Positions 1-64,000 of a DNA stretch of 64,000 nucleotides are shown piece after piece. Source of the stretch: Ceratodon purpureus (taxonomy: Eukaryota > Streptophyta > Bryopsida > Pseudoditrichales > Ditrichaceae); the NCBI GenBank assembly GCA_014871385.1, contig CM026425.1, positions 19,552,902 through 19,616,901 on the forward strand, in the 5' to 3' direction. A program made the position numbers and the translations under genes. Under the pieces are notes generated by a model. The model was not told the DNA's origin. It did no database searches and worked only from the letters and a program-made list of their open reading frames with translations. How positions within the stretch are numbered: position 1 is the first letter of the stretch; each line of letters begins with the position of its first letter.

Positions 1-1096
1 TACCATGTTCACTTATATGAAAATATTTCTATTTATTCTGAATTATTTTGTGTGCAAACAAAATAATGGTTTTTCTTTGATGATAAACAATTCTTCCAAA
101 ATCAATTAAGTAAACCTGACAAGAATACAGAAGCGTCATACACGTACAACAATAAGAGGAAGTTCTCATACGCTGTGAAAAATAAATTTATTACATGAAA
201 TCAAATACTGCACGAAATGTTGTTCTGCTCGTAAACATACCATCCAAAATCATGACAAACTGTATTAGAGGAACAAATTACTTCATGTTAAAAGAACCGT
301 TCTCCAGAAAGTTCATATACAACGAAAACGATACTTGTGGCAATGTTTACTCCTGTTTATCTCTACATACGTACTTAGACAACAATGTATTTAAATCACA
401 TATTTTTTTTTTCTGTTAGATACATATACAGAGCTTTTCCTTTAACAAAACTCATTATCTTGTTTCTACTGTGGTATGTGGACAGTGATCAAAAGCAATA
501 TGATAAGCGGATTTTACAACCTGCTTTCTTAGGTGAATAAACTTAATTAAAATATTTCGTTAACTGGAATGATGATAGATTCCAAGTATCAGTTCTGTTT
601 TATTTTAACTTCAGCAAACTAAAACCATAAAGCTTTTTCCTCTTGTTAAATTGAGATATATTTCAGCTCAGTATTTTGATGGTACTCTCTGGGATTCGAG
701 CATCTCATTCCCACAAGTAGAATGTTTCCCAAGATATGCAACGACCTGAGGAAACACTTTTTTTCACATATGTCATTGTATTACACACAACAACAAAGTA
801 GACATGAAACAGTTTTCACAAAATAAGGTCTGAATGTTGTAATCCTCTTCGGTTTTTTAGGCTATCTACGTTGGTAGTACGAATAGATAGCAAAGCTTGC
901 TAATCATTCTTATAAGTCTGGATTAGAGTTTTCCAAATAGACGATACATCCTAATTATTTTTTCTGGAAAACAAGGATAGTGTTCTGTCTCAACCGATGG
1001 CAACACAAAGAATCCCAACAGATTACAACCCAAAAATGAAGTGAACCACTTCGAAGTCTAGCTTGAAAAATGATCTACAATAAACTCTTTCTGATC
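1..1096. other. AT-rich sequence without a recognisable gene
   Basis: I see no convincing coding region, RNA gene or element ends in this stretch. Short open frames here have no family resemblance and low-complexity composition. It is the 3' flank of the minus-strand cassette-exon gene that ends at 1097. Confidence 0.5.
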
Positions 1097-4000
1097 TTAC
1101 ATGCGGTAGCTGAAGGCCTTGTTTGCCAGTGCGGTCATCTTGTCTGTGTCGTCGCTGCAGGACGGGTTTGATGTAGCATCAGACAGACGAAAATTCGGTG
1201 ACGACTCCTCAGGCTCATCGAATTCAGATGTCTCCGTTCCAGAAGAAATAACAATGTGATCAAAAAACTCGTTGAAGTCGTCGTCTATGAAGTCGTTGTA
1301 CTGGACTCAAACAAACGGTGGGGTAGGAAAAGCAATACGTTGTGTTTTGGCCCTCCTCTGCGGATTATTCGCTGGATCACGCACCTGCCTTTTCCCTGAC
1401 TTCGACAGCTTCTGCACTCGCGACTTTGGTGCCGTTAGAGTACGTCGTGGGGGGATGGATCTCTGAGTATTTCCTTTGCTTCCACGCCGATATTTTTTTT
1501 TCTCTAACGCATTTTCCACGACAGCAGTACTCTTCACCGGTGCTCCTTCTTCAGCCTGTGCCCTTAAGGTAGCCACCACATCTCGCACCCTCGGAGGGAT
1601 ACGGAATGGGTAAGGCTCTCTGTGTCAAATAAAACGACAGTTTTCAGTGATCACACTAATCATTACTGTCGACAGAAATTAAAGAACATTTGCAAACTTC
1701 ATTTGAAATTGAACACCAACCTCCGGTGAAGACACGAATAAACTAAATCGACAGAGTTAGATTGTGATTGGTTAATGCAATTCTACATGTAATCATCCAT
1801 TCAAACTCAGTCCTAATTTTCATTTACTCCACAGTCCTATTCAACACGATAACAGATTCAGATCAAAAAATTCAGGAAGATATATACACAGCTGTTCACA
1901 TCCTTTAGTTAATTAACCATCGACTACTGCCTACACTTGTGTAAGATAATATCTCTTTAAATTTGTGAAATTTCGGCAAGTATTACATCACTGTGAATAC
2001 ACAATTCCATGTTCAAGGGACATTACACACAATGACATATGAATCGGTCACACATTACTACTATTTAGAACATAAAACCGATATGGAATTATACAGAATA
2101 TCCAACTTAAAAACACCACAACGCACAGACTAAAGTCAAGAGAAATACAAGAGAAGTCCGTGAATTTGGACCTTGGGGGGCGTGACGAGGTAGCCTCTCG
2201 AGCACTAGCTTTCAGAAGTGACGGTGTCGGAGCATCTTCAGGCGACTCACTCTCAGGTGTATTCATAGCAAATGCTGGGACCTCGAGGTGCTCTCTAAGG
2301 AAAACATATGAACTATTAGAATTGTACGAACTAACAGATTTCGGAAAACCATTATTCGCAGATTGAGATAGCATGAGACACTGTATCGTCTGTTAACCTA
2401 CAATCACACGATGTTGTAAAACAGTAAACAAAATAAACTAAAAGGTAATATTCCTTTTCAATGTACCAAACTCATAATAAACAACGGACATTTTTCTTTT
2501 TCTGTAACCAAATTCAGAAGATAATATACTAAAATCTTCAACTGAATATTGTTAAAAACCTCAAACACGAATACATTCGAAAATAGAAAACTAATGATGG
2601 ACAAGTCTGTGAATTTTTACCTTCGTAGGCGTGACGACGTAGCATTTCGAGCAGTAGCTTTCGGTAGAGGAGGTGTCGGAGCATCTTCAGGCGACTCACT
2701 CACAGGATTATTCATAGCAAATGCTGGGACCACGAGATGCTCTCTAAGGAAATAATACAAAATATTAGATTTGTACGAACTAACAGATTTCGGAAAACCA
2801 TAATTCACGATTGAAATAGCATGAGAAACTATTTCGTTTGTTAACCCACAATCACACGACGTTGCAAAACATTAAAACAAAATAAAATAAAATAAAATAT
2901 TCCTTTTCAATGTAGCAAACCCATATTAAACAACGGACAGTTTTCTTTTTCTGTAACCAAATTCAGAACATAATATACTAAAATCTTCAACTGAATACTG
3001 TTAAAATCCTCAAAGACGAATACATTCGAAAAGAGAAAACAAATGATGGACAAGTCTGTGAATTTATACCTTGGTAGGCGTGACGAGGTAGCATGTCGAG
3101 CAGTAGCTTTCGGCAGAGGAGTTGTCGGAGCATCTTGAGGCGACTCACTCACAGGTTTATTCAGAGCACCTTCTGTCACCCCGACTTTTTTACTGAACAA
3201 CACACTGAAACGTTAGAGTTTGTTCCAAACTCCCAGATTTCGAATAGCCACAATGCACAGGGTGACCCAATCATGTGACATTATTCTGTATGTTAACCCT
3301 CACATGATGTCGTAAACTAGCCAACAGAAAATAAAAACGTAATGCAACTCTTCAATGTAGAATACTCATATTAATTAACAGTCTACTCTTGGTTTCGGAA
3401 ATCAGATACAGAACAACCTACACGAATATATTCAACTGGATAAGTCTGGGAATACGTACCTTATGTGCCGTGACGACGTAGCAGTACCTTTCGGCAGAGC
3501 AGGGGTCGGATCAACTTCTTTCGAAGTACTTACAGGTTTCTTCAATGCGGACAGTGGCACTCCTAGGTATTGACTTAGGAAGACGTCGTTGTCAACAACC
3601 TCCGTGGGCGGTACAGGAGGAAGCACGGGATCTTCTGTCGGGGAGTGAGAGAACGGTTTGGCGGGTCGTTCGGCGCGAAGAGGGCGAGTTGGAGAGCGCT
3701 CCACTATCGGCGCTGGCGAAGGCTCCATGCGAGGTGGACGACGGGCAGGGGGGTCATCCTCAATTACTGGGGACTGTGCGCGAAGACGACAATGATGAGT
3801 TCGAGCAGGTACCTGTGTCGAAGCTGCGGTGACCTCCACGGCTGGGTCTGCAAGGGGTGGTTCTTCTGGCGCCGCAAGAGGACGCTGTGCAGGGGCTTCT
3901 CCGGATGGAACAACAGGAGTGTCGTCGGTGGGAACATCGGAAGCAGCACTGTCGGGAGGTCGGTTAGGGTTCTCACCAGCAGACACAGGTCTATCAAGGG

Positions 4001-4373
4001 CCGGAAGTCGAGGTGGGTGGAACACGGCACTTGCGTCAGCAGCTGCTTGGAAGGCCAGAAGTGCTTCAGGAGTCCAAGTACCATCCCAATTCGGCTTCGA
4101 CAACTTCGCCACGGATATGAAATCGGGACATTGAAAGCCCGTGGTCTTCTGGAAATCTCGCGCCCTTGTTATCCACTTGTTCAAACAGCAAATTTTTTTC
4201 GGGGCGTCCTTCACATGCTGGTATCGTCCTTTTCTTCGGCTTGCTGCATCCCTCCAGATCGGCAGATGACTCTGCTCGTAATCGTCATGCGCTACGCAGA
4301 ACGGTATTGCTGGAATCCTTTCGCTGCGCTGAACCTTCGGTTTCTCCTCGCAGTCGGGTTCGCAAGAAGCCAT
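1097..4373 (-). CDS. Unknown five-exon gene with a tandemly repeated cassette exon; in-frame TGA in last exon
   Basis: I do not recognise the protein family. Minus-strand exons with GT-AG borders and agreeing phases are 4373-3460, 3204-3070, 2743-2621, 2294-2172 and 1619-1097, adding up to 606 codons. ATG at 4373 sits in a good context (AACCATGGC). Residues 1-120 hold a Cys/Trp-rich segment; about 120-260 are Pro/Ala-rich and disordered. The end of exon 1 and exons 2-4 encode four versions of one 41-45-residue repeat (core VPAFAMNxPVSESPEDAPTP, ending ATSSRxxR). Each of exons 2-4 begins and ends in phase 2, so any number can be skipped or added without changing frame. The last exon is basic, then acidic. 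It contains one in-frame TGA at 1309-1307 (codon 536), after which the same frame stays open for 69 codons to TAA at 1097. That is either a nonsense mutation or recoding. Intron sequences are duplicated along with the exons. Confidence 0.55.
2172..3204 (-). repeat. Tandem duplication of exon plus intron (unit about 450-460 bp)
   Basis: Exons starting at 3204, 2743 and 2294 are spaced 461 and 449 bp apart. They encode near-identical peptides, and the introns between them match closely too: the stretch before each donor at about 2440-2620 and 2890-3070 is almost the same. The duplicated unit is therefore genomic DNA of exon plus intron. The copy at the end of exon 1 (about 3590-3460) is more diverged and is probably the oldest. 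Confidence 0.75.
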
Positions 4374-7300
4374 GGTTCACGGAAAAGAGACAATAGAACA
4401 GTAAAGATAGTGTCCAAAAACTACGGAAATTGGATCGGGTAGGAAGTTGCGGAGACGATGAAGGTATACTTCTCACCTGGGAATCATCAAAATCGAACCA
4501 GGGTTTTGGGAAGGTTCTGGATTTCAAGACACACTACTGGTGAGATTAATTACGCGGAACTCACTATAATCGTTTCCTTAATAACGATTTCGACATCTTT
4601 GTGGTTCATCATTGACGTTTGCGAAACTGTTGATGTCGAACATTTATTGCTCCCAAATTAATCATGACTGTACCAGCTCCCTGAAATTTAGGTTAAAATT
4701 TGTAGAATTACCTAAACCGTATTCTAATCTGTAATAACAAATCCAATTTTTGATAACCATATAAACTTAAGCTGTACCGTGGAAAGTAATTAATAAATAT
4801 TGGACATAATTTTAAAAACACATATTAATAATATAACGAATCGTACAGGTCAATCAGTAAAATATAAAATATGTAATTATTAAATGTTTTTAAAATACAA
4901 AATGAAATCTAAAAGTTGAAATTAAATCTTACTGGATACAGGATGTAGGAAGAATAGTTTATGCCAAAACGAATATTTTAAACCAAAGGTATTAACACGA
5001 AATTTAATATTAAAATATATATATATATATTAGAAAATGGGGGCCTCCATCTCAAATAAAGTCATTTTGAACTGATTTAATAAATTAGAAAATATTGCTA
5101 TACTTATAAATAAATCATGAAGCATTGAAGCTACAATTCTAAATTTTGGATAGTTTTAATAAAGTGTACTTTGTTTATTTTTAAAATTTAAAGCATTTCT
5201 TACAATTGATCAACTGTTTTTTCTATGATATACAAGCATTTGCAACATAAATTTGTGAAATCACTTGTTTAAATTTAAAACATTCATTAAAATAAGTATA
5301 TTGTATTCTATTAAAATTACAATTATGATAATTTAAAATCACTTCTTTGTGTTTTAGATTAAATCATGTTTTGTAAAAAAACAATTTATATCCTTCTATT
5401 GGTTCACCCAATTTAATGTATGCTAATATATTTTATCCACTACATTTGCTCTGTTAATGGCAAACTTTCTTTATAATATATATTTCACATAATTACTACT
5501 TTTTTCAGTTTGCTATGCAATTAACACTTTCGTACTATAGATTTAAAAGGATCTCATTGCAGCACATCATGATTTTTTAATTTTAAACATAGGATTGATA
5601 AAGAAATGTATGCACATTTTCATATCTGAAATATTGATCACTTAAGTCTCATAAGAACATAAAGCCCTTTTCAAGTAATTGTTAGAGATTATAATTCCAA
5701 CATGTAGTGCACCTAGTTTAAACATAGCCGCAACAGCGTTGATGTAGGTTGCAAATGAAAGAGAAGTTGAATATCGTGAGGAACTACCGAATATTTGTTC
5801 ATTGTAACGGTATATATGTAAGGCTTCAAATAGAGAGATGATCATATGGTTAGAAAAAGAGAGAAGCGCCATTACAGCAATAATATAACTCGCATACACG
5901 CATTGACAAGCAAAATTCACTTTTAACACAGTATTCACTTTGAATTAATTATACGTTTTTAATCTTAATTTTTTTCTCCTCTTAAACTTATAGATAATTT
6001 ACTGTGATGCACATAGTACCTTGAATATAGAAGAAATAGACCTTTTAAGAATGGTGATACTAATATTTTAACATCCGACGACGAAACTTTAATACAATTT
6101 CTTATATCACTTGTAATGTGCACTCTTTATTATTGTCTTCTTCTGAATTACTAGTTTCTTGTAAATATACCTTATTTTGTAAAAAAAAAACGACATCATA
6201 TGGTAACTGAAATAAAAGTTCTGGAAAATATGTGATGCACTTATTCATAATTAAAAGATTTATTTAAGTATTGAAAATTAGAAATCGCAGATGAAAAATT
6301 AAAGATCATTAAAACAAGAAAAAGAATTAGAAATCATAGTTGAAAAATTAAAAACCAATAAAACAAAATTAAAGATTAGATTTCATAAATCATAAATCAT
6401 AAATGAAAAACCTAAAATTGTAGACGGAAATTTAATACACATAAATGGAGGATCGGAAATCTTTAATAGAAGATTAAATATCATTAATGGAAAATTAAAT
6501 AACATTAATGGAACATTAAATATCATTAATGGAAAACTAAATATTATTAATGGAAAATTAAAAACACATTGATTCAGAGTCTTGAACAATACTAGGTTCC
6601 ATGACTGTGATTTAGTTTTTAAATTTATAAGCTCAGATTAATAAATAACGGAATATGAGAGACTACGGATAGAAATGGAAAAATATTGAATGTATGCAAC
6701 GTTTATTGGTTGCTGTTGTTATATTTTGAAATATGACTGCCTCTATTCCAAAAAAAAATAAAAAAATTACAATTCACAATATTGCTATGAATAACATCAA
6801 ACATCAGATTTTGGAAGGTGGGGAAGTAAATAAAATATTTTCACGTATTATGCTAATGTAATAAGTCAATGAAAACATAAGATGGTATGTAGAGTTACTT
6901 TCCATGTTTCCTTCTTTCATGGATTTGTAAAATGTAATTTTTTTTTTCTTCCAGTACATGTACAAATCTATGACATGAACATAACACCAAACTTAAGTTT
7001 CTGAAAGGGTATTTTTTAAATTAATTCAATAATGGACAATTACAGGAAGTATTCAGGTTGTTAGGTGAATTACATTAACATCATTCAAACAGGACACAAA
7101 TTTATTTTTTTTTCGGAATAGTTTCCAGTGAACTAATATTTTGTTTTACATCCAAAATCGACACCTACTATTCAGATAAAAAACATTTTTTCCAAATAAT
7201 CTGAAAAAAAAAATTCCAATAACCCATTTCATGTATCCATTCTTTCGTACACTTCCTTTGTGAAAACCCAAAGTGATCTTCCAAATGTACTTGTTAATCA

Positions 7301-7439
7301 GTCTCTTCATAACCTACTAGGTTGCTACATTTCCACAATCACACTGTTACATCCAAAACTTGTTCCTGTTATCTACGGAAAAGAACTCCCATACTACAAG
7401 TTGATATACTGTATTCAACAACCCTACTGCTACATCCAA
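4374..7439. other. AT-rich intergenic region
   Basis: About 3 kb of AT-rich sequence between two minus-strand genes. It includes a short (TA)n run near 5017-5030 and a minisatellite at about 6473-6561. I see no protein family, RNA gene or paired element ends here. The small open frames (for example 5642-5938 and 6383-6589) are low-complexity by-products of AT-rich or repeated DNA. Confidence 0.5.
6473..6561. repeat. Minisatellite, unit about 21-22 bp
   Basis: Four to five imperfect tandem copies of a unit reading approximately attaaatatcattaatggaa. Degenerate related sequence (gaaaaattaaag type) extends upstream from about 6290. No coding role is apparent. Confidence 0.8.
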
Positions 7440-8165
7440 TCAGTGTTTCCTTCTATAAGGAACAAGATCATGGAATTTGATCTTTTTTCGGGCCTTCACC
7501 TCCAAATACCGGTTGGACCTCAACCGATACTCCAACATGTTTGTCTTCCAATTATTTGGGAGATTCATGCATGAAGCGTATATGCTGTCTAAATCTTCAT
7601 CTGGTCCAAATTCTGCATCGTCTATGGGTTTTTGAAGCAAAAATTCATCAAAAGACAATTTCGAGTATGGAATATCTCTGGCCTCCAGAACAGTCCTAAG
7701 GTGGTTTTCATACTGTTTGTGCTTCTCATGTCCATCAAAGTCCGTGTCTGTAGTATTTGAACAGCCTGACACTTGAGAATAAGTGCCACGTGTATCGTAC
7801 AAAATCAACTCAAGCGAGTCCTGACTATCTAGTCCCTCACGCTTTCGTTTCAAAGAAGTCATAGAGCAGAGGTCCTCCTCCGAGGACACAGATCCTGTAT
7901 CGAAACGACGCACAATGCTCTCACTGAATCCCTCCAATCTATCATTTGTGTCCGACGATATCCCACAGGATTGAATGGATAATTTTCCAGGTAACAAACT
8001 CCCAGGCAGAAAAGAATGTGGTCCTGAACGAGAACTCCCTGTAATACTGAAACCTTCTTCACTCTCCAACTCACAACTCTCCGATGTAGTTTCCTCTGTT
8101 AAGATTCTACCCTCTACCATTCTGTCCACTTCCTCCTCAGCCATCGAAAGAAAGCACTCGTACAA
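7440..8165 (-). CDS. Unknown acidic protein, 241 aa
   Basis: Open frame on the minus strand, ATG at 8165 with a second in-frame ATG seven codons later, ending in TGA at 7440. The sequence is Ser/Glu/Asp-rich, with acidic clusters and a basic patch (about residues 106-110, LKRKRE) that could be a nuclear signal. A more ordered C-terminal third has acidic and aromatic residues and ends in a basic tail (KARKKIKFHDLVPYRRKH). I recognise no domain. It lies downstream of the TNP2 transposase on the same strand and might be an accessory frame of that element or an independent host gene. Introns and additional upstream exons cannot be excluded. Confidence 0.4.
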   Translation of the reverse strand: MYECFLSMAEEEVDRMVEGRILTEETTSESCELESEEGFSITGSSRSGPHSFLPGSLLPGKLSIQSCGISSDTNDRLEGFSESIVRRFDTGSVSSEEDLCSMTSLKRKREGLDSQDSLELILYDTRGTYSQVSGCSNTTDTDFDGHEKHKQYENHLRTVLEARDIPYSKLSFDEFLLQKPIDDAEFGPDEDLDSIYASCMNLPNNWKTNMLEYRLRSNRYLEVKARKKIKFHDLVPYRRKH

Positions 8166-9067
8166 TGTGCAATCAGAGCATACCCCTAATGGAACGGGAG
8201 AGACAACATCCTACACCAGCATACATGCAGTCCTTGCGAAATGAGGAAACTGATATCGTTTGAGTAGATTTGTGTCCCCTTTATTCCAAGAGCTCCATGC
8301 ATGGTACATAAGAAATCGATCAGATAAGGATTACATTCACTACTAGTTCTCATTATCTCCTTCCTCTGCCACAGTAGATTAAACTCTACATATCTGAAAT
8401 TGTGGTTCCTTTTTTTTTGTGGGATTCAAAGTTTGAGAAAGGTGAACATCCGCCTTTACAATCAGATAATGGCACTGAAAGTTACTCTGTTATGAACTTT
8501 TTTATTTTAATTAATAATTTATTATTCTTCTTCTTGAATTTTAAATTTAGGAACTCATAATAACTGTCTTACCAAATAATAATTACATATTTTGAAGGAT
8601 TACATTTGTTTTGCATTTTTTTATGTACTGAACATTTCATCACGTATTTGTAAAAAAGCATAAAGATAGAAAACAGTAAAAAATGCAAAATTAAATATAA
8701 AATACCAACCCATATAAATTATAAGTATTGCAAATTATGAATAATATATTCATCATGAATCATGAGTGTGATTAAACGCAAATGATTGTCTACCAAATGA
8801 TTCTATGTATTTTAAAATATTTTTCATTCAAATGTAGTGTGAGAAGTATATCATTGTGATTCATGGAATATGTATTAACCAATATTTCTCTAAGTGCTAT
8901 TAAAAGAACAACACTGGACTACTATGTTAAAAAGGTATCTGTCCCGTACACAACAACAATACAGTCCTGTTAACTAAGTTTATATAGAATTTGGAGATCA
9001 AGAGTAAGGTTTAACGTGATCACCTGATATATACTATCGGAGATTGTGAATTCTATTGGTAATTTAC

Positions 9068-9070
<3 letters not shown>

Positions 9071-9130
<60 letters not shown>
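9071..9130. repeat. Uninterrupted A run of about 60
   Basis: About sixty consecutive A residues lie 40 bp beyond the stop codon of the TNP2 gene (T-run on the gene's strand). The flanks are related (gtgaatt before, attcacaat after). It may be a retroposed poly(A) tail, an expanded mononucleotide tract or partly an assembly artefact; the sequence alone does not decide. Confidence 0.85.
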
Positions 9131-9131
<1 letters not shown>

Positions 9132-9172
9132 ATATTCACAATCACTGATATTCACAATTCACAAATCATATG

Positions 9173-12100
9173 CTACTTTTGTATTACTCTACAATGTTCT
9201 GTTTCCCTCTGTTTCTGTGTACTCTTTCTTTGTACCGGTTCTCCTTGTACTGACCTCCTCCTCTCCGTTACTTCAAAGCTCTGTAGGGCAATTGCATTAT
9301 CAATGTCGTTGAGAACAATTGCTCCAGCTAGATCGGGCTCAGTTGGAGGGCTCGTGAATGTACTACTTGGTACAGTACCAGCGGCCTGAACATTAGTAGT
9401 GATGAAAACATCATCGTCTTCTTCTACCTTCCTCCTGGATCTAGCCTCCTTCCGTAATATCACTTTCCACTCTTTTCCAGAGGGATGTAAATGATCATCA
9501 GAGAAAAATACTTGTGTACATTGACTAGGGAAAACATAAGGATCCACTGATCTAGGTGTGTTGTGTTTAAAATTTACAAGTAGAAATCCATCTCCATCCC
9601 GGATGTACGTACTGTTTCCATGAGTGTCTGTACGTTTTTTCCACTTGCATGAAAAAATAACAACTGGAGTTTTGATATCACCGTAGTTAACAAGGAGAAT
9701 ATCTTCCAGGATTCCAACGTAGTCCAATCCTGTGCCCGCGGATTGGTCATTCGCCTCTAAGCACGCCACTCCAGAGTCATATGTTTTTAAGCTCCGGCTT
9801 GCATCGTCGTCCACTCTCCAATGATTTCCGTATGCCTTCATTTTCGAATAACGTTTGCAATTCATGGACGGGGGATTCGATAGGTATACAGTGTCAGCTA
9901 GGTCGGGGTCATTCATGTCCAACTCTTCTGAGTGTATAGTCCGCTGAACCCAAGTATCCACGGGGCCAACTTCTCCCCCACTGGATTCCCAGAGTTCCTC
10001 CCACTGCCTGTATCATTCGATGTCCAAGTGTCAGAAACTTTAACATACTTGGAGTAAGACAGGGGACCGTAGAGGACGAGATTGTATTTTGAAAACAAAG
10101 GTAATTCATTAAATTAGAATGTGGATTATTAAAAGTATGGACTCTAGATCTTAGTTCAGGTTCCCTTTCTAATAAACAGACTAGAAATCAATGCCTGGTT
10201 AAGAACTAATTGCATAAGGAAGGATAAACTCACTCCCACAGTAAAAATGATTACTTTCTTAACAGTTAATTACCAATTTTTTATTAAGTAAACACGTATT
10301 CACTACCGGACTCGTATATGAAATTATTATAAATTCAAAAAAATAATAATAAAATAATAAAGTATCAAAACGGAGTTTGAGACTCTCAAAAATTAAAGAT
10401 AATAAAGTCACGGAGTCGATACAATAAAAAAAAAAAACTAAAAAAAATAAAATAAACAATTAAAAAAACAAAAAAACAAGAATGTCTTGACAATGTTCAA
10501 TTAAGATAACAAATAACAGAAATTACAGAAATATCAGGAGAACTGTAGCTATATGTGATTGGAATGAACTACAGCTGACTAGATCCTGTGTATTTAAAAT
10601 TGGAAACCAAGTGAAGTTCAGAATTGGAGATATCGAACAGAAACATAACATCAGTTATTTTATTGACTGATTCGTTCTGACTACTCACAGACTTCACATG
10701 CATTGAACACGTAGTCAGAATAAAAATTCCTGTTCAGACCATAATCCATTCTGCTATGACGATTCTACTGTTTATCCTGAAATTGTGATTAATCGATCCC
10801 AAAATCTCAAACAACGTTGATATAATCAGAGGGGTTCTATTTTTTTGCTACTGTTTCTCACCTCCGACTAAAAAGGGTAATTCACAATTTTTTTCTGTTA
10901 TAGACTTAATTATTTTCCGTCGTATTTAAGTGCAATTACCTCTGAAGTATAAGACTAGATTAGGAAGTCTGTTATTTAAATTCAAGTAAGACCATTTTAT
11001 AAGAATCAAATGAAGTTCACATTTGACATCATGAAATGACTCAGAGTTCAAGTTTGAGCGTACCTGTAATACGAAGCTGTAAGTGTGTTATTTCTCAGAA
11101 CAAATTTGTGGATGGCATCTCTTTGTGCCCTGGTGAGCACTATGTCGGTATGACCTCCTTCTAGCTCTTCAAATTCGGCGCAATCTTCTGGATCGGCGTC
11201 CCAAACACGTCGTCTCACCACGTCAAATCCGTGCATATATGAGGTAGCAAACCCCATTGTCTCTTCCAGCAAATACCCTCGCGCAATAGAAGCCTCTGGA
11301 CGGGCACGGTTTTTTATATGATTTTTAAGTGTCATCATTGTCCTTTCAATTGGATACATCCATCGCACCTGTGCTGGTCCGAGAATAATCAATTCCTCTA
11401 CCAAGTGCATTGGAAGATGTGACATTATGTCAAAAAATGTAGGTGGAAAAGTCATTTCCATAAGGCACATTGTGATTGCAACGTCTTCTCGCAAGTTTTC
11501 TTCATACGCAGGATCCCAGACTTTGCAACAAATTCGCCTAAACACACGACAAGCTCTCATGATAGCTAGTCTCGTATTCGGTTCCATCAATCCTCTCAGA
11601 GCCAACGGTATCAACGTTTGCATTAGAATATGGTAGTCGTGGGATTTAAGGGCACCAAATTTTTTCTGACGAATGTGTTGACCGATCTCTGAACAATACC
11701 CAGATGGCACTTTCAATTTCTCAAGACGGGTACAAAATGTATCAAACTCTTCGGCGGTGAGAACGTAGTTTGCTTTAGGTTTTAGCATCCTTGAAGGGTT
11801 TGATGGGTCCCTCGTCATCCACAGATGTGGCCTGATTCCTTCTCTCTGCATATCTCTCCTCACTCTCACACTGTCTTTTTCCTTCCAACCGCATATTGTT
11901 TTTAATAAATTTTCTGCAAAATTCTTCTCGCAGTGCATAATGTCCAATGTATTCCGAATCTCTAGGTGCTGTACATCAACACACAATCATTTATTATTTC
12001 GGTTAACAGAATAATATGAGTATCATTATTTTTTCTATTTTTTATTATTAGTAAGATGTGAATTCATGGAGCTTTAAATAACATGAAAAAAGTAAAATAC

Positions 12101-14591
12101 TTACCTCCCAATACGGCAACTCAAAAAAGATACTTCCTCTTTTGATACCGTGTTTCTTAGACGGGTCAGGTGTGCTCTCTCTCCGTTTGCTTGAGTTGCT
12201 TGGATCATTTTGTTCTGCCTCTCCGCTCTGTGTTGGGGATGAACTTGGATTTGTGTGCATCGGATTTGAACTCTGTTCTGCTCCTTGTACACTTGATCTT
12301 CTTCTTCTTTTGTTAGCAGACCGATCTCTAGCTGTTCCTCCGTCCTGTCTTGCCCTCTTCCTGTTTAAGAAGTCCTTATATTCTGTCAGAGCTGCTCGTT
12401 GTTGAGATGGCGTTTTTGCAATGGGAGCGTCTCTTGTTTCCGGAAGTCCGTCAAAGAATTTGTTGTATTCATTTGATCTTATATAATGGTCCTTCCTCAC
12501 CCAACGTCTGGCATCTCTATATGACATTTTTCTACTCTCATACATGTATTTCCCTCTGAGCTGGTCACCACAGGGAGGACAAGCCGCATATCCTTGATGA
12601 GCGGCGCCAGAAACAGTTCCATATCCTGGAAAGTCATGAGTCGTATACAAAACTGCCGCTCGTAGGTTGAATATACGTTCACTTTCTGGCTTTAAAACGT
12701 CGTAAGCAGGAACGCCCTCCCATAATACTTTAAGTTCATCAATTAAAGGCCTTATCCACACATCAAAAAATTCAAAAGGAACTTGTGATTTCCCAAGAAT
12801 TATCAATGTCAACATAGTGAAAAACTTCTTGGTTATTAGCCACGGTGGTAAATTTAAGAATGTCACTATTACCGGCCAGGCTGACCATGTGGACTTATGA
12901 AGTTTGAAAGGGCAAATACCATCACAAGAAACTTGGATTCGAACGTCTCGTTCGTCCATCCCAAATCCTTTGGTATCAAAAATTTGGTGGTCCATGTGAT
13001 CCAATTTCTTCCATGCCCGAGAATCTGCAGGGTATCGAACCTTGCCGTCTCTACTTGGATTTTCCTTGTGCCATCGCAGTAATTTGGAAAGTGCGGGTAT
13101 TCTATAAAAACGTTGCAATCTAGGTGTAATAGGGAATTGACGAAGAACCTTGAGTGGCCTCGTTCGATTGAACATATCTTTAAACCTCGCAGCTTGACAA
13201 TGTGGGCAACGGTCTAAATCCTTTGTTTCTGCCCCATCGAATAATGTGCATCCGTTTATGCAACCATCTATATTCTTGAAATTCAGTCCCAAACGCTTTG
13301 TCAATGTCTTGGCTTGATACAACGATCCTGGTAAGCAATTATCAGGAGGTAATAGATTTTTCACAGTGGCCAATATGTCATCTGCTGCTTTCTCTGTAAT
13401 TCCTTGATGGGTCGCAACCAAATTAACCATCATTATTGTTGCACCAAGCATTGAATTTTTGGGCCCATCGTAGAGTCACTTCATTGCATCCTCCAATGCA
13501 CGAGAGTCTTTAATTCTCTCGTCTTCCAGTTGGGTACTGTCCATGTTCATTCTCAAGTTCTGTATTACATTTTCATCAATTTCTGGTGATTCGGACGTTT
13601 GTTGAGCTGGATTCGGGGATGATGCATCATTGTGATGGATATTAAATTCAGTTTCTTGAGCCTCATGTTCACTCTGTGCTAGATCTGGAATTTCATCTGC
13701 CCCATTATGTCCAGCAGTATTACTGGTTTCACCTTCGTCTGGATTCCTGTTTATTCCAATTATGTTGTCAGACATTAGGAGAAAAATCAGGTCACAAAAA
13801 GGCCGTGTAAGCGGCACGTGAGAGAAAAAAACGGGCGCTGCCCGCGTACTTTTTGACATGGCATGTGAGGTGCCACCGTGGTGCCAGCAACCGCCACGGG
13901 GGCTCGAACCAATGACCTCCGAGGGAGGCGTGTGGAGGGCACATCTACAGTGTCGGGCTGACACAACCTGCCCACTTGGGACCAAAGCCCGAGCCGAGGC
14001 ATTCATGTCTCACCTAATATTCCGAGGACCTTTGTTGTGAGTGCGCCACGCAGTTCTGTGCGGGCAGCAACTCTGGCATCCGCTGCCAGCAGCAGAGGTG
14101 CCCAAAGTAGGGAGTTCACCTAGAAAGGGCAGGCTTACACGGCCTTATTTTGAGCTCATTTTTCTCCTAATGCACTTCCAGGGCTGACATTGTGATTTCG
14201 TTTATTTTTTCTTCCGTGTCAGCAGCATCTTGGACCTGTTGATACATATCTTGTACCATACCCCGTACTTGTACGCCAGAATCACGTTCTTGGTCACGTA
14301 ATGTAGAAGCAGCAACTTTTGCAGCTGCATCGGCTTCCCATTCATCGTCAGATGAATCGGGATCTTGAGGTCCTCTAGATGTTCTACAGTCGGATGATCT
14401 TCCCCATCGGAGCAAGTGCCGTTCAATTTCATCCAGTTTATAAGGCATACCCACACCTCTGTGCCTCTTACAAGGACAGCAGAGTCTGGTCAGTCCATAA
14501 AGAGCTGCCCTCTCTTTGTCACGTTTCCACAATTTGTTGTCACGTTCTCTAATTCGTCTCAAATCTGTAAGTGGTAATCTGTTCGCCATTC
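9173..14591 (-). pseudogene. CACTA (En/Spm) TNP2-type transposase, disrupted
   Basis: This is the DNA-cutting transposase gene of a plant CACTA element. The N-terminal part (ATG 14589 after a splice acceptor) has a CPC...H zinc-like motif as in transposase-associated domains. It is followed by a Transposase_21-like core (13475-12105; DGCINGC, CPHCQAARF, WPVIVTFLNLPPWL, DFPGYGTVSG). The DUF4218-like exon is 11968-11064 (NTLDIMHCEKN, DVAITMCLMEM, YPIERTMMTLKNHIKNRARPE). The DUF4216-like C-terminus is at about 10100-9173 (YVGILEDILLVNYG, GFLLVNF). The junction reading ELPYWE / HLEIRNTLDIMH matches the family exactly across the intron 12104-11969. Lesions are a 398-bp MITE at 13774-14171 separating the N-terminus, an in-frame TGA at 13478-13476 just before LYDGPKNSM, and an apparent 1-nt frameshift near 9960 in a CCCC run. 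The gene cannot make an intact transposase as it stands. Confidence 0.88.
13774..14171. mobile_element. 398-bp MITE with about 37-bp TIRs, copy 1
   Basis: Terminal inverted repeats begin ATTAGGAGAAAAAT and extend into gcttacacggcc on both ends. The element carries no gene. It is inserted in the N-terminal coding part of the TNP2 gene. Flanks are compatible with a TA (or AT) target duplication at an ATTAAT site. A second copy of exactly the same length lies at 48220-48617 in opposite orientation. Internally, on the minus strand, there is a near-consensus RNA polymerase III B box (GGTTCGAGCCC, about 13904-13894) and a weak A-box-like sequence about 75 bp upstream of it. Confidence 0.85.
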
Positions 14592-17226
14592 TGCAGTCAA
14601 TGAAGATGCACATTATTAGAAAATCAAAAACATAGATTTGGATAAATGCTTATAAAAAGTATCGTATTGAAAAGTAAATGAATTAATCATCTCACTTAAA
14701 ATTCATCTGCCTATAACTACAGAGTCGTTTCCTTAAGTGAACGACAAATTGTATCTATTCAGCTAAAAATATTTTGAATTAGACATTCATGTGTGAAAAT
14801 CTGCACAATTATATCATTTGGGAAAAAAATAGACTTTAAATGAGAATAAGGTTGAATTTTCATAAAAATAAAAGAATAAATCAATGATTCTTTTATACGC
14901 TCATAAGCAGTAATGTATGAAAAACGAAGTGTGAAATAACAGAATCAAATGAAGACTGTTACCTTTAATTGTGTGATGAAACAACAAATGGAAATTTGAG
15001 GCAGCTTGTGTTTTATTTTTGGTAGTACAGTAAATTACAAAGACTATGAAGCTGCAAATTCCGAACAGAAATCAGAGAGTGGGTGAGACCAGACGATCTT
15101 GTAGGAAATTACTGTGCTACAGAGAATATAATTAATTACAAATATAAAAAACATTGTTCTGTACAAAAATAATGATTACAATTAAGAAGTACTGCTAAAA
15201 TTTAGATATTCGAATAAAAGATGATGTTAAGGAATGGATAAAGTAACGAAAGTAAAAAAAAGTAAAAGTTATAAACTTAAAAATAACGTCACAACATATG
15301 AGAGATTCATTACTAGTTTACATACGACTTATTAATTGTAGCTGGTGGGAAAAAACTGTAGTTAATATCTCACATGTATCAAACATGAATATCCGAGTAG
15401 AATCCGAACAGAAAACAATGGTAAATTGTCAGATTCAAATGTAAGATAGTCTTACCTTTAGGGGGTTGTTGGTATACCGTACAGAAAACGGAGTTATGGT
15501 AATTGGTACTTTTTATTTCTTTTTTGGCAAACCAGATATACTAGATATTGCTATGAAACGATGATTACAGAAGAAGTGAGCATAAGGATTCGATGTTGCA
15601 GAGGCGTAATTTGCAAACCCAGAAAGGACAGTAGTATGAAACAATATAATGAGAGTAGAGAGTGTTGAGAAGAGTAGAACTTCATTGCAACTATGCTATT
15701 TATTAAGTTTGAGAGTAGAGGTGACGTCATGTAAATGTGAAAGTAAAAAGTAAAAAAATAAAATAAAAAACTATGTACTGAAAGAACTTAAAAAAGTGAA
15801 CGTTCCAGTAGTTCCTCGTTTGTTAATTAAAGTTCATTTAAGTATTTGTAGCATAAGGTATTGCTCTGCTGTGAATAATACAATTTATTACAAACATAGA
15901 GACCATTTTAGGATCATGTACCTTATTCGTCAGCATAGCAATTTGGATTATTCGTTTGTGTAAGACATGTTCCATTTTAAATTTCCCTTTTTTTTACTTT
16001 GATGAATAACAGTAATATGAAACTGATCCATCTGTTGAAGAGATGCTTGAATCTAGAACAAATGGATAAGGTATGGACACCTCCGCGTTATAATATTTCA
16101 ATAATTGTTCTTTACAAATATGAATTCATCTGTGGTCACATCTATCTGCAGACTTTGTAAAGGAATTTTAAAAATTAACAATATGCTAATATGTGAACGT
16201 ACATACAGAACTACATAAAATATTAATTTTCATAGAAACAAATGGAGTACACATTCGTCATGAAGCTTTACAATAAGAGCAACGCCAACAAAATTGTGAA
16301 GACAATGGAGTAGATTAGGAAGTATTTGTATTTAATATAAAAAAATAAAAATAAAAACCAGAAAATAAAATAAAAGAAGGTTCTTGAACTAATAAAAAAC
16401 ATGAACCCCCTTTTAGTACAGGAAATGGATAAAAATTACGACGTTTATTTAATTTTTAACAGGTACCTGTGTTTCCTTGGTCAAATTGAAATACAGAAAT
16501 ATATAGAAATGAATTGTTTTTTAAAATTAAAATGTTTTTAAATTCAAACAGTCAAACAGAAGCAATTAAATACGAGCATGAGATGTGGATGCTACAGAAC
16601 ATTACGATTTGGAAATAATTTGTGAGGAAGGGTCTTCCAAATCCCTACATCGATACCTTGTTCGCATACAAGAATTCAGAATTCAGAGTTCACCGTATGC
16701 TGTCACAGATAGCTGGAAGAATGTCAAAAGTGTAAGGTAATTTGGTTGCTTGTACATCAAAGAATACATTATAAGCACTTATTAACTCTAGTTCATATGG
16801 GGTTTAGTGAACATATTATCATCAGTATTTCACATTTTCGAGGGAAGCAGTATTTTTTAAAAACTACGTCACAGGATATAACTGAAAGTGAGCGATTCCC
16901 TCTTTTTTTATTGTTTTATTTTTTATTTTTTTATATTTCAACTATGTGTGGAGACAACATAGACATCACCGTAGGACCCCGTGTCAACTGAAGAACTTTC
17001 TAATCTAGTATTGAATTAAGTGTCAGTTTCTCGATGTGAGCATTCTGTAAGCATGCTCTCGCTTGAATCGAACACCGCTTGAAGGAATAGTTTAGCAGGA
17101 AATGATAAGACCTGAAACACTTCTCGAAACATCGCCGTTGTAGAGAAACATGACCTTCTATACACCACTTTCGTGAAATTGTGTGTAGAAATTTAAGTGT
17201 TCAGGCTGTGAAACGTTTCTCCAAAC
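14592..17226. promoter_or_regulatory. Shared intergenic region between divergent TNP2 and TNP1 genes
   Basis: This 2.6-kb AT-rich region separates the two CACTA genes, which point away from each other. It should contain both promoters and 5' untranslated exons. I see several short similar motifs (for example tccgaacagaaa near 15060 and 15410; gttacctttaa and cttacctttag near 14963 and 15453). No confident TATA box or ordered binding-site array stands out by eye. No other gene is visible. Confidence 0.35.
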
Positions 17227-20200
17227 ATGACTCGCACTCTTTCTGATGAAGTTGGTAGTGATGGTAGTTCAGAACGATCAGAATCCGAGAGCAATGGAGA
17301 AGAAGAAAACAAGTACGAGATGCAGCGAAGAGCAAGAATCGCGAGTAACATGGCCCATTTCCAATCTGTACAGCAGGCAGCAGACGTTCTGTGAGTATTT
17401 ACCTGACCCGAAACCCTAAATTAGTATCACGTATTTGCTCTATTCAGGCAGATGAGTCCAAATGCCGCATATATTCTGAGTTGTCTAGGGTTTTGTCCTC
17501 GAAGTAAGTGCCTTAAGAAAGAGTTTTTTTATAGTTTATGTTCATTGTCGTATTGCAATTCTGTATACGACCGTTATCACAGCCGCAACACTGTTTCTTA
17601 TGAGTCGTAATATCGTGCAGAAATGCTGACATCAGTCGTTACAGAAAGAAAAGAGAACCGAAGCCAAAGGAACAGGCACAGAGAGTGATTCGTCGCAGCG
17701 GGAGAACAGTTAATAAAGCCCAAGACGATAAAGTAGAGGTCGACAACAACGAAAACGGGGGGAACCGCGAGGAGCAAAGTGATCATCTGAAACAACATTC
17801 CGCGCGTGGTAATTACATTTTTTTTTACTATGTCTTTTCTTTTTCTAATTAGTTATTTGGAAATGCGCATGTATATGTTTCTTTTACATGCTACCATGCC
17901 ATCGGTAGTGGATACTGAGTCATATGCGCCTGCTTTTATTTAGATACGATTAAATGAGTGAGTAGGACTTCGGTTCAGGGTTTTTATTTAGTGGGTCTGG
18001 ATATGTATTTAAATTGTAATAGGTCGACAGTGCAAACATGACAGTACACACCAAATGGCCATGTGAATGTATCATACATCTTGTCACGCATGCAAATAGC
18101 TTGTTTCCACGGTCGTGTTGTTTCTTGACGTTAATTTGTGTGAAAGTGATGTTAGGGAAACTCAGGCTCCGATACCACCCGGGGTAGTTCCAGGCTTCCG
18201 GAGGAGGACAACGGAAGTCGAAAGAGATGCAAACATACAAGTGGCACTCCTGACAATGAAGGGGAAAACAATCGACGTCGAAATAAACCATCCGGCGAGG
18301 GAGTATTCGCAGCTCCAATCGCAGACATGAATCCAGGTCATGCAGAGAATGTACATCCACCGTCCATGGCAAGTCAATTACAGACTCCTGGTGGATGGGT
18401 CTATGTACCTCTACCTCCCGGTCAGCACAACCCAGGTATGTTCAACATAATGCCTAGTTTCCAACATGGGATGATGCCTGGTAATTGGCAAAGTCCGAAC
18501 CCTGTAGACGGTCCTGGAAAAAACACAACAGCGAACCCTAACGTAGAGAATGTGAAAGCCAGTGATGATGGCCCAACGCAGTCATCGTCTGTAAAGGAGG
18601 AGTCTCTGCAGAGAAGAATCCGTCGATCGAGAAGAAAAGAAGTGGACGAGGAGTCCAGACGGCGCGAAGAAGCAGGGATGAAACCCTACGCAGTACAGGT
18701 ACAACCGACGGGACTTATTGATAGTGGATGTAAGGGGCACTTAGAGTGGCAGGAATTTGTTCGTGATATGACACCGCGAATGCTGGACATGAGTGTCATT
18801 AGATACGAAGACCAACTGGAGAGCTCCCGGAAAATGTTAAGAGAATCCCTGTTTATGAAATTCGAATTCTTGGGCCATAAAGTGACGGAAAAATCTTTCG
18901 ACACCATGATTAAAACTTGGCTGCGTAGAGACCGCGAAAGAATGAAGAGGCTGCATGCTGGGAAGAATAAGGCTCCTCCAAAATATAACGCTAAACAATG
19001 GGAATCGTTGAATCTGTATTGGGATACACCACTTTCTAAGCAGAAGTCAGAGAAGATGATGGAGACTCGTCGCAAAGTTGTCAACAACCCCCGTGTTGGT
19101 AGACACGGTTATGCAGGCAAAGAATCTCAGTTGGTAAGTTCCTGAATTTCGAATGTCATACTGCAATCCACAATGTGAAGCAGTTCTAAATGTAAATTTT
19201 CATGTTTGGCAAGTGGTCTGACATGCCTTAACGTAAAAGGTGCTCAGGTGCTGAAGTCGTAGAAACATAAGAGTTTGCGGTTTCCTATTGGAATGGCCTT
19301 TGATTCTGAATACGCTTTCATGAATAACATTGAGTCTGAGTGCCCTACAGAGGAGCGCTCGGTGGATGTCCCCAGGAGTTGCTGACCGAGCCGAAGACCT
19401 TGAAGCGACTCAGGAACAACCGCTGAGCTCGGTAATGTACAATGACTTGGCGTATACCAAGCACCTGCAATTTAACTTATTTGTAACTCTGTAAGATGTG
19501 ACGATTGTCTCATACATCTTTGTCGTCTCGTTGTCTGACACGATTGAAAGAAGTCGAGATACCAGGTTGCGGTTTCAAAGTTCTGTGCTCGAAGAACCGC
19601 ATGGACAAATATTAGTTTTGCTTATCGTAACATCTCCTTTTATAACGTTACCTCCTACGGAATGTTGTGAACTTGTGAATGTTTTTTATTTTTAATCATT
19701 TTTTAGATTACATGTTGTCAGTATTTGCTAACTATATTGTTACTGGATTAGTGATCATGATAATTATCTCTTTGTGTGATTCGCATACACTTAATTAGAT
19801 TATGATAAAGTTTTGTTGAAAACATGCGACTATTTTAACTATGTGCCTGAAGATAACTTGAAACAGTCTTCTCTAACAGAACATGGACAGACAACAAGCG
19901 TGGAGATTGTCGACAATGGAACGTAATCAATTGGAGACCAACAAAAGACTCGATGAGAACAATAAGCGACTGGATGATGTTATGAAGAGTAACATGAAGC
20001 TACAAGAGATGCTAGTGTCTGTGTTGGGCAATATATCCGGTAAAAATCCAAGGGGAGACATTCCTGTTGAAAGTAGTCCTGTTAAAAGAGGAAATGATAA
20101 TTCGGAAAGTGGAGGGCGGAACATGTCCAATGTGGATGCGTGTTCAGTAGGCAGGGACAAGAGCGAGTTGTGGTGGGACAATTTCTGTGACCAATCTGGT

Positions 20201-22064
20201 GATGAAGCTATCGCAGTGCTTCAAGGTAATGAAGAGTTGCCGTCACCGGTGAAACGCAGTTTACAGGTGAGTCTCAATCTATACGACGTTCAGTTCATTG
20301 TATGCTAACTCAAAATTAAATCGTTCAGTGGACAGAATCTGCTTTTGATATGTCGTATGTATATTATTAACATTTAATTTTTAAATTCGTTGCTACGATA
20401 AAGTATCTAACAGTGGTAAATGTGTGGAAATTACAGCAACGAAATGTATTGCTGATCATTGTGTACATCATTTCCTTAAACGATTATTCGAGGCAGAGGA
20501 ATATACATTTACCGGAATTTTACACCTATGACTAATGCAGAATGTAATTTTGTGACTTCCAAATCGATGTTTGACCTGACGTGTTAATGCATTAAGTCTT
20601 TGTAAAAAATATTATTGGCTGTAAAACATCTTTGTTTTTTCTTTATAAACTGCCGACTTTATTAAAGAAATTCTTCTAAGCATTTGTAAATTTATTTTGA
20701 GATGTAACAGAAACCGCCGACGAAAAAGAGGAATGCAGACAGGAACCGAAAAGAATTTTCGAATGAGAAGAAGGTAATTTGGAGTGGGCAGACTGCAGTG
20801 AATGTTGTTGAAATTTGAATTATCTATGACTACTTTGTAATTGTATGAGATCTGTCGCTGGTTCCTGTTCATTTTACAGTAATCGCATAAAGTTATTACC
20901 TAGAGTATAATCCAACTAACAGCTGACGTGGAATGCGTTTTCTTGTAACCAGTATTGTTCCATGCCCAAACAACGAAGATGATGTCTACTTTCTAATGGC
21001 TCTACGTGATTAATGAGTGCAGCTGGAAACCACGACGGTAGAAGGATCGGGCTCTGTGAATGGAAGACAGGTAACCGAATACCATTTGTCCACTGAACTC
21101 CTAGGTTGAGTAAGCTTTTGTTCAATGTAATCGTGAACGACATGGGGTCGTTGATTATGATATCAACTTCATATAGGAACTGAAACATATGTTAATAACC
21201 GTGTCAATAGGAATATCTGTATTATGTTTTTTATTTTGTTCTTTACTACGTTTGTTATATATTTTGCCTGTGGATTTTTGTATTCACTGGTCTGTGTATT
21301 CTCCCTGTTTTTTTTACAATTTGTGCTGAATCAGTTCTACGATCAAATAAGGACGTAGTCTATTTAAATTGTGCAATGGTTGACAATTGTATGTTTTCTT
21401 TTTACAACTAAAAGTTACGTAGAAAGTTTTTTGAAGAGGTAACGTAGTTTATAGGACGTGAGGAATCGGAGAAGCAGAACCGTCTAAGTGAAAGATGTAC
21501 AGGAACTCTGTTTTATTTTTCAGAAGCATAAAAAACACAGCGGTTTTAGTTTGCAATAACATAGTTTGAGAATTAATTTATTTTACTAACAGTGTGTGTG
21601 ACATGTAACACAGGTCAGACAATCATCAGAGACGAAGGAGAGAGCCACAGACGACGAAAAAAGAAAGGTATATATCTAAACCGATCCTAAAGTAATAGCA
21701 TGATTGTACATGAGCATAAACTATGACGAAGCCATTCGTTTAAAATTTTCATGGACAGATTTAAACACCACTCTGACAGTCTGATATATCGCTGTTAGAG
21801 TTTCGAGTAGGAGATAGGGTGTGGCTTGGAGACAGAAAGAACAGAAGTATACGAGTAGCGACAGGAACTGTAATTGGCCTCGGAGGACATGGTGTGTTCC
21901 ACACTCGGCCAATACCACAGGACTTCGTTCGAGTTAACATAGAGGAGGTAATTGCAAACATCCCCCTCATGTGTCCAGTCGAAGACGCTGACCAATTTAA
22001 CCTGGAGGACGAACGAGGTTCGAGTGTGCTATGGTATGCAGGACTAACCTCCATCATAGTATAG
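17227..22064 (+). CDS. CACTA TNP1/Ptta-type DNA-binding transposase gene, multi-exon
   Basis: Second gene of a CACTA-type element, probably the regulatory or end-binding partner of TNP2. Exons with agreeing phases are 18156-19133, 19351-19431, 19880-20266, 20711-20773, 21614-21667 and 21780-22064, all multiples of three with GT-AG borders. Likely 5' exons are 17227-17390 (ATG 17227) and 17621-17808. I could not make the phase agree between 17808 and 18156, so an exon is missed there or the gene is broken. The 18156 exon contains a Transposase_24 (Ptta/En/Spm)-like stretch (SLNLYWDTPLSKQKSEKMM, NNPRVGRHGYAGKES). The exon at 19880 has a coiled-coil-like run (LETNKRLDENNKRLDDV). The last exon matches the TNP1/En-Spm C-terminal domain (FRVGDRVWLG, VATGTVIGLG, VRVNIEEVIANIPL, GSSVLWYAGL). 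Orientation is opposite to the TNP2 gene. Confidence 0.75.
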
Positions 22065-22968
22065 AAAATTGAAATTTCAGCTTCAACTCTGATGTGCACA
22101 CTAGACGGATCACAGGAGATCAGAGTATGGAAACATTTCTGTGAGTTTTGTGTTGTAGTGTGATATGCAGATGACCGCGAGTTGGAGTGTATACAGTTCC
22201 CTAGTTAATGTAAGTTTGTCCAACATCACTAGGTCAGAGAGATAGTTCGTTGATGCGTATAAGTCTTTTGGAATTTCATGCGCAGAAGGTCTGTAAACAG
22301 CAGACTATGTATAAGCCATACTATTTTATATATGGTTATAAAGTTATAAACAAATACCGGAATGGTGTTTTTTTATGTACAAGAGTAACCGTCCGCATGA
22401 CGACACGTGTCCATTCAAAAGAATACACAAATTATCTGTGGATGAATCAATATTCTTTTCCGCAATATAATTTATGCATACGTGATTTTGAAAATGGTGG
22501 AATACACACGTGTCAGAATACCAGTCGTAAAAAAAAAGTAAAGGAAGTAGAGCTAAAGAGTCGCTCTTGTCGTTCACAAGGACACGTATGGAAGCACGGT
22601 TACGGCGTTGACGTAAAGGTCGGCTCGGACTCCGACTTCAGTTTACTCACTCGTGGATCAGAGTTCGAATCCGTTGATTGGCAACATGTTTTCACGACGG
22701 TGATATTGGCTGTGCACTCAATGCCGAATTCCAGAGATTAAACGAACCTTTGACGTACATAGCCCCATGTTCCACATGGGTTCATCTGATAGCAGCCGTG
22801 GCTTTCGCAAAAGTGAATCAGCTTCGCGGCAAAACTGGTCCGGAACGACAGTAGCCGTTAATGACTGGTCCATATCGACAGGACTAAGCCAAGTCCTTTT
22901 TGGTCGCTCAGAGTCCGTAACGACTGAAATGGAAGTCATTTAGGCAGTCCTAATTTCGTGAATTCCTA
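22065..22968. other. Intergenic region, possible SINE remnant
   Basis: No convincing gene. Around 22665-22680 there is a perfect RNA polymerase III B-box match (GTTCGAATCC) in a more GC-rich block (about 22560-22940), which could be a degenerate tRNA-derived element. I could not define an A box, tail or target duplication, so this stays a suggestion. Confidence 0.3.
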
Positions 22969-23355
22969 CTAGTGGAGGAAGGCTAAGACCTGTCTCTGCC
23001 TCCTATCCTTGCAGGCGTCTATCTCGTATCCATTATTCTTATCGATCTTCCCGTGAAACCTATCCTGCACGTACCTATCCGTCCAGGTTGCCCAAAGGAG
23101 CCCGTTTTGCTCGAAGTCGTAAGTTTCTGCCCACTGTTCCGCACTCCACAGCGTGGGCTTGCCCCGGATCGTATTGTCCCACCTATTGTCCGGTCCGTCC
23201 AGGACCTCCCTCACCATCGCCTCATTCTTCAGCAACCACGGCCGTGACAGCAAACCCTGGCACCTCATCCGAGTGAGATCGGCAATCAATTCTTCCATCT
23301 CCGACTCTTTCACCGGAGGGCCGGGACTAAGAACTCTACACTGGACGTGCGCCAT
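22969..23355 (-). CDS. Small unknown protein, 128 aa, with intact core promoter
   Basis: Single-exon frame from ATG at 23355 to TAG at 22969. The protein is rich in Trp, Glu, Arg and Asp (WSAEQWAETYDFEQNGLLWATW near residues 70-91, written in part) and has an N-terminal helical stretch (EMEELIADLTRM). I recognise no family. The upstream region has a TATATAAG box about 150 bp before the ATG and a pyrimidine/purine-mixed leader, and it is more GC-rich than the surroundings, so it looks like a functional promoter. The gene sits immediately 5' of the truncated methylase-like gene at 23885, in divergent orientation, and may have arrived with whatever event removed that gene's 5' half. Confidence 0.5.
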   Translation of the reverse strand: MAHVQCRVLSPGPPVKESEMEELIADLTRMRCQGLLSRPWLLKNEAMVREVLDGPDNRWDNTIRGKPTLWSAEQWAETYDFEQNGLLWATWTDRYVQDRFHGKIDKNNGYEIDACKDRRQRQVLAFLH

Positions 23356-23505
23356 TTCTACGTCTCACTTCTCTCCCTTTGCGATCCGACAGCAAGAAAC
23401 CCGGCAATCCAACTGCCAGTGAATCGGAAAAGACAAAACACCTCACCGCTCTTTCACTCCCTACTCCCAGTCCGCAAAAAGGAACTCCAAACCCTAACAC
23501 CCTCG

Positions 23506-23513
23506 CTTATATA
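23506..23513 (-). promoter_or_regulatory. TATA box of the 128-aa gene
   Basis: TATATAAG on the minus strand, about 150 bp upstream of ATG 23355. Followed by a leader with no in-frame obstruction; transcription start expected near 23480. Confidence 0.5.
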
Positions 23514-23884
23514 CCTCGGGCATCATAAACGCTGCGGCGGCCCGTAAATTGCAGCCGCCACCGCACCGAGCTAGACGCCTATCCGAGTCATGATGACTTC
23601 CGCGTTGTTTCGGATCCTAGACGCGGTTACGGTAATGGTCAGTTCTCGGATCGTCAACCCGTTCCGTATTTTCTCTTCCGAGTTTCCGAAATCAAGGTTC
23701 CGAGAATACTTCCTGCGTTAACTGTTTTTAGGTTTCTGGAGTATCCGGTTTGCGTTAACTCCTAATGCAGCTAGTGTCTAGCTAGTTTTTACCTAATTAA
23801 CCAAAAAAATGAAAAATTAATGGAATACTAACTCCGGATGAGGCTCTTCCGGTTTATTCTGAGTTTCTCGGATCCCACAAGAAT

Positions 23885-25827
23885 GTTGGTATCTGGATTG
23901 CCTCCGTGGTTTCATAGTTGATTCTGAGACCGATGTGAAGTCATTACTTGATATCCGGGCGCCGGTGGTCGAAGACTCCAACGAAGGTTCTGAAGAAGAC
24001 GAAGAACATCAGAGTCAATCATCTGTACCTCCACCGAAGAGAGGGAGAGCTCGGCGACTGCGAACTCTGGGTTCGAAGTCCCAGGCCTCACAAGATACTC
24101 GGGCGGAGTCTTCCTCACTAGGGAAGGAGACACCCAACGCTTCTCCAACTACAGACGTCACAATGCCAACTTCGACCACTGCGAATTCGCCTTCATCCAT
24201 TAGTGCTTCTGCGATCACACGAAGTCTCATTGAGCAGAGGAAGGCCAAACTCTTTCCCCATATCACTTCTTCCGCTGGAGCTTCGAATTCCACATATGTT
24301 TCCGTCTTCAACTCATCTGTGGATTCAATGTTGCGGCGAAATAAGAGACTGGAGAGAAAAGGTGGCGGCGACCCAGATTGGATCAAGACTCAAGACTCCA
24401 TTTGCAAGGTATGTTTCGTTCTTCAGACATTTCTTGGATACATCCACTTCTATTCATTTTTTAGTTTCTAACTCTGCTTTCTTGTTTCTTCAAGTTCGGA
24501 GCAGGCCGCGAAAACAGAGTTCCGGACCGGTGCAAACAAGAGAACCATCTAGGAGTCGACTTGATCATTGCCGACATCCCTGAGGATCTTCCCGTCCCTT
24601 CCGTTTCTGACCCCCCCACGAGTATTCCGCCTTGGAACTCTCGCTACAGGGATTATGTGTACGACATCTTCCATTTTGCAGATCAATACCTGCAGACAGA
24701 TGGTGCCCTCTACCTCATCTACAACAGTGATCAGAAGCTGGCTCCAAATATCGAGGAAGAAGCTGACGGTGGTGATTTCGTGCTTTACAAGGACTGGTGG
24801 GGCGTCAATGTTCTCGGCCTGACTTCTCCTACGAACCCCGAGAACTTGGTAATTCCATCAGAACATTTCCTTCTCTTTACTTAGTGATAACCCTTCCGCT
24901 TAATTTTACTCACTAGTTTTGCTTGACTGTAGACTATGCGGTTCTGGATTCGCGTCTACGTCCGTAGTGGCAGTAAGTTCTCCTTCCAGACGAAGAAATC
25001 CCAATTGGTACATGGGGTCCTCAACATTATCGAGAGTGATGCCATTTTTAACTAGACCGATGCGGAGTCGCAACAAATGAATGGAGACATTCCGTGGAGA
25101 GGGCCAAGGGAGAAAACCCATGAGATGATGCAGAGAATAATTAAAGAGCTTTCGAAGCTCGGAGACATAGTCCTCGACTGGAATTCCGGAACAGGTAACT
25201 ATCCATACATTTGTATGTTTCATTTTTCCTCTCATTTTTTCAACAGTTTCTAAATTCCCCGTTACTCTCTGAGTTCCAGGGGCCTCCATCAAGGCTTGCC
25301 AGGCTATTGGTCGTCACATTCTAGCTTTTGAAGATGATGAAGCCATATTCAACGCTATTCACAAACCTTACATGGCTAGACCATCCGACATGGGCCCTCC
25401 TAAACATCCTAGGTCGGCAGCAGCAGACGAAGCGCCTCCAAAGAGACCAAGACCTGATAAGTGGTGTAAGTCTTCTATTATTTGTGCATATTATCCAAGT
25501 ATTGCTTCTGTTTGCAACTCTACTTACTCGATCTAACCACTATCGGTTTTCTATTGCAGAGTAGTTGCGGCAACACCGCCACGTGGGCCAAGAGCCGCGT
25601 CCACTCCATCGTGGCGTCTTCATTCCAGTCCGATTCAGCCTTATATACTTCCGGATTATGCAGAGGGCTTAGCTCAAGCGCTGCAATCTGGAGCTCTTCC
25701 ATATGTTCCTAGTCGGCCAACTACTTTTGATCCAACGGCCCTTCTATTCGTTGATGAAAAGGCTGTAGAAGGAGATTCAGAGTCATCAGGTTCTGAGAGT
25801 GAAAGTAGCGATTGTAGCATGTTGTGA
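23885..25827 (+). pseudogene. DNA-methyltransferase-like gene, 5'-truncated copy with in-frame TAG
   Basis: Paralogue of the 3' half of the gene at 57636-62382, inverted relative to it. Exons are about 23885-24408, 24495-24848, 24933-25194, 25280-25465 and 25562-25827; four of the five have the same borders and phases as the other copy (the 25280 exon is 15 nt longer). The first exon is a Ser/Pro-rich linker. The 24495 exon has the methylase motif-IV-like segment [15 protein letters not shown]. The 24933/25280 junction encodes the AdoMet-binding motif-I-like GDIVLDWNSGTG-ASIKA...[11 protein letters not shown], the order seen in N4/N6 beta-class methylases (PF01555-like). The C-terminus is proline-rich, then acidic ([11 protein letters not shown] 25827). 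A TAG at 25053-25055 replaces a Phe codon of the paralogue. Homology to the other copy stops near 23885; nothing of its ParB-like or CTD-like exons is present. Confidence 0.72.
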
Positions 25828-26115
25828 GTTTGAAGGAGGCTTCGGTCTATCGTTGTTTTCATTTGATTTGATTTGATTTAATTTAATTGGAGTTCTATTG
25901 CATATTACTTCGTCTTCTCTACTGCAAACACCCTAAACTGGTTATGATCCTCATTTCCAATTCGTATCTGTGTATGTAAAGGATGAAATGTCACATCTAT
26001 AATGCTCAACATGTAACATGAACAATGAAATGTTATAACTGAAATGCTTACTATATATATATTGTTGTAATTACTTTCGTAATCATTCAAACTGTCACCC
26101 TAAACCATAGCCATG

Positions 26116-26661
26116 TTACCTATTCTTGGGAGATATCCAGATACCATCTCTCGGAGAAATTTTTTCTCCTTCCGGCACATCTAAGACCTGATTCCCATTG
26201 GCCAATAGCAATGACCTCAACTGATCTAACTCAACGCAACTAAGCTCACCAAGGGACGCTGTCTCTAACCTCTCGTTGCAAATTGGATTTGCAAGTTTCG
26301 AAGAACTCCTAAAAACACTCCAGTTGATGTTGAACCGATTAACTTCGTATTCTTCCTTCAGACTCCAATGGCGACCCTCGTACGAAAAGTAATCCCACCT
26401 CGCTAGCCGAAGGCATGCGTATTCAGGACTGCTGTCAATCTCACGCTTCCAACTCTTCAATACAGCACGAGCGTTCTCGACGTCTTCAAACGTGATTACA
26501 GCGAGAGGAGTCCAACCCTGCGTTGCACTACTACCTATATGATCCCAGGGGTTAGGCCTATCCGCCATCCGCTTAAGCAAATCCTGTAAAACCGTTTTAC
26601 AGGCAATGACCTCAAATGAATCGCCCATATCTTCAAACAACTCCCTAGCAAGTATATGCAT
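26116..26661 (-). CDS. Unknown 181-aa protein, convergent with the methylase-like copy
   Basis: Single-exon frame from ATG 26661 to TAA 26116. The protein has mixed charge with several Trp residues (about 107-120, RLARWDYFSYEGRHWSL) and ends in ISPRDGIWISPKNR. No domain is recognised. A TATATAAA box lies at 26721-26714, about 55 bp upstream of the ATG. The gene runs tail-to-tail with the methylase-like gene ending at 25827. Its upstream region (about 26700-26880) is homologous, inverted, to sequence upstream of the 56.7-kb gene and also to 57275-57345. In the second methylase copy the sequence corresponding to this gene's body is cleanly absent. Confidence 0.5.
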   Translation of the reverse strand: MHILARELFEDMGDSFEVIACKTVLQDLLKRMADRPNPWDHIGSSATQGWTPLAVITFEDVENARAVLKSWKREIDSSPEYACLRLARWDYFSYEGRHWSLKEEYEVNRFNINWSVFRSSSKLANPICNERLETASLGELSCVELDQLRSLLLANGNQVLDVPEGEKISPRDGIWISPKNR

Positions 26662-26713
26662 AAGTTCTACAGAAGTGATTGAGCTACTACAACTTCAAGG
26701 AAGACTGCTAAGG

Positions 26714-26721
26714 TTTATATA
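26714..26721 (-). promoter_or_regulatory. TATA box of the 181-aa gene
   Basis: TATATAAA on the minus strand, about 53 bp upstream of ATG 26661. It lies inside a promoter segment shared (diverged) with about 56393-56520. Confidence 0.5.
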
Positions 26722-27756
26722 GATTGTTGCTTGACACTTAAGCTAGGAATGGTCTTATCTAAAGACGGAGAATTCTTCGACCAAGACGAGCAGACTGACT
26801 TGGTATATATCTTGGTTTCAGCTACTCCATTATTGTTCACGAACTCTGAAATATTCCACGAACTTTTAGGACCATTAACACCATATTAATTAATTTGGGA
26901 ATAAAGCATGTCCCATTTTGTCTATCACCTTAAACCAATGTCTTCATCTTAAACAAATCAGCCTTGAATGAGAGTCTTCGTCCGCCAAATTCAGAACGTT
27001 TTTTAATGAAATTCAGGCCAAATTTTGGTATAGGGTTAGGCAATAAAACCCATCTCACAACGGTTGCCTAAGCACATGCATTGGGAACTCCGGAACATCT
27101 TCGGGAACATATTGGGAACGTAGGGGAACATATTGGGAACGGTATGGGAACGTAAGGGGAACCTCCATGGAACTGGATCCTGATATAGATACATCATCAT
27201 CCTCATAAGGTACAGCTCTTTAACAACCTTAGAATGTAACATATTTTTATTCCTGACAACAAATAAAAATACAGTACTAAGTGTTATAACAAAAGCCGGG
27301 AGGTGCATCCATTTTAAAACAGTTTTGAAGAATGTTGAAATTAGTTATAATTATGATTTATAAAATTATATATATATATATATATATTAATAACTCTAAC
27401 TGCTGGAAAAATTAATCGACCTTCAGAAGCTGTAAATATTTATTTTAAATGTAGTCCAAGATAAGCCCTTCATTATGGCATTGGACTTTTTTTATTTCAA
27501 AGTCTAGTAGATTTTTATATGAAAAGCAACTAGAAAATGGAGGCGGCCACTTCAAGTAGCACCAACTTTATTATGCCACCAAAATTAAGGTAATCACCTT
27601 AATCACATTTTATATTCTTACAACAAATATTCAGTAAATGTAGAAACAACTCTTTTTTTTTCTAAGGTGCTCTTGCAGATACTATTGAATCTTGTCGCTC
27701 CCACCCACTTCATTAGCATACATCCAATGAAGAAAAGATGTAGTGAGAACTACATC

Positions 27757-28060
27757 TTTTTTTTTTTTTTTGGCGGCAAGAGCCACCGTTGAATCTTGTC
27801 ACTGCATCTTCAAGCTCAGTTCAGGTGCTTCGGGTGGGCCCTGTTGGTTGGTACAACATTTCCTGCCTGTGAATTTCTCCCCAGCAGTGCCAAGCCATGA
27901 TGTACCACATAATCGCTCATAACGAGTCCAATGGGTTTCGAACCCGGACCGATCGTATGTGACGCGCTCGTCCCAACCAACAGATTTGAGCTCATGGCTT
28001 GGCGAGAGAAACTCATACTTTTTCTCTCATATAGTGATTCCACATTGCTAACTTTACACA
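27757..28060 (-). mobile_element. tRNA-derived SINE-like element
   Basis: On the minus strand, an A-box-like stretch (GAGCTCAAATCTGTTGGTTGG, about 27999-27979, written in part as GAGCTCAAATCTGTTGG) is followed about 40 bp later by a B box GGTTCGAAACC (about 27946). About 180 bp of unique sequence then leads into an A run (T-run at 27757-27771 on +). This is the organisation of a tRNA-headed, A-tailed SINE transcribed right to left. I could not define a convincing target-site duplication. The reading frame through it has no other support. Confidence 0.6.
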
Positions 28061-28061
28061 T

Positions 28062-29064
28062 TCAAAATGAACGTTAGAGCTCATGAGCTTACCATGTATC
28101 GTTCATCTATGCCCATCAACAATATTCCTCCTAAATTGTAAAGTATGGTCAACATTTACATCATCAATATATCATATTTATAATTTACGGAAACTTTGTG
28201 TGACCACTTCCACTAGTTACATTAAGAAGGTCCCCTTAATTTGAATCACTACCCTCACTACCATAAAACATATTTGGCTAAAATTATAAGATACAAAAGT
28301 ATTCTACAATGCACTTTGAAAAGACTTATGCCCTCATGTAATGGATTAATTCATTAGTATGCAGCCATTGAGAATTATTATAAACGACATAATTTGTTAA
28401 AAGATTAATGTTAACATCCCAATCTCAGTCTTCATATGCATAGAATCTCTAGAGTGCATGACGTGTACAACGTATATCGTCCAGTATGATCAAACTCACT
28501 AATACTTACTTCGTATGAGCATCCGGAAGCCAAATGTCAGTGAATGAGAATCTACCCAGATCTCTTATACAATTAAGGTGGCCACCTCAATTTACATGCA
28601 TCGACGCAAGATGCTTCAATCTATAACCTACAAAAGAAATAGTAATGACTTCAGGAGGACACTTGTATATTACATGTCTTAACTCTCTCCCAACCCCCCT
28701 ATCTTACAAAATTAAGGTTACCACCTCAATCTGGACAGAGCAATGGAAAAATTCCTAAGACCGAAAGAATTGAAATCCGTTTCATTCATTTTGTCCTTAG
28801 TCATTTAACCTCCGCATGATTTAGAAACATGCATTCCTGGAACAAATCATCTATGAAGATAACTAAAACCATTGTGTATTATAAGCCAAACATTGACGAC
28901 TGTGTTCCCTTTTCTGGTCACACCGTATCATTTCACATGTGGATAGGTGATTTTAAATGGGGCAACCCATCATGCCAAGGAAGCATGAGGACTATTCACA
29001 GTTTCTAGCATGCATTACAACCGTTTATCATTTTTCACTTGAAAACTTTACAAAATCATAGAAG
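28062..29064. other. Intergenic DNA with palindrome copies
   Basis: No gene seen. It holds palindrome copies at 28221, 28572 and 28711 and otherwise AT-rich unique sequence. Confidence 0.5.
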
Positions 29065-29385
29065 ATGTCAAGAAGTAGTTCAAAGAGGGCAAGAAAACGA
29101 AGTACATCTCCCTGTGATTGTGACTTTGATGACCCAGTGAGGGAGGCAATAGAAAATAAAATTAAGCAACTGCCAAAAATTCTCCTGGATGAGGAGAGGA
29201 CGTCCGCTCTTTTGCGTCGGGTAAAAGAGGACGCAATGCACTTGAAAGGAAGATTGGAGGGAGATGTGGCGGATCTCCGGTTCGATTTGCGCAGACAACA
29301 GAAACACAGTGAGAGTGTCGGGATAAGATATGCTCATCTCATGTTGCGGATTAGCGAGACTTATCCTGAATTGTCTATATGGTGA
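29065..29385 (+). CDS. Small basic/charged unknown protein, 106 aa
   Basis: ATG 29065 to TGA 29385. The N-terminus is Ser/Arg/Lys-rich (KRARKRS, possible nuclear signal), followed by a Cys pair (CDCD) and a charged, helix-forming middle that could make a short coiled coil. I recognise no family. It lies inside the palindrome-rich unit, alone on the plus strand, with no visible splice partner. It may be an accessory gene of the unit or a chance frame. Confidence 0.35.
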   Translation: MSRSSSKRARKRSTSPCDCDFDDPVREAIENKIKQLPKILLDEERTSALLRRVKEDAMHLKGRLEGDVADLRFDLRRQQKHSESVGIRYAHLMLRISETYPELSIW

Positions 29386-29498
29386 AGATAGAATAAGAAA
29401 CCATTGAGTATAGCGGAATTGCAATACATACTCCAACTCCCTTCAGCAAGGTTGGTTATTATTTAATGCGTAATTTTAAATCATGCAAAGTGGCCTAA

Positions 29499-29810
29499 AC
29501 GAGTAGAAGAAAAATCCAATAAGCATCTAGAGTGAAGGAACTCGTACGGTGTAGAATTATACCCCAAAACAGGCTACAGCTTGCCATGCCCTGAAGCGTA
29601 AAATCATATTGATTCTACACTAAATCTTGATCCTGAGTACTCGTCGTGCCAGTGGTTGCAAATGGAGTTCATGTACAGCTCGTTGCATCACATATATTAA
29701 CTAATACTCTGAATGTGGTTTTTTTAAGCTAAATGGGATCAACACCCACTCCTTCAACTACAATCCGACTTCACTACATATTCTAATTACTTCCAGATGT
29801 GCAGTGAAAC
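29499..29810. repeat. 315-bp direct repeat, copy A
   Basis: Nearly identical to 30553-30868 in the same orientation (start cgagtagaa, end tgaaac), with scattered substitutions only. No coding frame is shared. The two copies are about 1.05 kb apart. Confidence 0.9.
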
Positions 29811-30552
29811 CTTAACCATATAATGCCAAATTGAAACAACTCTAGAAACTTCAAGTATTCTTCATACAACTCAAGAAGATTAAGGAGATCACCTCAATCC
29901 TGAAGTCTTGAAGATTCAGGTTCAGACTTCAATCCTGAAAACTGAAAGATTAAGGTGTTCACCACAATCCTGGATTCTCACTCAGTAGACAGACAATTCT
30001 GACCAGCGCAAAGCAGCCATATTTTACCAACTTATAGATGACAATTCTGTCGATAATACCATTATTTACTTGATGAGCAATACCTGTGCATTATAGTTAA
30101 ATTAAACTTAGTTTGTCCGCAATACAGACTGTACTCAATGTTTAAGGTTAATCTGCAATGGTACCATTGTCTTCAGAAGTATTCCAGTGCCACACAAAAT
30201 TTGAACCCGAATTGCATGCTATACAAGTACACATCTCCGCGTGAATATAAATGGAATTATTTAATGCAATTATAAGCAACCCTTACATTTTGTAATATCC
30301 TCCATAAAAGTAACGGTAGATTAAGATGACCACCTTAAATCTGGACTCCAAGTGAAACTAGAGACGTACTCAATCACCGCCAATCAAGATTATACCAACT
30401 ACCTGAATAATTCGGTTCCTAAAGCACCAACTTACACAGTCTGAGTCTCGAATTCGGTTCATCGATATAAGCTCCATCACACCGTGAAGCATCAAATGAT
30501 GCATGTGTGCACATCTATGAAACATCTGCAAGACGACTTAGACTTTTTAGTA

Positions 30553-30868
30553 CACGAGTAGAACAAAAATCCAATAAGCATCTAGAGTGAAGGAACTCGT
30601 ACGGTGTAGAATTATACCCCAAAACAGGCTACAGCTTGCCATGCCCTGAAGCGTAAAATCAGATTGATTCTACACTAAATCTTGATCCTAAGTACTCGTC
30701 GTGCCAGTGGTTGCAGATGGAGTTCATGTACACCTCGTTGCATCACATATATTGACTTAAATACTCTGAACGTGGTTTTTTTAAGCTAAATGGGATCAAC
30801 AACCAACTCCTTTAACTACAACCCGACTTCGCTACATATTCTAATTACTTCTAGACGTGCACTGAAAC
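30553..30868. repeat. 315-bp direct repeat, copy B
   Basis: Second copy of the 29499-29810 repeat. Palindrome copies lie between the two repeats (29879, 29949, 30320), so the repeat is interspersed within the same unit. Confidence 0.9.
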
Positions 30869-31185
30869 ACCTCCAACACTGACTAAAAATATATACTAGT
30901 CAAAGCGAATTTACTAATTGAAATGCATCAAATAAATGTGAACCGAGAAGAAAATGGCATCACGACCTACAAAAATTCATGCAACAATGTCTACCGGAAG
31001 GTCAAGGTCTCATTACCTACTGACAACATTTGCAAAACCTTGAGCCCTATTTCACATCCAACATACAGAACTTCACGATATTAAGGTGGACACCTCAATA
31101 TGTGCTTCTTCAATTCTGAAATTACCCCTCATATACAACTTCCAAAGTATGAGTATAACACTGCACTGCTGACATCCAAGGTAAT

Positions 31186-34100
31186 CTATTGTGAATCCGA
31201 TGTTCCAGGGTCCTCATCATCTTCGTCACATCGCTCTAGATTATCCTTCGCCAATCTCACTTGCAGATCCGGGATGGTAATGTGTTTGGCTCCAGCTCTT
31301 GGTTTCCAAGCAGTCAGAATCGAATCAGTGTGTACCCAGCATGGTGGCTGATTGGATTCTGCCTTCCACTTCAATGCGGATCTCCCTCCTATATCCCATC
31401 CCTGGTACGATTCTTGTACACTCCGGTCTTTCTTGATGGGTGTGAAGTACTGGACCTGAATGTGTTGGTAGTGCTCACTTGTGGAGGAGAGTCTAGGATC
31501 GGACAGTGCCAGAGCGAGCCAAACAGGTTTCGGGTGAAGTCCGTCATCGCCAGGCCGGAGCAACAACATGTACCCTTCGCCACAGTCACGAGCAACTCGA
31601 AATGAAGGCATGGGTCGTTGCCTGGCAGGGCCAATATAGTGTTCGTCCTCAGCAAACTCCTCCCTGACGGTTCCATTGCCTGTGAAAATGTCGTTCGTAC
31701 TCACTCGGCCTCGAGCGTTCGGCCAGAATCCATCGGCGAGGACAAGCCGCGCCGAAGGCAACACGGTAGAGGGCAACTCCAAGGCCTCCTTCACACCCTT
31801 CCAATACTCGATCAATGGCCCATGCGTGGCAAGGTAACTCCCAGACAAATCCTGCGCTGCCAGTGACTCCTAATGCCTAATGAAGCCCGCCAACCCCTTC
31901 ACAATTTTGTCCTTGTTCCGCATAGGTATCGGAGTTGCCGCAAATGGATCTCCAGTCGGCAATCTTTGCTTCCCTTCCGCATCAGTAGACCACAGCTTAA
32001 TTCCCCCCGCAGGCTTCCATGTTTCCTCCGTGCATAAAATCTTGAACTGCATGATAGGTTCACCTTCGCGCATGGTGAATTTGAACTGCTGCCCCTTCGT
32101 GTGCCCAATAAGTTTGTCCCCATCCTTTGCAATATAAGGTAATACAAATGCCTTGAAATCAGGAACTTCTTCGATCAAGTGGGGGATCACCTTGCCAGTG
32201 TTCTCATCAAGATTCATATACGACTCCATTAGCGATGGAAGGGTTGGGTAATCATGCTCCCACGGCTTCATACTCCATCTACCGAAGGAGGCGTCAATAT
32301 CCTCATGAGTGTGACCTACCAGAAGAAATGAAACAAACACCTCTTCGAAGACCCCCCTCGCAACCAGAAGGGACCAAAAGCAGAACACAAACCTACTTTT
32401 GTTATCCTTCCAGCAGTTGTCAAGTTGCACATGTAGTACAGGAGGTAGGGGGGCTGCATCCGTGGATTCTCCTGAAACTCCTAATGCTTCAATGCATTGC
32501 GCCTTGTCTTGAAGCAGAGCATTGAACAGAGGCGTCGTCCCAGCATTTTGAAAAAGTTCACCCGTAGCTGTGGCTTTGGGACGCTCTAGGTCTCGAAGCA
32601 GTCTAGCAATATAGCCAACTGTGTGGTTCGAGTCCGCTGGATACAGATCAAGAGAATAGTGTGCGTATCGAACATCACCATGCCCGTGGGCAATCATGCC
32701 AGTCACAGAAACGGGAAGTTTCATAAATCCCTCACTGTTCTTGTTGCGGTTTGCAAAACAAGGCGATGTTGTCTTGGAATGATCCATCTTATCATGTATA
32801 ATTGTCAAAACGTGATCAGGCTTCTGGATTGACAAATACCTTGAAGCATAATAGGCCTGTCGGTGCGCTTCTTGTTCAGCGAGGTGACGCTGGAATGCGT
32901 CGGCATAATATACGTAAGCAGTGGATCCAACAGCATGAGCGCTCCTGAGTTGTTTCCTTCTGTCACATGTACCACACCTAGCAAACATATCGCCACGGCG
33001 TTTAATAATGCAATCACTGAACTCCGAGCGCCTAAGGTAGCTCACTGCTGAAGGGGATATGTCTGGCAATCCCAATGCTTTGTTAACCTGCATGGAAAGA
33101 GATCATTCAATCATTATGCGTGGAGATGATGTTCACTTCAAATCTCGAGATGGACAATCCTAACAACTTTTAGTACAATTATTCATGTTTACATATTTAC
33201 TGATATCCAACCAACAATAACGGCGATTTTACACAATATATCTCTGGGTTTAAGGCGACCACCCTAATTCATAACTTCCAATCACTCAGGCGAGTGCACA
33301 TCCAACCCAGTGCAAGCACCTCAGTTTGTTAATCATTATCTCAAAAAAGCCAGACTACACTTTACACGAACAAGTATGCATCCTGTTAATGTCAACATGT
33401 GGTTACATAGTATCTCACAGGATCACTACCCAATCACAGTCTTACAAATCAGTTATAAACGATTATCAATTAACATCCAAATAACACTGCAAATCATCCA
33501 GCACAAATTAAGGGGGTCACCTTAAAACATCTACTAGTTATAATTTAAAAGGCCAATTACCGCATCGACATACTAAAGCTTAGCAGATACTAAATAGCGC
33601 ACCTGAAATGTTACTCGAATGCTATCTATGATTAAAGCTAAACACAGTTTAGACTACAAGAATCTATGCTTCTTTCATACAGAAACAGTTAACTCACTTA
33701 CATCATAAATATGGTTTTGCTATACTTAATACGTTTGTGCTTAGAGATGTAAAACATATCCCATCCTGATACGTCGTCCAATGAAGACGTGAATGTGTGT
33801 ACCCGAAAAGATTAAAATGGTTCAACTAATCACCGATACCCGAGTGGGCAAATTCTAATCAAAAAGTCCTCTACGTTAGGGCTATGGAGAATAGTAGATT
33901 TAGGTACTTGAACATAATATATTACAGAAACAACCATGCTTTCAATTTTCTGGTAGGATCCATTGCTACACAATATTTAGGACATGGATCCATTAAAGTT
34001 GCAAACATAGCCGTGCATAATGTGGATAGGAGATCAGCAAACAGGTAAAAAACAAGACCACTCTTAGAGGTTGCGATGTCTACAAACGTACCTCGTTCAG

Positions 34101-35929
34101 CTTCCCCCTGATATCCTTCCATTTTGTCCCGGCAGACAGCACTCGTTCTACCACCCTCTCACCAGAAGGCAGGGTTCGAAACCTATGGGGCATGAGATCC
34201 GCAGATGCCTCAACGATGCAAGCAAGTGATGCGGAAGCCTGCCTTGTACCTGCTCTACGCTTCTTTGTACCACGATTCCCATGGTGACTTGATCGAACAC
34301 CCAACCCTGCATTAGCGCGCTGTCTATAGAACTAAGTTTTAGAGACTGCCATGATGATCATCCAGCCTTTAAGGCAAACTTCGTCGTTTTCAAGGAGAAC
34401 ATACTTCCTATCTCCCCCACGACGTACATGTCTATGGACTTCTAGTTTGATGTGTGACCGTAGTTTGTGATCCGAAGACCACATTTCGTGTCGCAGACTT
34501 TTCACCACTTCAGGACTGATCTTCCTTGTGCACCTCCTCATGCAACAAGCTTTAGTAGACACTTCAAACAGCGACTGCTCGCTCGTAAGGCGCTGTAGTT
34601 TATCTGAACGCATGCGCTGTCGAACACGTGTTGTTCTGTATTGTCGTTTAGGGCCGACCCTCCGATCTCCCTGCACTTGCTCTTCGAACACTCTACCTAG
34701 GTCGAATAAAGACACACCATCGCAATCGGTAGCTCTTGACGACCATCGACGAAGCGAGTACTTCCAACCGGCAGGCACAAAGTCTTCGGCAAACGATTCC
34801 AAAATCAGGATGCCCACATCCTCTGAACCAAGTGGTTGACTGTCGACACAATCGGAGGAGTCGCAATTCCGAACCAAACCAGCACCAACAAGTACTCCAT
34901 CACTATTTAGAAGTTTGACGTTACGGTTCAGCCATTCAGGCCGAGGTAGTCCAGCACGGATAGGTTCAGGGTTTTCTCCACCATATTCCGTCTCACCCTC
35001 AGATTCAGGCCCACTTGATTCACCTTCAATCTCACTCTGCAGCACATGAGAGAATAGATACATTACTCTGTGCATGTTTTCATTACGTCACTAGTACAAC
35101 AAGCATTGTATGTTATAATGGGGCGATGAACGTTCTTAGAAACGACTATGACAGTAGTATTATAATTAGATGTAGTCTTACCGCAGTTGGAGTAGCCAGT
35201 GGAGTCGGGTCTGGAAGACTGTCTCCAAGTAGAGCAGGATCTCTACATACAACAATGGGTACCTTTAAACAATTCATATATTCGAATTGCTCCGACAATA
35301 TAGAACACTCGATATAGACATATTATCTCAATAAGTTACACCACGTTTGACTCGAAGTACCCCAAAAGGGAAGTAGTCGAATATCATCTACGTAAGCAAG
35401 AGAAATAACTTAATCCTGTTTAAAACCTGATTCGGATACATAAATTTATTTTAATAAGCAGTAATAGTTCATAGCGAACATTACAGTGGACTCAAATAAA
35501 TGTGGCAAGGATAAATCAGACGTTCAATAAAGAAGCTCAAGTTCATATGCAAATAATTATTAAGTGTAGGAACGAAAACAAATATGCACATTATTTGTTG
35601 GAATTCAGGAGGGCTCCTTAATCCAAACTACATGTGAATCACCCTGTAATATATAAGCGATTCAATCATTTTCATTAATGTTAATACATATACATGCAAC
35701 GAAAACGAACCATGATTCTATAACTTGGAAAGTATCTCACCGTTTAAGATGTCGGGCACGCGGATTGCAGCCTCCTCGATTTCTCCTTCAAAGAGAATCT
35801 GTGTTGCATACAACTCACATATATTAATAGCCCAGTCAGCGGAAACAAACACCAGATTGCCACGAAACATTCTAGAGAAATGCAATAAATATATACCTCT
35901 TCGGACACAGGGGCCTGGATATCCGCCAT
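31186..35929 (-). pseudogene. DUF7869-like putative RNase-H-fold transposase gene, two in-frame TAGs
   Basis: Exons (phases agree) are 35929-35897 (ATG 35929, MADIQAPVSEE), 35798-35741, 35240-35182, 35036-34092 and 33087-31186, giving 999 codons. After an acidic N-terminus there is a Cys-rich segment (KACCMRRCTRKISPE) and the family-like segment GWMIIMAVSKT-FYRQ, then HHGNRGTKKRRAGTR. The long last exon contains a CGTC pair, HDKMDHSK (about residue 464), HVQLDNCWKDNKSRF (D about 588) and LLVGHTHEDIDASFG (about 622-636). These fit uncharacterised plant/metazoan DUF7869-type proteins. The D / D / H-x-x-D/E spacing suggests an RNase-H-like (DDE) nuclease; that is inference. In-frame TAG codons at 34334-34332 (inside the conserved SKT-FY motif) and 31872-31870 interrupt an otherwise continuous frame. 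Palindrome copies lie in intron 33088-34091 (33249, 33507), in intron 35241-35740 (35603) and on both sides of the gene. Confidence 0.7.
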
Positions 35930-37355
35930 GGAGTACAATCCACCTACAAAGAATCCAAATAAAGACATGTTACACAGACTTCTCTGACTCCACAGTGGGG
36001 TCAACGTATTGTCAATTGCAATGTGTCGTGCATGGCTTCATTAGATGATACTGCAGAAACACCTTAAATAGCACACGTGTGTAAAGCCAAATCACCCTGA
36101 ATAGATTAAACTTTTGAATATCTTAATACGTAAAAGATTCATTGACCTCGTTAGGAAACTAATAATAACCAAAACCGACGAATCTCACAATTGATCCGCA
36201 AAGATTGAGGAGGCCACCTGAATCCAGAAAACTGCCTACATTGCCGACAAGAATACAGTAACGGAAAAGCAAGTATCAGTTGACTAACAAAAAGACCTAC
36301 CAGAATAGCAAACAATCATAAGGGAAGTATCTGACATCTGCGGGACTTGATGCAACCAAGGCCATTATGAAACAAAAGTCTACCGGTGGATCAGCATGCA
36401 CAGAATCTACGTACGTGATCAAGATACCGACTGGAAATTCGATTGAGAGGAAACTCTGTGCCAGTAACTGAGATATCTCAATTGAAGGTCAGAACCGAGG
36501 TTCATGCTAATTTGAATGTGAAGTGTTTCAATAGTCATTCATAGCAAGAGAAGAACCAGATTTGTATTTCGTGAATTATTGGAAACCTTAGTATCCGAGT
36601 ATTATCGGAACCTGGATCCCATCCAATACGGTAAAGATTCAGATGGTCACCTTAAATAATGTAATTATGAAATTTACGGTTTTCTGAATCTGGACTACAC
36701 GACCATCATTACTGTATGAACTCCAAATTAAGGTGATCATCTGAAAATGCTTATAGGAACACACAGAGGATTCAATGATACGGGATTCATATGCAGACCG
36801 TAGATACGATGAATGAACTGTACACTTATACGGTTAGTACGTGCATGGAAAGCTAAATGTCGAGCTCCATCATTTAATAGCAACAAAGTTTAACACAACT
36901 ACGCAACGAAGAGCAGTGGTTTATGAACACGTCCGGGAACAAGTGCACGGACGACATTCCAACTAGATGATGCACATATCGAAACTTCCAACAAAAATAC
37001 TGATTCCAGTTCCCACATGCAGAGATAGAGTAACTGTCATCATTGATAGACTTGGAAGTGTAAAGAACTCACCTACAAAACTTGCCTTCAGATAAAGGAG
37101 TAAACAGTAGTAGACAAAAGAGAACCAGAGCTGTAACGCTGCATCAAATTCACAGCGTGCGCATCTGCAAGACAGTGTAGTATTATAAGTTGACAGTGAC
37201 CGAAATATTAACGCACATGCTATCGTTGTGAAGACAAAGCAACATCAAAATGTGAGTTCACAATGCAGTCTTAACATGCAAGTTTTGAAGCTATTAATTC
37301 ATGAAAACTACCGAATACACATAACCAAAACATATAAATTAATAACTACTTACAA
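35930..37355. other. 5' flank of the DUF7869-like gene with palindrome copies
   Basis: No gene recognised. Contains palindrome copies 36204, 36637 and 36727, upstream of ATG 35929. Probably includes its promoter; no clear TATA box seen by eye. Confidence 0.4.
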
Positions 37356-37697
37356 ATGTCCGTCTACATAGAGTTCGCAGCTACTTTACAAGCAGGTGTA
37401 GAAGAGTTCGCAGCGACTTCGAGTGCAGATGTAGAAGGCAGAAGGTGTCGCTGCGTGCAAGCTCTCGAGCAACAAGAAGCAAATGTGGAAGATAGGAAAC
37501 AATTTTGGGAACTGCAGCTTATATACAATAGTGGACGTCGAGCAAGTTACAACAGACAGGCGGGAAATATTCTACGTAAGATTATTAGAGGGAAACAAAG
37601 CTTCATTCCAAACTCCAGATTCAGTAAAGTGATGTACCCATCTACTGGAATTGGATTCCTCCATAATTCCAGTGGCCGCAACATTTTCCTAGGATGA
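37356..37697 (+). CDS. Possible small unknown protein, 113 aa
   Basis: ATG 37356 to TGA 37697. The N-terminus contains two related segments (EFAATLQAGVE and EFAATSSADVE), followed by a charged helix with Gln and Glu and a basic C-terminal half. No family recognised, no clear promoter. It might be an exon rather than a whole gene. Confidence 0.25.
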   Translation: MSVYIEFAATLQAGVEEFAATSSADVEGRRCRCVQALEQQEANVEDRKQFWELQLIYNSGRRASYNRQAGNILRKIIRGKQSFIPNSRFSKVMYPSTGIGFLHNSSGRNIFLG

Positions 37698-38391
37698 CAG
37701 CTGCAGTGGTGATACTCGTTTCTTCAATTAAAGTGCATGCGCCAAAGAATGTGAACGTTGAATGATTCCAATATCTGATATGCAACGGTGACTATTGATT
37801 CTATAGAGGTATTGATGGTTCTAGAACGCATTTCCTTAGAAGGGTATAAATGCTACTCCGTTTTTCTGGAAGCCAAAGCATATTTTAGGAATGTGCAGAA
37901 CAAACTTTTTTTTTTGGATTACGTGCAACTTAGAGTTACTATTTAGTACCAGTGTATCTATAAATGACTCCAAGCACATGCACAAGACTGGAGATTAGAT
38001 TAAAAACTCAGTAATTGATTCATTCATGAACTCTTCCCTGCGGGGGATGCGCATTTAACAAAGTTGCCACTTGCCACCATAACAAAAATTTACACTCCAG
38101 TTAAAAGTCCAACTCAAAATGGGTCGTGTACAACACGAGAATGTCATTGCATCACTTCAAAAATGTAGGATTTTAAGCAACCTTACAGTGTTTGCTAGAG
38201 CGTTTACAGTAAGAGAAGCCTTCGAATAGTCATCGAGAACGACATGCTGTGAGAAGCACGGAATACAGAATTTGAAATACCAAAACATACTATACTTATC
38301 TAAACCCTCTTGAATTTCATCACCTAAATTGCAGTTACTACAAATAGTGATGTGGCCTTCACAGGCTAGAAGACAACCGTGAATGTGAGAA

Positions 38392-39162
38392 TTAGTAAGG
38401 ATTGGGCTCTCGGCCCAAAACCCTGATGAACGTGCTGGGGCTTTCTTCTTCCTCGGATTCCAGAGCCTCATAAGTGTAAGTACCACTGCGTCCACTTCGG
38501 TCGACTTCTTGAACGCTCTGGGTAGAACTTTTGGCGCCTTCATTGTGGGTCCCGTCTTCCAGAGGCAGCAATCGATCATTAGGCGCTGTAGCGGGCATCA
38601 ACGCTTGAGATGAACCAGCCTCCTCCGCGCATAAAGTACACAGTGGATTAAAGGCCCGGCTATGAACGCCATGCTCCAATCCGGAAGATCCACCTGCAAC
38701 ACGTTGTTGGGACGTTCTGAGGATGCGTGGTCGATGCATGGGTCGATAGGGAGGGCTTGCCCTCACCAAAGTCAGCTGAGCCGGCACAGAATTCGATAAA
38801 GCTTGCCCCCTCCCCCTTCGCATAGGTCCGTGGCGACAAGTTCGGGAAGGATCGGCTGTTATTGCGGCCGCCACTTGGTGGGGTACACCTGCAGGTAAGA
38901 CTACATCCGCAACACCTCGTGGTACATGCACATTAGGGACGAAGGTGAAGTTGAACGCATTATTCACAGATTCAAATTGAGTTTGACAAGTTAGTGTCCA
39001 TGGAAACATTGCTCCAGTGTTCAGCAATGCTAGAATGATTGCATCGTGAGCTAGGATACCCCGAAAGCCTCTTCGCTCATGGATCCTACGAATTTCGATT
39101 AACCACTGCAGGAGTTCTACTGAAGACTCCGGATGAGGGGGAGAGATCGTTGGCATCGGCAT
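38392..39162 (-). CDS. Unknown 256-aa protein, Pro/Arg/Ser-rich C-terminus
   Basis: Frame from ATG 39162, just after a possible splice acceptor (tttgtag), to a stop at 38392. Residues 1-100 look folded (LLQWLIEIRRIHERRGFRG, then NAFNFTFVPNVHVPRG). The remainder is low-complexity and Arg/Pro/Ser-rich, with a CTLC pair near residue 175. I do not recognise it. It lies upstream of, and on the same strand as, the DUF7869-like gene, and could be a second gene of the same unit. It is also inside the stretch that lacks palindromes. Confidence 0.4.
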   Translation of the reverse strand: MPMPTISPPHPESSVELLQWLIEIRRIHERRGFRGILAHDAIILALLNTGAMFPWTLTCQTQFESVNNAFNFTFVPNVHVPRGVADVVLPAGVPHQVAAAITADPSRTCRHGPMRRGRGQALSNSVPAQLTLVRASPPYRPMHRPRILRTSQQRVAGGSSGLEHGVHSRAFNPLCTLCAEEAGSSQALMPATAPNDRLLPLEDGTHNEGAKSSTQSVQEVDRSGRSGTYTYEALESEEEESPSTFIRVLGREPNPY

Positions 39163-40165
39163 TGTATTCTACAAAGAGGTGATCAAATTCGAGAACGCAA
39201 AATCAGAAAACTTGGGAGAGAAGAGAACAATGCCGTAACTATACTAAAGAAGGCCTTCAGAGTCACCCTTGAGGAGAACAGAGGTTTTGCAGAGGCAGAA
39301 ATGGCGGCACGAACTACACTCTAGCTCCGTCACGAATGATTCATGTTATGGACATGAAAGGCTGAGTGATCTCTATCTCAGAGAGTTATATCAAGCTCCC
39401 ATACATATGACTGGTTACCTCCACGTAAAAGTCCTATTATGAATCATATACAAATGTCAAAGTGATTTATCCTTTCAACTAAGACGTAACCTTGACAGTA
39501 AGTTAAATTTTACCTTTCAATAACTGAGGGACCCCACTTTCCAACACTAAATAATTGAAACCGTATTCAATAATATAGGTATATCCGATAAAAAAACAAA
39601 TGTCAAATTATAAGCGAAAAGTAGGAAAACTTCCCTACCCCTAAGGGTGGGTGGGCGGGACATCCCTTTACAGGGCAGCTTTTATCACCTTCCTCACCAA
39701 ATTTCATTCTCAATCAGCCCATTCTCAATTCAAACCTAATCAAATCTGTACATTCTCTTGTGATTCCAAATTACCAGTATAGACACATAGTGCTTTTCAC
39801 CAAAGAATTCTCAATCAACACACTACTTACAATATAGTAGTGTATGACAAAACAATCCAAATAATAGAGAAAAGTTTGTCTTAAAACTGACAATACAAGA
39901 TCAAACACAAAATAGTTTGAGTCTCCAGAAATCTTCTCATCCCTTGAATGTTGATGTAGTAAAGTAAGAAAAATCCAGAGGTAAAGGACCTCACCTGTCC
40001 CCATAAACACAACCAAAACCACAGTTAGGATTATGTTTGTAGACAAGGTGTCAACAGCCCTTTACAGCTTGTTATTGCAGTCACAAGAAAAATCAAACCC
40101 TACACCAAACATACAAATCAAAGGGAGAGATGAAAGAGTCTAATTGCAATCATAAATTAGAAGAC

Positions 40166-40195
40166 CTGAGTAGTAGTTCCACTAGACTCAGCCAT
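40166..40195 (-). CDS. Possible short first exon (MAESSGTTTQ) behind a TATA promoter
   Basis: On the minus strand a TATAAAA box (40344-40338) precedes, by about 143 bp, ATG 40195 in the context caacATGGCTG. Ten codons follow to CAG|GTCTTC, a usable but weak donor. I could not identify the next exon. The surrounding 39.6-40.6 kb differs in texture from its neighbours (short GTAAGCCCCAAGTAAA repeats at about 40493-40535; G-rich TAAGGG-TGGGTGGG motifs near both ends), so this may be the head of an inserted, truncated gene or element. Confidence 0.2.
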
Positions 40196-40337
40196 GTTGC
40201 ACTTTGCTTCAGCTCCACACCACCATATACCAAAACTTCACAAGCTCTAAAAATCTCTCACACACACATGTAGCAAACTAGAATTACTTTCAAAGCAGAC
40301 AAGTAAACAGATGCATATGGCCAAGAAACTCCCATGG

Positions 40338-40344
40338 TTTTATA
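40338..40344 (-). promoter_or_regulatory. Candidate TATA box
   Basis: TATAAAA on the minus strand about 143 bp upstream of ATG 40195. It is supported only by spacing and the following start codon. Confidence 0.25.
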
Positions 40345-41960
40345 CCCTCAAAGAAGTTTCTAGAGATTCACTTGTTTGTTATATGGACAGGAATAGCCTC
40401 GCTGGTCCAATCATCTCTGACCCTTAGATGAAGGTTAACCTAGATCAAATGGTCATAAATTAGTGACTTGCTAGAGTAAAGTTCAACCTTGTAGTAAGCC
40501 CCAAGTAAAGTAAGCCCCAAGTAAAGTAAGCTTCAAGTTTGGAGTAACTACCAGTAAGCTATGTGTAAGGGAGGTGGGTGGGTTTCACTAATTTACACCT
40601 TATTCAGCATATCATGCCATAATAAAGTGACTATGTAATTGCTTGCAAAGTTTTAGAAGTAATGTGCAAATTTATTTTGCAAGCCTACAGAACTGAAGAG
40701 TGCAACTTCTGTCTGAATCATTGTAATAAAAACCTTATTTAGAAAATAAATTCTAAATTAAATACGGGTATAAGATCTTCCCAATATTTTTAAAAAAAGA
40801 ACAAAAAGAAAAAGAAAAAAGTAAATAGTGCAAATCAGCAAATTAAGAAATAAAAAAACCATAGAACCAATTAGAAAACGAGAGAAGTTAAATAAAATAT
40901 ATTATAGAAATGTAAACAACAATCTCAAATTTGAAATAAATTCTTTCCATGGAGATAAGAGGTTCCTGGCAAAAAAATAATAAATAAAAACAATAAATTT
41001 TATCAAAAAATGAAGATAAAATAGATCAATAAACAAAATCAAATAGAAAATACGAAAATGATGAGATAAGATAAAAGATAAATGATAACACGTGGAGATA
41101 ATGAGTTATTCCCAAAAAAACATTAAAAAATATGAAGAGAAGATAATGAATTTATAAAAAAAGAAAAATAATTAAATAAATAAACAAGAATCAAATAGAG
41201 AATGAAAAAATGGGTGGCATAAATTATAAGAGGATTGATAACTCGTGGAGAAAATTAATTATTGGAATAAAAACAACAAAAAAAATGTAGAGAAAATAAA
41301 GAAAGGATAAAGCAATTCAAAATAAATAAAAAACAAAAAATAAAAATAAAAAAAATTTAACTTGAGGATATTGATGAGAAAATTATAAAAAAAAATGAAA
41401 AAGAAAAATTTCAAAATAAATTTACAAAAACTAAAAATTGAAGAACAGAAAGAGGATGGAAGGAATTTTTTAAAACGGGACTGATAAATGAGTACAAATA
41501 TAAAAAGAAAAAAGTAGAGAATGAGTATTAACGGACTACACAAGTAATCTTAACAATTAAAAAAATACCATTTCACTTGAGGTAAATGTTGGAATATGTA
41601 TATGTAAACATACATAAACTATTGAATGCATAGCAATATATGTAAATTTACATATACATACAGGCTCATTTACACAATTACGAATGGATATATAGAGTAC
41701 TCATTAATGTTCATTAACCATAAAGTAGAGAACATGTTATAAATCAACCACTCTTTAATATTAGAATCTTAGAATAAAAATTCAATTGTTGTACTTTTGT
41801 TATAATTTTTTATTTGAATATTATATATATATATGTTGTGATATATGTAAAATTATAATAATTTATTACCTACACTCTCTATTTGTTTAATAATTATGGA
41901 ATACAATAGAATTATATATGTGTCAATATATATATAAACATATATAAACATATACTTACT

Positions 41961-41963
<3 letters not shown>

Positions 41964-42034
<71 letters not shown>
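41964..42034. repeat. (TA)n microsatellite, about 71 bp
   Basis: Uninterrupted alternating TA, with a smaller run near 41820-41835. Confidence 0.95.
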
Positions 42035-42037
<3 letters not shown>

Positions 42038-42501
42038 GTAGTCTATATAAAATTATTATATGTTAAAACGTTAATATATATAACTCTATATTTGTGTGTA
42101 CTTACATTAATGTGTTTGTATATATCTATATATATACGGATATATTTGCATGTATTTACATATAATATAGTTATTTATTGTTGTAGTAGAATATACAAGA
42201 GGTTTAAACATTTGTTTGAAATAATTTAGGTTGACATGTAGCATAATGGGTCAAGTACATAAAATAAGAGGTTGAGAAAAGCAATTGATATTAAACTATT
42301 TAAAGAAATTGAAGTATAGTTATTGAAGTTTCATGCTTATTATCATTGAATATTATTTATAAAAGCATTAGATCACTTTTTGGATCTTATTCTTGTGCAC
42401 ATAGAACAAGATATGAGTATATTCGATAAGATGGGAATCACTAAATTCACATTGAGCATTGTTATCCTATGTGCTTTTATTATAGTGCAAGCCAAAGTAA
42501 T

Positions 42502-42503
<2 letters not shown>

Positions 42504-42595
<92 letters not shown>
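42504..42595. repeat. (TA)n microsatellite, about 92 bp
   Basis: Uninterrupted alternating TA. An open frame through it encodes only Ile-Tyr repeats and is not a gene. Confidence 0.95.
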
Positions 42596-42598
<3 letters not shown>

Positions 42599-43380
42599 TT
42601 GCTACTCACATGCAATTCAAATATTACATTTTATAAATTATGATGTATTCGAGGATATAGTATCAAATTAATTTTATAGAAATTCAATTTTATATAATAT
42701 TTGAATGTTAAAAAAATTATAAATTACTAAGAAATCAATTTTCTTTGACTTTTATAGAAAAATATTTTGTTATTTTCGTATTCTTAAAAATGTTCAAGTT
42801 AACTTACAACACATAAGATATTTTAGTAGTTTTGCTAGTGAACTATGACTTTTTCAATACATTCCGATATTATTTTGTAAAAATAAACGTAAGAGTGCAT
42901 TTTTGTCAAATTTGTGAAAGCGTGTGTCTTCAACTTCGTGCTTAATTAGGTTCACAAGGAATTGCTTGAAATCTCTTGTATTTACATAAAGAACACTTTA
43001 ATTTAAATAATATTGGATTCTCTAATTTCACAATACTTATCATGAAAGTTACATCCATTTATTTGATTGTAAATAGACAATTATAAATTCAATTAAATTG
43101 GAATTACAAAGTAAAAAATATTATGCCTGGAATCCTCATCCCAGTAAGCTTTTGATTTCGTTGCAGTGTCGTTGTTACCACTATGAATATTTCAATATTG
43201 GTATTAGGTTTCCATTTACTATAGTGCCTTTTCTTCGACGGAATTGTAGGTTTTCATCGGAAACAACAGGATATCGTTCAAAGGTGCAGATGTTCATTCG
43301 CAACATCAGGTTATCGTTAGCAGGAGGTGCTTGATATTGTTAAAATACTGGAATATCCTTAGACCGCAGACACGGCCAAA

Positions 43381-43507
43381 AACTATGCATTACATTTTTT
43401 TTTTTTGGAAGCAATAAAAGAAAATTCATTGCCCAGAAATAGAGTACAAACCCTCCTCGGACAAAAGTCCAGGGCGTAAAGAATCAGGAACAACTATGCA
43501 TTACATT
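43381..43507 (-). mobile_element. Short retroposed insertion with 16-bp target duplication
   Basis: AACTATGCATTACATT occurs at 43381-43396 and again at 43492-43507. Between them are about 95 bp starting with a T-run on the plus strand. Read on the minus strand this is a short sequence ending in about twelve As. The structure is that of a SINE or 5'-truncated LINE end. The body contains a small hairpin (ggacttttgtcc on the minus strand). No coding content. Confidence 0.8.
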
Positions 43508-43879
43508 CATGTCATGCAGCCATGCGTGAATTCTAAAATGAGCATCTTCCTAAGTATTTAATCCAAGATGAATTTTTAATCCAAATGCTGCCGTTATTCT
43601 TCTGACACAACCTATCTAAATATCGATCAGAATTCCTACAATTAGTAAATAAACCACTTTGTAGAAAGTCGCACCTTACAAGTAGCATGATTTAAAATAT
43701 GCTACATAGAGGGCTTGTATTCTTTTTTCTGCAAAAGAATCCCTTTGCGTCCAAAAAAATAAATACAATAAAAAATGCTACATAACGCGCTTAAATTAGA
43801 AAGATTTGAGTCCACCAAGATCATAGCATTGCTTGTTTAGATCCCACTGTATTTAGATAAAACGACAAACCTTTATCTC

Positions 43880-44735
43880 AATGGACCATTTTCGACTCCG
43901 CGAATTAAGGTGTACATCTAAATATAGTTCATTCTTTGGCGTCTGCTCTGAAGTCCACATTCTTCATAACTTTAATTGAATACGATGAGTTTTCACGGGA
44001 AGCACCAGTAGTTCATGGTGGTGGTAAACGGGGGTGGGTAGGCAGTAATTCATTTTGTCTCAGACCCTATCTATCTTCCAACTTCCAAGGACAGGGCGGG
44101 GGAAAATTGATGATCTGCAATGCATGAGTTGTAAGGTTGATTCTCCTGTAAAACTTAGATGTAAGTACTTGATGTGTGAATTTCCTATAATCATCAGGAA
44201 TTGGAAGATTAGAAACGACTCTACAAACGAAAGCACTCCCAATTCCCATTAATGTTTTGGATGTTTTTCTTAACGATAAATATTCTCTTATAAATTCCTT
44301 ATTTTTTTGAGTATATTTCAAAATGAAAGTGTTAGTAACACTAATTCGAATTTAAGATACAAATTGCATAAACAACATCCACTCTTTATACTCAAGGTGG
44401 TTTTTAGTAATGGAAAAAATTAGGCTCCAAGAATTAAAGTGCACATCTAAAATTACTATATTATCTTGATGTGTGATTTTCCTAGAATCGTCAAGAATTG
44501 GAAGATTAAAAACGACTCTACAAGCGAAAGCATTCCCAAATTCCATTAATGTTTTGGATGTTTTACTAAACGATAAATACTCTGGTATTAATTTTATATT
44601 CTTTTCAGAATATTTCAAAATGAAACCATTAGTAACACTATTTCGAGTTTAAGATACAAATTTCATAAATGTCATCCACTGTTTATGTTCAAGTAATTTT
44701 TAGTAATGGAGTTAAATGAACCTCCGTTTCATGAT
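43880..44735. repeat. Diverged tandem repeat, unit about 298 bp
   Basis: The stretch 44170-44467 (starting tgatgtgtgaatttcct) is repeated at 44468-44735 with roughly one change per ten bases. Each unit ends in, or is preceded by, a palindrome copy (43904 and 44433) in matching context, so duplication multiplied the palindrome too. Confidence 0.75.
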
Positions 44736-44989
44736 ACTGCCTTCCATCAAATGGGACTGATGCAACATGTTATTTTTCCATGCAGCCTAAATCCAGCACT
44801 CTCATCGTATCATTAGTCATTATGAATTACCATTACCAGTTTTCACATATCAAAGGATGACTGAAGAAAGTGTATGATTTGCATAATGACTTGTCGAGGG
44901 CATTGTCACATTAAAATGATTTTCCAGCATGTAGCCGCCAGTGGAAGCCCACATTTTTGTGATCTGATCATAACTTGTTCCCGCCATGA

Positions 44990-46705
44990 TTCAGTTATCT
45001 CTCCCACGTCATCATTCTGACTCAAAGAACTTCCTGAATGTTCCCAGTGACGACCTTCTCCTGTTCCCCACATGTTAATGAACATGTTTGTGCGTTCCCC
45101 TCACCGTTCGCATGACCTTCACGCTCATCGACCTCCTCCTCTCTGCTGTATCCCTTCCCCATTCTCTGTCCTCCTCCTCGTAGCCTTCAGTTATCCTCCC
45201 CGTCGTCTCGTTTCTCTCTCTCGTGTCTCAATTCGTGTGCTTTGGTGCCGCAGTCTACACCATCTTCGCGATTCGTAAGAAAATATTGTTGTGTAGAAGT
45301 TGGAGTTGAGGTTTTGGAGGTCATAGAGCTGTCATTTGGCGGTGTTGGAGATCGAGCTGGAAGGTGGAGGGTTGTTGTTTTTTGGTGTGCGTGTGAGATC
45401 TGCACATCGTCTCGCAGCTACGACGTACTCTATCTAGGGTTTCTCAGACCTCAGGTGGTTAGTAGTGCACGTTGTTTTGACGTTGGCGAATCGCTATCAA
45501 CACCTTGTCATACGCTGCGTATGTCAGGTAATTGTTTTGCACCACATCTTTGTTGAGTAATTTATCGCTGTGATCGTACTGTAACATGAAGTAGCATCTT
45601 CCAGATAGTTTGTAATGTTGTACTTTTATTTCTGCTTCTGTTGCACTGCAAAGTCTGTGACGTCTTCGTTTAGAACTCCATATCCGTCGTTGGATTTGAT
45701 GAAGTGATGTTTCTCTGGAGCGCTACTTGTATGCGTAATGTATATTGTGGTCTGTAAGTCATTTGCGTGGTTTGCTCACGTAGTCCTGAAACGCTGTTCG
45801 GTACGAAGCCTTGGGTATTCTCAGTAGTCTAATCTGTTCTTGTGTAAATTTGCACATGGTCAAGCATGTCTATCTACACCCCCTCAGCTTCAGTCGTGTT
45901 TTTCCTCTACTTTTTGCTGGAAGTTCACATTTAGATAGGTTTTAGATATTGGTCAATGTCTTCGTGTCAATGATGTTTAAGAGTAGTTGTTCAAGTTGTA
46001 TTAGCACACACATTGTTAGAGGTCAATCGTCCACGCTTAATCCCTACTTGTGCGCAGTAGTGATCGTATCCGTGTCTGTACAGTCCACTTTAATTATACG
46101 TATACAGCCAATCGTACGGTCATCAGGTGTTTCGTCATTTTCGTACTCCATTTTAGCATTGAGGTGATCAGCTTAAATTTATTCCATATGGTTTTTAAGC
46201 ACTCTATTACTGGGTATCCTGAAAACCGAGTTCATTACGGTTTCTAGTGAGCTTCATAATCTGAGATTACCAGATTGGAAGCTTTTTTCAGTTTCCACGT
46301 GTAGAATCATTCTCTATGATATTTTCTAAACCTTAGTGATAGCACGGTTTCAGTACCACTCTTCAGATGAGATTCAGGTGCCCACCTTATTCCCAGTCCA
46401 TATGTCTAGGTTCTAACTTATTTTTCTACGAATAGAGAATGTGGTATTCCTTTGATGATGCATATGTAGTTTGTTGTTGTCAGTGTCTACTATGATACAT
46501 TGGGATTGAGGTGCCCAGCTTATTTCAACATCAGATTAGGTTCCGGAAATCGCATATCAAACATGGAACGTTGAGAATTTTGTTTAGGGTTTAATGTTTA
46601 GTTCTCTAACAATGCGTTGGTATTCAGGTGCCCTTCTCAAACATTGTACTGAATTTTAATACAGGGTTCTAAATTTCTAAGCTGTTTACCTTTGTGAGAC
46701 GCAAG
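44990..46705 (+). promoter_or_regulatory. Probable promoter and 5' UTR/intron of the ParB-like gene
   Basis: A pyrimidine-rich (CT) block at about 45105-45235 resembles a plant promoter Y-patch or 5' UTR. It is followed by possible leader exons and a donor-like GTCAG|GTAATT near 45525. Four palindrome copies (46158, 46372, 46505, 46622) sit in the last 550 bp before ATG 46706. The open frame at 45242-45556 lacks an ATG and is probably not coding. The location of the promoter is inferred. Confidence 0.35.
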
Positions 46706-49700
46706 ATGACTACAAACGACCCTTTTCTCTTCAGGATTGCTATTCGGCAGGACGATTGTCCAAGCGATTGCGACACAGATTTTTTTGAGGAGATAGAAGA
46801 AGTTTGCTTTACGGTTCGAAGCGAGGTGGTGGATACAAGTGCAGGGTGGTTTTTGGCAAGAGAGTCCGCAACGTCACCTATAGCTTCCTTGTACGTCAAA
46901 TTTCTAGAGAGAGACAGCCATGTTCCAGTGACGGGCCACGATATAGTATCCTGCAAAGCCACACATCCTTACATATATCTAGTGCTTCAGCGACCTGATG
47001 GTCTACGGGAGTCCTTATTGATCAAGACTTTAGATTTTGGTCTAAACCACCTTGAATTGCGAAATGCATGGAAGGACACTAATCTAGCCGCATTCATTCC
47101 TGAGGCTTTCAACAAGGAATCGAACAAGTCTGGCGTCATTCAAACACAAGTGGAGAAGTTGATCACTAAATTGAAGGAGTCCGTCACGAAAAAGAAGAAA
47201 AAGGAGAGGAACAAGAAGAAGGACCAGGGGAGTTCCTCAGGGGTGATAGATCCGAATATAGAACCAGCCGTTGTTGATAGTGTACGAGGTGCTCCTAAGA
47301 AGGTGCCTAGAGGCAAGAAGCAGCATAAGAAATCTACAGAGGTGGTGGTGGAACAAACTGTTACCGAGACAACAGATCATGAAGCACTAGAAGATATTCC
47401 TAGTGGCCATAACCTATCTTCAAATCGCAATGCGGACGGTACAGTTGTGACAGAGGAGTGCATCCGGAGGTTCAAGAACTTCCGAGATGATTTCGGGAAG
47501 TATTACCCTCTCGGGTATGATACTCTGGTGGATATTGATGTGGAACAGGTGGATATTGCACCGTGCAACTACATTGTCCGGGTCCTGGAGAGTGAGGGTG
47601 TCACCGCGGTTTATAACACTCTGTTGACGCAGGTTATTCCAAATAAGCAAGTCCTATGTCTCTATCCGCAGGGGTTGACAAAGATCCCAACTTCATGGGA
47701 AGAAATCAAGAATCTTCGATTTTACGCCATCAACGGCCAACACACTGTGAAGGCAGCTCAAAATATCTTGAAGTCCCCCGACATTGATGGTGCGAGGAAG
47801 GACATGCTGCGTACATGGAAAGCGCAGATTGTATGGGATCTTGAAGCTTGGAAGATCCAAGCAATATCGGATTACTATAACCAGTCCAACCAAATCAATC
47901 CGTTCAAACCAACATGGGCTTCGAACTTGGTTCATGTGAGGCGGATCTGGGTTAAGATGGGGAAGCCGGAGAGAGTTAGGGGTAATGCGTCTGACAAGGC
48001 AAGCCCCGAGATGTCCAAGAAACGGAACGACTGGAATGTAAGTAACGCTCCTGAACCATCTCTTTGAATTGTAATTTACCTGCCACCGATATTCAGTTGG
48101 TTACCTTAATATGAACTCAGGGCTGACTATGACAGAGTAGTACTGCTTTGAGAGTATATGAAGGCGGTATCCCGAATCTCAAGTAAATTTTCTTTTAAGA
48201 TGATCACATGTATCGGATCATTAGGAGAAAAATGAGCTAAAAATAAGGCCGTGTAAGCCTGCCCTTTCTAGGTGAACTCCCTACTTTGGGCACCTCTGCC
48301 GCTGGCAGCGGATGCCAGAGTTGCTGCCCGCACAGAACTGCGTGGCGCACTCACAACAAAGGTCCTCGGAATATTAGGTGAGACATGAATGCCTCGGCTC
48401 GGGCTTTGGTCCCAAGTGGGCAGGTTGTGTCAGCCCGACACTGTAGATGTGCCCTCCACACGCCTCCCTCGGAGGTCATTGGTTCGAGCCCCCGTGGCGG
48501 TTGCTGGCACCACGGTGGCACCACACATGCCATGTCAAAAAGTACGCGGGCAGCACCCGTTTTTTTCTCTCACGTGCCGCTTACACGGCCTTTTTGTGAC
48601 CTGATTTTTCTCCTAATGGTTTAGAAGAAGATTGCCCTCTAAATCACTAGTAGTCCAATAAGTATCGATTCGAACTCGTAGAAAACATTAAGACAAAAGG
48701 TTAATATGGAAGTACAACAGTTCTGGTAGATGTTGACAGTTCCGTTCTTTTGATGTCCACATTTACGTTTCTTAGAAAATGTAATTGACACCTAAATCTC
48801 CAGCAATTAAGAATGACTCCATTCGACCTTAGACAATATTAAGATGGTCTGCTTAATCTGGGAGTTGCAGTTCATGCTAGATGTTAGAAGTGTTTCTTGC
48901 GAAAACCAAGTTTACGTGATCTATAAAATACGAATTGCACCTTTATCGCGAGAAGTGAAGATATTATCCATTTCTACTTCAAGACAACATTAAGATGGAC
49001 AGCCTAATCTTAACGTTACTATGATCAGTAGATTTGTTTTTATTTTTTTATTGATTAGCAGCTTTACTAGATCTATTGAGGACGAGTAAAACCAAAATGA
49101 CGAATAGCAAAGACAGTATCCCTTTGTATTCAACAAGGAAATTAAGAAGATCATCTTAATATGAATGTAAAAGTTCTTGCTGGTCTGTGTATTTTCCTTT
49201 TAGGTCTAATGTATTCGCGAATTAGTTATTCATACTTTCTCTTACTTGACAACAATTCGCAACAATTGATCAAGTAGTGTGAGTGAATATTGTTGCACGA
49301 GTTTACAAAAAGGACTGACCTAAAGCTCTGCTTTGGACGAGTTTGTGGAATTTGTACTTCTTTCTTGATTTAACTGGTTATATCCTACTCCATTACAAAC
49401 TACTCTAGATTTGACCGTATTAGGTGTGTACCCTGATACTTAAGAGGGGAAATAATCATCAGTCAACATTAAGGTGTCCAGCTTAATTCAATTATTGTCA
49501 ATCAATCGTTTATTATTCTCTTGGGTTGACCAGTTTCGTATTGTGTTATTGGACTGACATACCCTTCTCCCTCCCGCAGAGATTCCTAAATTCTATGATA
49601 CAGACGCTGTCAAGTGTGCGGTCAAAGAAGGACACCGCAGAGAGAGATGACAAACTCATCAAGTGGACTTTCAACGAAGTCAGATTTGAGTGGACGTTAG

Positions 49701-51022
49701 TCAGATCCAGCGACGACTGCTGGAAGAAGTGGGAGCGATTTTTTACGAAGCACGTCAAAGGAGAACTGATATGCCCTGAGCTTGGACACCAGATTAAGGA
49801 TACACCAAACTTCAAGAGCAACATGAAGATAATTGCCCCACTAACAAAGAACTGGTTCAAATGCGTAGAGTCCCTTACCGAACGAGAAATTGACAAGCTC
49901 GTCACGTATCTCTTGAACGAGAAGACTGATGATGACAAGCCCATCCCTATATACCCCAAGGTAATCCCCTTTACAGTGAAAGGCGCTTCGAAGAGTCGCA
50001 GCATTCTCTCAGCTTTAGAGTGGGGAAACAGGAAGAGAACAAAGAGGCATGTTATTGGGGAATTCAATCGTTACACTAAGGGTGAATTTGGATTGATTGA
50101 AACTACGGCGGTGAAGGGACTAGACGAAGCTCACGATGTACACCGCAAGAACTGGAGGACGTTCAAGAAGGTCCACATGATCTCTTCGAAGACGATGGCA
50201 AATGTGGTGGAGTCAGCAGGGGAGAAATTCTTCAACAATTACGAGGGAAGGAATAGACTCGACAAAGGATTCTTACCCGCACCGTTCATTGAGTCAATTC
50301 GAGCCGTTGTCGAAACGAAATCCGAAGATGCCCTCACTACCGATGTCGGTGCTTGCATTCTGGTAAAAAACGAATTCACAACACCAGGAGGCGAGGTGGT
50401 AAAGAAGGGGAATTTCACCACAGTAGGGGATATGCAAAAAGGGGACATTAGAGAGAAGACAAATTTTGAATGGGTGGCATTCATTGATTTTCGCAATGTA
50501 GAAGGTGTCGTACCTGGTTCCGACTTAGAGCATCCTTTCTGGGAGTCATTTGTCAAGAAGCTTGAGGCATTTAAGATTCTTAGATGGTCCGAGACACCAG
50601 TTTGGATCTGGATTACTGACGATTCACGGAAAGAGCAGGTTCAGGAGTTATATAAAAGGAAGCTGAAAACAACTCATCTGAAACCGGTCGAGGCATACTA
50701 CCACCCGGACGCTATGGAAGGATTTAGATGCGAGAAAAAGGTTAAGGGGAATGTGGTGACAATTTATTACATTGTGAAGGAACAGTGGGTCGTGCCGGCT
50801 TTGACTAATGTCTTCAGGTGTTCAAAGTTGAAGGTGTACACGGAAGGTAAATACCGGTACTACACAGGAGAACTCCGGATGGAAACTTATATTAGGATCC
50901 TTCAGGAAGTGTCCGGAGCATTCAGGTCGGTTTTCAACATCTACGGCGGGCGAAAGCTAATGCTTGCGTGTCAGGTAAACATCCTAACCAGATTCATAGA
51001 GATATATAGATTTTCTACTTGA
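46706..51022 (+). CDS. ParB-like domain protein with degenerate methylase-like C-terminal half
   Basis: Exon 1 is 46706-48037 (444 codons, donor GTAAGT). Exon 2 is 49580-50974 (465 codons), after which either a further exon follows (donor GTAAAC at 50975) or the frame ends at TGA 51022. Residues 1-150 look folded; 150-250 are a Lys-rich, nuclear-signal-like linker. Around residues 325-360 is a ParB/Srx-like motif (FYAINGQHTVKAAQNI) followed by a helical region and DYYNQSNQ. Exon 2 contains FEWVAFIDFRNVEG...PFWESFVKKLE...PVWIWITDDS. By eye this follows the same strand-D-helix-strand order as the methylase motif IV region of the 57.6-62.4-kb gene, but without a catalytic tetrapeptide. Both large exons are free of stops. 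The 1.5-kb intron holds five palindrome copies and a MITE. Confidence 0.6.
48220..48617. mobile_element. 398-bp MITE, copy 2
   Basis: Same length and nearly identical sequence to 13774-14171 but in opposite orientation, with the same inverted ends and the same ATTA...TAAT flanks. It is inserted in intron 1 of the ParB-like gene, right beside a damaged palindrome copy (about 48193-48212). Confidence 0.9.
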
Positions 51023-52424
51023 ATCCTCTTCTGCGATTGTGTCCACCAGAGTGTTATTATGTTGCATGACTTATAAGAGATGATTGTTCATGTATGATGC
51101 AATTGCCACATTTTTATATCTGCGTTTTTGTAAATAATAGGCAAGGTATAAATGCAAGCTGAATTAAGGTGGTCTTCTTAATTCATTGGAAATATTGGAC
51201 GTTGTCGTACAGCCTAAGACCGTCAGCTGACTACTTTGATAGACTCTATGTACATTAAGTAGTCCTTACAGTACATGAAACTATTTTAAAAACAATTATA
51301 CTTGTGTTTGGATGACCTTGATTAAGATGATCACCTGAATCTTGAATATGTTATGTCTTTGTTGAAACGATATCCTTTTGGATCAACCGGTGTGTAATTG
51401 AATATGTCCATTTGGAGTTTAAAGGAAGGAATTCCTAGTCCGTCACTTGCAATGACAAAATCTAAGTATTCGTGTGTTATTCGCAGATGCTGAAAATGAA
51501 TGTGTATACCTTTTGTGACCAAGACTCCTTGGACGATCTCCTATCCCTCAAGTCAAAGGGAGGGTAGCTTGTACGTGAGCGCAAAGCGCAGAGCGCAGAT
51601 TTGGAGAGCGGAGAGCACAGAATGGGGGACAGAACCTTAAAATAGCACTTTTTTTACTGAAAATAAATTATAAAATTAGAAGATTCGAATATTCTTAGTA
51701 TATTTTTAGAAAGTTACTAATTTTAGTACTTTTATTGACCCTATAACCGTGGACTAATTACAGTATTTTCATTGAATTTGTAGTTCATATTCTCTTTTCT
51801 TGGTGATTAATTTTTTAACGTGCACCAATTACTATGCTCCAGCTCCTTCTAACTAGTTCAGGCATACAGTAATTCCCGTTATCTCCTTAAATTTATATGC
51901 AAATTACTACTTAAAATGTATTGGTATTGAACCTCCCAACAAGGATCAAGTAACATTTAATTTCGTAACATTTTATTAACATTGCTAGAATTCATCGACC
52001 GTAGTCTACATGCCTTTCTCCTTTTCTTTTTTTTTTTAATTTTCTTGATATTTGTCTTGTATTTTTTATAAAATTTTCTTTATTCTATCTATCTTGTTAG
52101 AGGGGTCAAAAGCCTCCTTTCATTTAATTCTCTCCATTTTATTTTCACAATCATTTTATTTTCACATTCAATTTGTTAATCTCCATCATTTTATTTTCAA
52201 CCTTCATCTTAAATATTGCTATTTTTTTCTTTAATCTTTTTAATTTCAATTAATATAAATGTTTTTTTTTTTTTTTTTTTTCCTTCTTTAAATTTTTAAA
52301 AAACAATTTAAATGCTCAATGACCTCTGCTAAACCTTCATCTTTTACCATTCGGTTTAGGAGGATGACAACTTCTCAATGAATGAATAGCCGATTTTCAA
52401 GGGCGCCAAGCATCTTCTTCAGGG
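51023..52424. other. 3' flank of the ParB-like gene and AT/T-rich DNA
   Basis: Holds palindrome copies 51163 and 51321 (the last ones), a GAGCG-rich repeat (51571-51628) shared with 55992-56050, and a T-rich tract (52262-52280). No gene recognised. Confidence 0.5.
51571..51753. repeat. Dispersed repeat, copy 1 (GTACGTGAGCG ... GACCCTATAACCGTGGA)
   Basis: A GTACGTGAGCG start, then GAGCG/CAGAG-rich sequence with gagagcacagaat, then gaccctataaccgtgga at 51737-51753. The same two blocks occur in the same order at 55992-56050 and 56083-56099. The two copies flank the Mutator-like gene pair as direct, not inverted, repeats. Confidence 0.65.
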
Positions 52425-52433
52425 ATATTTAAG
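52425..52433 (+). promoter_or_regulatory. Candidate TATA-like element of the 150-aa gene
   Basis: ATATTTAAG about 80 bp upstream of ATG 52511. Position is suitable; sequence is a weak TATA variant. Confidence 0.3.
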
Positions 52434-52510
52434 ATAAGAGTAGGGAATGTCTCTGCCTCTTTTGTGTTGGTGTTATGTGAAGCTCTTTTTCGTAGTGCGG
52501 GACAGCAGCT

Positions 52511-52963
52511 ATGGAAGACGTCAGAGATATTGTTGTTTCACTTGCTGACGATGTTTGTCCATTTGAACCATATGTTGAGGTGGAGGACGAAGAAGACGTG
52601 ATGGCCAGCAGCCAAGGGCGTCCTTCGACAACATATGTTGACGTGCAACCGGATGTAAGAGCTGACCCTCCACGTTCAGAAAATTCGGATGAAATCATAG
52701 TGCTAGAGAAGGACGCAGATGTGCCTTTGCAACCACATGCATACTCGAAGGTTGGAAAGATCCCAAGGGGAACCTATTCCAGGGAATCAGTTAATCGGAG
52801 GCGGGGAGGTGGGCCATTGCTGAAACGTTCATACCAAGGACACGCTGGAGTTGTGGGAACGAAAGTGAATGCGAATGTAGTTTGTCCTGTAGTACAGTCA
52901 GCGGCTGGCAGTCCTGCTGATAGTGTAGTGGGCAACCCTAAACGTGTTAGGTTCGAAGATTGA
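52511..52963 (+). CDS. Small unknown protein, 150 aa, partner frame of the Mutator-like element
   Basis: ATG 52511 to TGA 52963, single exon. An acidic N-terminus (VEVEDEEDVMA) is followed by Ser/Arg/Gly-rich, mostly disordered sequence ending in PKRVRFED. No family recognised. It converges on the Mutator-like transposase gene, with 254 bp between stop codons. Convergent two-gene arrangement is also known for maize MuDR (mudrA/mudrB), but I see no sequence similarity to MURB. It could instead be a captured host-gene fragment, which Mutator-like elements often carry. Confidence 0.4.
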   Translation: MEDVRDIVVSLADDVCPFEPYVEVEDEEDVMASSQGRPSTTYVDVQPDVRADPPRSENSDEIIVLEKDADVPLQPHAYSKVGKIPRGTYSRESVNRRRGGGPLLKRSYQGHAGVVGTKVNANVVCPVVQSAAGSPADSVVGNPKRVRFED

Positions 52964-53217
52964 GACATCTAATAACAAATATATGTTTGCTGTAATAAAA
53001 GATACATGTCAGGGGATACGAAGTATATAGTGCACTTGTTCAAGATAGAATGCTTTCAAATAGAGTGCAATCAATGTGAACGACAAAGCCTTTAATATAA
53101 TGAAAAAGTCAATACAGCTTCTATATTGCTGACTTAGTACATGGGATATTACTAAAATCATTCACTACGTGACAAATGGCCATTGTGGAAATGGCAGTTC
53201 TAAAGTAGGAGGGCTAC

Positions 53218-55996
53218 CTACTTCTTCGCCAAGGGGTGACGCAAGATTCCACTCTCTAAGAGTAGCTTGACCTCGTTGAAGCTGAAGGTAGGCGCATGGA
53301 TGAAAAGCTCGGCTTCGGGATCACGGTTGCAGACCTTCAAGAGTATGTAGTATAGGTGTTTACAATACGTGAACAGAGTCTTGCCACGGAACGTAGTCAT
53401 CGTCTTCTTGAATGCTGGGCAAGTGCAACCAGGGTAAGAACTGATGGTAATCTGGTACCGCGTGATGTGTGGAGCGACGCCCAAATCCAGCCCAATGATG
53501 CAACCGTGGCCTGGCTCAGGTATCATGGTGACAGAACGGAGGCGCGCTTTGAGCGACTCGGAGGAGCCCATGGAGAGTCGCTGCGCTTGATTGGGACGAG
53601 TGGCAGTGCGCTTCACCATCTTGCCGTCTCTCTTGCCTGGGTAGCGGTCAGCGTCTGCAGGGACAGGCACCGAGCTGAGATTTGCAGGGGGCGGGGCAGA
53701 CGAGAACAGGCGTCTTGGGGAGACCGGTTTCTTCGGCGGAAGTTGAAAGCCCGCTGCTTCGAGGGCAAGAATCTCAGTGAGTTTTAGGTTAGTACCAAGT
53801 TTCACTGGCCACACCTCTGGAATGGAGGGGAATTCCTGGTCCTTTGAGTAGTGTGCTACCCACTTGCGCTTAGAGCCTTTCACGCAGCGCTCAATATCGT
53901 CGGAGCAGAAGAAGAACTCAGTCTTCTCGACTAGGTTCCTGCGATAGTTAGTCCAGAGCCCAGTGTAGGTCGGTGCAGCTGTGCAATGGGGCCCCCTGAC
54001 AATTCTCTCAGTGCACTTCTTCTTCGTTTCAGCTCTTTGGGCCCAGCAGCACTTCGCAGAAAGTTTGTGAAGTCTCGAAATGTGCCACTCCTTCACGTCC
54101 ACCTTGGTTTCTTCAACCGCGTTGACATGGCGAATGCCGCCCTTGTTCACTGGTGAAGGTAAAGGGGAATCAACTTCCTGGGCAGGAGATTGGGTACCTT
54201 CTACCTCCGGGTCGTGTTCGGAGTCGTCTTCCACAATGACAGGCATCTGCATAGGGCGAGCCCTGACGGCACGTCTTGGGCCTCTTGGGCGTGAGAAGTT
54301 TGTCTTATCCAGGCGATGAGACTCCTCGTCAGCTCCGATAAGGACGTCGGCTTTTCGCTTCTGTGAACCAAAGACTTCCGCTCCAGGCATGATAGGCTGA
54401 CGGGTGCAGAACTCATCCGCGCCTGGCATATCGAGCATGGGCTTGTCGAGCAGTGTAGGATTTCCCCATTTCTTCGCGTTGCGTTCAGCAATCCGGAGCC
54501 TGAGTTCCTTTTTGGACGGTCCTGTTCCGCCGACGTCACCTTTGAGGAACTGGTAGTAGTTGACAACCTGTAGAAATGCCCGAACGAAATCGTCCACCGT
54601 AGCAACGTAGAGGTCGTTCCCGTTGTTTCCTGAAGCTTGGAGCCACTTGTTGTGAACTGTTTCGGCGAGGTTACAGGTCGGCATCTCTGTGAGTTCTTCT
54701 TTCGTGAATTTCTGCAGGTTTGACAGTAGGTGCCGTTAGATTCACGGATTAGACTTTTGTAGGTTAGGGCTAGGAAACCAGTATGAAAAACATCAAAACA
54801 GAGTGCATAGAGAATACCTCGGTCATGAATCCCCCCCACTGGCGGAAGCGGTGGTGCCAGAATGACAGCCACTGATCGAGTTTGATGAGCCCGCTCTCTC
54901 CAACGACCCCGGTGGATGCCCACCATGCTCGCAACGCGTGGTACAGAGTTTCCGCCTCTGCCATGCTGGTCGCATTCTTGTACTGAGTGCACATCTTTTT
55001 GTGCTGTTCCCAGAGTTCTTCGGGGAAGTGCTTCTGCGTATACGCCACCATGTTCTGAGTCCAGTGGAACAAGCACGACCTCTCCCGGTCCTCCATTGGG
55101 TCCTCTTTGTTGCCATTGCCGTAAAGGATTCGCACTGCATTCCAATTCGCCTGTGCGTTATCCGCCATGAACCCCTTGAAGTTCGGCGCTGCAACGCCAT
55201 TGATCTCCATGACCAGGTTCAGGTTTTTCCAGAAGACGAGCTAGGCCTCTGTGTCCTCGGACTGCATGTCGCAAGTGGCGATTGTCATCACGCGGCAGTA
55301 GGTGGCGTCGTACACATGGCACGCCATCGTCGACCAGTCTTTGACGCGTTTTACATGGTCGAACATGATCCATGCGTTCTCCAAGTCGCCACCAGCTTGC
55401 ATACGGCTGACCAAGTCGACACCACTTCCCGGCCCGACCTCCGACATCTTGAAGACGAAGACTTTGTCACGCATCGATCCCTGACCAGGAAACCTATTCT
55501 CCTGGACATACGCCCAGAGACTGTTACCACGGAGCTTGGTGATACCGTCCATGATTCCGTACCTTACGAATTTTTTGAAGGTGGCGACTTTGTTGCGGAT
55601 GTTGGGCGACGCCATGTCTTTGCAACGATCCAAAACAGGAACCAGCTCCTCCATCGTCAGTTTCCTCGGTGGTGCATCCTCGGGCTGTAGAAGGTAGCTC
55701 CCGATGAGGAGTTTGCTCGCCTCCAAGACAACGGCGCTCTTTGTTGCTTTGTTGTTCATCTCTACCTGCTCTTCTATTAAGCTGCTAATCTCTGCTTTAG
55801 AGTCTCTATAGTCTCCAACTTTGACTGGATGATCATGTGTTCCTATGTGAATACAAGCTCTAGTCTGATTCGGTTTGCCCACAACGTAATAAATCTTAGC
55901 CTCGCATGTAGCTACACATGATGGAGGTTCTTTACATACCTTGCACACAAGCGTGGAGTCAGATGGAGGAGGCTGGTCCAGGGGAAAGTTCGTACG
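53218..55996 (-). pseudogene. Mutator-like (MULE) transposase with SWIM zinc finger, in-frame TAG
   Basis: Exon 1 runs from about 55996 to 54818 and exon 2 is 54711-53218 (TAG). The N-terminal segment has a C...C...HxH pattern (CVATCEAKIYYVVG..., ACIHIGTHDHPV), as in WRKY/FLYWCH-type fingers of MULEs. The catalytic region follows: HVYDATYCRVMTIATCDMQS, then FMADNAQANWNAVRILYG (second acidic residue), then RSCLFHWTQNM. Across the intron comes TKEELTEMPTCNLAETVHNKW, a conserved MULE element. The C-terminal SWIM finger is CTCPAFKK...CKHLYYILLK. Between them is a long Arg/Pro/Glu-rich insert. A TAG at 55243-55241 interrupts the frame (EDTEA-stop-LVFW), most simply a CAG (Gln) to TAG change. No ATG is evident in frame upstream, so the true first exon is unknown. 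Clear terminal inverted repeats were not found. Confidence 0.8.
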
Positions 55997-56099
55997 TGAG
56001 CGGAGAGCGTAGAGCGGAGAGCGGTGAGCGCAGAATGGAGAGCACAGAATTGAGAATTAGGAAAATTTTCAAAAGCAAAGTAGACCCTATAACCGTGGA
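55992..56099. repeat. Dispersed repeat, copy 2 (GTACGTGAGCG ... GACCCTATAACCGTGGA)
   Basis: Second copy of the 51571-51753 repeat in the same orientation, with a shorter spacer. It overlaps the 5' edge of the open frame of the Mutator-like gene. Confidence 0.65.
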
Positions 56100-56392
56100 A
56101 AATTACTAAATTAAGGCTTAATTTTGACACTTTTTTTAGAAAAAGAGTATATTACCGTGGAAATTAGGGTTATCTCTGGTAAGAATTTAGTACGTTTGTT
56201 CTCTAAGATACAAATTAGGGCTGATGTCATGATGACGTCATGCATACATTCCTTTAGATTTGTCATGGGTTTAGGCCAGATACAATGATCAGGCGTTGAG
56301 TTTTAGATCAAACAAATAATTCTTTCATAGGATTATGTTAATGCTCAAGGGAAAAAACAAATTTGAAAGAACGTAAAGGAGGCAAGGTTTGA

Positions 56393-56520
56393 AAACTTCC
56401 TGGAATATTTCAAAATTCGTGTATAATATCTTAACTGCTGAAACCAAAATATACCTTGTTAGAGTCCTTGTCTTGATCGAAGATTACTCTCTCTTCCTAG
56501 GCAGCAAAGCATCTTCATTT
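56393..56520 (+). promoter_or_regulatory. Promoter segment shared with the 26.7-kb gene (inverted) and with 57275-57345
   Basis: The blocks tggaatatttcaaaattcgtg, gaaaccaaaatatacc and gtcttgatcgaag recur in the same order, inverted, at about 26880-26770 upstream of the 181-aa gene. The first two recur at about 57282-57345. In both gene-associated cases a small gene begins downstream. Confidence 0.55.
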
Positions 56521-56749
56521 GAGTGATACAAGTAGGAGATTTTCATCATGAAACAACACTTGGTAAGCTGGGTTCCAGAGAAGGAGGTCACTCTTGGTTT
56601 CTTGAGCTTGTATCTAGGTGGCGTATTTGGATAGTGACACAGTCCTTAGCATGCTGTGCTGTATGCGAAGGTAGCGTAGGAGTTCGGGGATGTCAATCTG
56701 CAAGCTTGAGTGTAACGTTTGAAGACTACAAGAATTCAGTGTGTTGCGC

Positions 56750-57121
56750 GATGCCGAAGGTGTGTAATGCGAGATCCAGGAGGACGAGAGCAGCTGTAGG
56801 TTTGCCCCCAAAGGCACCGGCGAGTTATCAAGAGCTGCGGCCCTGGCTGTTGGAGGTGGAGCGCGCCAGAGAACGAGGCATGGACCTGCCACCGTTTAGG
56901 CACATCGGAAGCCTCCATGTTGGTGAAGGTGAATGGCGTTGGACAGTGCTTTGTACCAATGAGCTTCTCCGTATTATGGAGTTGTCCCTAATCCCGTATC
57001 CCTTGCTATCGAACGTCGATGAGAATCCAGTTGTTCAGCTGCCCGAAGTGATCATATCGGATGGCGAAACTTGCTGGTTTGATATGGACAAGAGTTGGAC
57101 TGTATATCCTTCGAAGGATTA
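56750..57121 (+). CDS. Small unknown protein, about 123 aa
   Basis: ATG 56750 (good plant context, gcgATGCCG) to TAG 57121. Earlier in-frame sequence back to 56523 lacks an ATG. It has an Arg-rich N-terminus (NARSRRTRAAVG), then Leu/Trp-containing helices and an acidic C-terminus. I recognise no family. Only faint resemblance at the C-terminal end to the 181-aa protein at 26116-26661. Like that gene it is preceded by the shared promoter segment and lies tail-to-tail with a methylase-like gene, so it may be a positional equivalent. Confidence 0.45.
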
Positions 57122-57274
57122 GTACTGTGAAGTCTAGTGGGGTGTTCGAATACAATCCTTAAGATTTGGTCATTCACTGGATCTAGATACGAGTATTCCA
57201 GCATGATAGTTTTAGATAATATAGATGATTCTAGAAATAAGAAAAGAAAAAGCAACTAAAAGAAATGGTCTTAG

Positions 57275-57345
57275 AAGTCCGTGGAATATTTCAGAGTTCG
57301 TGTACAATAATGGAGTAGCAGAAACCAAGATGTACACCAACTCGA
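57275..57345. other. Orphan promoter-like segment next to methylase copy 2
   Basis: Homologous to about 26800-26880 (inverted) but followed directly by sequence matching the 3' flank of methylase copy 1 (tacctattct ... at about 57358). The intervening small gene present at 26.1-26.7 kb is missing here. Confidence 0.6.
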
Positions 57346-57635
57346 GAATAGGTAACATGGCTATGCAAATGTGGGATTCTGAATGAGTAAAATATAAATA
57401 AGAGCACAATATTATATTTGAGCCTTTCTTTTGTAACATTTCATTCTTCATTTTATATTTTGAGCATTACAGTTGTGACATTTCATCCTTTACAAACACG
57501 GAGACAAATTGGACATGAGAATTATAACAAGTTTAGGTTCAGGGAAGTAGAGTAGACGAAGGATTACCCAATGAACTCCAATTAAATCAAATCAAATCAA
57601 ATGAAAACAACAATAGACCGAAGCCTCCTTCAACC

Positions 57636-60600
57636 TCACAACATGCTACAGTCGCTACTTTCACTCTCAGAACTAGAGGACTCTGAATCTCCTTCTACCG
57701 CCTCGTCATCGACGAATAGAAGGGCTCTGGGATCAAAAGTAGTTGGCCGACTAGGAACATATGTAAGGGCTCCAGATTCAAACGCCTGTGCTAAGTCCTC
57801 TGCGTAGTCCGGAAGTATGAAAGGCTGAATCGGGCTGGAATGAAGACGCCACGATGGAGTGGACACTGATGTTGGCCCACGTGGCGGTGTTGCTGAAACT
57901 ACTCTGCAATAGAGAACGGACTGTGGTTACATCGAGTACGTAGAGCTAGAAAGAGAAGTAATGATTGGATAATATAAACAAAGAATAGAAGACTTACACC
58001 ACTTATCAGGTCTTGGTCTCTTTGGAGGCGCTTCGTCTGTTGTTGCCGGCCTTGGATGTTTAGGAGGGCCCATGGCGGATGGTTTGAGAAGGGCGTTGAA
58101 TATGGCTTCGTCCTCCTCAAAAGCGAGAATGTGACGACCAACAGTCTGGGCGGCCTTGATGGAGGCCCCTGAAACTCGAAGAGAAACAAAGAAATGAGAA
58201 ACTTTGGAAAAAACGAGAGGAAAAATGAAGCAGAGATATGTAAGAAGAGTTACCTGTCCCAGCATTCCAGTCAACGACTATGTCGCCGGGCTTGGACAGC
58301 TCCTCAATGATGCTCTGCATCATCTCAGGGGATTTCTCCCTTGGGCCTCTCCACGGCACCTCCCCATTCATGAGCTGAGATTCGGCATCGGTGAAGTTGA
58401 AAATGGCATCACTCTTGGTAATGTTGAGGAGCCCATGTATCAGGTCTTCCTTCTTCGTCTGGAAGGAGAAAGTACTGCCACTACGAACGTAGACGCGAAT
58501 CCAGAACCGCATAGTTTGCAGTCAAGCAGAACTAGTGAGTAAAATTAAGCGGAAGGTTATCAGTAAGCGAAGAGAAGGGCATGTTTAGGAAAAGTACCAA
58601 GTTCTCGGGGTTCGTAGGAGAAGTGAGGCCGAGTACATTGACACCCCACCAGTCCTTGAACAGCACGTATCCACCACCAGCAGCTTCTTCCTCGATATCC
58701 TTAGCCAGCTTCTGATCAGTGTTGTAGATGAGGCAGATGGCACCATCTTTCTGCAGGAATTCATCTGCAAAATGGAAGATGTCGTACAAATAATCCTTGT
58801 AGCGAGAGTTCCAAGGCGGAATACTCGTGGGGGGAACGGAAACGGATGGGACGGGAAGATTCTCAGGGATGTCGGCAATGATCAAGTCGACTCCCAGATG
58901 GTCCTCTTGTTTGCACCGGTCCCCAACTATGTTTTCGCGGCCTGCTCCAAACTTGAGGAAACAAGAAAGGAGAGTTAGTAACTACATAGCGAGTAGAGGT
59001 GGCAGAATCCATTAAATGTCAAAATATAGGAACAAACCTTGCGAATGAAGTCTTGAGTCTTGATCCAATCCGGGTCGCCACCTTTTCTCTCCTGTCTCCT
59101 ATTTCGCCGTAACATGGAATCCACAGATGAGTTGAAGACGGAAACATGTGTGGAAATCGAAGCTCCAGCGGAAGAAGTTGTTTGAGGATATAGTTTGGCC
59201 TTCCTCTGGTGAAGGAGACCTCTGGTGATCTCCGAAGCACTGATCAAGGAAGGAGCCGGCGAAGAAGCTGGAGAAGGGTTCGTAACGACAATACCCGGAG
59301 AGGGCTCTGGTGCCTTCTCAGTTGGCGCGGAAGACTCCGCACCAGTTTGCTGTGATGCCTCTGACTGAGAACCCAGAGATTTCAGTCGCCTTCCTCTCCC
59401 TTTCTTCGGTGGAGGAGCAGAAGACTGATCCTGCTCTCCTTCAGGACGTTCTGCATCATCCACGGAGTCCTCCACGACAACCGCACCTCCATCGTGCAGC
59501 ATCTTGACTTCCGCCTCGGAGTCAATAGTGAAACCACCAATACAATCAAGGTACCAGCATCCAGCGTCCAGGTGAGCAGCTTTGTACCTTTTTATCTGCT
59601 GGGGAGAATAGATACACTGGTCCGAGGTTGTCTGCGTCCAAAGCTTGAAGTACATGGGGAGTTGCTGAACGCTGATGGCCCCCTTCAATAGAAGCTCTCG
59701 CTTGAAGTACCTATGGGAAGACACAAAGGAGGTAAGTATAAGAAACAATTACAATGACAACTATGAAATGGAAATGCGATTAAGTGAGGTAATGTACCGG
59801 AAAGTAACCCGCTTGACAACTTGAGCGGTTCCAGGGAATTTAGCGAAGTTGGACTTCTTGTCGAAGTGCTTCTCAGCTTTTTTTCCAATGAACGTAGGGA
59901 AGGCCTTGTCCCACAAGAGAATACGTGAACTTTCGACAAAATCGCCCGGCTGTTGGACATCAGGAAATGCCATCCAATTGATATCGAGGTTCTCAGACTT
60001 GAATATGTCCTCGACTTCGTGGATGACGGCTTCCTCCAACTGTAATACAAAATTCATATAAGTAGCAACGAAGAAGGAATACAGTAAAAAAATAAAGGAA
60101 CAAGGAATTGGAAAGAATCTTTTATTGAAAATTACCCCAGCCCAGAATGAAGCTTTGTTCAACCATGGGTCGAATTCGGTGTCTTTGAATTCAGATGGCA
60201 GAAATCTGTAAGACGTTCGAGCACTCGGGGATGAGTTCCACCACTTCAACCAACGAGCCTTGTATTTGGCCTCAACGGCCGCTGGAACAACCTTCTGAAG
60301 CTTATCGACTGACATCTCAGGCTTATTGTTGAGACTGAAATGGCGATTAATCTGCAAGAAGCACGGAAGTTTAAAAAAGATAAATACAGAAATTAATGAA
60401 GTCATACGAAGTAGTGAATTGAACAATGATCAGTGAGTCACCTCATTGAGGAAGTCGTCACCATTCTTGGGATTTGCAATGGCCAAGTACTTGGTGAAGT
60501 CCTTCTTCTTGATGGCTTCGACCATTCTCTCTGATGCCTCATTCATGACATCCCAAACTGCACTTGCAGACTGCTCATCCTCGGGTGTCTTCATGCGGTA

Positions 60601-62382
60601 GGCATTTGCTGCTTCATCGGAGGCCGCTGCGAGTTCCCGCTGTAGAAAGATAATTCAGACTTAGGAAATTCCATGAGTATTTAAGATCAAGAAGCAAATA
60701 GAGAGAGGAGGTAGGACTTACTCGGTACAGAAATGCGATGAAAACTTTAGTTGTCAAGGGAAACCAGGAGGGATTAGGTGGCTTGTTCTTCAAACATGCG
60801 TCATATTCTTCAGGACTGAGGAGGTCTTTGAATTCCTCAAGCTTCATCATTCCAAAAGAGCGGATTCGAAATAGTTTTGCAGGGAGATTACTCTTGACGT
60901 GGTCATTCTCAGTGGACCTGAAAAGAAACCAAAATACGTATGATGAATAAAAGAGATGAGATAAAGTAAGAAATGAAAAACAGGTGAAAAGAAACAAGTA
61001 CTTACCAGTTGATGTCATGCATTGCGTGAAGAAGATTGCCAACATGGCCACGGGGATCGAGTACTATGCAGTTCACTGATATGTGCCATGACGGGTCGTC
61101 TGCATGATGCTTGTTGATATGCCGAAGCCATGCTGAGAGGCGATGGTTACCTTCCCAGACAAAAAACATCTTCCCCGAGAATTGCGACCAGTCCTCGTCA
61201 CTTTGAAGCTCAAATTCAAATGCATCATTCGCGTCCCTCCATAATGGGCTCCATCTAGCCATGACCTCATCCGTAACATCTCGTGTCTGCTCTTCGTTGT
61301 TGTACATGGAGATGTACATGACGCGGTCGCCATCTCTATACCCCTTCACGAACTCCCGCTCCAAATGCTGCACACCCACTTCGCCCACTGGTCTGACCTT
61401 TGCCATTGGGATCATCCTGCACAGGGGCACTGACATTCGGGACTTCTGCGATGGCTTGATCCTGAGCTTGTTGATGACGGCGTTGGAGTCCAACTTGTAT
61501 TTGGTTTGATGTTGCAATTCCCCTTCCGTAGCAGTCTTCAAGTTTATCGGACAAGATGGTTTCACCAACACATCTTGTGTTTGTGTAACCTGCCAAAAGG
61601 TGCGCAAATTAGGAGAACGAGCACAATCGAAGAGAGTCATGCAAAGTAGACAAGTATGTAAAAGAAAGGAACAATATATCTTCATACTGTCATCTCTCTT
61701 TTAACAACTCAATCATCATCTGTGATTGATAAAACTATCTACGTGAGGATCGACTATAGTACTCCTTAGACTGCCTACAGTTCCAATGACGGCGCCTCCT
61801 CCAAAATCGCCTGGTCTGTTGGACAGGGCACGGCAGAATAGCCGGCAGAGCAAAGACCACATGGGCTGGCCTCCTGACTCTAATCGGCGAGGAAGGAGAG
61901 GGTGGAGACATCGGCGGGGAGCCCTGTGGAGGAGACGTGGGCATATAGCCCGGGGAGGTTGGCTCATACACCGGGGATGTAGGCATGTACAGTGGAGAGG
62001 TAGGCATGTACACTGGCGAGGTAGGCATGTACTGTGGAGAGTGGACCTCGAGAGGTCCACTTTCCACACCTACAGGGTTGGCTACATCACAGGCACAGTA
62101 GTACTGATCAAATGAATCCGAAAGATCGGAAACATTGATCACAGAAATGGGGGAGGTGGCTGACATCTCAGGAGCATCGGATGATACCTAGAGTAGGAGA
62201 AATGAAGAGAGGATTAACTTCCATTATTCAAAGAGTAGGAAACAAAGAAGGGAAGAGGGCGAATAGAACTCAAAATCATGAACATAAAAAAATAATATAA
62301 GTTGTAGATTGAATGAAATACCTCAGTTTCTGCTGGCGTCGGGTCTTGACGTTCGCTCCCAAGTTGATCTTTATCAGAGTCC
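57636..62382 (-). CDS. CTD-like heptads + ParB-like + N4/N6 DNA-methylase-like protein
   Basis: Exons (minus): 62382-62322, 62189 to about 61770 (3' border uncertain), 61589-61006, 60917-60722, 60639-60442, 60351-60136, 60039-59798, 59710-59038, 58951-58598, 58515-58254, 58168-57998, 57901-57636. From 61589 on, all phases agree (1054 codons including stop). The 62189 exon holds five YxPTSPx heptads (about 62050-61945), then [11 protein letters not shown]. The 61589 exon has a ParB/Srx-like motif [18 protein letters not shown]. About 400 residues of unknown helical sequence follow, then a Ser/Pro linker. The methylase part has [15 protein letters not shown] (motif IV position) and [31 protein letters not shown] (motif I), the order of PF01555-type enzymes. 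ParB-plus-methylase fusions are familiar in bacteria and phages. Oddities: the expected DPPY is DIPE, and the acceptor before 58515 reads GCAA instead of AG. The first coding exon may lie beyond the satellite. Confidence 0.68.
61945..62052 (-). repeat. Five RNA polymerase II CTD-like heptads (YxPTSPx)
   Basis: Coding repeat of 21 bp. Heptads read [28 protein letters not shown] and YMPTSPP in direct succession. They match the Y-S-P-T-S-P-S CTD pattern except that position 2 is Met/Glu and position 7 varies. Ser5-Pro6 is kept in all; there is no Ser2. Confidence 0.9.
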
Positions 62383-62523
62383 TTAATCGCAAACAATGTT
62401 ACAATTATTAGGATAAATCATCAACTATGAAGAAACAAACCAGAACCTCAAGAAGCCTTTCAGAAAAAACTAAAAAACTCATCAAAGTATCAAGACATCT
62501 CATGAAGACTTTGTGAGCATAAT

Positions 62524-64000
62524 TAGGCTTGCGGATTTTTAATTTTTGAAAATGAAAAAACAAAACAAAGTAAATCCTTAAAAAACCGCACTCAAGTTCC
62601 CATATTTATTAATATTATGTGAGCAGAAGTGCATTCTCATTTAACAAAATGGCAGCAAAGAAAAGGAAAAAAAAAACAATTGCAAAATCCCCAAATTTAA
62701 TACCCCTCCCCCGGCCTACTGTCGTCAACGACAGTAGGCTTGCGGATTCTTTATTTTTGAAAAAAAAATAAAAATACCAAAAAAATCCATAAAAAAACTC
62801 AATAAAGTTCACATTTTAATTCATATAATATGAGCAACCATGCATTCACATTACTCGAAATGGAAGCAAATAAAATAAAAATTAAAACCATTGCAGAATC
62901 CCAAATTCAATACCCCTCCCCCGGCCTACTGTCGTCAACGACAGTAGGCTTGCGGTTTTTTTATTTTTGAAAATTTTAAAAAAATACCAAAACAAATCCC
63001 CGAAAATCTCAATGAATTTCACATTTTAATTCATATTATGTGAGCAACCATGCAATCACATTCCACAAAATGTCATCAAATATAATTTAAAAAAATAACC
63101 ATTGCAATATCCCCAAATTCAATATTCCTCCCCCGGCCTACTGTCGTCAACAATAGTAGGCTTGCGGATTTTTTTTTTTTGAAAATTAAAAAAAAATACC
63201 AAAAAAATCCATAAAAAAACTCAATAAAGTTCATATTTTAATTCACATAATGTGAGCAACCATGCGTTCACATTACTCCAAATGGAAGCAAATAAAAAAA
63301 TAATTAAAACCATTGCAGAATCCCAAATTCAATGCCCCTCCCACGGCCTACTGTCGTCAACGACAGTAGGCTTGCGGATTTTTTATTTTTGAAAATTTTT
63401 AAAAAATACCAAAACAAATCCCCGAAAATCTCAATGAATTTCACATTTTAATTCATATTATGTGAGCAACCATGCAATCACATTCCACAAAATGTCATCA
63501 AATATAATTTAAAAAAATAACCATTGCAATATCCCCAAATTCAATATTCCTCCCCCGGCCTACTGTCGTCAACGACAGTAGGCTTGCGGATTTTTTGTTT
63601 TTGAAAATTAAAAAAAAATACCAAAAAAATCCATAAAAAAACTCAATAAAGTTCACAGTTTAATTCACATAATGTGAGCAACCATGCGTTCACATTACTC
63701 CAAATGGAAGCAAATAAAATAAAAATTAAAACTATTGCAGAATCCCAAATTCAATACCCCTCCCCCGGCCTACTGTCGTCAACGACAGTAGGCTTGCGGA
63801 TTTTTTATTTTTGAAAATTTTTAAAAAATACCAAAACAAATCCCCGAAAATCTCAATGAATTTCACATTTTAATTCATATTATGTGAGCAACCATGCAAT
63901 CACATTCCACAAAATGTCATCAAATATAGTTTAAAAAAATAACCATTGCAATATCCCCAAATTCAATATTCCTCCCCCGGCCTACTGTCGTCAACGACAG
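62524..64000. repeat. Satellite array: about 211-bp monomers in 422-bp dimers, each with a 24-bp hairpin
   Basis: The hairpin core cctactgtcgtcaacgacag-tagg (11-bp arms, 2-nt centre) recurs with starts near 62715, 62925, 63137, 63345, 63559, 63767 and 63981. Spacing alternates about 210 and 212 bp. Two monomer types alternate (before the hairpin: tacccctccc versus tattcctccc, with different internal sequence); same-type monomers are nearly identical, so the true repeat is a 422-bp dimer. The array is open at the right edge. One hairpin (about 63137-63160) has mutated arms (caacaatag). Confidence 0.92.

Follow-up and report, generated by a model that had tools for sequence, protein, structure and literature searches.

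A DUF7869 gene, a ParB-like gene and an array of short palindromes lie together in the 64,000 nt stretch analysed here (the window). The carrier of the array is one giant terminal inverted repeat (TIR) DNA transposon, termed P, of 30–32 kb net. The initial annotation had delimited one 24 kb unit; the transposon actually runs out of the window and is broken up by nested insertions. Its features are listed below, with window-relative positions for those beyond the window.

26873–26876 (.), target-site duplication CATT, 4 bp; second copy just after the right terminus of P
26877–26901 (+), left terminal inverted repeat of P, AACACCATATTAATTAATTTGGGAA, 25 bp
26877–51559 (.), first segment of P
31189–33102 (−), main exon of the DUF7869 gene, candidate transposase (PF25273, E=2.1e-42), with one in-frame stop here
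34335–35087 (−), N-terminal exon of the DUF7869 gene, Cys-rich, helix-turn-helix-like by eye, ending at an in-frame stop
38395–39168 (−), ORF of unknown function (98 % conservation in the second copy of P)
46706–48037 (+), ParB-like gene exon 1, with splice sites assigned by eye
49580–50974 (+), ParB-like gene exon 2; no match above cut-off in the family search
51487–51559 (+), start of ParB-like gene exon 3, interrupted by a nested element and continuing at window-relative 85,397
51560–64000 (.), not belonging to P: satellite plus SWIM-domain and ParB-methyltransferase transposons nested in P
85,397–88,026, 100,646–102,971 and 118,974–121,087, later segments of P, separated by nested insertions
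121,063–121,087, right terminus of P, outside the window

The right end is located 57 kb past the window edge. In both copies read, P-type termini are perfect 25 bp inverted repeats with 4 bp target duplications, CATT in the window copy and ATTT in the second. A copy on another contig, C2, is ~98 % identical to P; window positions 39,630–40,792 and 48,245–48,618 have no counterpart in it. One gap in the C2 sequence consists solely of Ns. Inverted repeats at 23.9–26.9 and 57.3–59.6 kb were considered as unit ends and rejected, being pieces of another transposon family, which carries a ParB-like plus a methyltransferase-like gene and recurs at window-relative 69–155 kb.

The DUF7869 (PF25273) profile match scores 145 bits against a curated cut-off of 26. 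The N-terminal exon continues in the C2 copy past the in-frame stop of the window copy. Intact copies of the gene exist, and because of the two in-frame stops in its own DUF7869 gene the window copy of P would rely on proteins of other copies. HDKxDHxKT, QxDN and GHxHxDxDA are invariant in DUF7869, and a DDE-like reading rests on such His/Asp positions. A fold search of the PDB with the DUF7869 model (mean pLDDT 60) gave no confident match and listed no RNase H match. For the ParB-like protein encoded at 46.7 kb, a Pfam search found no ParB domain and a PDB sequence search found no match; one motif is alike in a second ParB-like ORF (E=0.42), and the protein model (pLDDT 37.5) is too poor for use. 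No methyltransferase domain is recognised in the ParB-like exons of P, and among the P ORFs scanned, a part of P, there is no Pfam match to VANC (DUF1985).

The palindrome array in the window

There are 25 window matches to ATTAAGGTGNNCACCTTAAT at ≤3 mismatches, all within 27,584–51,340, versus a mean of 0.04 and a maximum of 1 in 100 dinucleotide shuffles. Scanning with a symmetric matrix adds one site, at 46,622. In the following list all sites have ≤3 mismatches except the two marked 'matrix'.

27584–27603 (.), palindrome, 25.6 bits
28221–28240 (.), palindrome, 22.6 bits
28572–28591 (.), palindrome, 28.8 bits
28711–28730 (.), palindrome, 24.5 bits
29879–29898 (.), palindrome, 27.0 bits, inside 35 bp tandem repeat 29,876–29,972
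29949–29968 (.), palindrome, 22.8 bits, inside the same repeat
30320–30339 (.), palindrome, 26.2 bits
31080–31099 (.), palindrome, 27.4 bits
33249–33268 (.), palindrome, 20.4 bits
33507–33526 (.), palindrome, 24.4 bits
35603–35622 (.), palindrome, 23.6 bits
36204–36223 (.), palindrome, 25.9 bits
36637–36656 (.), palindrome, 25.2 bits
36727–36746 (.), palindrome, 25.1 bits
43904–43923 (.), palindrome, 21.8 bits
44433–44452 (.), weak palindrome, matrix, 13.4 bits
46158–46177 (.), palindrome, 24.2 bits
46372–46391 (.), palindrome, 23.0 bits
46505–46524 (.), palindrome, 20.1 bits
46622–46641 (.), palindrome, matrix, 19.9 bits
48091–48110 (.), palindrome, ParB-like gene intron 1, 19.2 bits
48838–48857 (.), palindrome, intron 1, diverged ~151 bp tandem repeat, 23.9 bits
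48989–49008 (.), palindrome, intron 1, same repeat, 21.0 bits
49141–49160 (.), palindrome, intron 1, same repeat, 24.4 bits
49468–49487 (.), palindrome, intron 1, 26.2 bits
51163–51182 (.), palindrome, ParB-like gene intron 2, 26.5 bits
51321–51340 (.), palindrome, intron 2, 27.2 bits

The initial annotation had counted about 27 copies from 27.58 to 51.34 kb and none elsewhere in the window. The range stands, with the count at 25 plus the matrix site at 46,622; outside it, a single position exceeds 16 bits, an isolated one at 9,010 (16.7 bits). The palindromes had also been described as purely noncoding. In the window, none of the 26 sites touches predicted coding sequence, which fills 28 % of the span, but P as a whole has 36 sites, of which 3 fall within the reading frame that forms the tail of the ParB-like gene and one more directly adjoins the following open frame.

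The motif is degenerate, with two half-sites (approximately RRATTnAGGtGR-YCaCCTnAATYY) and little conservation outside them. Its arms had been said to vary in a compensated way. This is not borne out: Watson–Crick pairs occur at 180 of 234 arm positions, and random reassignment of the right arms gives a mean of 182.5. The same count bears on whether the palindromes could be RNA hairpins in introns, serving as splicing or processing signals. Non-Watson–Crick pairs in the window, read in the sense of the gene, are G-U in 18 cases and A-C in 3, as hairpins would favour; a relative at 62–68 % protein identity does not repeat this bias (G-U 4, A-C 5), the arms lack covariation, and conservation is among the highest at the innermost G9 and C12, which a hairpin would leave unpaired in its loop. 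The hairpin explanation was rejected on the G-U excess not recurring in the relative, and is highly improbable. Some palindromes lie within tandem repeats of 26–151 bp, which would suit tiny mobile elements or debris of larger repeats. Yet in the 14 site pairs with the most similar 40 bp flanks, the flanks are 36–53 % identical and the sites 65–90 %, leaving such an origin barely credible.

Confinement to P and association with ParB-like genes

Sites of at least 16 bits number 36 in the 31.8 kb of P versus 1 in the 232 kb of surrounding sequence read. Likewise, the C2 copy has 36 such sites, and the remainder of the 60 kb read there has none. That the sites keep to one transposon, bounded by inverted termini and flanked by target duplications, agrees well with the earlier suggestion of a transposase-binding-site array marking one mobile unit. 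Genome-wide, there are 658 strict motif matches versus 1 for a reversed control. Clustering is seen among the 50 genome sites listed, so that the density is not uniform. The relative has 16 sites (mean 25 bits, one perfect); it keeps the motif though its introns no longer align and its ParB-like exons share 62 % (exon 1) and 68 % (exon 2) identity. In L034, the five tandem sites may fall within coding sequence at the end of the ParB-like gene.

P termini occur genome-wide (≤2 mismatches) 71 times forward and 71 times reverse, versus 0. Among 100 termini listed of 142, 31 inverted pairs are found; 23 of these 31 enclose a ParB-like match, among them all 23 pairs with P-type or T-type termini, and 5 of the 8 others enclose a DUF7869 match. 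With the same 100 of 142 termini listed, 49 of the 72 ParB-like rows entered lie outside every listed pair. Multi-site clusters listed on C2 and on contig C3 coincide with ParB-like loci, and two clusters on contig C1 of the variant ATTTAGG..CCTAAAT, at 122–134 kb and 28.95–29.0 Mb, have no ParB-like match among those listed.

In bacterial ParB–parS systems, multiple palindromic sites lie near the parB gene, a parallel that the initial annotation had drawn. P resembles them in that several palindromic sites lie close to a gene whose product shows a ParB-like motif. A ParB-like accessory protein would, by analogy, bind the palindromes and nucleate a complex aiding segregation, marking or modification of P. 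The multi-site clusters at ParB-like loci on C2 and C3 point that way, and since all 23 listed P-type or T-type pairs enclose a ParB-like match, some role of this protein in P is possible. Against a full parallel, no ParB domain is detected in the P protein, which lacks a PDB match and a usable model and whose shared motif is at E=0.42; the sites are spread over a 30 kb transposon; 8 of the 31 listed termini pairs are without an entered ParB-like row; and partition would have no clear use for a chromosome-borne element. The parallel is thus weaker than that with a transposase-binding-site array, and a ParB–parS-like system is possible, though unlikely and less supported than self-recognition through DUF7869.

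Palindromes at other DUF7869 loci

In the genome, 150 DUF7869 matches were scored among 1,400 candidates. Three other DUF7869 loci (encoding 966 aa, encoding 678 aa, and L001), one read per family, each carry their own dispersed palindrome, mostly outside the transposase gene. Dyads were searched without the P motif as input and compared with shuffles. The 966-aa locus has 21 copies of the 6-mer dyad TTAGCT-N7-AGCTAA versus at most 1 in 20 shuffles, and the 678-aa locus 6 copies of GTCGGC-N5-GCCGAC versus at most 1. L001 is weaker (5-mer dyads 5 versus at most 2; 6-mers 2 versus 1). Consensus sequences then derived gave 33 sites at ≤6 mismatches in the 966-aa locus, 0 of 33 in the 966-aa ORF. 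In L001 the consensus gave 12 sites at ≤7 mismatches where 0.8 were expected, and none of the 12 is in the ORF. In the 678-aa locus there are 17 sites at ≤4 mismatches, 2 of them shifted readings of neighbours. Three of the 17 lie in 1773–4522, two with 4 mismatches and the third, with 2, in open frame between DUF7869-matching stretches; five more lie in a possibly coding 452-aa open frame just upstream (4526–5881). The sites of this locus are therefore not clearly outside the gene. Of two distant DUF7869 contigs, L002 bears palindromes within a single tandem repeat, and for L003 no repeated palindrome appears in the list.

The 4.3, 9 and 6 kb of sequence read at the three loci contain no ParB-like hit. 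Because these loci carry palindromes without such a hit, the arrays appear to track DUF7869, a further point against the ParB–parS reading. The palindromes could also be plain transposase-binding sites on which the DUF7869 transposase assembles its transposition complex. Arrays accompany DUF7869 in P and at all three loci, and related termini are common to P and the 942–980-aa elements. However, sites occur throughout 30 kb including introns rather than gathered at the ends, the first window site is 707 bp from the P terminus, and the termini are without the motif. In CACTA/EnSpm elements, TNPA binds repeated subterminal motifs; these elements have CACTA termini and a 3 bp duplication. P would be similar in an element-encoded protein acting on its own repeated short motifs, but its motifs are not subterminal, its termini begin AACAC and its duplication is 4 bp. 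Transposition-complex sites alone are a rather doubtful explanation. A dyad site is by itself silent on the origin of its protein, and a host transcription or silencing factor could also bind. Different palindromes in different DUF7869 families of the same genome, and near absence of the motif outside P in the stretches read, make a host factor very unlikely.

A candidate self-recognition array

The palindromes very probably form a transposon-borne binding array. Each one (ATTAAGGTGRYCACCTTAAT) would be a candidate site of a dimeric DNA-binding protein encoded by P, most likely the DUF7869 protein, possibly together with the ParB-like protein; chances are about even that the binder is DUF7869 or a protein always accompanying it. 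Such a protein would coat the noncoding DNA of P end to end and thereby distinguish its own element from others. The coating could guard P from host silencing or undo silencing, and the protein perhaps regulates its own transcription. Family by family, the specificity of site and protein would shift together. By analogy, anti-silencing as the function of the array is plausible, if somewhat short of probable. The reading as a whole, in which a giant DUF7869 DNA transposon carries dispersed sites for self-recognition that act in anti-silencing, is modestly favoured.

The analogy is with VANDAL21 and its protein VANC21 in Arabidopsis, described in PMC5735166 and PMC10398659 as an anti-silencing system with motif arrays. 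According to PMC5735166, VANC21 motifs lie in introns and upstream noncoding DNA, form tandem repeats and are family-specific. VANDAL21 and P are alike in having a family-specific short motif with many noncoding copies, often tandem and rare in other DNA, that differs among related families; in P, this corresponds to the 36 sites versus 1 in 232 kb outside, with 3–4 of the 36 inside coding frames or abutting them. Unlike the dyad of P, the VANC21 motif given there, YAGTATTAY, is 9 bp, same-orientation and not palindromic. VANC proteins are DUF1985 proteins, whereas the candidate binders encoded by P are DUF7869, the likelier one, and the ParB-like protein.

A second comparison is Sola1-1_Ec32, a giant transposon of brown algae whose accessory gene, according to PMC12477816, combines ParB and a DNA methyltransferase and is suggested to bind and modify its own element, a precedent favouring the ParB-based explanation. 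Nested insertions and broken transposases are common to these giant algal transposons and P. However, the algal transposase is Sola-1 rather than DUF7869, and the methyltransferase accompanying ParB has no recognised counterpart in the ParB-like exons of P. The term 'palindrom*' is absent from the main text of PMC12477816.

More broadly, DUF7869 may tentatively define a superfamily of giant TIR transposons with termini AACAC..TTTGGGA and 4 bp duplications, in which each family has a dispersed palindrome code of its own for its DUF7869 protein to read. Such a self-recognition or anti-silencing system would have arisen apart from VANC, with arrays and protein specificity co-evolving across considerably more than a hundred copies in a single moss genome. 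An uncharacterised, very abundant domain is hereby tied to definable transposons and candidate DNA sites. With four loci, four palindromes and one protein type, protein–site co-evolution is directly testable. If the arrays counter silencing, the action known from Arabidopsis VANC would have a second example, based on palindromes, which might also supply targetable DNA-binding proteins.

Extent, termini and genes of the transposon

Matches to ATTAAGGTGNNCACCTTAAT with ≤3 mismatches number 25 in the window, every one within 27,584–51,340, against a mean of 0.04 in 100 dinucleotide shuffles (the shuffled controls of the analysis scripts being first-order Markov samples); the concentration of palindromes described in the initial annotation is thus borne out. 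A symmetric matrix trained on these 25 sites added one further strong site, at 46,622, and in the 100 kb either side of the window (C5:19,552,902–19,616,901 of the 362 Mb, 151-contig eukaryotic genome G000) it detected sites of ≥16 bits on the right side only. Their distance from the window is accounted for by a second copy, on contig C2, of P, the giant DUF7869 transposon whose window copy starts at 26,877. Window positions 26,875–51,559 align piecewise to C2 at 95.4–98.6 %, and the C2 copy then runs into window-relative stretches (counted from the window start and continuing past 64 kb) at 85.4–88.0, 100.6–103.0 and 119.0–121.1 kb, at 98.9–99.3 %. P is a single element that nested transposons have interrupted. 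Two of the three interruptions have 10–11 bp of P at both edges, in the manner of a target duplication; close to the remaining one, 0.5 kb of P is present in two copies (100.6 and 118.5 kb).

Features of P in and beyond the window
31,189–33,102, minus strand: DUF7869 main exon (window copy)
34,335–35,087, minus strand: DUF7869 N-terminal exon (window copy)
46,706–48,037, plus strand: ParB-like exon 1
49,580–50,974, plus strand: ParB-like exon 2
From 51,487, cut by the insertion and resumed at window-relative 85.4 kb, plus strand: ParB-like exon 3
Window-relative 86.4–87.4, 101.5–102.2 and 119.5 kb: extra sites of ≥16 bits (matrix scan of the 100-kb flanks)

P starts with AACACCATATTAATTAATTTGGGAA and finishes with its exact inverse. 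CATT borders the window copy on both sides, and ATTT the C2 copy. The proposed length of 24 kb does not hold: the C2 copy measures 30.2 kb, excluding a 10-kb N run, and the segments of the window copy total 31.8 kb within a 94.2-kb span that leaves the window. Just inside the left end (27,083–27,162) are seven GGGAAC repeats recalling the GGGAA of the terminus, a possible, predicted subterminal binding motif.

The DUF7869 gene of the window copy carries two in-frame stops; at the corresponding place in the C2 copy the frames are open over 638 and 332 aa, and a protein-database relative of 635 aa is 98 % identical. Aligning 22 relatives revealed invariant HDKxDHxKT, QxDN and GHxHxDxDA motifs, which look like those of a DDE/D-type transposase; a fold search neither supported nor excluded that reading. 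ParB-like exon 1 matches four database proteins (64–99 %). In the genome there are 102 ParB-like matches, with 93 of 688 candidates scored; the bulk are on one very large contig (C6, >110 Mb), perhaps a sex chromosome.

Several other repeats occur in and around the window. A recurrent giant transposon occupies 51,560–62,200 and window-relative 69–161 kb in several copies, in both orientations, beside and within P; it has terminal GAGCGGAGAGC-type repeats and, by eye, a gene of SWIM type; a second gene, of several exons, joins N4/N6-methyltransferase-like parts to ones that by eye resemble ParB, and there is also a small gene. A 211/422-bp satellite runs from 62,449–64,000 to window-relative 65.9 kb, most units bearing the perfect 20-bp palindrome TACTGTCGTCAACGACAGTA, laid out 9-N2-9 as in the P motif, and a second tandem array with a similar palindrome lies at window-relative 77.2–78.8 kb. 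A ~400-bp element with ~40-bp inverted ends is present at 48,219–48,634, in intron 1 of the ParB-like gene, and, in opposite orientation and 97 % identical, at 13,757–14,172 in a CACTA-like region; the C2 copy of P lacks it. CACTA/EnSpm-like ORFs with DUF4216, DUF4218 and tnp2 transposase are located at 9,176–13,475.

Nature and distribution of the palindromic site

Predicted coding sequence makes up 28 % of the span and is touched by none of the 26 window sites (p ~2e-4 under even placement), and introns 1 and 2 of the ParB-like gene hold seven of them. The noncoding placement first noted therefore stands in the window, but not throughout P: three sites fall in the open frame of the ParB-like tail, where they read as IKEVSLIP-like peptides, and one more adjoins the next frame. 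The compensated variation ascribed to the arms was not recovered, Watson–Crick pairs numbering 180 of 234 vs a shuffled mean of 182.5. Columns R-R preceding and Y-Y following the 20-mer are conserved, and farther flanks little. The motif is thus a degenerate site of two half-sites, of the form that a dimeric DNA-binding protein would require.

At ≥16 bits, P segments hold 36 sites vs one (16.7 bits) in the remaining 232 kb around the window; the C2 copy likewise has 36, with none elsewhere in its 60-kb stretch. Across the genome, strict matches to ATTNAGGNGNNCNCCTNAAT number 658 vs one for the reversed pattern, and the 50 sites listed (contigs C1–C3) are clustered, with one lone site, rather than uniformly spread. 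Clusters of a variant, mostly ATTTAGG[AT]GATC[AT]CCTAAAT, are found at C1:122–134 kb and C1:28.95–29.0 Mb, with no ParB-like match there among those listed; perhaps these represent another family with a shifted site.

With ≤2 mismatches allowed, each strand of the genome has 71 matches to the P terminus pattern, and the reversed control has none. Among 100 termini listed, at least 31 inverted neighbouring pairs lie <100 kb apart, including six perfect pairs spanning 27.6–30.1 kb. A ParB-like match is enclosed in 23 and absent from 8; of 72 ParB-like matches entered, the other 49 fall outside a pair among these termini. All eight pairs without such a match have the terminus variant AACACCATATTCATTAATTTGGGAC, and five enclose a DUF7869 match among those entered, with open frames of 942–980 aa (four) and 641 aa (one).

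A diverged relative within C3:12,704,001–12,714,000 serves as an out-of-sample test, since the matrix was trained on window sites. Its ParB-like protein is 62 % (exon 1) and 68 % (exon 2) identical to that of P, and blastn at E≤1e-3 matched neither intron 1 nor intron 2. It nevertheless has 16 sites (mean 25 bits), five of them in introns 1 and 2, one a perfect ATTAAGGTGATCACCTTAAT. A further five are arranged as an 84-bp tandem, perhaps within the coding tail, and around one flanking site 72 bp are weakly similar to P (72 %, E=7e-4). This retention is the strongest evidence for selection on the sites.

Palindromes at other DUF7869 loci

Two more DUF7869 families of G000 were each represented by one locus, named after ORF length (966 and 678 aa); these loci and L001, a contig from a cyanobacterial MAG bin, were searched for dyads without the P motif. 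Consensus patterns were read off the very loci in which they were counted, and precedence is therefore given to the dyad search, which returned a distinct palindrome per locus: TTAGCT-N7-AGCTAA 21 times at the 966-aa locus and GTCGGC-N5-GCCGAC six times at the 678-aa locus (shuffles at most 1 each), and, more weakly, TTTAG-N11-CTAAA five times in L001 (at most 2).

By consensus, TTTAGCTCAC-N-GTGAGCTAAA (≤6 mismatches) gave 33 sites at the 966-aa locus (shuffles at most 2), none within the ORF, in 26- and 54-bp tandem arrays either side. CGTCGGC-N5-GCCGACG (≤4 mismatches) gave 17 at the 678-aa locus (shuffles mean 1.6, at most 4), unclean in placement, with three in 1773–4522 and five in an open frame just upstream. 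In L001, TTTAGCTCGA-N-TCGAGCTAAA (≤7 mismatches) gave 12, all outside the ORF, vs 0.8 expected (shuffles at most 4). TTTAGCTC is common to L001 and the 966-aa locus, and the P half-site TTAAGGTG is, by eye, loosely similar to their motifs.

In the 4.3, 9 and 6 kb read at these three loci, tblastn located pieces of DUF7869 each time and never an exon of the ParB-like gene. Within these stretches the suggested co-occurrence of palindrome clusters with both genes extends to DUF7869 and not to the ParB-like gene; the array appears to go with DUF7869. In palindrome listings of two distant DUF7869 contigs, L002 had some within one tandem repeat and L003 no repeated palindrome. The L002 repeat (4986–5162; 89 bp) bears palindromes such as CTTGTGTTCGTTTCCGAACACAAG, in a contig binned with a Bacteroidetes MAG. 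The DUF7869 genes of these three MAG contigs look like eukaryotic contamination; the L001 protein shares 47 % identity with the query.

Parallels and a possible role

The ParB-like gene of P may be an accessory gene. In PMC12477816, ParB and methyltransferase accessory genes are described in a brown-algal giant transposon and stated for green and red algae too. The nested transposons adjoining P carry one gene with ParB-like (motif by eye) and methyltransferase-like parts, the latter matching PF01555 at 21 bits, under the cut-off of 26.7.

The array itself has a parallel in VANDAL/VANC of Arabidopsis (PMC5735166, PMC10398659): P likewise has family-specific sites, partly tandem-multiplied, in introns and between genes, at a density of ~1 per 0.9 kb along 30 kb. 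On our reading, a dimeric protein that the element itself encodes, most likely DUF7869, would bind the palindromes and may thereby mark or protect its own element.
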